From Ehretia macrophylla (lineage: Eukaryota; Streptophyta; Magnoliopsida; Boraginales; Ehretiaceae): a DNA stretch of 64,000 bases. Below, in pieces: positions 1-64,000 of the stretch (within the stretch, counting starts at the first letter, position 1; every line of letters starts with the position of its first letter). The stretch is taken from contig CM075783.1 in assembly GCA_037974665.1 (NCBI GenBank), positions 20,120,762-20,184,761 of the forward strand, given 5' to 3'. Made by a program: the position numbers and the translations under genes. The notes under the pieces were generated by a model that saw nothing but the letters and a program-made list of their open reading frames with translations, had not been told where the DNA came from and did not search any database.

Positions 1-348
1 AAAAACGATAAACAAAAGAAAAAAAATGGGTTTAATTTAAAAGAAGGCTACTGATAAGAGAATGGGTATTTTCATCATTTTTTATTTTTTTTACAATATG
101 ATGAATGTCATCTTCGCATCATTGGCGCATGTAGAACAATCCACGTTAAAATTAACAGAAAAATAGACGTCGGGGGACAATATGCAACATTTTTCATAAC
201 ACAGGGTCTATAACGCGACTTTTGAAAACACAGGGTTTATGATGCAACTTTTTAAAAACACAGGAAGATATGGTGCATTTTACTCTTATTATTATTACTA
301 TTAATATTATTATTATTACTATTATTACTCTTACTATGCCTATTATTA
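1..348. other. Non-coding AT-rich flank ending in an ATT microsatellite
   Basis: No supportable gene. Around 200-275 an approximately 32-bp unit containing CACAGGGT and GCAACTTTT occurs about three times, degenerate. From about 283 the sequence becomes an (ATT/TTA)n run, which is the insertion site of the next element. Confidence 0.6.
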
Positions 349-2959
349 TGATACCCCGAACCTGGCATGTATTCAATAGCATTTAAAGTTCATTAAAATT
401 GCATTTTATTGACCTTTCACCTTCTTTGACCAAACTAGTTGACTTTTCATCTTCATTGACCAACTAGGACAAGGTGGGAATTTGTGAAATGTTTAATAAA
501 GGGCAAACTTGGGATTAGAAATAAAAAAATGCAATGTTAAGTTAGTCAAATTTTGGGTCAACTTTGGAATTAAATCTGAACCAATTGGGGAAGAGTTAGG
601 TAGAAAATTATATGTGGTTGGAAAGTTCTATGAGTCTAGTTTATGAGGCTTCAAACCGTTCGTGAATTCGAGTTTTCTAGAAGAAGTTATGGCCGTTTTC
701 GTAAGGTCGCGCATAGCTGTTTTGGTTTAGTGGGTTGACCGAAACTTTGACCTTTGACTTCTTGTCATTTTTTTTCTAACTAAGCAGAACGTAAACGAAA
801 AAAACAGAGAAGAAAGGCTTGAAACCATGAGGAAAAGGAGAAAAAAAAAAGAAAATTTCAACTACAAATCACCAAATCTTTGCGTGAGCTTGCACGGGGT
901 AGTTTCCGAGGCACTCTACGAGGTTTTCCTAGCGTCTAGGAGCGTCTAAGGTGAGGGTTTCATGTTTATTTGCGCATTTGAAAATGTTGAACATAAACTT
1001 TAATTTGTGATTTAACTGTAGGTTGTTATTTTGTCTGTTTCGTTGCTTAAAGAATGTTCCCTAGCAATTGTAGAATGTGTATTTATAGCTTTTTAATATT
1101 TTCTACGGTTGAATATCGAATTTGAAATATAAATTGTGTAATGAATAGTAAATTATGAATAGTAAACCCCCGTTTCGATGAAGTTGCTCCGTTACGCGTT
1201 CTGTTGATGTAGGAAGATGCTAGATATGCTAGAATGCCTAAATGTGTGGTTTAATTGGAATGTGTAATGGAAAAACGGAGAAGAACGGCTTAGTGAAAGT
1301 CGGGGTCGTTTAGGTCGAGTTTGGCATTTTCTCATTTTGCGTGTTGGTATTGTTTCGGGAGGCCATGGAAGCACTTTTGGTATGATTATGGCGTTGGTTG
1401 GGTGTTTGGTTGCCATAGTTGTAGTTCAAACGAGCAAAGGGAGAAATCGGGAGTTTGTGTGAATTCTAGGATAAAGTAGGATTTTGGGGTCTTTAGGCGT
1501 GCCTTATGGTGCCCTAGGAGGATTGGTGAAGTCGGTTTCCAAAGCTCGTGAGTCGTTTGAAAGTAGTAGCGTTTTGAAAGTTGGGGTCATTTTTGGAATT
1601 GTGTGTGATTTCATAGTATATTTCTTATAGAATGTTTATAATGCTTATAGAATGTTTATAATGCTTATAGAATGTTTATATTGCTTATAGAATGCTTATA
1701 ATGCCTATAGGATACTTGTTATTGCTTGATAAGGTTAATTGGTGTTGTTCTTGTTACTTGTTTGATTGTAAATGCTTGTTAATGCTTATTACGCTTGTTA
1801 GAGTTGATTATTGATTGAAATGTTTATCAATTGTTGATAATGCTTGATATCTTGTTTATCGCCTTGTATCGAGTCTTGCATTGCATAGTGTCCAGCGCGT
1901 GAGTGATGGGCCTCTTTGGGTATCCTCGGGTTGCCAGTGTTGGTTGCTCTAGCTCCGTGGCTATTCCCTTTTCTCGCTTGGGTTGCCTCCCAGGGAAATT
2001 TGGGTCGTAGAATTGATGGATACTTCCGGGGTATTCCAAACTGGTGTTATAAGGTGGATGCGCGTTTATTGTCATCGTTGTCAACATCAAGCTCGAGATT
2101 GATATATCGCTCGTGAAATGGTACATTGCTAGTATGAGTGAACCATAGCCTTCAGAGTGTGGTATAGCTTTGAATGGTTGTGTTAATGCTTTCAGTAATT
2201 GTTTATTGTATTGATTGTTTGTCCTGATTGCTTATTTATCTGTTATATTGCTTAACTGTCTTATTTGCATTGCACGACTTTCTTTCTCTCCAACTCGATA
2301 TCTGTCTCGCCCTCACTGAGTATACGTGTTGTGTATACTCATTCCTTACCACCACATTTCAGGAAATGTCATGTTAGCTGGAAAGTTTATGATTTCGTGA
2401 AAGTTCGTGCCTGAAGAGTTATCTTGCGTGCCTATGTGGCTTGAGTGTCGAAGTTGTAAAGATATATGCTTTCATATGTTGTATGTAATTATTGTTAAAA
2501 GAAATGTAATTTAAATCTAGCTAGGTAGTTGAGGTAAATTAATAAGCTAGTTTCTGTAATTAGTTAGCATAGCTTAACTTCAATGCATGTTGTAATGTCC
2601 AAAGGAAAAGAGCTAGAATGGCATGATAGTTTATTTTATGCAGTAGCTTAGTATGGTTTAATTTTCAAGTTTGTGTGTACTTGTCAAAAATGAAAAGAGA
2701 AGGTTAGCTTTTAAATTGGAAACGTATGTATAATTTCTGAGTTTAATTGTTGACAACCGAGGCTCGGATGGCCTTGAGGAAGTTTTGTATGGTTGGACAC
2801 GGTGGTGGTCCATTTATATGCTATTACAGGTTTTACATTTCACCTAGAAACAGGGGAGACTCCGTCCGTTTTCCCTGAAAATTTTGCCCGGGTTTGGTTT
2901 AGGTTGTGATTAGATTGATTGATAGAACTCCCGGTCTCGAGAGGGATCGGGGTGTTACA
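349..2959 (+). repeat. 5' LTR of the LARD-like element
   Basis: Direct repeat of 4668-7263. It contains a 20-bp minisatellite (GCTTATAGAATGTTTATAAT type, about 1610-1710) with one unit more than the matching array in the 3' LTR. Short reading frames inside it are not conserved proteins. Confidence 0.85.
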
Positions 2960-4667
2960 AGTGGTATCAGAGCTTGTCTAGCTCATAACCCAGGACAGGG
3001 TCCTCGGTCTGGTGGGTAGTGACCCTTGAATGTGTGCTTGTTAAGTGTGTCTTGAAAGTGTGTGCCTGTATGTGAGATTGTGTGTCTTGATTTGAATGTA
3101 TGCACCTATGTGATATAGTTATGTGTTATGTGTTAAATGTTTTTTTTCAAGTAAGGTGAAGTGTCCAGTTGTGCATTGAATTGACCTATTGAATTGGCAT
3201 CGTGAATTGAATCGACCTCATGGATTGTTATTTGCTTGAAGTATTGATTGTAATGTGTGTATTGGAATGTCTTGAATTGGTTGTGCCATGATTTGAATTG
3301 ATTATGTTGTGCTTGACTTGATTGTTATGCTTGAGTGACTTTGTTGAATAAACTCTTTTGTAAACTTGCTGGCATAATAGCTTAAGGCATATGTATAACT
3401 GTGATATATTGGCATTCATACATGTCTTATGGAAATGGTAAGTAAGTCCTCTTCCTCCCTTGAAAAAAGTGGTTCACCGCTGGCTTTTCAAGGTGTATGG
3501 ATTGGCAGGAAATGAATGGCATTTGACTACCCTTTATTTGGGAGTTGGTGTTTGCTTTTGGAGCTCGGTTATTGGCGAATCTCTAAGGTCTTCCTCTGTG
3601 ATTAACAGTTGTGAAAAGTAGGTTTCTCTTGGGGTTTTATTTGATTCTTCTCGGGCTCATTCTTTGGTTTTCTCAATGGGTATTCTTTGGAGACTTCTGT
3701 TGGTACTTTGCGGTGGACTTGGCTATTGGGGTTTCAATTGGATTTACTGCACGGTATTATCTATGGTATATGTGTCTCGGTCTTTATTGGTGTGATACTG
3801 ACATCCCTGATTGGAAATTCTTCAATGGCATTTTATAGAATTCTTAGTGGGCATTCTACTAGTATCTTTCCTTGATGGCACTTATTGGAAGTCTTACACT
3901 TAGAATCCTGTTCAGACTTATTATCTCATATTGCTTATGGTATGTTGTGGAATACTTTGGACTTTCTTGGTGGTAAATTGTATAAGTTCTCACCTGGCGA
4001 ACAGTGAAGAGGCCTTGGAGTTTGGTTTTGTATGTTGTACACCTGCTCGGGAATCTTACTCGGATTTCTCATCTAGTTGGAAAAATTATATTTGTTATTT
4101 AACTTGACTGTCTTATTAGACACATGATAATTCCTCTAGTATTTCCTTAGACATTCTTCTCAGCATTTGATAGCGATACTCGGAATCTAATGGATTGTCC
4201 TATGGGGTTATTATTTGGAAGGCTTCTTTGGAACTTTTGAAGTATATTTGATTGGGTTTCTTAGTATTTTCTTTGCACTCTTATCAGGGAATTCTTCTAT
4301 GAAATTCATGACCAGTGGGGTACTTATTTGGACCTCTGGATGGAACCTTTGTTTGAGCCTTTATTTGGCTTCTTGTTTGGGAATTCTCGGGCAGTAATAG
4401 TTGAACTTCTACTCGAGATTCGTGTATAGAGTATTCCTTCGTATTCTTCTTATCATTAATATGTGATGTGATTTTATCTACAGTATCTTTGCTTAGGTCT
4501 TTATTGGTATTATCTCGGCGCTTTTGGTTAGAATTTTATTCTTCTTCGGTATTCGTATCAACGGGATTCTTCAACCGATGAAGACTAGTCAGAATTGGAT
4601 TTAAGATGATGCTGAGTTCTATTGGAAGAAGAATTGTGAGGACGCAATTATTTTAAGGGGTGAAGAA

Positions 4668-7263
4668 TGTAATACCCCGAACCTGGCATGTATTCAATAG
4701 CATTTAAAGTTCATTTAAATTACATTTTATTGACCTTTCACCTTCTTTGACCAAACTAGTTGACTTTTCATCTTCATTGACCAACTAGGACAAGGTGGGA
4801 ATTTGTGAAATGTTTAATAAAGGGCAAACTTGGGATTATAAATAAAACAATGCAATGTTAAGTTAGTCAAATTTTGGGTCAAATTTGGAATTAAATTTGA
4901 ACCAATTGGGGAAGAGTTATGTAGCAAATTATATATGGTTGGAAAGCTCTATGAGTCTAGTTTCTGAGGCTTCAAACCGTTTGTGAATTGGAGTCTTCTA
5001 GAAGAAGTTATGGCCGTTTTCGTAAGGTCGCGCATAGCTGTTTGGTTTAGCGGGTTGACCGAATCTTTGACCTTTGACTTCTTGTCATTTTTTTTTTTCT
5101 AAATAAGCAGAATGCAAACGAAAAAAACAGAGAAGAAAGGCTTGAAACCATGAGGAAAAGAAGGAGAAAAAAAAAATTCAACTACAAATCACCAAATCTT
5201 TGCTTGAGCTTGCACGGGGTGGTTTCCGAGGCAGTCTACGAGATTTTCCTAGTGTCTAGGAGCGTCTAAGGTGAGGGTTTCATGTTTATTTGCGCATTTG
5301 AAAATGTTGAACATAAACTTTAATTTTTGTGATTTAACCGTAGGTTGTTATTTTGTCTGTTTCGTTTCTTAAAGAATGTTCCCTAGCAATTGTAGAACGT
5401 GTATTTATAGCTTTTTAACATTTTCTGCGGTTGAATATCGAATTTGAAATATAAATTGTGTAATGAATAGTAAATTATGAATAGTAAACCCCCGTTTCGA
5501 TGAAGTTGCTCCGTTACGCGTTCTGTTGATGTAGGAAGATGCTAGATATGCTAGAATGCCTAAATGTGTAGTTTAATTGGAATGTGTAATAGAAAAATGG
5601 CTTAGTGAAAGTCGGGGTCGTTTAGGTCGAGTTTGGCGTTTTCTCGTTTTGCGTGTTGGCATTGTTTCGGGAGGCCATGGAAGCACTTTTGGTGCGATTA
5701 TGGCATTGGTTGGGTGTTTGGTTGGTATAGTTGTAGTTCAAACGAGCAAAAGGAGAAATCGGGACTTTGCGTGAATTCTAGGGTAAAGTAGGGTTTCGGG
5801 GTCTTTAGACGTGCCTTATGGTGACCTAGGAGGATTGGTGAAATCGGTTTCCAAAGCTCGTGGCTCGTTTGAAAGTAGTAGCGTTTTGAAAGTTTGTGTC
5901 ATTTTTGGAATTTTGTGTGATTTCATAGTATATTGCTTATAGAATGTTTATAATGCTTATAGAATGTTTATATTGCTTATAGAATGCTTATAATGCCTAT
6001 AGGATACTTGTTATTGCTTGATAAGGTTAATTGGTGTTGTTCTTGTTACTTGTTTGATTGTAAATGCTTGTTAATGCTTATTACGCTTGTTAGAGTTGAT
6101 TATTGATTGAAATGTTTATCAATTGTTGATAATGCTTGATATCTTGTTTATCGCTCGTTTATCGCCTTGTATCGAGTCTTGCATTGCATAGTGTCCAGCG
6201 CGTGAGTGATGGGCCTCTCTGGGTATCCTCGGGTTGCCAGTGTTGGTTGCTCTAGCTCTGTGGCTATTCCCTTTCTCGCTTGAGTTGCCTCCCAGGGAGA
6301 TTTGGGTCGTAGAATTGATGGATACTTCCGGGGTATTCCAAACTGGTGTTATAAGGTGGATGCGCGCTTATTGTCATCGTTGTCAACATCAAGCTCGAGA
6401 TTGATGTATCGCTCGTGAAATGGTACATTACTCGTATGAGTAAACCATAGCCTTCAGAGTGTGGTATAGCTTTGAATGGTTGTGTTAATGCTTTCAGTAA
6501 TTGCTTATTGTATTGATTGTTTGTCTTGATTGCTTATTTATCTGTTATATTGCTTAACTGTCTTATTTGCATTGCACGACTTTCTTTCTCTCCAACTCGA
6601 TATCTGTCTCGCCCTCACTGAGTATACGTGTTGTGTATACTCACTCCTCACCACCACATTTCAGGAAATGTCATGTTAGCTGGAAAGTTCGTGATTTCGT
6701 GAAAGTTCGTGCCTGAAGAATTGTCTTGCGTGCCTATGTGGCTTGAGTATCGAAGTTATAAAGATATATGCTTTCATATGTTGTATGTATTTATTGTTAA
6801 AAGAAATGTAATTTAAATCTAGCTAGGTAGTTGAGGTAAATTAATAAGCTAGTTTCTGTAATCAGTTAGCATAGCTTAACTTCAATGCATGTTGTAATGT
6901 CCAAAGGAAAAGAGCTAGAATGGCATGATAGTTTATTTTATGCAGTAGCTTAGTATGGTTTAATTTTCAAGTTTGTGTGTACTTGTCAAAAATGAAAAGA
7001 GATAGGTTAGCTTTTAAATTGGAAATGTATGTATACTTGCTGAGTTTAATTGTTGACAACCGAGGCTCGGATGGCCTTGAGGAAGTTTTGTATGGTTGGA
7101 CACGGTGGTGGTCCATTTATATGCTATTACAGGTTTTACATTTCACCTAGAAACATGGGAGACTCCATCCGTTTTCTCCTGAAAATTTTGCCCGGGTTTG
7201 GTTTGGGTTGTGATTAGATTGATTGATAGAACTCCCGGTCTCGAGAGGGATCGGAGTGTTACA
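4668..7263 (+). repeat. 3' LTR of the LARD-like element
   Basis: Direct repeat of 349-2959, starting TGTAATACCCC and ending GTGTTACA. It differs by scattered substitutions and by copy number in the short internal repeat at about 5930-6005. Confidence 0.85.
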
Positions 7264-7370
7264 ATTATTACTACTATTATTATTATTACTATTATTGTTA
7301 TTATTACTATTATAATAATTATTATTACTGTTATTATTATTATTATTACTATTATTATTTTTATTTTCTG
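7264..7370 (+). repeat. (ATT/TTA)n microsatellite, right flank of the LARD
   Basis: Imperfect trinucleotide run, continuous in type with the run before 349. The element therefore split one microsatellite. Confidence 0.85.
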
Positions 7371-7740
7371 ACAAGAAGAATAATAAAAATGCTCATCAAT
7401 TTACATCCAAAACAAAAGTCGCATTTGAAAAGCTCAATCACTTTGTTTAATGGTCAAATTCAGTAACGATGTATGGACATAAAATTATTTTTGACTTTCA
7501 ATATATGCACTTGAAAAGAGTTATTATAATAGTATCTAAACATGAGATTTTTTTTCACTTTAATTGTTGAAAATCATAAGTCTTCAACAATTGACCCAAA
7601 AAAAAAGAAAAAGAAGAAGTCTTCAACAGTCTTTTTTTTTTTCTTTTCAGACTTACTGTTTCTTCCTTTCCTTCTTCTGGGAAAAGCTTAACTAAATTAA
7701 TACAACAAAGTCCAAAAATTAACTTTTGACTAGCTAGCTA
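7371..7740. other. AT-rich intergenic DNA
   Basis: No gene supported. The motif AAGTCTTCAACA occurs twice (about 7577 and 7617) beside homopurine and poly-T runs. Confidence 0.5.
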
Positions 7741-8420
7741 AACCATGAATTTGGAGAGAGTGAAAGAGATGACTAAACCAAGGCCCAACTACAAGTTATT
7801 CTAGATGTCATCCTGGTTTGTCATTTTCACAAATAAACCTAGGAACTTCACAATAGTCCTATTATCAACCAAAGGGCATGTTGAAGTCTCCAAACTAGTA
7901 ATACTCTATGTACAAGCTCTTAAAGCAGTGGCGGATGTATATTGGGGCCAATAGGGGCTAATGTTAAAAATTCTATATATTTTTAAAAAAAAAATTAAAT
8001 ATCTATATAATTTTAATTAAAAAAAATTAATTAGCCCCACCCCACTAAAAAAATACACTCATATAATTAAAAAATTATTTATTTTAACTCCTACTATAAA
8101 ATTTCTAAACCCTCCCTGCCTTAAAAGGTTGCTAATAAATAGTTGGAAGTCAACTAAAACTGTAGGGGAGACAATGACTACTTCTATAAGATTGACTAAT
8201 CTTAATGACCCAAATAAATAGCCGTTGTGTTATTGGATATAAATGCAATATATTAAGCACTGCATCTCTTTCTTTCTCTTTCCAAACCCCTTGTTTCTTG
8301 TATCTTTGTGCATATGCTGGTAGTTGATAGGTAACTTTCTTTCTTTTTCTTAAGCCGAGTGGTCTGATGATATTAGGTGAAACAATCACGTTACACCGTC
8401 TCGTGTTCCCACGCTACATT
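7741..8420 (-). repeat. Dispersed repeat R, reverse copy, with an internal insertion
   Basis: The reverse complement matches the repeat at 41880-42600 and the tandem copies at 62455-63575. Shared landmarks are the segment with TTGATCATAGGATGATAA and GACAAGCCAAGATATG, and the segment with CAATCTTATAG and TAACACGATGGCCATTTA, here diverged. Between the two halves (about 7926-8136) lies roughly 210 bp of AT-rich DNA starting CAGTGGCGGATG that is absent from the copy at 42 kb. It is an insertion of unidentified class. No coding capacity is conserved between copies. Confidence 0.6.
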
Positions 8421-8870
8421 CATACTATACAGAATATGACCCTTTTTTCTCCCTTATCCTGTGTTGACGAAATGATTCCAAGTAAGTCAAAGTGTAGATT
8501 AATATTTTAATGAAATCTATAGAATAAATTATGATTATTGTTCTAAAGTATGTAGTGAATTGATGATTAATCTCGTTTTATGTTTTTGTCCTCAAAATTT
8601 AGAAATATTCTATTTCTAATATTTTCTCGTCCAAAGTTATGGGAAAGATTCATCCAAGGAGTAGTGCACTAATGCATTTTATAAAGTTAGTGCTAATTTT
8701 TGGATTTTGAGTATTAAATTATGTAAAGCCAAACAAAGCATTGGGACTAGATTCTAATATTTAATATTAAATTTTGAGGTACTAAAAACAAAGCATTGGG
8801 ACTAGATTCTAATATTTAATATATTTTAGAAACTGTACTTGTGTTTTGCACTTCTCGACATTCACGGGCA
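8421..8870. other. AT-rich intergenic DNA with a 35-bp direct repeat
   Basis: The sequence around CAAAGCATTGGGACTAG occurs twice, at about 8733-8768 and 8791-8825, separated by about 20 bp. No gene supported. Confidence 0.55.
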
Positions 8871-10489
8871 AAAGAAAATGTATAATTCTTGTATATTACA
8901 AAAGAACAAGCATGGCAACCTTGCCTGCAACATTCTGTTTCATATTTATTGTTCCAAGGATCCATTCTAGAAAGTCAAGAAGAAAAATTAATCATCTTGG
9001 TTATGGAATAGTATCCTCAAAGAAAGAGACTTGATCAAATCAAAGACTATCTGGTCAATTGGAAATAGCAGGAGGGTACAAGTTTAAGAAGACCCTTGGT
9101 GTTGGCCCAACACTGACCTCTCTTATTTCCGAATCAATTCAGTCACCACTGTCCACGACCTCATGGATTGCCAATCGAAAAAATGGAACACCACAAAGCT
9201 CAACTCAATCTTTCCATCGCAGATTGCAAAAAGCATCAAATCCATTGTACTCCCTATCTCAGAGGTAGAGGATAAGCTTGTCTGGCCTCTCACAAAAAAT
9301 GGATCATATTCAGTCAAAACAGGGTATCACATTGCTAGATCAATTCAAGACGAACCACTAAGGATATTGGAAGGTGCAGCTAGTACATCCAGCTCGCTGC
9401 CGACCTCCATTTCGAAACTCATTTGGAATGCTAAGATCCCCCCAAGATTAAAATCTTTCTATGGAAAGCATGCAATAATGCACTCCCGACCTTGGAAAAC
9501 CTCTTCAAAAGAAAGTGCAAATAGTCTCCGCTGTGTACCATTTGCAAAACAAATGTGGAAACTATTGAACATCTCTTCCTAATTTGCCCATGGACAAAAA
9601 GATTCTGGTGTGTCTCGATTCTCCAATATGCTATCAATCCAAACCTCATCACTAGATTCGGAGACTGGCTCCTATCGATGACTGACCGATGCGCGAATGC
9701 GGGCTATGGTAAGAAAGAATCTTTTGATCTTATAGCACTTTGCTGTTGGCAGGTCTAGAAGGAAAGAAGCTCAGCGTGTATAGAGAACAGACCTATCAAC
9801 TTGAAGAGGGCCATCACCAAAACTCGATTCAGCATTATGGATGCTGACATATCCCTTAATCAACCCAGAAACTCATGTACCAACCAGATTCAAAGCGAAA
9901 CCGTCACCCCAATTGCTTGGACTCCACCCCCAACGAACTTCTTCAAGATAAATGTTGATGCATCATTCCTCCCAAATTCAAACAAAGCAAGTTATGCTTT
10001 CACCTGTCAGGACTGGCATGGAAATGTAATCCACGGTCAAGTTATCTCCCTGTAATATGAGTCAGCATTCAAAGCAGAAGCTATTGCCTGCCGCAATGCC
10101 TGTCTCTTTGCCTCTCAGTCTCCCCTTCCTATCGTCACTATTGAAAGTGATGCTGAAGCAGTTCTTAAAACAATCGATTTTCCAAAACTTGCTCATTGGA
10201 AGGCAAGCCCAGTATTGGAGGACATCCGAAAGATTGTTGTTGATAGCCCAGCCATTAGGTTATCGTGCATTAGGAGATCCGCTAACAAGGTGACCGATTG
10301 GGTCGCAAAATATTGTATTAGAGATAGCTTACCTTTGGATTGGTTTACAAATGTCTCCAACCAACTTTCCAACTTGTTGTACTCAGACATCTACCCAACT
10401 GGTGATATAATTATTGTTTAGGGTGAAACCTTTGTAATTCTCTTGATTATTGCAATATAATTAGTGTTTTCGACCAAAAAAACAAAAGA
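8871..10489 (+). pseudogene. LINE (L1/RTE-clade plant type) 3' remnant: RT end, zf-RVT, RNase H
   Basis: This is the 3' part of a non-LTR retrotransposon ORF2, broken by frame changes and stops. Order on the plus strand: the end of the reverse-transcriptase region (about 8890-9110, with SSWLWNSILKERDLI in one frame); the zinc-binding zf-RVT region (about 9163-9760, with VWPLTKNGSYSVKTGYHIA, then LIWNAKIPPRLK, then ETIEHLFLICPW after a frame change near 9550); and an RNase H-like domain (about 9940-10400, with FFKINVDASF, AFKAEAIACRNAC, IESDAEAVLK and RSANKVTDWVAKY). One in-frame TAA at 10053-10055 splits the RNase H part. The 3' end is an A-rich tail after CGACC at about 10478-10489. The 5' part is absent, as is typical of 5'-truncated LINE insertions. 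It is not expected to be active. Confidence 0.85.
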
Positions 10490-10739
10490 ACAATGCAGAA
10501 TCTTTCATCAACGACTGAATGACACATAGCAAATTTTGTTATGCTTCTTCTTATAAAAGTAAACACATTTTGCTTTTTTTGTTTTGGGATTTCAGGAGAC
10601 CTAAACCGTACAACAAAAATTAAAGAGGTCATTTACGAGAATTAATCTCACAATTTTTCGTATTTATAGTGAGGAGTATATTACTAGACCAAAATAGTTC
10701 TTATTGTTTCAAACTTATATAACTAGTCTTTAATTTTTA
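10490..10739. other. Intergenic DNA between LINE tail and repeat
   Basis: AT-rich; no gene or structured element recognised. Confidence 0.4.
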
Positions 10740-10958
10740 ATTGCAATTGATAATATTAGATGAAACAATCAATGTACTCCCTCATGTCAGGATGGCAAAG
10801 AGTATCTGCTCTATCTAAAATCGACGGGTAACCGCCCAATAAAAATTCGATAACAAAAATCGATGGGCAATTCGTTAGGGTTTGGATTTTATAAGAGGAA
10901 ACCGATTGATAAACCTATAGGTTTTGATTTTTTACGGTAAAAAAAATCGAAACCCGAA

Positions 10959-11008
<50 letters not shown>

Positions 11009-11830
11009 ATGTATATATATGTATATATATATAATAGAATGTTTAAAGTTGATAAAAATATATAATATAAGCCCACTAGGAGGAAATGAGTTATATTACA
11101 CTTATACTGAGATCTTGAGAAGGAATGAACAATTTGCTTAAAATGAAATTCCAATCTGATTGAAAAAATGGTATTTTCTATACATGAGACATAAGAAATA
11201 ACCCTAAACTTTAAACTTTTGGAAACATGATAACTTGTGTAAAAGTTAACTTTTAACAAAATATAGGATAACTTGAAGCTTTCCTTATTGATAGAAGATA
11301 TTTAGAATTTTTTTTTTAAGAATTAGAAACATATTTTGAATAAATTCTTGGTCTCAAGCATGCATGTCTTCATCATAGATTAGAGCACAAATTCATGATA
11401 GCCAATTGAATTGTCAGCCTTTTTTTGTTTTTGGCACAACTTCTTAATTTTAATTATTGTTCATAAAATTATTATGTAATTTATTTTAAATATTATCATT
11501 GCCTTGGACTCTTTTATTTTTGGTTTCTTTATATTTAAATTAATTATTATTTTTTTACATTTTTTTAGGTTTTTTTTTTGATTTAAGCTAATTTTTTATT
11601 TTTTTTAATTAAACTGTTACGATTACGGTTAATTGCGATTTTTTTAATCATTAACAGTTACGGTTATGATTAATAGTTTTTAAACCTGTTAGGTTTTAAG
11701 TACGGTTATGGTTGTAAGTTTCTTAAACAGTTTGGATTATGATTTCTTTAATTTTCACGACTAACCGAACCGCTGTTATTCATTTGCATGTATTCTCGCA
11801 CTGCATTCATACTACACACACAGAACCAGT
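10740..11830 (-). repeat. Repeat R fragments, reverse, split by about 1 kb of inserted DNA
   Basis: Two short pieces match the reverse complement of repeat R: about 10745-10775 (related to GATTGTTTCACCTAATATT) and about 11788-11822 (related to AGTATGAATGCAGCGCGAG). In the copy at 41.9 kb these pieces lie side by side. Here they are about 1 kb apart, so the intervening DNA looks inserted. That DNA holds a (TA)n run and repeated GGTTA-rich motifs (about 11615-11775) of unidentified origin. Confidence 0.45.
10958..11034 (+). repeat. (TA)n microsatellite with TATG interruptions
   Basis: Alternating TA, interrupted by GTATG units. Apparent short reading frames across it are artefacts of the repeat. 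Confidence 0.9.
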
Positions 11831-11843
11831 CCCCCCTCCCCTG

Positions 11844-11850
11844 CCCCCCC

Positions 11851-11901
<51 letters not shown>
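11844..11901 (+). repeat. Compound (C)24-(AC)17 microsatellite
   Basis: A run of 24 cytosines (11844-11867) passes directly into an alternating AC tract ending at 11901. A pure poly-C run this long is uncommon in AT-rich plant DNA, and its assembled length may be unreliable. Confidence 0.85.
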
Positions 11902-11904
<3 letters not shown>

Positions 11905-12365
11905 TATCCTATGCTGAGAGAGGCGTTAAAATCATTTTACCCCATAAGTTTCGTGCTAAAACCAAAATCTTCCACCAACTATTAAAGTCATCCAAATTCC
12001 CTTACTGATTAAGTTAATTAGGGTTATTTCGTTCATAAGGACAAATTCGTCTTCTAACTATAAATAACAACAGAAATTTCAGGCAAATTAAATGACACAA
12101 AATTTTCTTAACCACTACCTCACCACTTCTCAAATTGAGAGAATAGAGAAAAGCTGGCAGAGGGACAAAGAGAAGACATACACTTTTAAATTGGGTCCAA
12201 TACAATTTTGCATTTCTTGTAAATTCAAAATCAAATAATTGTTTTGTCCGCAAAATTAATCTCACTCGAATCCATATTTATAGGATAAATAGAATGCAAA
12301 ATATATAGTTTTTAATATACTAATAAATTTTAATGCATGAGCTGGATGGAGCAACTAAGGACGTT
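11902..12365. other. Intergenic DNA
   Basis: No gene supported. Several tracts are AT-rich; nothing conserved was recognised. Confidence 0.4.
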
Positions 12366-12860
12366 TTTTTTTTTTTTTAAAGAAAAACAAGTATCTCCGT
12401 TAAATTCCAAAAAACTTTGTACAAACAAAAACAAGAGAAACAATCTGCTCAGCTAAGAAAGTATCTTCTGATCAAGATTCCAAACTATACAAATCGATTT
12501 ATTGAACAAGGTATTAGGAAAAATTCTATTTCTACACTTTACACTGGTAAGTAAACTACTTCTAATACAATAAAAAATATAGTCTTCCGTATGGGCTATG
12601 TTTGCAAACAATCTCTGGTTCCTTTCATTCCTTACGAAGTAAATAGCTGCACTAAACATGAGTCTGAAGACATGAAACTGCAATGAATTGGGTTTCGAGA
12701 ATTTATTGGCCCAAGATGTAATGTCATTCCAAGAAATAAGTCGCAATGCAATTTTAGTACATCGAAGGCAACGCTTCCAAATCCTTCTAGAAATCCACAA
12801 TTAAAGAATAGATGTTCACGAGTCTCGACATGTGTGTGGCAGAAGATGTAGTAGCACGAG
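12366..12860 (-). pseudogene. LINE remnant, zf-RVT region, minus strand
   Basis: On the minus strand the frame ending at 12453 contains FVRNERNQRLF, the conserved end of the zf-RVT region of plant LINEs. Just upstream (about 12790-12850) another frame gives THVETREHLFFNCGF, the matching zinc-ribbon piece, so a frame change separates them. The poly-T run at 12366-12380 on the plus strand is the LINE 3' poly-A tail. Only about 500 bp survives. It is unrelated in position to the plus-strand LINE at 8871. Confidence 0.75.
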
Positions 12861-13160
12861 ATATTAGCAACTAAGGCCTAGTTAATTAGGTAATCCAGTA
12901 GGCCTATTAAAGGATCCAACTCCTCTTGGTCGAATCGAACTACTCATAATATGTTATTATCACTATTTTAAATCTTTTGTAACGTTCCAATTAAACAAGT
13001 AAAAATTGTTGTCATAGATTATTTTTCAAAACAGTGTAAATACCTCATTCGTCTATATTAACAGGTAATTTGCAATCCCTAATTTTACTCTCAGTATTTT
13101 ACATTTTAACTCGAGTCGGGTAATAAGTGACTTGCGCATTAAAACTGTCTCTGACGATGA
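12861..13160. other. Intergenic DNA
   Basis: No feature recognised. Confidence 0.4.
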
Positions 13161-13517
13161 ACCACGTTATTCTTTTTGTAAGTTATTAGCTTGGGAAGTA
13201 CCGAACAGGCAATCACAAAGTTTTTACCTTATTAGTATCTAACAACACTCGTAAAATCCATTCGAAAAGTTGAATAAAAAAAAAAATACAATAGAATTTA
13301 AGAGATGAAACTTTCATAGAAAACGAGAAACATTATAATACAAGTTAGATCACAAGAATATTTACAAAATCGGCACCCAAGCTGATTAATCCCAAAAGCT
13401 GGCCTGACTTGTCACGACAATATATATCCGAAAAGCTAGCCTAACTTGTCACGATAATTTCGACGCAAATAGGATAGTATCACTCGTAAGATTCATTCAA
13501 ACTTAAAAGAGTAAACT
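13160..13517 (-). repeat. Degenerate tandem copies of the tail of the ORF at 13518-14021
   Basis: Blocks of roughly 190 bp recur. The motif pair ACTCGTAA(A/G)ATTCATTC plus ATAGAAAACGAG(A/G)AACA occurs near 13245-13330 and again near 13480-13545, each followed by TTGTCACGACAA units. This looks like a partial tandem duplication of the 3' end of the minus-strand gene fragment described next. Confidence 0.55.
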
Positions 13518-14021
13518 TTAATAGAAAACGAGGAACACTATAATACAGCTGATCACAACAATATCTACCCAAACGACAGGAATCCCAATTACTCCCAAAA
13601 GCTGGCGTAACTTGTCACGACAAATTCCCAAGAATTGGCCTAGTGTGTCACGACAAATTCCCAAAATTTCAACTAACTTGTCACAACAATTTTCCAAAAG
13701 CTGGCCTAACTTGTGACGTACAAATCCGATAAATCGTACTAACTTTCCTTCTCCTTTTTCACTGTTTAATCTGCCGTTAAACAACGCGTAAAATTGGAGC
13801 ACAACGACAAGGAAGGAGACATTTATCACTTTCTTATTTTTCATTTTCTCTCCTTCTCCTCGTCTTCGCAAAAGCTGGCCTAACTTGTCACGACAAATTC
13901 GGAAATGTTGGCCTAACTTGTGACGACAGTTTCCAATAAATCGTGCCAACCTCCCTTTTTTCTTTTCCGCTTCTTCTCTTTCTCCTCCTTTGGCAAATAC
14001 TAGTGTCGAATGAGACGACAA
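13518..14021 (-). CDS. Unrecognised 167-aa ORF with 11-residue repeats; tail of a membrane-family relic
   Basis: The frame is open for 167 codons. It begins with a Lys/Glu-rich stretch (VFAKGGEREEAEKKKG) and then carries a degenerate 11-residue repeat of the form F-x-x-x-C-R-x-K-L-G-Q, for example RICRDKLGQLL, FVRHKLGQLL and GICRDTLGQFL, about six to seven times in two blocks. It ends in a hydrophobic segment (VVWVDIVVISCIIVFLVFY). The repeats come from a 33-bp minisatellite whose unit contains TTGTCGTGACAAGTTAGG. The start region and the DNA just upstream (to about 14125) match 59650-59880, downstream of membrane-family copy D, down to the shared VFAKGGE(R/N)E. I therefore read it as the 3' remnant of a minus-strand relative of copy D. 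Whether this frame is ever translated is unknown. No protein family was recognised. Confidence 0.45.
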   Translation of the reverse strand: MSSHSTLVFAKGGEREEAEKKKGRLARFIGNCRHKLGQHFRICRDKLGQLLRRRGEGEKMKNKKVINVSFLVVVLQFYALFNGRLNSEKGEGKLVRFIGFVRHKLGQLLENCCDKLVEILGICRDTLGQFLGICRDKLRQLLGVIGIPVVWVDIVVISCIIVFLVFY

Positions 14022-14149
14022 AGTCCAATATTCCGCCCTTTATTTGTGTCCTATCTTCTTTTCTTTATCTTTTTCTTTTTCTTTTTTCCCTTAAAAGCCG
14101 GCTTAAGATGAGACGACAGAGTATAGAGAAAGCAGGTTTGAGAGGAAGG

Positions 14150-15337
14150 AAAAATTGTATATTAACTGTTCCTCTGTTATACGTTAAATACATGAGTATG
14201 AGCTGATAAGATATACAAGACTATCAACAGTTTACAATTCAAATACTGCACAACACTAGTAAAGACTTATCCTATAGATAAGTTGTTTAGAGTACCCTTC
14301 GGAGAGGACTCTTTCCTAATATGCCCCCGCAAGAGGGTAGTCCCATCGGCGACACCCATCTTGGCGGCTTCGTTAAAGCATCAGCCACTTGATTATGAGT
14401 TGAGATATGCGCTACGTGCAAAGAACCAGTAGCCACTTTATCACGAACGAAATGGTAATCAAGAGCAAGGTGCTTCATCCTTGAATGAAAGACTGGATTT
14501 GCACAGAGGAAAGTTGCCCCAATGTTGTCACAGATAAGGCGCGGTGGGTTAGGCAGTGGACATTGTAGCTCACGGAAGAGATTCATCAGCCAGCATATCT
14601 CCGCAGTCGTGGCTGCCACAAACCTATATTCAACCTCCGTTGACGAACGTGCAACAACACGTTATTTTTTAGAATACCACGACACTGGAGTATTACCCAG
14701 AAAAATCACATAGGCAGTGATAGATGTGAAATCATCCCTATTGTCGGCCCAATCTGCATCAGAGTAAGCTGTTAGAGCCAAAGCAGAGGACTTTCGAATG
14801 AGGAGACCATGATGAAGAGTATGCTTTAAATAGAGTAATAGCCTTTTAGCAGCTGTCCAGTGTGATTGGCGAGGTGCATGCATAAACTGAGCTAACTTAT
14901 TTACTGAGTATGCGAGATCAGGCCTAGTGAGGGACAAGTATTGAAGACCCCCAATAAGTTGACAGTATGAGGTAGCATCAGTAAGATGAGCTCCATCAGT
15001 CAATGTGAGCCGTGTTGAAGAGCTTAATGGAGTACTCGATTCTTTTGCACCATCCATATTAAATTTATGAAGAAGGTCTCGTACATAGCGTTCTTGCGAC
15101 AAGAATAGACCTGAAGAGTGAAATGTTGCCTCAACTCCCAGAAAGTAAGATAAAGTGCCTAGATCTTTGATTGAAAATTTAGACCCCAAGGCTGCAATAG
15201 TCAAACGAATAAACTGAGTGGAATTGCCAGTGAGCAATAGATCACCAACATACACAAGTATGTAAATCACCACTGATTTAGCATGATAGACAAACAGAGA
15301 CAAATCCGACTTTGAGTTGCTAAAGCCAAGCGACAGA
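14150..15337 (-). mobile_element. Ty1/copia fossil, Ale-like: RT end, RNase H and 3' end
   Basis: On the minus strand, 15303-14662 encodes the later part of a copia reverse transcriptase (region around ILVYVGDLLLTGN, DLGTLSYFLGVEA, GGLQYLSLTRPDLAYSVNKL) running into RNase H (YSDADWADNRDDFTS). The segment 14619-14287 continues RNase H ([25 protein letters not shown]). After it comes a G-rich polypurine tract (about 14315-14335) and probably the start of a 3' LTR. The motif pattern is that of the Ale/Retrofit lineage. The element is broken, with several breaks, and is cut at its 5' side where a CACTA terminus begins at 15338. Confidence 0.85.
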
Positions 15338-15860
15338 CACTACAAGAAAAAAAGGCTAAGACGACGGCCAAAATCCGTAGTCTAGCAGTAGCTAAATTGG
15401 GACGGGTGACCGCTAGGCTACGGAATAACGTCTGTAGTAAAAAGGCTCGTCGCCAAATTGATATTCCGTAGTCCATCTGTAGCCAATTCTGGAAATTAAT
15501 TTGTATTTATTTTTTATAACTTCCATAGCAAAATAGTCGTAGCCCATCTGTAGCCAACTAATTTTTTTTATTATTTATTAATTATTAACGTCCGTAGCAA
15601 ATCCGTAGCCGTTTCGATCGTAAATCGTCCGCAGTCCACGACTACGGATTGGTATCCGTAGAAAATCGGTAGCTACTTGTACGTCGCCAATTCGTAGCCC
15701 ATCTGTAACCAACTAATTTGTTTTAATTTATTAATTATTAATGTCCGTAGCAAATCCGTAGCCGTTTCGATCGTAAATCGTCCGTAGCCCATGACTACGG
15801 ATTGATATCCGTAAAATATCGGTAGCCACTTTACCATAGCCAATCCGTAGCTAACTAAAA
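15338..15860 (+). mobile_element. CACTA transposon 5' terminus with CCGTAG subterminal repeats
   Basis: The segment starts CACTACAAGAAAAA, the canonical plant CACTA (En/Spm) terminal inverted repeat, directly at the edge of the copia fossil. The following 500 bp are packed with TCCGTAGC/GCTACGGA motifs in both orientations, including a nearly repeated block (about 15595-15690 and 15745-15840). Dense short subterminal repeats are the transposase-binding zones of CACTA elements. No matching end with the same repeats was found, so this looks like a truncated or solo terminus. Confidence 0.8.
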
Positions 15861-18800
15861 TTTTGATTTGTTATTAATTATTTTATGAGATGAGGTATTT
15901 GGTTCTTGACCAATAGGGAGTATTTATAATAAGCAGTTGATCTAAATGCTGTCACATATGATGTAATATGTCCCCAAGAAAAATCAAACAACCTTGTAAT
16001 AAATGGTTTACCAATCGCTACCAACGATTAATAAAAGAGTTTGTTAGACTCATATATATCTCATGAATTTGTTTTAGAAATATATCCGATTCAATTTTAA
16101 TTTTATTTGGGATTGTTTAAGATAATTATTTTTCTTGGGAACAAGCAGCACATGAAAATTCACTTATAAAATAATCTTCTGATTCTTTAATGGGTGTTTA
16201 TGCCAAATTTTAAGAATTTTTCTCATCTATTTTACACTCATTAGGCCTAAGTGGTCATGCCAAGAAACAAATAGTCCTTGGATCAAATAACATCTAACTA
16301 TTCAAAATATTGGAGTCTATTAGACTCGTATGAATCCAAAGATAATGATCACAATTTTCTCACGGCATGCCTTTTGCCAGAGATAAACGACATAATTTAG
16401 AGATATTTTTTTTTTCGTACGTGGTATCAATATGAAAACCATTAAAACATATATCTCTAAAATATAGTAGACACTCTATGATCTAATACGTATCATTGTT
16501 TATCTTTAATTATTTCTATTCAGATAGCATTATATAGGTTTTTAGAAATATTCAATAGTTTACAGAGATTCTTTAGGAATCTTCAATCGAATGTTTAGTG
16601 GATCCATGTTTCTTTAAAATAATAAATAAAGTGGCATATATATAAATATTAAATTCATACATTTAAAACATGATACTCAAGATGAACTTTTCTTCATAGT
16701 AAGGGGAAATACATAATATTAAAGTAAAAAATAGCATAATACTAATTGCACTATATGATGCTCTTGATCATGTTAAGGAAAAATGAATGTCTAAAAGCTA
16801 ATCTGTGACGTGAGCATACCATTTTAATGCAAATTGGAGGGACAACATGTCTCTCACATTATATGATTTGTTATCCCAACACAAGGACAACTTTATGAAA
16901 TAAAACCTTCTTTGACATTTTCCAAGGAAGATAGATATAACATAGATGGTCCATTTTAGTAAAATAATGCAGGAGCAAAGTAAAAGAGTTTTCATACGAC
17001 AAGACCTCAGCAAAAACCCAATTACCCCCAACGAATAGTCCTTTCTAAAAGACATGCTAACAAACAAGTCAAAAATTTCTCAAGATATCATATTCAAAAA
17101 GACTAAATCACAGGCACCTTGAGTAGTATGTCATACCAATAACAATCAATACATAGTACAATGAATTTACTCAAGGCACATGCGGCTGACCCGAAAGGGG
17201 TTAACAAACATAGACGAACTGAAGGTAATATTCCCACTACATGTCAAAGTTATGACCTGACTCTCAATTAGTCCAAGTTTTAAATTTGCATAGAGTTTAG
17301 CTAAAAAGAAATAATATGGGCTTGCATCTTCAATGAAGTATTATTTAGCAACAAATTGAAGAATCACACTATGACGAGTAGACCAAAACGTAGACTACTT
17401 CCATATAAATACAACAGTTAATCTATCTTGCTAATTGAGTGAAAAAAAAAACTTAATGGCAAAAATGTACACCAATTCTTTGTTGCATTGTTCGGTTATA
17501 TAGAAGAAGCATATTTCATCTAGATAAGATCCCATTAGTAATCCAATTTCAATTGAGTGAAAAAAAAACTTAATGGAAAATATATAGATATTATATCAGA
17601 TAAAGAAAATAAAGAAAACAAAGCATATTACAACAATGTGTATGTCATTTTGTTTCCTACTTTAGGCACTAGAAAATTTTCTCGTATTCATTTACAATGA
17701 TTCAATTTGAGAATATTTCAAAAAGAGCTCGACACTAATGCGGCAAATTGGATGTCAATAAGATATTTAAACATGTGACTAATAATCCTTTTTCATGTCA
17801 CATTATTAGCGATCATTAGGATTTATTTTATAAATAATTCATTTCTCTTTTCATGTATTTCTTGATTATTTTCAAGCTTTCTAAAATTTGATTTATTTAT
17901 AATCATCATAATATCTATATAACCACAACCATGGCCGAAATCACATCGATGACAATAAGATGATATACCATTCACTTCAGGGAATGGTTATAAGCCAATT
18001 GGCATAATTGATGATGTTTCATCAAAGTTTATTATTTCCAATGGATGTGGTAACAAATTCAAAATAATTTTTTCAATGCTATAATCTCAATATTGTTAAT
18101 TTAGGAGTATATTCAAGGCATAAAAATATAATGTACTTCTCTTTAATGTATCTTCCATTTTCATATTACTTTCGCATAATTTTAATTGAGAAGTAATTCA
18201 AACATTGTGGAATCATGCTCGCTTACTATCTTAAAATTCTGCAATTTCAGATAAATTTATTCATAACTAATTTTTGAAAGATCATTGCCTTGTGATGATG
18301 ATCATATATTTCTTCTCAAATTTTGCAAAAGGATATATGTATCTTTTATCATAATATATTTAGGCTTTAGCATTCATGGAGATAATGATGAAGGAATATC
18401 ATTATTTTATTGTAATCCTTTAGAGATGTGTGATTTCCTTCTTAAAAGTATTTCTCCAAAATTTTATCCATATGGGTTTTAACCTCTAGGGTTTACGAAT
18501 ATATTTATTATTGCCTGATATATCAAAAGCAACAAACTTCAAGTTCGTGACCATATGGATGTAAATATAAGCTTTTTAGGCAAATTTTCATTGCTCAATA
18601 TAATGAAATAACGAACTTTTGGTTTGTGAGATTTGATATCATGAGACATATATTTCAAAATAAAATTGATAAGAGATATAAAGAAAATTTACCGATAGTC
18701 GCGATATGAAATATCTTCATGTTGTCAACAATGCTTTTTCTTCACAACCTTCATATTTATCTCTTCCTCTTCTTACCTCTAATAGTGATAGAGACTATCG

Positions 18801-19074
18801 TGTTGATAACGTGTTATAAAACTAGAAAGAAAATAGAAGAGACAATAAAATAAAAGAGAAATATAATAGAGAAAATGAAAGAAGAAACTTGTATTGAATT
18901 TCTTGGTGTGACATATTACAACATAGAGAGCTTAATTTATTTATAGGAAAACACAACTTGTTCTCCAAATAATTTCTAGTAGGCCTTTGTTCTCTTGGAC
19001 TTGGTTTTGGACTACAATTAATAATATTTTCTATAGTCCATGAATATCCACATCTACATAAATATTTCATAACA
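15861..19074 (-). mobile_element. Ty1/copia fossil with 5' LTR, gag and pre-integrase traces
   Basis: The right end (18812-19074) is a 263-bp LTR bounded by TGTTAT and ATAACA. Read on the minus strand, it is followed by the ACGTTATCAACACGA type of primer-binding region known from many plant copia elements. Traces of gag follow: a KFVAFDISGNN-like stretch near 18510-18550 and a CHRC-type zinc-knuckle trace near 17930-17970. A GAG-pre-integrase trace (RKILKIWHKHPLKNQK) lies near 16130-16230. The element is old, heavily broken and lacks a clear 3' half. Short reading frames inside it are not genes. Confidence 0.6.
18812..19074 (-). repeat. 5' LTR of the copia fossil
   Basis: 263 bp with short inverted ends TGTTAT/ATAACA. 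No second copy was found in the window. Confidence 0.6.
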
Positions 19075-19160
19075 GTTTTGTTTTTTTATAGTTTTTCTCT
19101 TTATGCTGTGATACAAGGACTCTACTTAAGCAGTATGAAAAATTTGTAGTTATATTATTA

Positions 19161-19453
19161 CTCCTTTCGTCCCATAAAAATAGATTCATTTTCCTTTTTG
19201 TTTGTCCCAAAATATAAACCAATTTTTTTAGAAAGGGTAATTAATTAATTTATTAGTTTCTTAATGCATTCCTATTCAACGTGCATCTTCGTCAATAATT
19301 ATATCAATAATCAAATGTAATTGGAGTAATTAATACTAATGAAGGGGTATATTAGGAAAGAACAAGCAAACTTGATTATTTTACCTATATTAACTACATT
19401 TTCTCAATTTATATGAAAATGAAAGTAAGTTTATTTTTATGTGATAGAAGGAG
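19161..19453. mobile_element. Stowaway-type MITE (Tc1/mariner)
   Basis: The left end CTCCTTTCGTCCCATAAAAA and the right end TTATTTTTATGTGATAGAAGGAG form imperfect terminal inverted repeats of the common Stowaway consensus (CTCCCTCCGTCCC...). TA dinucleotides at 19159-19160 and 19454-19455 are the expected target duplication. The interior is AT-rich and non-coding, 293 bp. Confidence 0.85.
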
Positions 19454-19479
19454 TAGAGATTAAGATTATTTTAAACACT

Positions 19480-19790
19480 ATTTGCTGAAATGATCAGACA
19501 CACGGTTTGTTGACAGAAATTAAATTGCTCAGACATTTCTCGGCAGGCGTTTGAAAATGATATAAAAGATTAGATAACTTCAAGTTTTCTTTGGGTGGTA
19601 ATTATTCTGAAGTTTCGGCACCTAAAATTAAGATTATTATATATAATTAAGGCTTGCTAACATGATCAGACATACGGTTTGTTGACAGAAATTAAATTGC
19701 TTAAATATTTCTCGTTTGAAAATGACATAAAAGATTAGAGAACTTCAAGTTGATCTTTAGGTAGTAATTATTCTGAAGTTTCCATTAGGT
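19480..19790 (-). repeat. Two reverse tandem copies of the membrane-family upstream sequence
   Basis: A block containing CGGTTTGTTGACAGAAATTA occurs at about 19500 and again at about 19675, each followed by ATAAAAGATTAGA and TTATTCTGAAGTTTC. The reverse complement matches DNA upstream of the intact membrane gene (about 39050-39110, GTCAACAAACCGTATGT then GATCATGTCAGC). This places family-type upstream DNA in the minus orientation here. Confidence 0.55.
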
Positions 19791-20440
19791 GCGGATTTTA
19801 TTGGACATTAGATCACAGCGTACAAGTTCAAAGGTCAATGACCAAAAAAAAATAAAAAATGTGTACAAGTTCAAATGTCGGCCAAAGTAATAATAAATCA
19901 ATAGAAGTAGTTGGCTGCTAAACAAAAGAAGCAAAGAAGGAAAATCTTCCTAACCTGTCCAGAGTGAAGAGAAGGGGAAAAAGCATAGACATTGCAACAA
20001 AGTTAAAAAAATATTTTATTTTGTTGGGATTCTCTGATTTCTTCTCGTCAACGGCCTAAGAAATATCATATATACATCATTAATGAAGTTAGTAGCCATC
20101 CCAAGCAATGGATAAAGCGCTCGGTTAATGACTTAGTTAAAGATTTTAATTTTAAATATTTGTTTGTCTATCACAAATCTTGCATGACTCTTGAGTGATA
20201 TCAACCCTCATATCATGTATTCTTATATACCCCCAAAATTATATTAGTATATATTTTGAAGTGCCTCACACTATTGTTTTTAATTAGCTAACGAAGTAAG
20301 AAAAGGTCAAATCATTTGTTTTTCTTTTTTCAGCATTTCATATTAGGTAGAACTTTTATCCTCATCAGTGTGAATACCCTATAATCAATTCCTAAAAGAA
20401 GTTACAAGATAACAGGTTAATCAATTATACAATATATTCT
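19791..20440. other. AT-rich intergenic DNA
   Basis: GTACAAGTTCAAA(G/T)GTC is repeated near 19820 and 19863. No gene supported. Confidence 0.4.
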
Positions 20441-21080
20441 CCATAGAAGAACAAGTAGAGTACGAAGGTAGAAAATTTAAGTCATCACGTTGACGGGCTT
20501 CCATTATGAAGCAAGCTCAATTGTACCTGAGATATTAAGAAAAAGGGTGAGCTACAACTAGCTCAGCGAGGGCTAGAGGTCACAAGAGTTTTCGCAAGCA
20601 TTTTCAACATTTAGAAAACCCTTTTTGAAAACATGTCATGCATGAATTGCAAGTAAGTACAAGAATTAATGAACAAGCAATAACAAATAACTCTACCCTT
20701 CAAGGTCCTCAAGGGCCCAAGCGAAGGTAGTTTTACCATATATCAAAGAAAACGATTTTCCTTGCAGTTGTTGTGGACGACCGGCCTTGATTAAGTCTTC
20801 ATCCATTTTCCCCAACTCCAAACATTATCTGATATCCAGATAATCACTGGGGACTATGGTAGTCGAGACTAATTGGTAGCCCGATGCTACCCAGAGGAAA
20901 TGAACGCTACCATACCCATAATTGTGGTTGCAATTGTCGCGCATATACATAACTCAAATGTATTTACAATTATCAATAGCACAATAAATATTCTTATAAA
21001 TATTTTGATATAGGTATAAACATATAATTAAATTATATGGAGTCATGGACCCTATCTGTTAGTGGGACGTATACACAAAG
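20441..21080 (-). repeat. Probable gypsy-type LTR remnant
   Basis: The segment with TGGTAGCCCGATGCTACCCA, GATATCCAGATAATCACTGG and neighbouring moderately GC-rich DNA resembles LTR sequence of Ty3/gypsy elements, read on the minus strand. It has no coding content and no paired end in the window. It abuts the point where the CACTA transposase gene is cut off. Assignment is by texture only. Confidence 0.35.
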
Positions 21081-21084
21081 GTAT

Positions 21085-23336
21085 TATTTGATATAGAAAG
21101 ACTTTCAGGCAGAACTTGGACAATGGTAAGTTGATTCGCTTCTGAGATGATGTTTGGCCGCGCCACTCTCCTCAGAGATGCGGATAGGGAAAGTGTGATG
21201 AATTTGCCAAAGATCCAAGAAATGATGAATGACAGGAAAAAAATGAAGTTGAATGGATTTGGGGAGTGGCACAACTGGACAAAGAGAAGTATTTTTTGGG
21301 ACTTACCTTACTGGAAGATGCATCTTGTACGCCACAATTTGGATGTCATGCATATAGAAAAAAATGTATTTAACAATGTTTTCAACACTATTATGGCTGT
21401 CAAAGGAAAGATCAAAGACAATGTAAGAGAGAGAAAAGACATGGAGGTGTATTGTGACCGTCCCGAATTATGTGGAGAGTACGTGAATATGATTGGTGTG
21501 TATACTCTCTCCGTAGCAAAGAGAAAACTACTTCTTGAATGGGTTGAAGAATTAAAATTTCCCGATAGCTATGCATCAAATTTAGCGAGATGTGTTGATA
21601 TGCAACAATTAAAGATGTCACACATGAAGAGCCACGACTGTCATGTCTTCATGGAGAGATTGCTTGTGATTGCATTACGCGAGCTGATGCCTAAACAAGT
21701 TTGGGAGGCTTTCGTACAACTAAGTTTGTTCTTTACTAACATATGTTGCACAAGTTTGCAAAGTATGGATTTGGAAAGGATGCAAGAAGACATTGCCGTG
21801 ACTCTTTGCAACTTGGAAAAACTGCTACCTCCTGCATTCTTTGATTCAATGGAGCACTTGCCTATTCATTTGGTCCACGAAGCGATTTGTTGTGGCCCTG
21901 TACAATATCGGTCGATGTATCCCTTTGAGAGGTTTTTGCAGGGATTAAAGAGGAAAGTAAAGAATAAGGCACATGTGGAAGGATCCATTTGTGAAGCCTA
22001 CCACATACTGGAAACGTCAACTTTTTGTTCTTATTATTTTGAAGAGCACGTGGCCACTAAGAGTAGAAGGCTTGGTCGGAATGACCAATATGACAATGTG
22101 GAACACCCCGATGGATGCTTGGCTCTATTTACTCATCCAGGCCGCTCAATCGGGAAATGGAAAGAGATGACAATAGCGGAAGAAGATTTCTATTTGGCAC
22201 ACCGCTATGTATTGACGAATTGCACAGAGGTACTACCTTATGTCAGGTAAGGCTATGGTAATTTAATAATATGTTAACGTATTGGGCTTTAAATATACAA
22301 ATTAAATTGACTAATATTTGACTATTTGCCAGCATGTTCGAGGATTACATTCGCAACCAATATGGCCCATTGAATCCGAGAGAACTCCAACTGCATGTTG
22401 ACAACTTATTCCCGAAATGGTTATATGAATATGTATGTACATGTCTCATAACAGAAATTCATTTTATCCCTTACGGTATGCATACCTTAAAAGAAGAGTG
22501 ATATATATTTGTAGGTTAAGTGCAGAAATGATATAGATCATCGTGTACAATGTCTTTCAATGTGGCCTTATAGATTGGTTAGGACCTCGTCAAGATACAT
22601 GGTGAATGGATACAGATTTGCAACACACGAATATGCTACATTGATGAAAATAAATAATAGTGAAGTATATGTGAAAGGGATAAGCGATGGCAGGGCCGGG
22701 GATATTGGCTACTATGGTGTGTTGCACAACATTATTCAACTTGAATATAATAGTCCAACTTTACAACATACAAGGGTAGTTCTCTTTAAGTGCGATTGGT
22801 ACGATACCACAAATGATAGAGGTGTGAAATACTATCGCAAGTCTAGTTTGGTTGAAGTGAATGTGAAGAGAAAGTATCCCAAATATGAACCATTTGTATT
22901 AGCTGCCCAAGCTCAGCAAGTGTATTATTGTAGATATCTAGGGGCGAAGGGGAACCGTAAAAATTGGCAAGCAGTAGTTAAAGTATGCCCTAGAAATATC
23001 TATGCCATGCCTAAAAAGGAAAGAGTAGTGGAACAAAGAACAAGTTTCCAATCCGATGAGATGCATGTGCCCGTAAGAGAACATAATGAAAGTAATTTGC
23101 CAACAATCCGTCGTGATTCGGGTGAGAACAACGAAATATTGGAAGATGATCCAAATGACATCCATGGTCAGCTTATCATTGAACAAAATGAGGAGGAAGA
23201 ACATGAAGAAGACGAAGAGGAATATGAAGATAAGACTGAAGATGAAGAGGAGTATGAAGATGCTACTGAAGATGACGACGATGATGATAATGGTGATGAT
23301 GATGATGAAAATAGTGATGAAGATGCTGAATATTAG
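21085..23336 (+). pseudogene. CACTA TNP2-like transposase, 5'-truncated, three exons
   Basis: The surviving exons are about 21085-22246, 22333-22432 and 22515-23336, all with GT-AG introns of under 90 bp. Exon 1 shows the C-terminal half of Transposase_21 and DUF4218: FWDLPYWKMHLVRHNLDVMH, IEKNVFNNVFNTIM, SHDCHVFMERLLVIALREL, LPIHLVHEAI, GPVQYRSMYPFERFL and EGSICEAYHILE. Exons 2-3 give DUF4216 (FATHEYATLMKINNSEVYV, GVLHNIIQLEY, VVLFKCDWYDTTNDRGVK). The protein ends in a long Glu/Asp-rich acidic tail (about 23180-23330). The N-terminal half, with the zinc finger and the first catalytic acidic residues, is absent. A frame change near 21165 separates the last upstream traces (NGKLIRF) from the main frame. 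It could not act as an autonomous transposase. Confidence 0.88.
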
Positions 23337-23495
23337 TCTTTGGTAAAGATAGATAGTTGTTTGAATAACTTATGATATTTTGTGTTATCGCAACTGATGT
23401 AACATTAGATTTTTAATAGACATTCCTTTTGCTTGTAAGATATGAACTTAACTAATATATTAAGTGAACTATAACTAAGTTGTGTTAAATTTTAG

Positions 23496-26400
23496 ATGGG
23501 AGGTGGTAACGATAATGACCCCAAGGGCAAAAAAATTAAATTGACGAATTTCTTAAGAAGGCGCAGAGAAAATGGGCAAGGGACAAACACATCGACAGGT
23601 TAGTAATGTATACAATATTATTATTTTACTCAATTAAAATTAATACTTCTGATTTCTATGTTCTGTATCATAGTTGACAAGTTTGTATGGTTTATAGGTA
23701 CAGGGCAGCCATCATATGGTCGCGGACAAACACATGGTCAAACTCCGAGTGTTCCCCATTCCATAGGTGAACATGGTGTAACAGTGCATAACTCCAATTC
23801 AGCCTCCATTGGTATGGAACAGCGGGTGGCAGACACTTCACTTCCACAGCAGGTAATGCCTCGTGAACGTTCACGTTCATCCGGAGCTCCCGTTGACCAC
23901 GTAACTGGTCATACTAGTCCAAACATTCCACATCACCCTCACATAACAGATACCCAAACCACTACCTCATCCGGATTGCGACAAGGTTTTGATGATCTAC
24001 ATGTTGAGAGGGATGGCATTCCTGTACATGGTGACACACAATGTCACCTGATGGTTGAGTCATCGAGAGGTGCAGAAGATCGAGCTGATGGCAATCCAGA
24101 CTGGATAACATATGGATTCTCATCTATGGAAGAATTTGCAACATGGGCCACTGATTCATGCAAGCATCTTAAAGTTAAAGGTGCTGGGTAAGTAGAATTA
24201 TTCATTAACAATATATCTATATAGTAAAAGTTAAGTTTCATACCATATAACACAACAGTTTCTTTTATAATTTGTAGATAGGATCCATATAACGCGACCA
24301 GAGATTTTAGGAAATCACTACATGCAGGCTATTTAGAGCCTTGGACAACTTGGGGAGAGATTCCACCCGATGTGAATGATAAATTTTTTTATTCCTTTAA
24401 GGTTTGAAAACGCATTCAATTTATATATTATATAAACATATTATGTACTTGAGATATATATCATATGTACATCATATATTTTTATTATATGATTCACAGA
24501 GGATGTACAAGTGGTATCCCTGTGATGAAGCAACCATTGCCGAGAGGTTTAGCTTTTTCGGGCAAACACGCGTAACTGATAACTTAAGCAAAGCCCGTAA
24601 ACAAAATAAGAAGCCATCGTGGCTCTCGCAGGATGTATGGGATAGAATGAAAGTGGTGTGGAGTAGCCAAGGATGGCATAACAAATCCAAAAGAAACTAT
24701 GATAATAGAAAGAAAAATCCATCTACACATCATTTGGGATGTATCCCCGGACACGAATGGGCAAGGAGGATGGTAAGAATAAAGCTGACTGTATTGCTAT
24801 AAGTGATGAATAATGAACAATATTATCTTGTTCATTACATGTCGAGCTATCTATTTTGGTGAATTTTTTATGTAGGTCGAAGAACGCGAGGATGAAGTGA
24901 CATTTGTTGATGTTTTCAACAAAGCTCATCAGAAGGGTGGTGATGGACCATACACAGACGCACGGGCTGAACAGATAGTGGTAAGCTAGTTTCTTTAAAC
25001 TTTAGAACGTTGATGATTGATATACATAGAGTTTATACAAATGTTTTATCCACACTGACGATGAAGAACTCGTATTCACTCACAAATTTGTTAAATTGTT
25101 GATTACACCCATAATTATGTGAAATGTGATGATGCCAAGTACATGATTGAACTTAGGTTAGTATGTTGAATGGAAAAAACTTCTATAATCTGGCATGATT
25201 GTTTGAAACTAAGTTAAAGTTGGTTGAACGATTTAATATATGAGAAAGTTTAGTAAAGAATATTAGAATTGTATGATAATCAGAATTATAGACATAGTAT
25301 TTCAATAGCAAATGGAAAGGCATGCATGAATATACAATTTTGTTTAGTAGAAACAGTTTGATTGCCTTAGAAACTTGTTTAATATTCATTGTATTTGATT
25401 GTCAATGCTTGTATCTTGGGTTGTGGCTATATCTTCAGATAATACAGGTAACTGGTTACTTTATAGTACAGAGGAGATTCTGTCCGTTTGTGGGGTCCGA
25501 AAATTTTAAGGGAATTTGTTAATTCTTGATTACAAGCTTAATTATATGAAATGTAATGATGGCAATGGGGCAATTGAACTTATGTTCAAGTGTTGAATGG
25601 TTAAAACTTGAGTAATCATGCATTCTTGTTTGCTATTAAGTTAAAGTTAAATCCGATATATTAGATTGATATGATAATCAGAATTATAGCGGTAGTATTG
25701 AAATAGATAATGGAAATGCATACATGAATGTAAGATTTTGTTTAATATTTCATTGTGTTTGAGTGTGAATGCAATGTATATTGCGTTGTGGCTATTTCTT
25801 CTGAGTGCAGGTAATTAGTTAGTCCACGGTACAGAGGAGATTCTGTCCGTTATTCAGGTCCAAACTTACCCTTTTAGCATAGGGTCTTGTCGGACCGCGA
25901 CATTTTATGAAATTAAATGTATGTTTTCCCTACTACTTGTTTTGTTTGTTTCTGTGATGGTTTGGCCATTATATTTTTGGTATGAATCCAAAATTTTCAA
26001 TATTATATTATTCATGTCTCTACATGTTGATATTTGTGCATTACAGGCTCGATACACAAAACTGCTTCAACAAGCATCACAACCAACCGAGGCATCTGAG
26101 TCCGATTCAGCTCCAACTCCTGTTGATCGTAATGCATTATTCTTGGAGGTAGTGGGTAGACCACGCAAGGGTCGTTTATACGGGGTGGGATCACAGGTCT
26201 CTGTGGCGTCTACATCAAATAGTTACCCTACTACTGGAAGCCACATCACGCAAAGAGATCTTCGGGGAACAGTTGCTCAAGCCACAGCATCTTTGGAAAG
26301 CAAGCTGGAACAAAGCAACGAGGTGTACTGCAAGCTGCAAGACAAGTTGGAAAAGAATAACGAGACGTACCACAATCTGCAAGAGAAGCTGGATAAGCAG

Positions 26401-26568
26401 AACGAGGCATACTACAAGCTCCAACAATAAAATTCATCACAGCTCCGTGATGTCCAAGTACAACTAGCACTACTTGCTTCACGGTTACCTGACCCTGCAC
26501 AACAACAGTGTTCGTCGTCTTTGTCTTCGTCTGCGTCTTCATCTTCGAATGATGGTCAAATGAGGTAG
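23496..26568 (+). pseudogene. CACTA TNP1-like (Ptta/En/Spm, Transposase_24) gene, six to seven exons, two stops
   Basis: GT-AG exons that keep frame: 23496-23598, 23698-24187, 24278-24401, 24500-24772, 24876-24980 and 26047-26568. Recognisable plant Transposase_24 blocks are YNATRDFRKSLHAGYL, KARKQNKKPSWLSQDVWDRM, STHHLGCIPGHEWARRM, DEVTFVDVFNKAHQKGGDG and NALFLEVVGRPRKGRLYGVG. These are followed by a coiled-coil heptad-like repeat (KLEQSNEVYCKLQDKLEKNN and two more) of about 14 residues per unit. Two in-frame stops are seen: TAG just after the third acceptor (24279-24281), where TGG is expected before DPYN, and TAA at 26428-26430 inside the Gln-rich tail, after which the frame stays open to 26568. 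TNP1-like proteins bind subterminal repeats. This copy looks recently inactivated. Confidence 0.82.
25095..25850 (+). repeat. Tandem duplication of a gypsy-LTR-like segment inside a CACTA intron
   Basis: About 400 bp occurs twice in direct order (about 25095-25510 and 25520-25850). Each unit starts with TTGATTACA..TAATTAT.TGAAATGT and ends ACAGAGGAGATTCTGTCCGT. That end motif resembles the 3' part of gypsy LTRs and also the LARD LTR here (GGGGAGACTCCGTCCGT at about 2850). The insertion enlarged the last intron of the TNP1-like gene to about 1.07 kb. Confidence 0.65.
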
Positions 26569-26779
26569 AATTTATAACTTTTTTATTGTTATGACATTAT
26601 AAAACTCTATTACAATCGGACTGTAATAACTATTAAGTTTACTTTGAACAATATTATTAGATATTTATTAGCTAATTCGATAAATATGTGCATTAGACAT
26701 TATTTTTTTAGTATTAAATATTTAATTGACAGGTTAAATAACTTATTATTATAATGGATATTGTTACAAATATAAATTT

Positions 26780-27204
26780 ACATTTGTGTGAGGGGTCGGC
26801 AAGGGACAAGTAATCGAGAGTCCGACGAGGGACGAAAACGGCGAGGGCACGGAGAGGAATGAAAACGGCGAGGGCACGGCGAGGGATGAAAACGGCGAGG
26901 GCACGGCGAGGGCACAGCGAGGGATGAAAAAGGCGAGGGTACGGAGTGGGACGAAAAAGGCGAGGGCACGGCGAGGGCATTGAGAGGGAGTAAAATGGCG
27001 AGGGCACAGAGAGGGACGAAAAAGGCGAGGGCGTGGAGAGGGACGAAAACGGCGAGGGCTAATTGTCCTCGCATAGTCGTCGCAGAAATAGTCACTCGCC
27101 GAGTCGTCGCCGAATAGCGTGGGCTCGGCAAGGGACTGTAATTCACCGACGAAGGTTTCGGCGAGGGAAGATTCCCCTCGCTGAAACTGATTTTTCTTGT
27201 AGTG
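26780..27204 (+). repeat. CACTA 3' subterminal repeat array and terminal inverted repeat
   Basis: More than a dozen GGCGAGGG(C/A) motifs lie in 26800-27065, spaced about 20-35 bp apart, ending in the TIR TTTTTCTTGTAGTG. Open frames with Pro/Arg/Phe repeats on the minus strand here are a by-product of the repeat and not genes. Confidence 0.85.
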
Positions 27205-29482
27205 ATGCTTCAAACCTTCTCAAGAACAACTCTATTTTTCCTCTCAGCAACTCCATTCTATTGAGGTGATCGAGGAGCTCTCAAAGGACGTCGAATGCCA
27301 TTCTCTTCACAAAAATTGTTGAATTCTCTTGATGTGAATTCTCCACCTCTATCAGATCTCAAGGCTTTGATCTCTCAACCACTTTCTTTTTCAGCAAGAG
27401 CTTTAAATTTCTTGAACTTGTAAAAAGCTTCAGATTTTTCTTTTAAAAAATAAACCCAAGTCCTGTGGCTATAATCATCAATAAAAAGGATAAAATATTT
27501 ATTTTTACCGTAGGAGCAAGGATTAATCGGCCCGCAAATATCAGTATGAACAAGTTCTAGTGGTCTCGTTGTTCTTGATGTAGCCTCGTTTGGAAAACTT
27601 TTTCTAGCTTGTTTTCCAAAAAGACATCCCTCACAAATCTGTTCCGGATGATTGATGGAAGACAATCCATGCACCATATTTTTTCTTGACATTAAAGAAA
27701 GATTTTCAAAATTTATGTGCCCAAATCTCAAGTGTCATAACCAAGAAACTTCTTTTACAGAAGCTTTAAGACATTTTGCAACATCGTTTTGAATATTTAA
27801 TAAAAACAATCTATTTCTTATCATGGGCACTTTTGTTATCAAAAAGTTATTTTCATCTTTTATTACACAATGTTTATCTTCCAATAAAATTGTGTAATTT
27901 TTCTCAAGAAGTTGTCCAAGATTCAAAATATTAGTTTTTAATTTTGGCACATAATAAACTTCAGAAATAAAACGATGTCTTCCATCTTTCAAACAGATTA
28001 AAATTTTACCTTTTCCTTCCACTGAGACCATAGAGGCATCTCCAAATTTAATATTGCCCTTGACAGTTTCATCGAATTCTGCGAATATGCTCCTTTGTCC
28101 AGTCATATGATTACTTGCACCTGTATCAAGATGCCATGAAGTATCTCCTCTATCTTGTTCGCCATGATGAGTCATCAACAAGGTAATCTCTTCTTCCCCT
28201 TCTTGTCTTTTAGCAAAATTCGCTTTTTCGTCCACAACTTTAGGATTACTCCTACATTCATTAGCATAATGGCCATATTTTTGACAATTGTAACATTGAA
28301 CTTGCGATTTGTCATACCTTTGTCCTGAATAATTGCCTCTTCCACGCCTAGGTTTATGCAAATTTTGATATTTCTCTTCTTGATTAAATCCCCCTCTTCC
28401 ACCATGTCCTCGTCCTCATCCTTGGTTTTGGCCTTGACCTCTACCACGTCCATGTCCACGACCACGTCCTTTTTGGCTTCCATCATTGCCAAAGTTTTCT
28501 TCTTTCTTCAAAGCGAGATTACATTGAAGAACTTTTTCCAAGACTTCTTGGTTCTTCTTTTTGTGTCTTTCTTCATGAACTTGTAACGAGCCCATGAGTT
28601 CATCAACGGACATGTCATCTAAATCTTTTGATTCCTCAATCGCTACAACAATATATTCATATTTTGGATGCAAAGAACGAAGGATCTTTTCTACAATACA
28701 AATATCTTTTAAATCTTCTCCATATTTTTTTAGTTGCTTAGAAATCACCAAAACTCTCGAAATATAATCTAAAATAGATGCACCATCATTTATATGGAGA
28801 GATTCAAACTCACCTCTTCAAGTTTGTAAACGAACTTTTTTCACCTTGTCTACCCCTTTTTGTGATTTTTGGAGAGTTTCCCATACTTGTTTGGCAGTAG
28901 TCGTGCATGAGATTTTCTCAAACATAGTTTCATCCAAACATAGATGGATGATAGAGAGAGCTTGTTGATCCTTCTTGCGATTTTTCACCAATGCGTCTTT
29001 TTGATTTTGACTCAAAACTTCATCTTCAATAGGTTCTATATAGCCTTTCTCTACAAACTTTCAAGCATCTTGTGAGCCAAAGAGAGTCTTCACATTAATA
29101 GACCAATTATCATAATTGTCCTTAGTGAGGCGAGGAAATTGAAAAGAAAACATACTATTCCCTATCATCTTTACCTAGCTCTGGATACCACTTTGTTGGA
29201 ATATGGAAGATGCTATTTTATCGTAGAAAGAAATAAGACGGAAAAATAATATGGAGATTCTAAACAAAAACTTTATTGATCTAATATTTGGTATGTATTG
29301 GTATGACTACAATTGAAAAGATTGGCCCCTATTTATAGATTCATAAAAATCCTATGTCAATTAGGATATGGTTCTAGGAAACCATTACCCACTAGGAAAA
29401 ACTATCTAGTCAAAAACTAATTTAAATCTAACTGGAACTTATTTAATAGAGTCATAATCCAAATCAAGTTTATCTTCTAACA
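27205..29482 (-). mobile_element. Ty1/copia fossil (TNT1-94-like): 5' LTR, gag, protease, integrase start
   Basis: Read on the minus strand from 29482: a 289-bp LTR (29194-29482), a primer-binding site TGGTATCCAGAGC (29178-29190), gag, an RG-rich segment and CCHC zinc knuckle (CYNCQKYGHYANEC), protease (WHLDTGASNHMTG), GAG-pre-integrase (MRFGHINFENL, CEGCLFGKQARKSF) and the start of the integrase core (DICGPI, FIDDYSHRTWVYFL, then NGVAERKNR near 27260). The element stops where the CACTA 3' end begins at 27204. It is broken, with several breaks. The remainder of pol was not found adjoining. Confidence 0.88.
29194..29482 (-). repeat. 5' LTR of the TNT1-94-like copia fossil
   Basis: Bounded by TGTTGG and TAACA. 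It is adjacent to the primer-binding site on its left. It lies about 100 bp upstream of the promoter-like motif of membrane-family copy A. Confidence 0.8.
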
Positions 29483-29582
29483 ATATATATATAAATGTGT
29501 AGAAAGCGAGACTTCATCTCGTATCCTCTCACAAACACTTCAAGTGTTTAGATCAACGGTCTTTAATCAAGGCCATTTGAGG

Positions 29583-29591
29583 CATAGAAAG
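29583..29591 (+). promoter_or_regulatory. TATA-like box of membrane-family copy A
   Basis: CATAGAAAG followed by AAGCCC, in the same context as CATAAAAAG at 39203 and TATAAAAAG at 49462. It lies about 90 bp before the start codon. Confidence 0.45.
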
Positions 29592-29672
29592 AAGCCCTTT
29601 TTCTTCATAAAAAAACACCTTTAAAACCTCTGGCATCGACTTCTAGCTAGCTTTTACTTTGACATTGATATC

Positions 29673-30245
29673 ATGGAATTTTCATCGCTTTGGTACGTCT
29701 CGTTTTGGTCCATCATCTCCCAAGTATCTCGACTAATCTTTTTTTTGGCTTCAAAGAAGGTAGCCAGTACCCCACTTCTCCTAGACAGGGTTCTTGTTAT
29801 TGAGTTGCTTTTACCTTTTCATGCAGTAGGGACATGGGCTACAGAATTCGCTCGCTATTCCTTCGCCTGCATTTCTTCTCAACTACAACTACGAAAAGTT
29901 TTTGAAAACTCATTTCCCTATACTTTTTTCCCTCTCTCTACAAAATTTTCTCTCTCTTCTCTCTCTCTCTCTCTCTTTAGGGCACCATTACCATCATCAA
30001 GAGCGTCATCTCCACAGCCACTACCACAACTATCGGCACTACCAACACTACCAAAGGTACTATCAATACCACCAAACACACCACTACTACCACTATAAGT
30101 ACCACCACTACCATAGAGGGCACTACTAACACCACTAAAAGCACAACCATTAGCACTACCACCACTACTACCAACACTACCATGAGCATTACTACCACTT
30201 TTTATCTCTCTATTTTTTTCTATAGTTTACACATATATGTATATA

Positions 30246-30321
<76 letters not shown>

Positions 30322-31564
30322 TATAAATTTTAGATTTTTTATTTGTTCAATTCTTAATTTTTATATTTAATTTTATGTTTTATGATTAGTTCATATTTTT
30401 TTCATAATTTTATTTGGTGAAATAATAGAGTCATGTGCTAATTTATAAGTGTAATAATGGAGTAATGTGCTAATTTAGAATTGAAATAATAGAATCATGT
30501 CCTAATTTAGATTTGAAATAATGGAGCCATGTGCCAATTTATATTCTTTAAGTATGTACCATGTTTATAGGTCAATATGTATATGTTAATGTTGAGAATG
30601 TATATGTTAATGCCGATGTATTAATACAAAATACTATTTAGTTGGTAGTGTTTTTTCATCATTTTATGCCTTATTTCTACAACCTATGATGGAGCCTGAC
30701 CTAACTGCCAATCCAGATTTTTTACCAACACTTTGTTTGGTCCTTGTAAAGCTTTCTATGGTAATGATCATATTAGGAATTCACTTCTTCTGGTATGATG
30801 TTTTCCAGGGCTTTTCTACTCCGAATGATGACCCACGCGCATGGCTTACAATTCCATGGATACTCTATTTCTATTACTCATTCTTTATACGCTTTATAAA
30901 ATGCATAGAGATAGGAGATTTATTGACTGGATTTGTAGGTCCTTTCATCATGTACCCATTTCATTCTCTTTGTTTTGCTTTATCTACAGTTTCTCTTTTC
31001 TCAAGTGTATACTTGGGTTCTTGTCAAGGTCTATATGATGCTATGGAAAGTTGTCTAATTCAAATACCTTTTGTTACTCGCTTTACGTTTATATTTTTCC
31101 TAAGCGCAGTGTACATTAGCCATTTTACTTCAAGAATGACGACCGAGTCAAATATAGATGAAAACTCTAATGGAAAGATGTTAATAATTCAAATCCCTCT
31201 AGCCTTGTTGGGTGGTCTTCTAGCTCACTACTCCATCCAAGAAAAGTCCGTTTCTCTTCTGCTGATGCTCTCCTCCGGTGCCAGTTATTGGCTAGCTAAC
31301 CTCGCCATGATACAACCTGCTACTGACTTGGGAATTTTCAGCTTTTCTATTGGTGCTATTTTGGATTGTGCACTTAGTCTCTATGGGCTCGGCAAATTCA
31401 CCTGGATTGCCTTTGTTTATTGTGTTGTCCTTGGACTCGTACGATGGAAGTTGAAGTCTGTGACACTACGTTATCCTCCGGACCGAACAACTATTATGAG
31501 GAATTGGCTAAGTCTAGACAACAAGATAAGCTTGAGGAGGGATAGGAGGATAGCGATATTTTAA
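29673..31564 (+). pseudogene. Membrane-family copy A, interrupted by an ~816-bp insertion
   Basis: The N-terminal part (29673-29829) reads MEFSSLWYVSFWSIISQVSR and corresponds to residues 1-51 of the intact copy at 39296. After inserted DNA (about 29830-30645) the homology resumes at FSSFYALFLQPMMEPDL. It then runs without interruption to 31564 (292 residues from the internal Met at 30686), including IPWILYFYYSFFIRFIKCIE, LLTGFVGPF, GGLLAHYSIQEKSVSLLLML and LAMIQPATDLGIF. The C-terminal half is nearly identical in pattern to the intact copy, so the break is young or the 3' part is still under constraint. The insertion is bounded by GTAG at both edges. Removing it as a GT-AG intron would not restore the frame as I read it. 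The family's function is unknown. Confidence 0.7.
29830..30645 (+). repeat. Insertion in copy A made largely of simple repeats
   Basis: It contains a (CT)n run (about 29950-29980), an imperfect ACC/ACT trinucleotide array (about 29981-30195), a (TA)n run (about 30245-30325) and a four-unit minisatellite of about 38 bp (about 30418-30545, ATAATGGAGTCATGTGCTAA type). The flanking motif GTAG may be a 4-bp target duplication. No transposon ends were recognised. Confidence 0.6.
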
Positions 31565-31599
31565 TTGAATCCCTAATTGTGCGTTATATGTGGCTAAGT

Positions 31600-31826
31600 G
31601 AAATCTAGAAAAGAAGGCAGCAAAGGAGGAAGAAAGCAAAGACATGAGAAGAATAGCAAAAGATATGTTGCTAGATTTTGTGGTAGACTTATTGACTGGA
31701 TTTGTACGAAGGCCCTTTCTTCTTGTACCCCTTTCATTCTCTTTATTATTATTATTTTTTGCTAATTTTTCATTCTCTTTATTTTGCTTAAACTACAATT
31801 TCTCTTTTCTTATTTGGACAAATTAG
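31600..31826 (+). pseudogene. Short membrane-family fragment downstream of copy A
   Basis: GTAGACTTATTGACTGGATTTGTA encodes the family motif LLTGFV, followed by RRPFLLVPLSFSL in place of the usual GPF.VYPFHSLCF. It matches the core around residues 139-158 of the intact copy and has a counterpart at 40560-40655 downstream of copy C. It is a partial duplication rather than an exon. Confidence 0.6.
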
Positions 31827-32082
31827 ACAAATAGTCCCTATTGTTTACAAGTTTAGGACAAATAGTCCCTATTGCTTTAGAAATCACACGGTTAGTCCCC
31901 ATTGTTTGTAAAAGTCCTACCAATAGTCCCCATTGTTTCAAAAATCACTCAGTTAGTCTTTATTGTTTGCAAAAGTCTCTCAATTAGTCCCCAATATTTG
32001 CAAACAATGAGGATTAATTGCGTGACTTTTAAAACAATGAGGACTATTTGTCAAAAATTTGTAAACAATAGGGACTATTTGT
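31827..32082. mobile_element. Foldback/MITE-like element with GTCCCTATTGTTT units
   Basis: The left end ACAAATAGTCCCTATTGTTT is the inverted match of the right end AAACAATAGGGACTATTTGT. Between them the same ~35-bp unit is repeated about five times in one direction and then about three times inverted. The ends and non-coding inversion fit a foldback element or MULE-derived MITE. No clear target duplication was determined. Confidence 0.6.
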
Positions 32083-32940
32083 GAGATTTTCCCTTTCTTA
32101 TTTATATACTTAGCTTATGCATGCTCAAATTTTTTCAACTTAGAGAGTGAAGGATCAAACTGTAATAGCTAAAATCGTCCTTAGCCCAAGCCCAATTAAT
32201 CTAGTAAGAAATTAGATTTGGATTGTGTTAGCTAGGTTTATGCGCAAGTCATCTTAATCATTATTAGTGATCCATTTAAAAAATAAATAAATCTCAGGCA
32301 TCCCGAAATTTTAATAACAGATATTCAAGGGTGTTTAAAGTGAAAAAAGCTAACTAAAGAAAACATACATAGCACTTTTATGAAGTTTCAATTTGGCTAG
32401 GAGGCCAGCCATGGTAGGGTGGTGAGGTAATAGTGGTGGAGGGGGTGAAGAGAGAGGATAGAGCATCTCAACCCATCAAGACCTTATATTATTGTAATTA
32501 ACTGTTCACGTCAACATAATGTGTTCCGGTGATAATTTAATTTCTTCAATTTTGCACTAAAATCTACAAAATTGCACCATCTAATGGTCAATAAGATTAA
32601 ATTTTGCTTGATACTTGTGGAGTGTGTTTTGTGGCGATAGAAAGGCGTGGGAAGAATACTTTTAATGTTGATGAAAGATACAGTATGCATTATGTTTGTC
32701 TTGCATCATTTTGTACTTATAAATACATATATTTTATGATTTTCAAAGTGCGTGAGTATAATTGAATGCAATATGTGATATACATCTACATGTATATTTA
32801 TACCTATACATATAATATCATGTATATTAGTTTTTTTTTTTATCGTTATGTATATATATAATATTTTGAGTATTTGTGCTTGTACTGCACCCCTTTCTAG
32901 GATGCCCTATATAATATTTTAATACTTTGTGCTTTGTTTA
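32083..32940. other. Intergenic DNA
   Basis: AT-rich; no gene supported. Several short T-rich and ATAT tracts are present (about 32700-32880). Confidence 0.45.
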
Positions 32941-33360
32941 AAGTAGGTGTTTGAAACATGGCCATGACATTAGGACTTGTCCAACAAAATGTGCTCAGCT
33001 TAAGAGATATCTTAAATATCTATAGATTATAGTTTTCCAACCAACTCAAATCTATTAAAAGCAGACCAGGTTTGATATGTTCAATTTTATTTACATACTT
33101 TTTCGAGCACTTTACATTTTACTATTTTTAATTTTGATTTGAGGTTTCAAATTGGATCAAGAAAGTGAAAGTTGCACCTTGCAAGTGGCAGGGCCATGCA
33201 AGTGTTGGTGTTGGATCTCTTTTCGGAGTAACCTCGAGTAATCAGAAGAGAAGTGGAGCATCTTCTAATGACAATATATTGGATTATTTTTTTGTCGAAT
33301 TAGTTTTTGTCCTTTTGGCTTCAATTTGTTTGGATCAGTTTATGTAATTTGGGAATATTG
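32941..33360 (+). pseudogene. Possible MULE-transposase 3' remnant with zinc-knuckle trace
   Basis: One frame reads CLKHGHDIRTCPTKCAQLK at about 32948-33003, resembling the CCHC zinc knuckle (C..CG..GH....C) at the C-terminus of plant MuDR-type transposases and FAR1-like proteins, with the first cysteine pair lost. After a stop, 33165-33347 gives an unassigned Ser/Gly-rich stretch ending in a hydrophobic segment. The assignment rests on one motif and is weak. Confidence 0.3.
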
Positions 33361-33590
33361 TTCTTGTCTTCAAGTTGCTTGGATTAGTTTATGTAATGTA
33401 GGAACAATATATTTGTTCAGGTTAATGCTTGGATCTGATTAGACTTCGAATGTAGGAACTGATGGATATGAATTCTAAGACATCCCAGGCATACTTTCTA
33501 TGTTTACAAGCAGTACATAAACATAATATGGCAGCCATTAAAATTCATAAGCGGAAAACACGTAATCATGCATAAAACATCGCCAACTTA
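33361..33590. other. Intergenic DNA
   Basis: No gene supported. Confidence 0.4.
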
Positions 33591-34047
33591 AATAGAGGCT
33601 AAACAGTCAACTACTCAATATCACTTGGTGAAAACTCTGCGGCTCACCAACTTAAATAGACGCTAAACGGCAATTAGTAGGAAGGTTATTAGTCAATAGC
33701 TTTATTGAGTCTTTTAATGTCATTTCTTGTGGTCAATTTTCTAACATTCTCACTCACCTCCATATTTTGCTCTCATTGTCCTGATCATGGAATTTTCGTC
33801 TCTTTGGTACTTGTCCATATGTTCCATTATCAGTCAGGTATTTTTACTAATTGCACTCCTTGCTTTAGCAAGTGTCGACACCCCAATATTTCTTGAAGCC
33901 ATTGGGGATAATTTGAAGATGCTTATATGTGCCCATGCAACCTTTTCGTATGTTTATGCCTTCTTTATCCTACCTATGAAGGAGCCTGATCTAACCAACG
34001 GAAATGTTTTATATGAACTCCAATGCTTCTTGCATTCATTGATATAG
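33591..34047 (+). pseudogene. Membrane-family copy B, N-terminal remnant with upstream DNA
   Basis: 33787-34047 encodes MEFSSLWYLSICSIISQVFL and continues through TM2 (YVYAFFILPMKEPDL), then stops after CFLHSLI, matching about residues 1-80 of the family. The rest of the protein is missing. Upstream DNA includes CCAACTTAAATAGA(G/C)GCTAAAC twice (about 33588 and 33651) and GGCAATTAGTAGGAAGGTTATTAGTCAATAGC, which recurs at about 46873-46910 ahead of copy D. Related to the other copies by tandem duplication. Confidence 0.7.
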
Positions 34048-35365
34048 GAAAATCAAGTGATAAATAAACAAAGATATTGAAAGATAACCTCAACAAAAAT
34101 ACCTAAACAAGTTCCGGACGCCAGTATAGACGACCAGAATGTATAAGCAAGAAATGTTGACTTGAACAACATATAAAAAAAATATATATATTCAACAGGA
34201 AAAGTGATTCAGAGTAGAACAAGCACAAATTAGAAAGAAATTAACTCTTTTGAAGCAGAGAAAGTCTCAAAAGTTGTTGTAAACACAAGTGGTTCAATCA
34301 ATTACGAGTTTTGTGTCCCATTTTTTTACTAAAGTGGGCTTATTTTGTTAGCTACTTTGAAATATTTTGGACTTTTAAAACAAAACAAAAAAAAATTGAC
34401 CCGAATCACGAACGATTCAGTGAATCGTACGATTCACTAACAATTCACATAATTCGGTACCGATTCACTTGCGATTCACGATTCTCCTATCCGATTTGTA
34501 TCATTTTTTTAGTGAATTGTATCGAATCGTACGATTCTGATTACACTGCTTCTCACCACCAAGGGATATAGCTTCACTAGGACCATGCGGGTGATTAATG
34601 GGGAAGATGCTTGTTGCCTAGGAATTAAACAGAGCTTCTATTAGAAGAATCTCAAAGAGCAGGAAAAGTTAAGCAGAAGGTCTTTACTTACAATAGAAAA
34701 ACAGAAGATGTAGTTTTGTGCACTTGCCTTTTTAGCAAAGGTGGTAAATTGCATCATATATTCTCTCTAGAAAAGTAAGGGTTGGTATTCAAAATGTCCG
34801 GTCCCACCTATATTTATTACTTTCTCTAACATCGAGCTTACCTATCTCGACACATGTCAGTTTAGAATTGAGACATTTAAAAAGTCAAAAAGTACTGGAC
34901 TTTTTAAAGAATTTTTGGAAAAGTAATTGTATTTCAAGCACCGGGTGATAGATGTTCCAACCTAGCAACCCATATCCGGTAAAACAGTTATACAAAAGGT
35001 TTACTTCAGGAAGACTTAACTAGCAAAAATTGTTAACCACTAAACAAAAGACCAACTGCCCATAATCATCAGCAAACCTGTTTTGGTCTATTTGAGAGAA
35101 ACTGGATAGAATCTGGACTTCCAGTGATTTTCACAAAGAGCCACGTGAGGAGAGGTGGTATCATGAAGGACAAATTTATTGTTTCTCACTGCAGTATGCT
35201 TATGATTTCTTCTTTTCCATGCAATGTGCTTCTTTTACGAATTCATTCACTATACAAGAGATTTCACAGCTTACCCAACTATATGATACTCACCGACTTC
35301 ATCCACCAAATATCATCAAGACTATGTGAAAACAGTAGACTAGTTGTGAAGAATAATTGAAATTT
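34048..35365. other. Intergenic DNA between copies B and B2
   Basis: No coding feature supported. It contains the CGATTCAC-rich patch at 34402-34540 and otherwise unremarkable AT-rich sequence. Confidence 0.45.
34402..34540. repeat. Cluster of CGATTCAC/GTGAATCG motifs with perfect palindromes
   Basis: The heptamer GATTCAC, its reverse and near variants occur about ten times in 140 bp. 34419-34438 is a perfect 20-bp palindrome centred on CGTACG, and 34524-34537 is a 14-bp palindrome with the same core. The origin is unknown: it may be the end of an unclassified transposon or a decayed repeat. Confidence 0.6.
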
Positions 35366-36075
35366 CACAATGTTCGACTACAGATTTTCATCTCGCATAA
35401 CTAAAAGAATTGAAAAAACCGTGTTTTATGTCCAGGCCATTTAGGGGTAGAGCTGTCCCTTTTCGGTTACTCCAACTTTCTACGCTATAGAAAAAGTAAA
35501 GGGATGAGGAACTTATTGACCGGATTCGTAGGCCCTTTACTTGTGTACCCCTCTCATACTCTTTGTTTTGCTTTTTTTTTTTTTTTTTTTGATTAAGAGG
35601 GAGGCCTAAAGTCATACGTAGGTACAGATGTAGCCAGCGAGACTCGAGCTCACAAATACTACGAATATCATATCATTAAACCAAAGAGTATATTTGGCTT
35701 TGTTTTGCTTTATTATAGCTTCTTTCTTCTCACTCAGATACTTGCTTTTTGTTCAAGTTCTACGTGAAGATGTGGGAAGTGTTCTAATGGCTGAATTTTA
35801 TTTTATTGTCCTTCTGAAGGTATTTTTTATAAGTTCAATGTGCTTTAGTAAATTTATTTCACGAATTGGGTCATATATAGGTGGAAACACAAATGGAAAT
35901 ATAAAAGTAATTGAAATCCCTCTTGGGTTGTTGGGTACTGCTCTAGCTCAGTACTACATCCAAGAAAAATCCGTTTCTCTTCTCGTGCTGCTCTCCTCCT
36001 TTGCCGTTTATTGGCTAGCTAATCTAGCCATGACCTAACCTCGTACGGACTTGGGAATTTTCAACTTCATTATTG
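35366..36075 (+). pseudogene. Membrane-family copy B2, C-terminal remnant joined to promoter-like DNA
   Basis: 35385-35450 resembles the promoter region of copy C (CCGTGTTTTATGTCCAGGCCATTTAGG against CCGTGTTTGATGTCGAGGCTATTGAGG), but the N-terminal coding part is gone. Coding homology starts at about 35505 with LLTGFVGPLLVYPSHTLCF, is split by a SINE, and resumes through EIPLGLLGTALAQYYIQEKS and SSFAVYWLANLAMT. After this a TGACCTAA context introduces a stop, and homology ends at about 36075 (TDLGIFNFIIGAIV). The pieces cannot make the family protein. Confidence 0.7.
35572..35697 (-). mobile_element. tRNA-derived SINE, full length, with 11-bp target duplication
   Basis: It is flanked by CTTTGTTTTGC at 35561-35571 and 35698-35708. 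Poly-T at 35572-35590 is the reverse of a 3' poly-A tail. Read on the minus strand, the body carries a B-box-like GAGCTCGAGTCTC and a weak A-box-like TGGTTTAATGA at tRNA-like spacing. Total length is about 126 bp. The perfect duplication points to a recent insertion into pseudogene B2. Confidence 0.85.
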
Positions 36076-36620
36076 GTGCTATTGTTGAAAAGAGTATAAA
36101 CTCTACTCTAACAACTTAAACTTTTAGAATAGTTGATAATTTAACATGGTGTTGGATTTAAAAATCACCGCTACCCATTAGAACAACACAACTCAATTGC
36201 TCCCTCTAATCATATATTGAAGAGTGCAAGAATATTTTATCAAGCCATGATGGCTACAAACTCAACATGTATATACCGGCAAGTCAACAAATGTAACGAT
36301 TTGTTAGCTAATTTTGACTTAAACCAACAACTCAGAAGTCAGTCTAAAGCATTCCCGACTCCTCTATATGTGTTGAATATAATAAATAATATAATAATTT
36401 TTTCTTTAACAGTTTAAGTTTTTAGATGAGATGGTAACTTAATATTACCCATTTAAAAATATTTAAACTGTCCAATTAGTGCAAAGTTAAAAAAAATTAA
36501 CTCTGCCTGCACATGCGGGACGTGTTGAATATAATAAATAATATAATAAATCTCTCTCTAACAAGTTAAACTTTTAGAGGAAGTGGTAACTTAGTAACAA
36601 AATCTTTTAGAACAAGATAA
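36076..36620 (+). repeat. Unclassified repeat with three related AACTTTTAGA blocks
   Basis: Blocks resembling CTCTAACAAGTTAAACTTTTAGA occur at about 36100, 36400 and 36565. Two follow TTGAATATAATAAATAATATAATAA. The texture is that of decayed LTR sequence, but no paired ends or coding parts were found. Confidence 0.4.
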
Positions 36621-39000
36621 AGGGGTGTAATGTTCAGTAAATCAACTTTGCCTCCATATACCCGCAAACAAAAAAATGAAGAAAAAAGACCTAAGTTTCT
36701 TCATAGAAATCTTTTTTGTATTTCAACTTTTCTTAGTTTTTTATTTTTATTTTTGGCCCCTTCTACCTAAGCATGTTTCTGATATTGGGAAGTGCCATTT
36801 CAAGGAAGCTGAAATCGCCATCCAATTTGAATTCTAATGTCGTCCCGCTTAAGCATAACGAAGAGGAAATAGAACAAGAAGGGAAAGAAAGATGAAGATA
36901 AGTAAGAGACTAGCTTGTTTACGTTAGTGGATGGCGAGGTTGGTCAAACCTTAATCAATTCCCTATTTAATACATACTCAACTGTCTTGTATATATAGAG
37001 GTAAATAATTGGTAGGGTGAATAGCACGTGGTCCGCCATAAATGCATACGGCTCTTTTGTGATTGCAAAATCTCCTCCACACTCTCCTGTGGTCTATCAA
37101 TCAATGTATACACCCCTCCAACCCATGTTTCTGTCAAAGTTAATAACGGAATATGATAAAAGACTACTATACCCTTATTTTTAATTAGAAAAGAAAGAAA
37201 GCAACACACATTCTCTCTATATATATGTATACATATCACACAAACATATATAGATCGCATAGGATCCTTAATTGACAGATTCCGTATCTACACACACCTA
37301 TTTCTATGTCAGAATAGACTGTAATCACTGATTACAATATCCAATCTTTGATTAGGACTAACTGAATTGCACTAGCAAATTACAGGATCCCTAACACAAG
37401 ATAATTGTGGTGTCTCAGATCTAAGGACTAATTGCACAATTACACTGTATAACGAATTATTGACTAATCTAAGTAATTTGTTGTACTAGCAGTCATGTCC
37501 AGTCACTTATTCTCAACAAACACATATACATTCACTCTTACGATATGAGACTAATCGCTCAAATCAATATATCATATTATTTGGTTAGTAGACTGTATTC
37601 TAATCTTTTCGGATAAACTAACGTCCAATTAATTTATCCTACAATCGAGGATAATTTTAGAATATATTTATGAATATACACTTAAGGATAGAATCTATAA
37701 ATATTATTCTAAGCACTTTTATTTAAATAATTAATCACATTAAATGATAATTTAAATAAATTGTCCACATTGAATGTAAAATTAATTGACTTTTAGGGCA
37801 TATAATCCAACAGTAAGAACCAACTTATTTTCCGTTAATGGGCTTTGAGTTGATGGACAGGGGAATTGAAAAAATGAATAGTAACTAAAAATCTCTTGGT
37901 CCCTCTTTTCATTCAACACAAATGTACAAATTTCTTGTTACTATTATTTGACAAATATAAAAGTACATATTAAAAAGAGTGCAAATTGTAGAACATCATT
38001 TTCAAGTCGATCCATATGTAAAAGGCACTTCCGAAATACATAGTATACTTGTACAATTTTGGATTGGTAAGAATACCTTATATGAGGCTTCTAACTTTTT
38101 CATTGATGTATACATGGTAATTTTAGGTCGTCAACGAAAATTTCCCAAAAAAAAAAAAGGTCATCAACGAGAACAATTAAGTCAAGAGAATTCTATAAGA
38201 ATATAAAGCTTTTTTAACGTTATTCCAGTGTCTTCGTAGAAATTCAACTTCTATTGATTATTATTACTTTAGGCTAACCTTTTGAAAATTTGTCTACTAA
38301 CCCCCACTGATATGTGATATCTAGTTCACTTTTGCCTTGTAAACATGTTTGACCATTGGGCTTGGACGCAATGATCAAATGTCCATTAAAATCTGCAACC
38401 TGTGGAAAATTCTATAGTTACCAGCTATGACCAACTTGAAGTTTTTTCTAATGGGAAAATTGTGCAAGCAGCTCTCTTATTTTTTTAAAATTTAAATTTA
38501 TTTTTACTATTTAGACTCAGTCAATTGAATTCATAATATTTTTAAAAAAATTTGAATTTAATCCCAACTGTACAGGATTTAGTTAAATTAAAACGAAAAC
38601 TTAGTTACTTGCAACTACTGTTTGGGCGACAAAATTAGAAATTATTAAATGTTCAATGGGAAACTATTAAATGTTTGTTAAACATTTTTTCAACATGAGA
38701 TACACTCATCTACCGAAGCAAAAGACGATAATTATTATTATTTTTTTGGTCAATAAAGAAGACGATAATTAAACTAGGAAAAATTTTGTTGTGTACAAAA
38801 CTTGGAGGTCTTACATAACTGCAATGCGTTTAGCAAAAAGCGCTCACTTAAAAATGAAAAAAAATAAAATAAAAAGAACTGGTATGTCTATCAACATACC
38901 TTCTCATACCCCGTTCTCTCTCTTTTTACCATAACTTGTAGACATTAGCTTTATCAAGTATTGTACTGCCATTTAATTTTTTATGGTAATTTCTTTTTTT
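36621..39000. other. Intergenic DNA, about 2.4 kb without a supported gene
   Basis: AT-rich with scattered short open frames and none of recognisable family. CTAATTGCA/CAATTACA motifs recur around 37360-37450. The only ordered feature is the approach to the promoter region of copy C. Confidence 0.5.
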
Positions 39001-39202
39001 TGGGATTGTTCTGCAATGAATAAAGGAGTTTAGAATTACACTTTTTACTGATTATCACGTCAACAAACCGTATGTATGATCATGTCAGCAAACCGTCTTT
39101 CTAGTAATCTTAATTTCTAAAAAATTAACAACAAATTTGTCATCCCGCATAAAAAAACAAAAAAAAATTGCAAAACCGTGTTTGATGTCGAGGCTATTGA
39201 GG

Positions 39203-39211
39203 CATAAAAAG
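39203..39211 (+). promoter_or_regulatory. TATA-like box of the intact membrane gene
   Basis: CATAAAAAG followed by AAGCCCTTCTTCAT. The same block precedes copy A (29583) and copy D (49462, TATAAAAAG). It lies 85-90 bp before the start codon, and the conservation extends about 50 bp upstream (ACCGTGTTTGATGTCGAGG). Confidence 0.55.
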
Positions 39212-39295
39212 AAGCCCTTCTTCATAACCAACATACTATCCCTCTGACATCGATTTCTAGCTTTTAACTTACAGTATTCACCTTCCATTTTTAAT

Positions 39296-40315
39296 ATGGA
39301 ATTTTCCTCGCTTTGGTACTTGCCCTTTTGGTCCATCATCAGTCAGGTATCTCTAGTAATCGCATTTTTTGTTTCAACTAAAGTCGGTACTAATTGTTTT
39401 GATCCAACATCAGTCGCTCTTCTTTTGTTTCCTTTATCTATTCATGCAATCTTTTCATCATTTTATGCCTTGTTTCTACGACCTATGATGGAGACTAGCC
39501 TGAACAATCCAGATATTAAATCTGTGGTTGTTTGGGTCAGTATTAGGCTTTCTCTGAAAATGATCGTATTTGTATTTCACATCAATTGGTATCGGTTTTT
39601 CCGGGGCTTTTCTAACTTCGACGTCGTAAGCGGAGTGCTTTCGATTCCATGGATACTCTGTTTCTATTACTTCCTCTTTGTACGCTTAGTAAAAAGCATA
39701 GAGTTGGGAGAATTATTAACTGGATTTGTAGGCCCTTTTGTCGTGTACCCCTTTCATTCTCTTTGTTTTGCTTTATCTACAGTTTCTCTTTTCTTAATTT
39801 TACACTTTGCTTCTTGTCAAGGCCTATCTGAAGCTATGGAAAATTGTCCATTTGATATATGTTTTTATTTAATGATGCTTTTCATTGCATTTTTCTTAGT
39901 TGTATACATTCCCCTGCATATTGAAGAAACCCGGTCAGGTAAATTGATAGATATACTTGAAATCCCTCTTTTTATGTTGGGTGGCCTTCTAGCTCACAAC
40001 TTCATCCAAGAAAAGTCGGTTTGTCTTCTGCTGATGCTCTCCTCAGGTGCCTGTTATTTGCTAGCTAACCTCGCCATGACACAACCTGCAACTGACTTGG
40101 GAATTTTTAACTTTTTTATTGGTGCTATTTTGGATTGTGCACTAAGTCTCTATGGTCTCAGCAAATTTACCTGGATTGCTTTTGTTTATTGTGTTGTCCT
40201 TGGGCTCGTGCGAAGGAAGTTGAAGTCCGTGACACTGCGTTATCCAGACCGAAAAACTATCATGAGGAATTGTATAAAACTAGAAAAAGAGATATGGAAG
40301 GCGGATTTTAATTGA
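39296..40315 (+). CDS. Multi-pass membrane protein of unrecognised family, intact copy C
   Basis: A single-exon ORF of 339 residues and the only undamaged member of the local family. I do not recognise the family. About nine to ten hydrophobic segments are visible, at roughly residues 10-28, 40-61, 76-95, 115-131, 141-170, 185-206, 221-235, 240-260, 267-285 and 290-305. The short basic C-terminus is KLKSVTLRYP followed by KTIMRNCIKLEKEIWKADFN. Segments conserved among all copies are MEFSSLWYL, ELLTGFVGPF.VYPFHSLCF, EIPL..LGGLLAH..IQEKS, LANLAM.QPATDLGIF and GAILDCALSLYGL. No signal peptide separate from TM1, no catalytic motif and no known transporter signature were seen. The start codon is fixed by conservation with copies A, B and D and by the upstream TATA-like box. 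Membrane location is inferred from hydrophobicity; the substrate or role is unknown. Confidence 0.75.
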   Translation: MEFSSLWYLPFWSIISQVSLVIAFFVSTKVGTNCFDPTSVALLLFPLSIHAIFSSFYALFLRPMMETSLNNPDIKSVVVWVSIRLSLKMIVFVFHINWYRFFRGFSNFDVVSGVLSIPWILCFYYFLFVRLVKSIELGELLTGFVGPFVVYPFHSLCFALSTVSLFLILHFASCQGLSEAMENCPFDICFYLMMLFIAFFLVVYIPLHIEETRSGKLIDILEIPLFMLGGLLAHNFIQEKSVCLLLMLSSGACYLLANLAMTQPATDLGIFNFFIGAILDCALSLYGLSKFTWIAFVYCVVLGLVRRKLKSVTLRYPDRKTIMRNCIKLEKEIWKADFN

Positions 40316-40559
40316 ATCTCTTGTACGTTATATGCGGCCAAGTTAAATCTGGTAAAGAAGTTGCAGGAAAGGAGGAAGAAAGCAAAACACAAGCTTATTG
40401 AGAGGATCTGATGTAGCAAAAGATACGAGCTAGGAAAACTTTTCAAAAAATTTGGCGGACTGTCAGTCTCTCTAATATATTGAGTGGATCCTACACATGT
40501 AGAATTCACTTTATGTAAGTATTGTTTTGACCCGTCAAACTTTTTGAAATTTTTTTTAA
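40316..40559. other. Probable 3' untranslated region of copy C
   Basis: GTTATATGCGGCCAAGT followed by AGGAAGAAAGCAAA is shared with the DNA downstream of copy A (about 31580-31640), supporting common descent of the 3' flanks. No clear polyadenylation signal was fixed. Confidence 0.4.
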
Positions 40560-40655
40560 AATATTAAGCTAGCTTTTATGGTAGACTTATTGACTGGATT
40601 TGTAGGCCCTTTCCCGTGCACCCCTTTCATTCTCTTTGCTTTGCTTAAAGTCATC
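40560..40655 (+). pseudogene. Short membrane-family fragment downstream of copy C
   Basis: Encodes VDLLTGFVGPFPVHPFHSLC with frame disturbance, matching about residues 137-158 of the intact copy. It mirrors the fragment at 31600-31826, so the fragment predates the duplication that made A and C. Confidence 0.6.
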
Positions 40656-40854
40656 AAAATGTATATATATATATATATATCATTATTATTCCTTTTCATG
40701 TTTCAGTCATCCAAAAATTAGGTGCAACTTTTTACGATGCATAAGCACACTACTACTTGGACAACTTTTTCCCGTGATTGTTTGACGAGAAGAGATTAAT
40801 AATAGTATATTTTTAAACTTCGAGTAACTAAAACATAAAAATAAAATAAAAAAG

Positions 40855-41274
40855 TGTTAGAATATATACTTTTTTACATCGGAAAAATAGAAATTTTAAA
40901 ATCATTTTATAAGATTTGGGGTTACTCCACTTAACACCAATTAGTTTTAGAATAAAATCTTAGTTATTTTAACATAGTATCAGAACTGGACCAAACTTAT
41001 TTATCTTTCGCGTGTATCTCACACATGTTTAATCTCCCATGTGCTAACCTTTCGACGTGTGTTCAATCTCTTCCACATGCAGCCCTTTCCACGTGTGTGA
41101 TTCAATATTCCACGTGTGATCCCTCTTAAAATCAAGTGACACATGAGAGGGAGTATTAAAATATACACTTATCCCACATTGAAAAATCATAAATTCTTAG
41201 ACCACTTTATAAAATTATGGATTACTCCACTTAGCGTCAATTAATTTTAAGATGCAATCTCAGTTATCTTAATA
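40855..41274 (+). mobile_element. TRIM retroelement with ~120-bp LTRs
   Basis: LTRs are 40855-40974 (TGTTAGAATATA...TTTTAACA) and 41154-41274. Next to the first is a primer-binding site, TAGTATCAGAACTGG (40975-40989), and before the second a purine tract (GAGAGGGAG). The interior is about 180 bp and non-coding. Flanks AAAAG and AGAAG suggest a 5-bp duplication with one mismatch. The pattern of TGTTAGAATAT, CCACATT and TACTCCACTTA is typical of a TRIM family widespread in eudicots. Non-coding by nature; LTR divergence suggests an old copy. Confidence 0.8.
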
Positions 41275-41879
41275 AGAAGCAGCAGTATTATAGACTAATA
41301 ATCAAATCCTTGTGTACTTTTGTACTATCAAAGAGGAGTTTTTCATAGATTATTTATTGTGTTCAACACGACCCGCACGTGTAGGTTGGATTTGTTTTTT
41401 ATTCTTGCACGTCAAAATGTTTTTAATGTTTTTAAATAGGTAGCGGAAAGACTTGAAACCAACTTGCACGTGTAAGCGAGATTTGTTTTTGACCTTTATA
41501 CATGGAGAGTTTTTAATATTTTTAAATAAGTGACGGAGAAACTATTTAGTAACTTGGGCTCTATACCATGTTAACAAAAATGAGGTTCTATCTTAAATCA
41601 GTTGGTACTAGAAACAGTAGTTCAAGATCGTATATGATAAACTTAGAGTTTATGACTTTTCTATGTAAATAAAAGTATGTTTCAACATCCATCCTCACAT
41701 GTGACTCAGCAAGAATCGAGAGCCTACATTTACGGACATACGAACAGCAGTAATCATCAAATCACTGCATACTTTAAAACAAAATTCGAAACATATCTTA
41801 TAGATGCAAATTTTATCAAAATATCAAGCTATGCTTTGACTTACTGAATTGGTATCACTTCGTCAACACATGAGAAGGG
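41275..41879. other. Intergenic DNA with a diverged ~110-bp direct repeat
   Basis: Two diverged blocks with TGCACGTGTA, TTTGTTTTT and TTTTTAA.(G/A)TTTTTAAATA lie at about 41385-41450 and 41470-41530. No gene supported. Confidence 0.45.
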
Positions 41880-42600
41880 AGAAAAATGGCTATATTTTGT
41901 GTAGTATGAATGCAGCGCGAGATCACTGTGACTGTGTGTGTAACATGATTGTTTCACCTAATATTCATTCTGCTCAGCATCACTATTAAAAACAAACTTA
42001 CCTATCAACTACCACCATGCAATGAAAGAGATAAATAAGAGGATGTTAGGAAAGAGAAAGAAAGGGATATGGTACTTATTATATAGAATATATACCCAAT
42101 AACACGATGGCCATTTATTTGGGTAATTAATATTAGTCAATCTTATAGTAGAATTTGTTGTTAACTAGTATGAAGACGACAAAAGAACTCATTATCCCCC
42201 ATACAATTTTAGTTGACTTTTATCTATTTTATTTAGGGTTGTTTACTGCCTTTTATATCGAATACTAGTTTGAAGACTTCAACCCTTAGTTGATCATAGG
42301 ATGATAATTATTGTGAATCCTAGGTTTTAGTCCCAGGGTGGTTGTGAAAATGACAAGCGAGGATGAATTGTACATCGTTAGGCCATTCTCAGTTGTTGTT
42401 CGAGTGACAAGCCAAGATATGAAAAATGTTTTCCTAAAGCCACTAGCAATTTGGTTTAACAATATGATTCTCGTTTTAAATGGAGAGGTCTAGAGACCTT
42501 AAAATGTTTTCATGGTTTGGCCACCTTGATTTGAGGATCCTTCCAAACAACACCATGTATGTCATATCTTCGTCGCTGACTATGTTCTCAAACAAGCACT
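41880..42600 (+). repeat. Dispersed repeat R, forward copy
   Basis: Shares long near-identical stretches with 62885-63575: AGTATGAATGCAGCGCGAG, CCTATCAACTACCACCATGC, AATAACACGATGGCCATTTA, TCAATCTTATAGTAGAATTT, TTGATCATAGGATGATAATT and GACAAGCCAAGATATGAAAA. It continues to CCTTCCAAACAACACCATGT, as at 62840. No conserved frame, so it is probably a non-coding mobile element or a duplicated gene flank. Confidence 0.65.
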
Positions 42601-42830
42601 TCTTCCTTGGTTTTAAGGTCATATCTTAGTCATCTCTTTCGCATCTCTTTCGCTTTTTCCGAATTCATCATTAAACACGCCAAAAGTATCAATTCTTTGT
42701 TTGGTAGGTTTATAGTGGCCTGAGAGCTGTGGTTGATTCCAATTAAATATCAAATGCATCTGTTTTGGATGTAAATTGATAAGCATTGTTATGTTTCTTT
42801 TGTCTCAAAGATAGAACACATTGGAAAATA
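42601..42830. other. Intergenic DNA
   Basis: The motif (G)GAT(A/G)TA.ATTGAT(A/G)A.CATTGTTATGTT at about 42760 recurs at about 60700, showing that the duplicated neighbourhood extends beyond repeat R. Confidence 0.4.
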
Positions 42831-43830
42831 ACGTAATTAGTCCTTATTTTTTTCTCAAAATTTAATTTTATCCTTATTATTTTCAAAATATTTTCAATTT
42901 AGTCCTTACTATCAAGATCTCAGTTAATTCTAACGAAAAACGTATGAAATGCCTAAATTTCCGTTACATAATTAACAAAATTACCAACATATCCTTTAAA
43001 TATATATCATAGTCATCCTTATTATTTCACAAAATATTCAAATTAGTCCATTCTGTTTTGCAAAATATTCAATTTACTCCCTTTTATTTTACAAATATTC
43101 AACTTAGTCTCTATTACAAAAACACATACACAACCACACAAATACACATAGCCACACATACACACAATCACAAAAGTAGATGATTAGTCCAAGTTCATAA
43201 AATATAAAAATAGAGTGACAAATAACAAATTTATAGAAAGTTACAATCTCCACCATGGAATAATGCATTGACACGCCTTCATTGTTGTTGTTCTTCAATA
43301 TATGCTTATGATGACGACTTTTATATTTATATGCATTTTGATGACTTTGATGACTATGTTTTACATAATTTATTGTGAACTTTTTTGGATTACCGATTAG
43401 AAAAAATTATTTGTTTTTGCCGTGCTGACAAATATTCAGAGGTTTTTTTAAACTGTTTTCGTAACATGGATTAAATTGAAAATATTGTCAAATAATAGGG
43501 GCAAAACTGATATATAAAAAACTTTGGAGACTATTGCGAATCTTTTGTTAAATATTGAGGATTACTTTGAATTTTACATGAAAAATAATAAAAATTAAAT
43601 TGAAAGATTTAATAATTTTCCAAATATGCCCCATCGGGAACAATGGTTACATGCATAGCACATGACCAATTTTTCATTTGATTTGACTGAGATTTTGACA
43701 TTAGGGACTAAAGATAATTTTTTTCGGAAAACAATAGGGAGTAAATTAAATAACTTTGAACAATATGAACGAATTTAAAATTTTGAATAACCAGTAGGGA
43801 CACTTTATGCAATTTTTTCAAAAAATGTAA
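42831..43830. mobile_element. Possible foldback/MULE-like element, diverged
   Basis: The left part contains several TTAGTCC(T/A)TA and CAAAATATTCAA units; the right part contains inverted counterparts (AATAGGG.GTAAATT, TAGGGACTAAAGA). The arrangement resembles the smaller element at 31827-32082, but the ends are not sharp. Confidence 0.35.
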
Positions 43831-43869
43831 TTGCAAATAATATCAAGGAAATATATGTGGCTTGGCTTG

Positions 43870-44460
43870 AGCACTACTAGAGATCCCTTACTGGGCAACG
43901 CAAGCAAGCCTTAATAGGATGGAAAAATCCACTCCATGGCTTCAAGCTAAATATGGATGGATGTTCGAAGTCTAATCCTGGTCTTGCCACAGCTGGTGTC
44001 ATGTGAAATGTTCAAGGAAACTTTGTGAAAGGTTTCCTTCTCAATTAGGGGATCGCCATCAACATGAAAGCTGAGCTGAGCGTGTTGTAGGAAGGTCTCA
44101 AACTGCCTGAATAAATGAATATTGAAGATCTGATCATTGAAACAGACTCATTAACGGCAGTCAAGCTTATTACATGCATTAGACCCATAGTCCCCTACGC
44201 ATTCTTATTGAAAACTGTCAATGTATTCTTCAAAGACACTCGAGTTTTCAACTACATCATATTTATCGGGAAGCTAATTCTTGTGTTGATTGATTAGACA
44301 ATCTTGGAATACCTCTTGGTATCCCAACCCTTGACCATATACCTGACCAATTACATTTTCTCCTAGATAGGAATGGAAAGGGAACAAGAACTCCTAAGAT
44401 GATCAGTTAAATCCTTACTAACTATTGCCTTCTCCTGATTTTTTAAAAAGAAAAAGTATG
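43870..44460 (+). pseudogene. LINE RNase H-like domain remnant
   Basis: The plus strand encodes an RVT_3/RNase H-like pattern: GWKNPLHGFKLNMDGCSKSN, then GLATAGVM, FVKGFLLN, GIAINMKAELSVL, EGLKLPE and LIIETDSLTAVKLI, with several in-frame stops. After a frame change it continues with EANSCVDWLDNLG (about 44270-44310). An A-rich stretch after TTTTTTAAAAAG at about 44440-44455 may be the tail. It is the 3' end of an L1-type plant LINE, clearly inactive. Confidence 0.75.
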
Positions 44461-44999
44461 CCCGCTACAAAAAAGTGAAACTGGACCAATTTAAGTGCCC
44501 TATTCATTTCAAGGGTAACCATCCAAATAATTATGGCTACCTAGCCCACGAGGTTGACCGTATCGAGAATAGTGGTGATTTCAAGGTTTGAGCTTAGTCT
44601 AATATTAAATTGAGGATCTTCATTCCAAAACCTAACCTAAAAGACATAAATTTTTGAAAAGGAGTTTCATCGACATATTAACCTAAAGTACTAAGCCACA
44701 TAGGCAAGCAAGGAAAATAATGGATGGGTAAAACCCACCATTATACTAACAAAATACTAATAGAAGTATTGTAACAATGATTGATAAAGTACAAAATTTC
44801 AGCCTATGCTATCACCTTTTAATAGTATAGACCAAATTTGGAAAGGGTGAATAGTTAGTCTTCAAGGGGTTTAGTGCAGTAGTGAATAACAACAACTCAT
44901 TGTGATTAAAGTTTATTTATTCAAATTTATATTCTCTCGTCACAAATATTATTTGGCATTTGATTGATCTGATATATCTATTGGCACGTGTCGTTAATT
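44461..44999. other. Intergenic DNA
   Basis: No gene or element recognised. Confidence 0.4.
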
Positions 45000-45604
45000 A
45001 CACCAAGAAGTTATAACCTTAGGATAGATCCAAATAATTGTTTAAAATGAGTTCCTTATTGACATGGCATGGCACCCTGGCTCCGAGCCAAGGAACAATC
45101 ATCCTTGGAGGACTTGTTGGTGTAGTTGAGGGATTTTCTGACCTGTAGGAGTCAACCTTGAGGCTAGTAATTAGGTCGGGCATGTGTGCTCGAGTTCGCC
45201 TTTACACCTTGCAAGCCTACAAGTCAATAAGATGTCCCAAGGTCCTCTAAGAGAGGACTGCTCGAAGGAGCTCCACAATGAATAGAAGCCCGGCTCAAGA
45301 ACATAGTAGTCCTTGGCATGCAAGTAACAACATGAATAGTTATCCATAAGTCTGGAAAAATAGGAAAGTAAGTCCAATATAAATATCCCATCAAATCAAT
45401 GGCAAAAGATAACTCATTCTACCCTGAACTCTCTTTGTTTACATGCATAAACCCTTCCAATCAATTATAGATTACTGACTTGAACGTTAGAGGGATCGTT
45501 CGAAATTAAGCTCACGCCCACGTTATTTCTTTTTGCAGGTTCCTAGCTCAAGGGTCCTTAGAAAGCAGCTCATTGAGTTTTTACGTAACACTTATTATAA
45601 TAAA
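45000..45604 (+). repeat. Probable LTR remnant of a gypsy-type element
   Basis: A TATAAATA box-like site (about 45379-45386) is followed by TGACTTGAACGTTAGAGGGATCGTTCG (two overlapping motifs under 20 bp each: TGACTTGAACGTTAGAGG and AGGGATCGTTCG), a feature of the 3' part of many plant gypsy LTRs. No paired LTR or coding part is present; possibly a solo or truncated LTR. Confidence 0.35.
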
Positions 45605-45907
45605 AGAGTTTATTACCTGGTTAGTCTTTTATCTTCTTTCGGATTGTCTAGTTGGTTCCTCATCTTCAAAATGACCAGAAATTAGTCCCTTATCTTTCTC
45701 AGTTGTGCTACTGTTGGTCATTCCATCACTTTTTTTAACGATTTTAACATGTGCAAAACATGTGACATGTTTTTTTTAGGGCAAAATCGTCAAATCAAGT
45801 ACACACATATTTCATCCTCTTTCATTTAACCCTTCGATCTGTGTGTGTGAGAATTGCCCATTTAATTGAGAAATTTTTTTTCCCAAGTCAAACCCAGAAA
45901 AGTCAAA

Positions 45908-46039
45908 ATGGGTGATAAGTCAAACTCTTCTCCTCTGATTGCTCCTTCACTGATCACTCTTAGCAGCGAAATCGACCTTGAAGCCGACCCCGATGAACAA
46001 ATTTAGTGTCGAATTTGCATCGAAACTAATGGTGACAAC
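45908..46039 (+). pseudogene. RING-CH (RINGv/MARCH-type) gene fragment inside the MULE
   Basis: From ATG 45908 the frame reads MGDKSNSSPLIAPSLITLSS, then EIDLEADPDEQI, a TAG stop (46004-46006), then CRICIETNGDN. Plant RING-CH E3 ligases have an acidic lead-in followed by IQCRICLE at the start of the C4HC3 zinc finger. CAG to TAG would give the stop seen. Homology ends at about 46039, before the remaining zinc ligands. An intron-like stretch with a TTTCAG acceptor follows at about 46114. It is a captured 5' exon fragment and not a working ligase gene. Confidence 0.55.
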
Positions 46040-46139
46040 TTTTTTTTTTGCCTTTTTTATTTTTACCAGTTTGTTGGCATTGACTTATAAATTTTGCTAA
46101 TGTGTTTAATTTCAGATGTTGAGGACTAAAAGAAGCAAT

Positions 46140-46369
46140 TTTGATGTTAATTGTGTGTAAAATTGATGTGGGTTTTGATCGATTATGTTTTCTACAATAT
46201 TGGCATATTGAAAATGCAATGCGTTTCGAAAATCAAAATAGGTACTTACTTTTGCGAGATGAATCCTTAGTTTCCATTGCGATTGTAAGGTGCACACAAC
46301 AACATCTGCGCATTTGAGGGATTTGGGGGTACCGATTAGGGTTAGGGATTTGGGGCTTTGGGGTAGCAA
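46140..46369 (-). pseudogene. Second possible captured gene fragment in the MULE, minus strand
   Basis: The minus strand has a C-rich 5'-UTR-like stretch with repeated CCCAAATCCCTAACCC motifs. It is followed by ATGGAAACTAAGGATTCATC and a possible GTAAGT donor (about 46245-46250). The higher GC and splice-like ending suggest an exon, but the protein is not recognised. Confidence 0.3.
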
Positions 46370-46859
46370 TAAGGGTTAGGGATTTGAGGGGTATGGGTTT
46401 GGGAATCGGGTGTTGGGGTTAAATGAAAAAGGTGAAAATATTTGTTTGATTGCTTTTACATTTTTGCCCTCTAAAAAAGATATTACATGCTTTGCACATG
46501 CTAAAACCGTTAGAAAAGTGATGGAATGACTAACAGTGGTACAATAGAGAAAGATAAGAGACTAATCTATGGTCATTTTGAAGATAAATGACCAACTAGA
46601 TAATCAGAAAAAAAATAAAGGACTAACCGGATAATAAACCCTAAATAAAAATGATGAAGTTCAGAGACGAGTTGGATTTCGTTTTGACTTTTCCATTATG
46701 TGATCTTCAACATATCGGTGCAACATTGACTTCATTTATCAATGTTGATAAATGAAATGAAAATGAGCAAGACTTTGATACTGGATGAAACGTCAACTAA
46801 CGTAGCTTTACTATGATGAGTCTTTTAATTGATAAATCATGTGAAACTAGCTCTTCAGA

Positions 46860-47045
46860 TAAAATGGTAAAACATGGCAATTAATAGAAAGGTTATTAGT
46901 TAATAGCTTTTGTAAGTTTTTTACGGCAATTATCGGTGGTTAATTCTTTGGAATTGTTTTTCCAATGATAAAGGACTCTATAATTGCTTTTTTTATTTAT
47001 TTATCGGATGATCACATCAATGAACTGTAGGTTTGATCATATAAA
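46860..47045 (+). repeat. Upstream sequence of copy D, left part
   Basis: GGCAATTAATAGAAAGGTTATTAG matches the upstream region of copy B (33669). GATAAAGGACTCTATAATTGC and GATCACATCAATGAACTGTAGG then GATCATATAAA match 39020-39090 upstream of copy C. The continuation of this upstream region is found after 48151 and 49370, beyond two TRIM insertions. Confidence 0.6.
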
Positions 47046-48150
47046 TGTTGGAAAATGGATCTAGCACTCAAATACAAAGGAAACACAAAGCTTTTAGTGT
47101 GGTGTAGACTTAACCTACATTTACGGATGCCCAACATTTCCTTTATGACTACATAGGTTAATTGCTTTAGGGTACTTTGATATAAAGCCAATGAAGTCTA
47201 TTTATACTATTAGATAGGAAAACTAAGAAACACTCTATTTAAAATGAATCTAGGAATACAAAAAGACACAAGTTAGATACATGACTAGATTCATCACACT
47301 TCAATATTCAAATGCATCCTCAATTAATCTTCATGTACTCCACTTTGAAATGTCAAATTCTTTGAACTCCCTTATTCATTTTTCCAAGAACTAAAGAGTC
47401 ATCTTAGGTTTGGTTTGCATTCTCTAACACCCCCTTTAAACCAAAACCATCTTTACACCAAGTAGTGCCATTAATTTCTTGAATGCTTTAGCATTTCTTA
47501 ACGTTTCGACTTCTTCGTCAAAACGACCTTCATGCTGATCCTTTTCTTCTCAGCCTTGTTTAATTGTTCTGGTGCAACAACTATCTGCACAATGTGTCAA
47601 AAAAATAATCTTTAATAACGAGCTTTAACTCTCTCGTCTTTCTAGCGACTACTATACCATTTCTCTTGACGCGAGCACCTCTTGCTTCTAAAGTCCTCTT
47701 CTTGCCAACCTTATTTTAACCTTCTTCATTTGTTGGCAGCATATTAGAAGTGACTATGAATTTACTCCAAATGATTTTGGGTTTATTAGAAATGACTACA
47801 GACTTACGAATTCTCATAAAAAGCTAGGTTGTTGCCTTTATAAATATTTTTCACTCACTTCTCACTTTTCTCACTTTTCTTTTTTTTTCACTCTTTTTGT
47901 CTTTCTTCAACAACTCAATCCTTTTGCAATTGTATGCGACCTTGAGCTTTGATGCCACATGTTAAAAATTGGATCCAGCACACAAATGAAAAGAAAATAC
48001 AAATTTTTTAATGTGGTACGCATTTAGCCTACATCTACGGGCACCCAACGTTTCCCTTATGACTACATAGCTTGAATTGTTTTGAACCTTGTCACTTCAT
48101 TTCTCAACATTCTAAGAGTTATCTTGGATTTTGGTTTGTATTATCCAACA
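47046..48150 (-). mobile_element. Short non-autonomous LTR retroelement (TRIM-like) with 5-bp target duplication
   Basis: LTRs are 47046-47429 and 47960-48150, with TGTT/AACA ends. The target duplication ATAAA lies at 47041-47045 and 48151-48155. A polypurine tract (complement of CCCCCTTTAAA, 47430-47440) and a primer-binding site (complement of CTTGAGCTTTGATGCCA, 47941-47957) set the orientation as minus. The interior is about 530 bp without recognised gag or pol. The LTRs are unequal in length and clearly diverged, so this is an old copy. Confidence 0.75.
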
Positions 48151-48190
48151 ATAAAAATCCATGTTTCTAGAAAGTCTTAATGTAACAACA

Positions 48191-49369
48191 TGTTAAAATA
48201 TAATAGGTTTTAATATTATTCCTTATTTATTGATACTAGTTTAGGCAATAGTCTAGACTTAGGCATTATTATTTTGTTTCCTTATTAAACTCAATTTCAG
48301 GTTTCCGTATTGAATTATATTCCTAATTAGTCTGGTTCTTATTCTTGGTCACCAAGTTATGATGCTTATAAATAGACACTCTCATATTGTATTTTAGAAC
48401 ACCAAAAATTCAATATGTAGTCATTATATCTCTCTTCTAGAGCCACCATTGGTGGTGGCTCCTATTGTCTTGAATCAATATATATTTTATTCATATTGTT
48501 ATCTTTTCACTTTTTTCAACATGGTATCAGAGCTACCATCCTGGTAGCCAATGTCATTGTTATCTCATTATTCCCACCACCATCGTTGTCACTGTCGACT
48601 GTCTAGGCATCGAGTATCCGGTAGCCATCATTATGTGTGTCTTTAATTGTGGTCCTTTGATCATACATTTTCTCTTATTATGTGGTAAAAAGATGTTCTC
48701 TTTTTCCTCAATCATCCCTTCTAGGTGTTGGAGCGTCCGATTGCAATTGTCGTTGTATGCTTTCAGCCATGATCTTGATCGTACCTTCTTCTCATGATGT
48801 TGTAAGAAGACGTTATCTTCTTCCTCAGTCTTCCCTTGTCTCTGCGTATCGAGTGTCCGATTTCCGTCGTCGTTGTGTGCCTTCAGCCATGGTCCTTCGA
48901 TTTCATTTTGGTTTGATTCTAACTCCAAACGGATGTTCTTTTGGCTACTTTGATCAATGCCTTCAAGATGCCTCGACAATTATCAGTTATCAAACTCAAG
49001 TTGCTTCAGATTCACCATACTTGAGTTTGAGAGGGGCTGTTAAAATATAATAGGTTTTAATATTATTCCTTATTTATTGACACTAGTTTTGGCAATAGTT
49101 TAGACTTAGGCATTATTATATTGTTTCCAATTAGACTAGATTTCAGATTTGCGTATTGAATTATATTCCTAATTAGTCTGGTTCTTATTATTGGTCACCA
49201 AGTTATGATACCTATAAATAGACACTCTCATATTGTATTTTAGAACACCAAAAATTCAATATGTAGTCATTATATCTCTCTTCTAGAACTACCATTGGTA
49301 GTGGCTCCTATTGTCTTGAATCAATATATATTTTTTCTTCATATTTTTATCTTTCTTTTTCTTTCAACA
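48191..49369 (+). mobile_element. TRIM-like LTR retroelement with ~331-bp LTRs
   Basis: LTRs are 48191-48521 and 49038-49369 (TGTTAAAATATAATAGG to TTTCAACA), about 95% identical by eye. The primer-binding site is TGGTATCAGAGC (48522-48533), with a purine tract GAGAGGGGC before the second LTR. The interior of about 516 bp contains an approximately 115-bp unit repeated two to three times (with CGAGTGTCCGATT and TTCAGCCATG) and a short copia-like end (SLRGAVK). Probably non-autonomous. It is relatively young judging from LTR similarity. Confidence 0.85.
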
Positions 49370-49461
49370 TAACAATTTTTTTTTAATCTTGCATAACTAC
49401 AACTGTGTCAAAATTAATAAAAAAATATGCAAACCGTGTTTGATTTCAAGGTCATTTGAGC

Positions 49462-49470
49462 TATAAAAAG
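49462..49470 (+). promoter_or_regulatory. TATA box of membrane-family copy D
   Basis: TATAAAAAG followed by AAGCCCTTCTTCATAA, matching the block at 39203 upstream of copy C. It lies about 115 bp before the conserved start at 49585. Confidence 0.6.
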
Positions 49471-49584
49471 AAGCCCTTCTTCATAAATCAAGACTATCCC
49501 ATTTACATCAATTTCTAGCTTTTAGTAACAGTTATCACCCTCTAATTTCCTCAAATTTCTTCCATCTTGGCCAGCGTTGTCCTC

Positions 49585-50030
49585 ATGGAGTTTTCTTCGC
49601 TTTGGTACCTCTCCATTTGTTCCATCATCAGTCAGGTATCTTTAAAAATTGCCCTCGTTGCTTCAAATAAGGTCAATCTCCCAGTTCCCAATTTCATTTG
49701 GGAAATTTTTTGTTCAAGTCTATTTCTACTTGCATGCTTTCCATATTTTTATGCCTTCTTTTCACGACCCATGATAGTGCGTGATCTGGATATTGGGGAT
49801 AGCTCAAAAGAACTCTTCAACTTCAGTAAATTTCTTCTCTTCGTAATTGCTGGTTTCATAATATCCTTCCTGCGGTTCAGTTTCCCTATTCAAAATATTT
49901 ATTTCACATTATGGGCACAGTGGTTGTCTTCTTTGTCCTTCCTGGCCACTTTTTAAAAATTGCCGAGCTGGGTGTTAGAAATATCAATTTTTCAACGCGG
50001 GGAAGAAACTACTTGATTGGATTTGCAGGC
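49585..50030 (+). pseudogene. Membrane-family copy D, N-terminal part, cut by an Athila insertion
   Basis: The conserved start MEFSSLWYLSICSIISQVSL is at 49585; an in-frame upstream Met at 49567 is not conserved. Homology runs through TM2 (FPYFYAFFSRPM) and a TM3-TM4 region that is more diverged (FSKFLLFVIAGFIISFLRF). A stop at about 49954 ends the frame. A shifted frame then gives a trace of the core motif (LIGFAG, matching LTGFVG) up to the insertion point at 50030. The C-terminal part continues at 58645. Confidence 0.75.
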
Positions 50031-51228
50031 TGATGAATAAAGATCGTTTCCATGAGGACTGTGATTACTACCGAAATTAATTTAGCTTTAACTTTATTTG
50101 GACAATCAAATATGAGAGATTTTGAGTAAAAACTAATAAATAAAGTACTTTTGGAATTAATAACTAAAGCGAATACGAAATTAATAAAGAAGATAAATCA
50201 ATGATTAAAATGCTCTAGGGGTTCCGACTTTACCAAGATTAATCCTATTTGAAACTATTGATCTAAATCAATTGAAACATATTCCTTACGTTGCCAACAA
50301 TTTCGCTAAGGTAGATATTAATATTTCTCAACCATCAATAACCTATCCCAATAAGCAAGCTAAGTACATCTCTGTGATAACTGTGAACTCATGGAACGTT
50401 TTAAGCCCTAGAAATTCAAATGCTGCACTAGATCTCATAACTATCTCTAGCATATGACGATTTAATGGTATTTTATACGTGGTCTAATTTAGTTATCACT
50501 TCTCAGTCTCAAACCAAATCACGAATCATGTAATTGTTGATCAGGCAACCACAAGCATTAAACTTAGCATAAAATACTCAACGCAAATATGGAATAGTTC
50601 ATCAATTAATTCAAAACCAAAAATATCAAATATTCATAATCTGGCTACATCGTAGCCCTAGAAAAATAACTTAGAACATCATAATGAAATTAAATAAAAT
50701 CTCAATTGTAATGTAAAACATGATAAGAAAGATAGAGAAAACTAGGATTTGGAGAAGAATTGGCGCAGAAGTCCGTCTCCGGATCGTTCCTCCGACTTCA
50801 ACTCGCGAATCCTCTCTTTCTCTCCCTCTGAAACATTCTTTTTCTTCTCCTCTGAAACGTTGTTTTTTTCTGCCCACTTGATGGCTGCCTCCCAAAAGCT
50901 CCCCTCAAACGTTTATTTCCTTATCTTTAAACATAGGGTTTCTTCTTTTTGCGCATTTTTACAAAATTACCCTTAAAAATCCTGCGATACTGCGCAGCTG
51001 CGCTATGACTGCGCTACTTTAATTTTCAGCAATTTATCCACAAGTTGCATAAAAGCTTGCCCTTGTTCATTTTTCTTCAATCTTTGCCTCAAAATCCATA
51101 TCTTCTCATAAAATTCACCTACATCGCAAAACAAATATGGAAACAATCAAATTGCTCATAAATTACTCAAGAACTAACAAAATTTAAGTAAAAAGACGCT
51201 GAATAATATATCAATAATACACCCAACA
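50031..51228 (-). repeat. 3' LTR of the Athila element
   Basis: Pairs with 57393-58644. The two LTRs share the end ACACCCAACA on the plus strand but differ in overall length. Confidence 0.88.
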
Positions 51229-53989
51229 AATACCCCCAAACTTAAGCTTTGCTTGTCCCCAAGCAAAAGACACAACTAAAGAAAGAAACAAGGTAAAACT
51301 CCAGACTTGACACACAACCCCACATGAAAGAAATGTTGTAGGATAGTAAATTTTTACGGCCTCAGTAGCTTTATCCCAACTCAAGAGGTAACTTTCAATC
51401 ACAAGCATGAGAAATAATAACTTCACATAAGTTGCATTTTACTTCAAATCCCCCATATAAGTGTATGAATAGCCTCTATCCTAATCAATTATACCCGGAT
51501 GAGTTTATGCAAGCAAAGCGAGTTTTCAATGTGAATCTGTTATTTTCAATCACTTAGGACTTCATAGGCTTACTTTTCATGTCACTCTCCACTAATGTAG
51601 GTTAATCATAGCATTAAAAATCAGTAGGACTTTACATTTGGTTGTAACGTGTGGCTAGGGCCAAGGTAGGATAATGGATATAATACAAGGCTAAACTACC
51701 TATAACCACACAATTATTTGAGGATGTTCAATGGAGCACATGCCAACTCTACTTCTTACCACCAAAACTATTCAACTTATCTCTTATCTTCCATCTTTCA
51801 TTTCACTTCCTCAACAATCATTCACAACATTTAAAAACACATAAAGAGTCCACATTCCCCCAAACTTGCATTTTGATATTAATTACAAGGAGTGTGACTC
51901 TTCTCTTTTCTTTTCATTCTTCTTTTTTTTTTCTTTTGTTTTTCTCAATATTTCATTCATTTTTCTTTTTTTAAACAAAACAACACATCACCAAATTATC
52001 AAACCTCCCATCATTCAATGCAAAACATGGCTCCATATAATCATCCTAGAACAATCATATGTTACAAGTAGGAAGGTCATTAATTGGGATAATTAATTTG
52101 ACAAGCTAAGGAAGAATTTGTAGGTTGCACATGAAAGAAATGGCTAAGTAGGCTCAAATTGGTGGACTAAGGATATTCAATTATTACAAGGGTTGGCTTG
52201 AAAGGCTCAAACGATCCAAAGATGGCCTAAATCATTTCTCTAATGCTATGTAACCTAAGATTTCGCCTCGAATGACAATCAAGCAAGTTCTAAAGTCCTA
52301 TGATCATTTTTCTGTTAACTTAAACCACATAAACCTTCTCTAAGTAACAACATAATTAGGCAAGGCTAAGTGCGCAGTAGGTGGGGAATTTTCATAAACA
52401 AACTATGCTTTAGTCAATTGTCCTCATTACTTTCATGTCATATATACGCTACTCATCATCGGCCTATTTCTTATCTCTCCAGGATCACTTTCAAATTTTT
52501 TCAGTTTTTTCAATTTTTTTTAAAGTAACTAAAACACATAACATAATAAAAACAACACTTAACACAAAACTCAGTAAGACAGGTTCACAAAATAAGTAAA
52601 GAGGCACCACCCCCAAACTTTAAAGGAAAACATTGTCCTCAATGTTAAAATACAAAAGGAAAGAAATCAGAGGACTTCCCTGAATAATCGCACCAATTAT
52701 CAGCCAGTCACCAGAGGTACCACAGTCTTGAATGTGCAAAAAAGGAACAACAATGTTGTCTACTTTGCTGAGAGCTCGAACATACAGGTAACATCCAATC
52801 CAAATCCACAAACTGTTCTGCTCAACAAACAAAACTCACCACCACTACAAGTCAGTCAACAGAAAAAGTGTGCACTCACAACCATATGATATCCACTTCA
52901 AGCACGAGCCACCTAACAGACTCAAGAAAGGTGCTCAATGATCACAACCAGTCCCAATATCAGCTAACACCAAAACACAATTACATCCACTATAGCCCAA
53001 CCAACAACAAAGCAGTCACAAACTATCCAACCAATATGTCAATGTGCACTAAAAATAGTTTTTAAAGCCACAAGAGGTCGAACTGTACTTCAACCAAGTA
53101 ATCCATGTGCAGCACAAATCAACAATTCACAATAGCGGGTCACAAAGAGAACAGTTCATAAAGCACTAAATTTCAATTTGTCTATCTAGTTTGGTGAGAA
53201 TGCGTATAGCCAGTTATCATGTAATTCAAAGTCACAACAACCAATAGTAGTCAACAAGATTCTCAATAAACTCCATCCAACAATCAACAATGGAATCTCA
53301 ACCTCTTGTACGACACCAACTTCAAACCAACCTACAGTTTCTTTCTTTTGTTCTCTTTTTTGTTTGTATTTTTTTTTTGTTTTTCCAGTGTGAATCCAAC
53401 TAGCCCAACAAGAACCAGCACCCACCAAAACATTACTGGTCCCAGACGCCGCATGTTCTTCTCGCGTTTTGCAATTGAGGCACTCTTTTTTTTTTCTTTT
53501 GAACAGCGAACAGAGTACACACAAAATAAAAATTGAAAAATACTCACCCAGGCAAGAATTCTCGCTATCACTGTATGATAGATGTCGTCAACGCTGACGC
53601 CATGAATCGTAAGGGCGGTGATAATGGTCTTTCGTCAGGGAGAGATGGAGAGAGAGACCGACGCCAAGATCCGTGCCGTCGTCGTGGTGTTGAGAGGGAT
53701 GTGAAGGAGGACTGAAGCAAGAGAGCCGACAGAAAGAGATTCGTGTGGCGTTGGGCGCTGAGATCGGATATGGCGATGATAAGTGATGCGCCAGAGACGT
53801 GAGGGAGCTGTGTGATTTTTTTTTTCTTGTGGAACTAATAAGAAGGTAGAGAGTTTGTAGAGAGTTGGGTTTGTGTAAGTGGGTAAGGGTTTTGGAGCTT
53901 TTAGTATTTGGGTGGGTTGGATCTTAAGTATGTGAGTGGTGTAAGTGATGTTTAGATGGTGTGGGTAGCGGGTTAGATAGATGAGATTA

Positions 53990-54260
53990 TGGATTTGTGG
54001 GTCTGAAATTGTGGCTGCTTGAAATAATTTTTTTTCGAACGTCAGATGTAAAACGCCAGCGCAACTGTGCTATTTTTTAGCGTAGCAGCGCTACTGTTTT
54101 TGTGAACAGCTCTTTGAAAATGTAACTCTTAATACCGTCAGCGCAGTTGTGCTAGAATTTAGCGCAACAGCGCTACTGTTTTTTTTTCTTCAAACACCAA
54201 AGAGATGGATGCCAACGTAGCTGCGCTATTTTTTAGCGCAACCGCACTACTTCACAACTT
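53990..54260. repeat. Tandem GCGCAGC/GCTGCGCTA repeats in the Athila 3' region
   Basis: Three units of about 80-110 bp share CAGCGCA.CTGTGCTA and TTTAGCGCAACAGCGCTAC. The same palindromic core (GCGCAGCTGCGCTA) also occurs in both LTRs (about 50994 and 58409). Confidence 0.6.
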
Positions 54261-54549
54261 TATTTCTTCTTTTTTTTCTCTTCCATGCTCGCATCCCCTT
54301 CACTGCAAACATGAATTTCTTCATATTTTCTCCCTTAAATGACTTGGTAGAACCTCTCCTTCGCCTTGGCTTCCCCAAACTTATTCTTGAACCAATCATA
54401 ATAATAAAAATCAACAATTAACCTCGACAACTATAACTCAAAAATTAACTAAAAACAACTAACTATTAAATCAAGAAAAAAATAAGAAACTTCGGGTTGC
54501 CTCGCGAAAAGCGCTTATTTTAACGTCGACGGCCCGACGGAGCAATTTT

Positions 54550-55695
54550 TCAAGCAGAGTTGAGGTGGACAACAGACTTGTGCTTATCAAACTCATCATC
54601 CCAATAAACTTTTAACCGTTGTTCGTTGACCTTGAACATCCATTTCTCTGAATGGGTGACTTTCACAGCACCATAAGGTAACACCTTAGTCACAACAAAG
54701 GGGTCAGACCATCTTGACTTGTGTTTTTCAGGAATCCGTGGGTTATAAAGAAGTATTTGTTGCCCAGGAGATAAATCTTTTTCCGAAACGGATTTGTCAT
54801 GCCACTCGTTTGTCATCTCTTTGTAACTTCTTGAATTCTTATCTTCTTCATCACCTAATTCTTCCAACTCATTCAATTGCAACAATTCTTTCTCACCCAT
54901 TGCTTGTACACTCATGTTTAGTTGTTTAGTCGCCCAATATTCTTTGTGCTCCAATCCCACCAAAGAATTATCTTGTAACAAGCTCGCCTCCAAGGGATCC
55001 AATTGACCCCCATGGTTATACCCTATAACTTTTATGGCATCAATGCGAAAACAACTATCACTCGCTTCTGGGTACTTGTAAGCTTTGAACATATTAAAGG
55101 TTACCTCATCGTCTTGTACTCGCAACCTAAGCTCACCCTTTCGAACATCAATAAGTGCTCCTCCAGTTATAATGAAAGGTCTTCCAAGAATGATAGGAAT
55201 TTCCTTATATTCCTCCATATCAAGCACTATGAAATCTACAGGAAAAATGAATTTATCAATTTTGACGAGTACATCTTCAATTACTCCTCTGGGATGCTTT
55301 AGCGAACAATCAGCTAACTGTAGTGTAACAGTCGTAGATCTTGCCTCTCTAAAACCAAGCTTCATGAAAATAGACAAAGGCATCAAATTAATATTAGCAC
55401 CTAAATCACATAACGCTCGCTCAAAAATAACATTGCCAATTTCATAATGAATAGTAAAATTCCCCGGATCCTTGAGCTTTTGTGGTAGTTTCTTCTGTAG
55501 GATAGCACTGCACTCCTCAGTAAGTGCAATTGTCTCGTAATCTCCAAGCCTCCTCTTATTTGAAAGAATGTCTTTCATGAACTTCACATAACTAGGCATT
55601 TGTTCAAGTGCATTCGCGAATGGAATATTGATGTGAAGTTTCTTGAAGACTTCAAGAAATTTAGCAAATTGCTTATCAAGCTTATTTTTCTGCAA
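54550..55695 (-). mobile_element. Athila protease and integrase-tail-like region
   Basis: Contains the retroviral-type aspartic protease pattern around CDLGANINLMPLSIF and IPIILGRPFIITGGALIDV. Further on is LLYNPRIPEKHKSRWSDPF with GAVKV and VNEQRLKVYW, a pattern found at the C-terminal end of gypsy integrases. Fossil part of the Athila element. Confidence 0.8.
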
Positions 55696-55698
55696 TCG

Positions 55699-57323
55699 TT
55701 AAGAGAATGGCACAACTACATACGGCTCCTTCATAGGTTGTGGCTGAGCTTCTACTTTCTCTTTATCTTCTGCCTCATTCTTTGCTTCACTTTTTTCAAC
55801 CTTCTTAGCTCTCACTGGCTCCTCTAACTCTTTGCCGCTTCTCAAAGTGATCGCTTTATAATGCTCTATGCCATCTCTTCTGGGATTTACCTCTGAAGTG
55901 CTAGGTAAATTCCCTTGTTGTCTTTCTGAAAACATGGTAGCCATTTGGCTAAACTGTGCCTCTAAATTTCTGATTTGTGCAGATTGGTTATGGAGACTTA
56001 TCCTAGTTTCATTCATAAATTGAGTCTGGGAATTAGCCAACTGTGTTTGCGAATTCGCCAATTGAGCAATTACCTCATCCAAGTTCACCTTCTTCTCTGG
56101 TGGTGGGTTATTCTGCTTAGGCTGCAACACATTCTGAGTATTCTTCTAGGAAAAATTCGGATGATTACGCCATGCTGGATTATATCTGTTAGAGTACTGA
56201 TTGTGCTGTTGCCCATTAAAATTCCCTACATATTGTGCTTGTTCTGCTATGCCTTGCGCAATGGATTTCGAACCTGACATTCTACACTATGATGTGGACC
56301 ACAACAAAACTCGCACACCACTGCCGCTTGGACAGCATTAGTAGTCATTTGATTATTTTGCAACTGTTTCGCGAGATTGTCAATTTTCACTGTCAAGGCA
56401 GTTGTGACATCAATCTCATGAATCCCAGCTGTCTTCTTTGGTGCGACTCTCTCACTTGACCACTGCTGGTGGTTCAAAACAATATCCTCTAGCAACGCAT
56501 AAGCTTCATCTGCTGTCTTGTTCATTAAAGCTCCTCCTGCAGATGCATCTATCAAAGTTCTTGTGGAACTAATTAACCCATTGTAAAAATTATGAACTTG
56601 CATCCACCTGGGTACACTATGATTAGGACACTTCCTCAGCAATGCCTTATACCTTTCCCACGCTTCACATAGAGTTTCTCCTTCATGTTGCGCAAAATTA
56701 TTAATCTTTATGCGCAGCTTCGCTGTCTTTCCTGGTGGAAAAAATCTTGACAAAAACTTGTGCACCAAATCTTTCCAAGTAATGATTGAATCTGAAGGCA
56801 GCGAGTTCAACCATTCCTTAGCTTGATCCCTTAAAGAGAAAGGAAACAAGCGAAGGCGCAGAGCTTCATCAGTGACTCCATTATACTTAACTGTTCCACA
56901 AACTTCAAAAAAATTCACTATGTGCTGATTAGGATCTTCAGTGGGCAGTCCATGAAATGGGATATTCTGAATCAACTGTAGCGTCACTATCTTCAAGTCA
57001 AAATTATTCGCCTGAATCGCTGGCCTTCTAATCACAGGTTGAATTCCAGTGGGTGGCAAAGCATACTCTCGCAATGTTCTAGGCGGATTTTCCTGATTAT
57101 TTCCTTCTTGTGCTACCACGATGTCAGCCATATTTCCTTGCAAATGATAGGTAGTTGTAGTAGCTCTTTTCTCCTTTTTGTTCTTCCGACAGGTTCGTTC
57201 TATCTCAGGATCGAAAGACAACAAATTGCTATCTCCCAGCTTTCGCATACACCTAAAGGAATATGTTCCTGAAACACACGTAACGAAAATAAGAGAACAA
57301 AAACAAAATAAAATAAAATCCAA
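55699..57323 (-). mobile_element. Athila gag region
   Basis: Retrotrans_gag pattern: FHGLPTEDPNQHIVNFFEVC, RLRLFPFSLRDQAKEWLNSL, KFLSRFFPPGKTAKLR and GETLCEAWERYKALLRKCP. A zinc-knuckle-like CEFCCGPHHSVEC and a Gln/Asn-rich segment follow. Fossil part of the element. Confidence 0.88.
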
Positions 57324-57392
57324 AGTAAAATCAAAGCTATTTGGTATCGATATTAATAATTAACACAGTCCTCGGCAACGGCGCCAAAAACT

Positions 57393-58644
57393 TGTTGTGT
57401 GAATTCTAACGCAAGTGCACATATCGTAACAAGTAATAAAATGATGAATAAAGATCGTTCCCACGAGGACTGTGATTACTAACTACCGAAATTAATTTAG
57501 CTTTAACTTTATTTGGACAATGAAATATGAGAGATTTTGAGTAAAAACTAATAAATAAAGTACTTTTGGAATTAACAACTAAAGCGAATACGAAATTAAT
57601 GAAGAAGATAAATCAAGGATTAAAATGCTCTAGGGGTTCCGACTTCACCAAGATTAATCATATTTGAAACTATTGATCTAAATCAATTGAAACCTATTCC
57701 TTACGTTGCCAGTAATTTCGCTAAGGTAGATATTAATCTTTCTCAAGCATCAATAACCTATCCCAATAAGCAAGCTAACTACATCTCTGTGATAACTGTG
57801 AACTCATGAAACGCTTTAAGCCCTAGAAATTCAAATGCTGTACTAGATCTCATAACTATCTCTAGCTTATGACGATTTAATGGTATTTTATACGTGGTCT
57901 AATTTAGTTATCACTTCTCAGTCTTAAACCAAATCACGAATCATGTAATTGTTGATCAGGTAACCATAAGCATTAAACTCAGCATAAAATACTCAACGCA
58001 AATATGGAATAGTTCATCAATTAATTCAAAACCAAAAATATCAAATATTCATAATTGGGCTACATCGTAGCCCTAGAAAAATACCTTAGAACATCATAAT
58101 GAAATTAAATAAAATCTCAATTGTAACGTAAAACATGATAAGAAAGATAGAGAAAATTAAGATTTGGAGAAGAATTGGGGTAGAAGTCCATCTCCAGATC
58201 GTTCCTCTATCTTCAACTCGCGAATCCTCTCTTTCTCTCCCTCTGAAATGTTGTTTTTCTTCTCCTCTGAAACGTTGTTTTTTTCTGCCCACTTGATGGC
58301 TGCCTCCAAAAAGCTCTTCTTAAACATTTATTTCCTTCTCTTTTAACATAGGGTTTCTTCTTTTCGCACATTTTTACAAAATTACACTTAAAAATCTTGC
58401 GATGCTGCGCAGCTGCACTATGACTGCGCTACTTTAATTTTCAGCAATTTATCCACAAGTTGCATAAAAGCTTGCCCTTGTTCATTTTTCTTCAATCTTT
58501 GTCTCAAAATCCATGTCTTCCCATAAAATTCACCTACATCGCAAAACAAACATGCAAACAATCAAATTGCTCATAAATTACTCAAGAACTAACAAAATTT
58601 AAATAAAAAGGCGCTGAAATAATATATCAATAATACACCCAACA
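57393..58644 (-). repeat. 5' LTR of the Athila element
   Basis: Begins TGTTGTGTGAATTC on the plus strand, next to the primer-binding site at 57369-57386, and ends CCAACA directly before the target duplication. Confidence 0.9.
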
Positions 58645-59678
58645 CAGGCCCTTTTCTAGTGTTCCCCTCTCACACTCTTTGTTGTGCTTTATTTACAGCT
58701 TCTCTTTTCTTAGTTGTATACTCCACTTCTTATCAAGGTCGGTATGAAGCTATGATGATTCTAGTTGCTGTTAGTTTCTGTTTGAACATTGGAACAGAAT
58801 TTGTCCGATGGAATTCGCGTCTTCGTCGTAATCTATCACGAATCGGGTCATGTATACTTAGGATCCCGAGAGGTTACATAAAATTGATTGAAATATTTCG
58901 TGGATGGTTATTTTACATTCTAGTTCAGTACTTCATCCAGGAAAAGTCGGGTTCTCTTTTGGTGATGCTCTCATCCTTGGCCGTTTTCTGACTGTCTAAC
59001 CTCGCCATGATCCAACCGCCAACTGACTTGGGAATATTCAGTTTTATTGTTGGTGGTGTCCTGGATTGTGCAATAAGTTTGTTTAGGCTCCACATGTTCT
59101 CCTGGATTACTTGGGCTGGTTGTGGCTTCCTCGGCTTCCTGTGGTGGAACTTAAATTCAGTGACACCGGGTTATCCTTGGGCACGAGCAGATGTAATACG
59201 CAAATGGCGACGTCAAGAACAGGAGGTAGCAAAGGGTGGTTTGTTTGAAACTTTCAGAGCTGAAAAGAAGGAAATGCGACTAGCTGGTATTATGAGTTTA
59301 TCATCTGAGCTCTTCTCATTAGCAGAGATGTTCAGTAAGATAAAAATATCTTTAAAGGAAGAAGAAATCAAAGACATGCTAATTGTTTATTTACGTCAAC
59401 AGCTTGTGCACAAAGAGGAAGGTATGGAAAAAAAGAGCATAGCTGAGATACTTTATTTATTATGTCTTCTCCTTTACGGACTGCTTAATATTGTAGAAGA
59501 AAAAGGGATGGCAGAAGAAATCAACAATTACCGAATTGCTTTATGTTCGTATATAGTCTTCACCCTGCTGCGGAACAGATCAACAAATACCAGAAGTATT
59601 TTTGTAGGAATTTTTGTAGATTTTTTTTGTGATGAGAAAACGTCACACGAATTATTAAATCTCGTCGTTTCATCTTAG
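58645..59678 (+). pseudogene. Membrane-family copy D, C-terminal part with a long cytosolic extension
   Basis: Homology resumes exactly after the Athila target duplication: GPFLVFPSHTLCCALFTASL, then EIFRGWLFYILVQYFIQEKS and LAMIQPPTDLGIFSFIVGG. A TGA at 58990-58992 replaces the Trp of YWLANLAM. Unlike copies A and C, which stop shortly after the last membrane segment, D stays open for about 170 more residues. This extension is hydrophilic and helical-looking (KWRRQEQEVAKGGLFETFRA, LSSELFSLAEMFSKIKIS, EEEIKDMLIVYLRQQL) with a further hydrophobic stretch (ILYLLCLLLYGLLNIV). D thus preserves a longer architecture, perhaps the ancestral one. It cannot be expressed as one protein. Confidence 0.7.
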
Positions 59679-60166
59679 GCCAGCTTTTAATAGAAATACA
59701 AAAAAGAAAGGAAGAAGAAAAAGGAGATGGACCGGAAAGGACCGGAGAAGGAAAAAGGAAAGCAAAGAGAAGGCAAATTAGAAAGGGGGGATTATTAGAC
59801 TTTGTCGTCTCAGATGATGGCTGCAGTTTTTGCCAAAGGAGGAGAAAACGAGAAAGAAGCGGAAAGGACAAGCTTGTTTCTGCCAAAAAAGGTGAAATTT
59901 CTCAATCTTCGTCTCCAGATTTAAGCCAGCAGCAGAAAAAAGGAAAAGGAAAGGAAGAAGAAAAGCTGGTAGGCGGGCAGGAAGAGGGAAAAATAGAAGA
60001 AAATGGAGGAGAAATAAAGAACATGAAAAATAAGAAACTGAAAGAAGAAGAGGTTGGGCTTGGCTTCATTTTTGCTGCTGCCGATACTTATAAGAGTCTA
60101 CGGTTTCCGATCGAGAGACATGGGCCAGAAGCGACGAGCAGTAGCGGTCGAAGCTCGGGAGAATGA
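59636..60166 (+). other. Open Lys/Glu-rich frame following copy D (176 codons without stop)
   Basis: In the frame next to that of copy D, no stop occurs from 59636 to the TGA at 60164-60166. The translation has no early Met and is rich in Lys, Glu, Gly and Ser: KKEEEKGDG, GLLDFVVSDDGCSFCQRRRK, KGKGKEEEKLVGGQEEGKIE and a less biased end, LGFIFAAADTYKSLRFPIER. The segment encoding LLDFVVS resembles the end of D (LLNLVVSS), suggesting an internal duplication. The region is homologous to 13940-14125 on the minus strand. It may be the rest of a longer C-terminal tail that has slipped out of frame, or a purine-rich 3' UTR. Confidence 0.4.
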
Positions 60167-60224
60167 TACTAGGAGAAAGGTAAATAAGTTTGTTCTTAAA
60201 CTTATTGAGAAAATAAGTTCTTAG

Positions 60225-61770
60225 GTCTAGTATAAGGCATAGGATGGAGCCAGTCATTTAGGATTATATTGTTTTTGTCAGCTTTATAATATAAATGTAA
60301 TGTGTGTTGTATTATAAGAAAGTTTTCAGCTCTCATAGGTTTGAATAATTCTTACTTACCCCTCCCACTCCCCCATTTATAAAAATAAAAAATAAATAAA
60401 TTTAAAATATCAAACTGCATGATCTACAATAATAGTTAGAAGAATGATGAATGTAAAGAAAATATATAAGGAATTAAGACTAATTAATAATAGGCAAAAG
60501 ACCTTGAAGTAAAATATCAGGACAACTCCAATGTAATTATTGATTTTTCCACAATTTATTAGTGGAAAAAATACATCGATTTTATATTGAAGACTTAGCT
60601 TGAATATCTAGATTATTTCAATATGTCAATGATCATGCATCGTTCTCGTTTTAACTCCATGATTTGTCCATTTAAGGTCCAATTTTCGAAACGATTGTTG
60701 TTCTGGATATAGATTGATGAACATTGTTATGTTCCTTCTTGTTAGACAAGAATTTTTGAGTGATATGAACAATCCCTAATTCAGTAGCTAAAAAAGAAAT
60801 AATAATAATAATGGTAATAAGAGGTTATATCAACGAGAACAAATCAGAGACTTCCAACAAATCCTTTCAATTTTCTTGCTTTTTGTTAGACAATAATTTT
60901 TGAGTGATATGACATAAAGGGCAAACCGAACGAGGAATGTAGCAAGAGAGTGAAACGTCCGCAACTTGATTTGAACAAACCACCTATGGAAGATGGATAT
61001 ATTTCTTCAGCTCAAGGGAAGCAACAAGTTGATGACCAAATGTTGAAAATCTGACTGCCCAATTTCTTCCCGTGATATATATGTTTGTTCTACATATATA
61101 TTAGTGATGGAGGTAATCACTAAGAGAATAATGTACCTCTTATTATAATGAATTATTTGTGTATGTTTATGTTGTGATGAAATATGTTGTTATTATGTTT
61201 AGATGTATTCCAATATTTTTGTTCCATAATAAAAATATATATGGTCAAATTTGACCATATATAAATCGTTACAATCCGCTGTGTGCACAACAAAATGACA
61301 AAATGCCTTTAATCTAAAAGCAAATTAAAGACTTCAACATTAATTCTACAAATATATTTGGACATGTGACAAATAAATTAAACAAAAATATGGAGAAAAC
61401 AAATAATTTAGTTTTATTTGTCATTTTAGAATCTAAATATTTCTTAAAACTACTTAGTCAATTTTAATTTATAATTAGTTACTTTTAATTTATTTAATAC
61501 TTAGATGACAATGAATTAATAAAGACTAAATCATTTAATTAATTTATTTTAAAACTAGGGCTTTATTAAATACGTATTATAATTATAAAATTATTAATTT
61601 TTACACATTACTATTTAATTAGTTTTCATTTATCTATTTAGAAATTAAGTAACTTTAAATTATTAATTAATTAATTTAATATATTAATGTAAATTTATGA
61701 ATTTTAACTTAATACTAATTAATTTTATTTATTATTAAATTTAATTTAATTAATTAGTGATTGTCCCTTG
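60225..61770. other. AT-rich intergenic DNA
   Basis: No gene supported. TTAGACAA(G/T)AATTTTTGAGTGATATGA occurs at about 60744 and 60886, an imperfect direct repeat with about 140-bp spacing. 61370-61770 is extremely AT-rich and leads into the CACTA terminus. Confidence 0.5.
61236..61263. repeat. 28-bp perfect palindrome
   Basis: Perfect inverted repeat without spacer, centred between 61249 and 61250, core TGGTCAAATTTGACCA. Function unknown. Confidence 0.8.
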
Positions 61771-61999
61771 CTTATTCGGTGAGGGACGGTCCTGTCCCTC
61801 GCCTTTTGTGCGAGGGACGACCCAGTCCCTCGCCGTCCCTCGTCTTTTGTGCGATGGACGGCCATGTCCCTCGTCGAAACGGCGAGGGAATGACCTATCC
61901 CTCGCCATTTAGAGAGGGAATGGCCTCCCTCGCCCAACCCTCGCATTTTTGCAAGGGCTTGGCGACGACCCATCGTTGAAAACTCATTTTCTTGTAGTG
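61771..61999 (+). mobile_element. CACTA 3' terminus with CGAGGG subterminal repeats
   Basis: Ends in CATTTTCTTGTAGTG at 61999 after an array of GTCCCTCG/CGAGGGAC motifs in both orientations. It belongs to the same subterminal-repeat family as the end at 27204, not that at 15338. No left end or coding part was found, so it is a deletion derivative or solo end. Confidence 0.8.
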
Positions 62000-62243
62000 A
62001 TAGTTTCTATGTGACCACTTCATCTAAAAGTACTATTAGAGAAGTGCAGGTGGAGTTAGTTGGTGACAGTAAGTTTTTAACTCATGACCTTTTTTTGGTA
62101 TGTAAGTTTTGATACCATATTAAGTGATCACCTTAACTAAAAGTTTAAACTGCTGGAGATGTGTTCATTATCTTTTTTATATTCAACACTGTGCATCAAA
62201 CTCTCCACTTATATATGAAGCCACATATGTTTTTCGGTGAAAT

Positions 62244-62274
<31 letters not shown>

Positions 62275-62454
62275 CTTAGTACTCTCATGCTCTTCCCTGT
62301 TGAAGCACCAATCTCGCACCACCACCACTACTACTACTATTTCTTCCCCTTTGTCTTTCTATATCTCTATCACGCCCCTCTCTAGTTTATAGGAGAAATC
62401 TAAATATATGTATATCGTTTATACTTCACCTTTTTTCTAGTTTATAATTTACAA
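62000..62454. other. Intergenic DNA with LTR-like texture
   Basis: TGACCACTTCATCTAAAAG (62012) and TGATCACCTTAACTAAAAG (62126) are diverged copies of one motif, each followed by a TTAGAG/TGGAGA context. No paired ends. No gene. Confidence 0.4.
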
Positions 62455-64000
62455 GAATAAACTATCCCCCATACAATTTTAGTTGACTTTTATCTATTTT
62501 ATTTAGGGTTGTTTAAAGCCTTGTACATAGAATACTAGTTTGACGAGTTCAACCCTTAGTTGATCATAGGATGATATTTATTGTGAAAATGACAAGCCAG
62601 GATGACATTTGCAATGACTTGTACGTGGTTAGGCCATTCTCACTTGTAGTTCGAATGACAAGCCAAGATATGAAAAATGTTTTCCTAACGCCATTAGTAT
62701 TTTGATTTAGCGGTATAATTTTCTTTTTAAATATGAAAGGTTTCGAATTTAAGTCTCATGTATAACATCTTAAGTAATATTGTAAATGACTTAGGCTAAC
62801 TTTAAAATGTTTTCATGGTGTAGCCTCATTGATTGGAGGATCCTTCCAAACAACACCATGTATGTCCTCTTCGTCGCTGACTCTAAGTTTTGTATAGTAT
62901 GAATGCAGCGCGAGAACACAGTGACAGAGTGTAACTTGATTGTTTCACCTAACATTCATTCTACTCAGCTTAAGAAAAATAAAGAAACTTACCTATCAAC
63001 TACCACCATGCAATAAAAGAGATAAGAAAGAGGACGTTAGGAAAGAGAAAGAAAGGGATATGGCACTTATTATATAGAATTTATACCCAATAACACGATG
63101 GCCATTTATTTGGGTAATTAATATTAGTCAATCTTATAGTAGAATTTGTTGTTAACTGCAATGAAGATGACAAGAGAAGTCATTATCCCCCATACAATTT
63201 TAGTTGACTTTTATCTATTTTATTTATTAATATTAGTCAATCTTATAGTAGAATTTGTTGTTAACTGGAATAAAGACGACAAGATAAGTCATTATCCCCC
63301 ATACAATTTTAGTTGACTTTTATTAATTTTATTTGTGGTTGTTTACAGCCTTGTACATCGAATACTAGTTTGAAGAGTTCAACCCTTAGTTGATCATAGG
63401 ATGATAATTATTGTGAATCCTAGGTTTTAGTCCTAGGGTGGTTGTGAAAATGACAAGCCAGGACGACATTTGGAATGACTTGTATGTGGTTAGGCCATTC
63501 TCACTACTTGTTCGAATGACAAGCCAAGATATGAAAAATGTTTTCCTAAAGCCATTAGTCGTTTAGTTTAGCGGTATTCATAGATGAGTGAATCAACACG
63601 TCCGAGCCGAGTTGAGGACTTGCTTACTCCTATCCAAGTCGAGATCCTGCACAGGCAATGAAAAGGGACAACAGAGGTTATTTCTAGCGTTCCTTCTCGG
63701 ACGATAGAAGTAGTATTGGCTCGGCTATAAATCCAACGGGTGATAGCAATTTTAGCAATAAAAACAATCAGTTACCTTCTACGTGCTATTTATAGTAATA
63801 TTAGAGAATCTTTTCTATTGGTCCCCACTCGTCCTTGTGCATTATTTTTGTGACAAGTGTCTAGGTGGGAATTGTTCCCTTTACCTCTTGGGCGATTTGG
63901 TAATTGCACAATTCCACTAATTTGTGTCCATATCAGGTATGATTCTCTAAAAAGAGATGAGAGGTTTCGAAATTAAGTCTCGTGTGTAACATTTTAAGTG
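62455..64000 (+). repeat. Tandem duplication of repeat R, period about 831 bp
   Basis: CATACAATTTTAGTTGACTT and about 250 bp following it occur at 62468 and 63299. The rest of repeat R (62885-63290) lies between, so units are in head-to-tail order. A further short duplication of about 110 bp is nested at about 63185-63300 (CAATCTTATAGTAGAATTT and ATTATCCCCCATACAA twice). The second unit runs to the window edge and carries a 358-bp insertion. Confidence 0.65.
63578..63935. mobile_element. 358-bp insertion with GGTAT target duplication, LTR-like
   Basis: GGTAT at 63573-63577 and 63936-63940 brackets DNA absent from the paralogous position at 62717. The insert has TATAAATAGC-like motifs on the minus strand (CTATTTATAG, 63788-63797) and is less AT-rich than its surroundings, resembling a solo LTR. 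Its ends do not show a clear TG...CA pair, so the class is uncertain. Confidence 0.5.

Follow-up and report, generated by a model that had tools for sequence, protein, structure and literature searches.

Plant genes known to have a quarter of their codons evolving at a dN/dS of 3 are mostly receptors, immune sensors and mating determinants; the NLRs, for their part, are soluble ATPase receptors. Outside plants, the wtf genes are described, in the part of the source available, as a large and diverse killer family. As for self-incompatibility, the determinants of several systems are membrane proteins that lack any known signalling domain, and some have hypervariable stretches; PrpS is about 20 kDa and the SE proteins have four transmembrane segments (PMC13033167, available excerpt). 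Here, we describe a family of larger membrane proteins, detected in a window of 64 kb (the whole stretch of DNA analysed) and extending far beyond it.

Five loci in the window and their genomic context

Using 20 family members as tblastn queries, five family loci (A, B, B2, C and D) were found in the window, all on the plus strand (Table 1). Their best pieces have E values of 3e-121 (A), 4e-26 (B), 4e-23 (B2), 0 (C) and 4e-147 (D), by which chance is excluded. The five related loci that the original prediction had placed in one orientation within 31 kb were thus all recovered. Of these, C is intact, A and D are interrupted genes and B and B2 are fragments, in agreement with the claim, true within the window, that only C is intact. 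The interruption of copy A was considered as an intron; since the splice choices inspected break the frame, it was called an insertion. The 5' part of copy D belongs to a long-form gene like the family locus L030, with 92% identity across the first 101 residues. The LTRs of the retrotransposon that splits this copy (50031-51228 and 57442-58644, about 1.2 kb each) are 94.8% identical, and CAGGC flanks the element on each side.

Table 1. Features of the family in the window (positions are those of the window)
Feature	Position	Strand	Details
Tail fragments of a further copy	13845-14124	-	tblastn E 3e-5 and 5e-9
Copy A, C-type gene, interrupted	29673-31564	+	tblastn pieces 29673-29825 and 30641-31546
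Insertion in copy A, ~0.8 kb	roughly 29826-30640		after codon ~51; contains AT microsatellite
Copy B, N-terminal fragment only, long-form type	33787-34047	+	86 codons; tblastn piece 33787-34044
Copy B2, two fragments (middle and C-terminal part)	35462-35566 and 35706-36089	+	one internal stop; tblastn
Candidate core promoter of copy C, TATA-type	39173-39227	+	ATAAAAAG
Copy C, intact single-exon gene	39296-40315	+	339 aa, ~10 predicted membrane helices
C-terminal tail remnant downstream of copy C stop	40360-40398	+	VAGKEEESK...
LLTGFVGPF-coding segment, short piece repeated 3' of copy C	about 40579-40647	+	
Candidate core promoter of copy D	49431-49495	+	
Copy D, 5' part	49585-50030	+	two frames; tblastn
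LTR retrotransposon splitting copy D	50031-58644	-	gag domain PF03732
Copy D, 3' part (with pieces of the tail)	58645-59872	+	tblastn main piece 58644-59698
Tail fragment, part of copy D 3' part	59753-59872	+	tblastn E 3e-7

The long form of the protein has ~500-600 residues (products span 339-595 aa) and consists of a hydrophobic domain of ~320 residues, with about ten predicted helices, followed by some 170-270 residues of charged tail. Both termini of this bundle of ~10 transmembrane helices are probably cytosolic. Copy C is tail-less, yet the remnant of a tail is present behind its stop. Across 20 family members, 13 alignment columns are invariant.

Genome-wide, at least 135 family loci were found in 1.58 Gb, a lower bound, given that scoring was limited to the top candidates and that the list includes just A and C of the five in the window, although a gene split by an insertion of more than 700 bp may count twice. 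No fewer than 127 of them lie inside 3.2 Mb of one chromosome (C20:18.69-21.90 Mb), seven further loci are found 4-5 Mb farther along that chromosome and one is on a different chromosome. The local cluster first proposed is real, but its scale had been understated. Copies range from intact genes, many of them open and single-exon, to fragments, and the recurring spacings between loci point to segmental duplication. Tandem and segmental duplication together with broken copies bear out the birth-and-death cluster initially suggested. Among 78 distinct stretches read, in a selection that favoured open ones, the membrane domain is open from the first Met in 46, compared with 0.3% expected under substitutions alone at d=0.25.

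The candidate core promoters of C and D are identical in 49 of 56 aligned columns, and a TATA-type core is recognisable in 12 of the 14 upstream regions tested, which match the core of D better than all 200 shuffles. Across 116-224 bp, promoter conservation is about equal to that of fourfold sites, which was counted against the best explanation given below.

Searches for known relatives

The description of an unrecognised multi-pass membrane family stands, in that neither copy C nor the 20 members have a significant Pfam or PDB sequence match. Copy C gave no Pfam family at E<=5 and no PDB sequence at E<=10 (phmmer). The 20 members gave eight weak Pfam families at E<=1 (best E 0.045, each in one or two of the 20), with DUF4220 and DUF594 absent among those eight, and the single PDB match of the family profile is non-significant (E 2.4). 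The structure model of copy C is poor (pLDDT 51, pTM 0.32), its alignment consisting of nine window rows, of which eight are partial and some misaligned; with this model as query, the best Foldseek E value was 0.12. Its highest-ranking matches were MsbA-type ABC transporters with a TM-score of 0.19 and were dismissed as noise. Based on two short seed patterns per collection, which distant relatives could escape, tblastn confirmed none of 126 pattern matches in bacterial and archaeal genome contigs and none of 42 in viral contigs. No description of the family was recognised in the open-access literature, in the excerpts available.

Linked genes were screened as well. Inside C20:18.69-21.90 Mb lie none of the 50 genome matches to Self-incomp_S1 (PF05938) and none of the 108 to RNase T2 (PF00445). 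A tandem RNase T2 group is located on C2. Of the best 124 scored NB-ARC matches (2370 candidates), none is on C20, which was counted against the best explanation.

Probable positive selection on three segments of the membrane domain

Site classes were tested (M1a/M2a) on 26 thinned sequences and 320 codons. M2a returned classes at 0.30, 1 and 3, with 28% of codons in the class at dN/dS 3.0 (LRT 298). At 53 of the 320 sites P exceeded 0.95, and 50 of these fall within residues 29-50, 68-133 and 179-222, the variable segments of copy C. Over whole genes dN/dS is about 1, M0 being 1.09 family-wide and 1.49 in clade X (11 sequences, LRT 73), with a pairwise median of 0.93 (734 pairs, dS 0.4-0.7). 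None of four neutral simulations was significant and their M0 came back at 1.03-1.09; the family value of 1.09 is thus not above neutral, and the evidence for selection comes from the site classes and from clade X. The signal recurs in the 16 other sequences, disjoint from clade X (LRT 174), and in a C-type subset (eight sequences, four shared with those 16; LRT 46). A control of 15 NB-ARC sequences from the same genome, less diverged than the family (control mean identity 0.89), gave an M0 of 0.34 and a non-significant LRT of 3.4.

Gene conversion can inflate site tests, an effect that separate trees and pairwise counts lessen but do not eliminate. With each segment on its own tree, the LRT was 64 for residues 1-67, 69 for 68-133 (M0 1.80), 3.0 (not significant) for 134-178, 36 for 179-222 and 7.3 for 223-324 (M0 0.62); in 134-178, 13 sites are listed at P>0.95 despite the non-significant LRT (class at 1.36). 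Tree-free pairwise ratios within clade X are 3.7, 1.6 and 2.0 in the three variable segments and 0.80-0.93 elsewhere; in the 16 others, those of the variable segments reach only 0.90-1.24, with pS raised there too. Purifying selection on the C-type, an issue raised by the original prediction, is seen among four such sequences in residues 134-178, 223-260 and 261-324 (dN/dS 0.38-0.47), but not in 68-133, which at 1.49 is the only variable segment above 1 (29-50, 0.82; 179-222, 0.87); the supposedly conserved 1-28 gives 1.17. Overall, the family has a codon class with dN/dS above 1 that is significant against the nearly neutral model, with controls, as in an arms race. For the most part, the variable segments fall in hydrophobic stretches, where contact with a soluble ligand would be unusual, and this too was counted against the best explanation.

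Possible functions of the family

Judged from sequence, this is very probably a functional family under positive selection. The best explanation overall, to which we give an even chance, is that of a functional, recently amplified integral-membrane family under arms-race selection with a recognition role; recognition as the mechanism comes, in our estimate, slightly short of an even chance. Conserved TM1, TM5 and TM7-10 would form a scaffold, and loop 1 with the start of TM2, TM3-TM4 and TM6 a surface or pocket touching a fast-changing partner. The cytosolic tail may relay a signal or assemble a complex, and tail-less copies such as C may be modified or dampening versions. Segmental duplication and retrotransposon insertion would renew and break the copies. 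The role is most likely the recognition of a biotic partner, where we infer that immunity or pest perception is somewhat ahead of mating. A more far-reaching and tentative proposal, rather doubtful at present, is an undescribed plant recognition system encoded by a megabase cluster, in which ten-helix receptors would carry specificity in variable membrane helices instead of an extracellular domain, with a charged cytosolic signalling tail and tail-less copies as decoys or brakes. A family this large, with an arms-race signature and no match in the searched domain libraries, suggests a recognition system missed by domain-based annotation. Direct tests of it can start from the intact copies, the core promoter and the mapped positions of the variable and constant segments.

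A mating-type or gamete-compatibility locus, with atypical receptors like Papaver PrpS, Ipomoea SE or grass SI-DUF247, is unlikely: the single chromosomal block with its strong diversification would fit reproductive recognition, as would the membrane determinants introduced above, but known loci of that kind carry far fewer than the at least 127 copies of this block, where none of the 50 S1 and 108 RNase T2 matches lies. Size and helix number are also unlike those of PrpS or SE (PMC13033167, available excerpt).

It is less probable still that the helix bundle moves changing lipophilic compounds of secondary metabolism, having diversified in defence against microbes or herbivores. A substrate pathway could be built from about ten helices of which TM3, TM4 and TM6 vary, but the Pfam and PDB sequence searches returned no significant similarity, and the charged tail and 28% of sites at dN/dS 3 exceed what is expected of transporters. 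Selfish killer and antidote genes, where by analogy with wtf the tailed and tail-less copies would be poison and antidote, are very improbable; fast evolution, many truncated or broken copies and the two forms would fit, but long and short forms are here different genes and not two starts within one. Finally, a decaying family of mostly pseudogenes in neutral drift would account for the whole-gene ratios near 1 (median 0.93; M0 1.09 within the neutral 1.03-1.09) and the many broken copies, but is the least probable reading and largely refuted by the excess of open membrane domains (even in a selection that favoured them), by site classes not seen in four neutral simulations, by the 13 invariant columns and by the core promoter kept in 12 of 14 regions.

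Comparison with known systems

Like Papaver PrpS and Ipomoea SE, the family consists of membrane proteins with several transmembrane segments and no known functional domain, encoded at one chromosomal locus (PMC13033167, available excerpt). It differs from them in its product size of 339-595 aa, its ~10 helices and the lack of an S1 match in the cluster. Moreover, PrpS and SE loci hold few genes, compared with at least 127 copies here. The wtf genes of Schizosaccharomyces share with the family multiple transmembrane segments, fast evolution, many pseudogenes, and long and short products, but are fungal and multi-exon with alternative starts, and we know of no sequence link between the two. NLR (NB-ARC) genes also form tandem clusters on single chromosomes and are abundant in this genome; in contrast to them, the family varies inside the membrane domain, and the NB-ARC control (M0 0.34) has no significant class with dN>dS. 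A further lead is provided by the plant DUF4220/DUF594 proteins, in which a multi-pass N-terminal domain is joined to a soluble C-terminal part and whose genes occur in tandem clusters.

Organization of the family in the window and the genome

The window (G000:C20:20120762-20184761) is part of a 1.58-Gb genome of 20 contigs, presumably that of a plant, judging from a plant snoRNA hit, gene families such as Self-incomp_S1 and the appearance of the retroelements. A tblastn search of it with 20 family members recovered A, B, B2, C and D, all on the + strand, in keeping with the single orientation given in the original prediction, and the claim that C alone is intact was borne out within the window, where D, like A, is interrupted. 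The retrotransposon in D is flanked by CAGGC on both sides and carries a gag domain (PF03732, E 5.8e-22, Pfam scan). Since the VAGKEEESK behind the stop codon of C resembles AGKEEESKDELI of the long form L024, the charged tail seems to have been lost from C.

Features of the window
Feature	Position	Strand	Remarks
C	39296-40315	+	sole intact copy of the window
A		+	broken by ~0.8 kb interruption
B and B2		+	fragments
VAGKEEESK	40360-40398		3' of the stop codon of C
LTR retrotransposon splitting D	50031-58644		two 1.2-kb LTRs, 94.8% identity
snoR71 match (Rfam)	56614-56720	opposite to gag frame	45.8 bits (cut-off 40); within D's retrotransposon
Direct repeat	351-7206		~2.5 kb, 4.3 kb spacing; pieces 92-100% identical
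ORF run	21147-24191		resembles a CACTA-type transposase region
Retroelement ORFs	14287-15303 and 27375-28751	-	Copia-like in appearance

Two protein searches gave 124 and 116 matches, 146 of them different, which were merged into 135 loci. The true number is at least this high, because scoring was limited to the best candidates and the five loci of the window are represented by A and C alone. C20:18.69-21.90 Mb holds 127 loci, C20:26.1-27.1 Mb seven and C4 one, with 112 of the C20 loci on the + strand and 22 on the - strand. Some spacings recur, namely ~96 kb within 18.7-19.1 Mb as well as 60 kb, 147 kb and 1.245 Mb, and point to segmental duplication; C has a twin 147 kb upstream (95% identical; 96.8% across the surrounding 4 kb). 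We read 78 distinct stretches (85 fetched, minus six duplicates and one without a copy). In 46 of these, the membrane domain is open from its initial Met as far as position 315 (of 321) or beyond, although open stretches were favoured when choosing what to read. Membrane domain and tail share a single frame at 19 distinct loci (497-595 aa). In simulation, substitutions alone at d=0.25 left 0.3% of frames open (1000 trials). The sole copy found off C20, L023 (G000:C4:21064666-21065718, 351 aa), is open; it forms a long branch adjoining L022 and L038 within the C20 tree (support 83) and its core promoter is not recognisable, so it is perhaps a dispersed copy.

Selection on the membrane domain

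Pairwise dN/dS has a median of ~0.93 (734 pairs, dS 0.4-0.7). Using a program written for the analysis, codon models were fitted to the 26 sequences that were left after 46 had been thinned at 97% identity. M0 gave 1.09, and lnL was -13554.9 for M1a and -13405.7 for M2a, which placed 28% of sites in a class at 3.0, 43% in one at 1 and the remaining 29% in one at 0.30. P>0.95 was reached at 53 of 320 sites: seven in residues 29-50, 24 in 68-133, 19 in 179-222 and three elsewhere (residues 9, 265 and 306). Because four neutral simulations on the family's tree gave M0 1.03-1.09 (LRT, M1a versus M2a, 1.1-3.1), the family-wide M0 alone does not exceed the neutral level, unlike the site classes and the subset clade X. 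An NB-ARC control (15 of 17 fetched sequences; mean identity 0.89, hence less diverged than the family) gave M0 0.34 and a non-significant LRT of 3.4.

The subsets agree with the whole-family classes: clade X (11 sequences) has M0 1.49 (2ΔlnL against a ratio of 1, 12.2) and LRT 73, the other 16 sequences LRT 174, and the C-type (eight sequences, four shared with the 16) LRT 46. For the tail (10 sequences) M0 was 0.81 and LRT 22.7, with three sites. With its own tree for each segment, LRT was 64 for residues 1-67, 69 for 68-133 (M0 1.80), 36 for 179-222 and 7.3 (p 0.026) for 223-324 (M0 0.62); it was 3.0 (n.s.) for 134-178, though 13 sites there were assigned with P>0.95 to a class whose ratio was 1.36. 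For the variable segments of ten clade X sequences, tree-free counts were 3.7, 1.6 and 2.0, versus 0.80-0.93 elsewhere. The 16 others gave 1.20, 0.90 and 1.24 versus 0.43-0.90, and since pS is also raised, alignment error or saturation blurs this set. Four C-type sequences gave 1.49 in 68-133, 0.82 in 29-50, 0.87 in 179-222 and 1.17 in residues 1-28. Between clade X and the rest, ten-codon windows correlate in pN (Spearman 0.74, p 1.5e-6) and not significantly in pS (0.24).

Upstream sequences

The stretch AAACCGTGTTTGAT.TC.AGG.C..TTGAG..ATAAAAAGAAGCCCTTCTTCATAA lies 69-123 bp 5' of the ATG of C; its counterpart in D starts 154 bp 5' of the ATG, with 49 of 56 columns identical. The 65-bp core of D beat all shuffles (200 each) in 12 of 14 upstream regions, among them that of its close relative L030 and, narrowly, those of L036 and L022, and did not exceed them in L031, from 26-27 Mb, or in L023, from C4. 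Two sub-elements counted as patterns occurred in 13 and 10 of 16, respectively, where 1.1 and 0.0 were expected. As identity over longer upstream stretches (0.61-0.73) is about that at fourfold sites (0.62-0.80; seven pairs), promoter constraint, if real, would be confined to the core. Upstream of L007 and L022, a common motif like GATTGCGAG..TCAA..TCGCTAGTTAC 5' of the ATG may be a small mobile element that has jumped into promoters.

Protein architecture and interpretation

Hydropathy indicates ~10 hydrophobic stretches in the membrane domain, and a weak structure model of C has twelve helices. Positive charge is concentrated after TM4, TM6 and the final helix, which would fit a cytosolic position of both ends; on visual inspection, the charged tail appears helical. 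The structure model, which AlphaFold built with window sequences as its only input, is poor (pLDDT 51, pTM 0.32), and used as a Foldseek query against the PDB it gave no match at E<=0.001 (best E 0.12). That the family is an unrecognised one holds at sequence level: searches of Pfam families and PDB sequences returned nothing significant, and those of prokaryote and viral contigs no confirmed relatives.

Given that fast change in three segments goes with a constrained scaffold, that frames are open, that a core promoter can be recognised and that duplication is recent, we describe the family as working and in an arms race. We favour a biotic partner, which variable helices and loops would recognise and about which the tail would signal. 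Among the alternatives, selfish drive ranks last, behind a role in transport, and recognition in mating first. None of the genome's 50 S1 (Self-incomp_S1), 108 RNase T2 or 124 scored NB-ARC matches lies inside C20:18.69-21.90 Mb. Elsewhere, G000:C2:13764584-14305078 carries dense tandem RNase T2 exons (56 of the 108 PF00445 matches, with a single exception on the + strand), which may form an S-RNase-like cluster. The family differs from plant self-incompatibility systems in size, in copy number and in the missing S1 and RNase T2 partner genes, all of which count against mating recognition; in its favour, the determinants of those systems do include atypical membrane proteins without known domains (PMC13033167).
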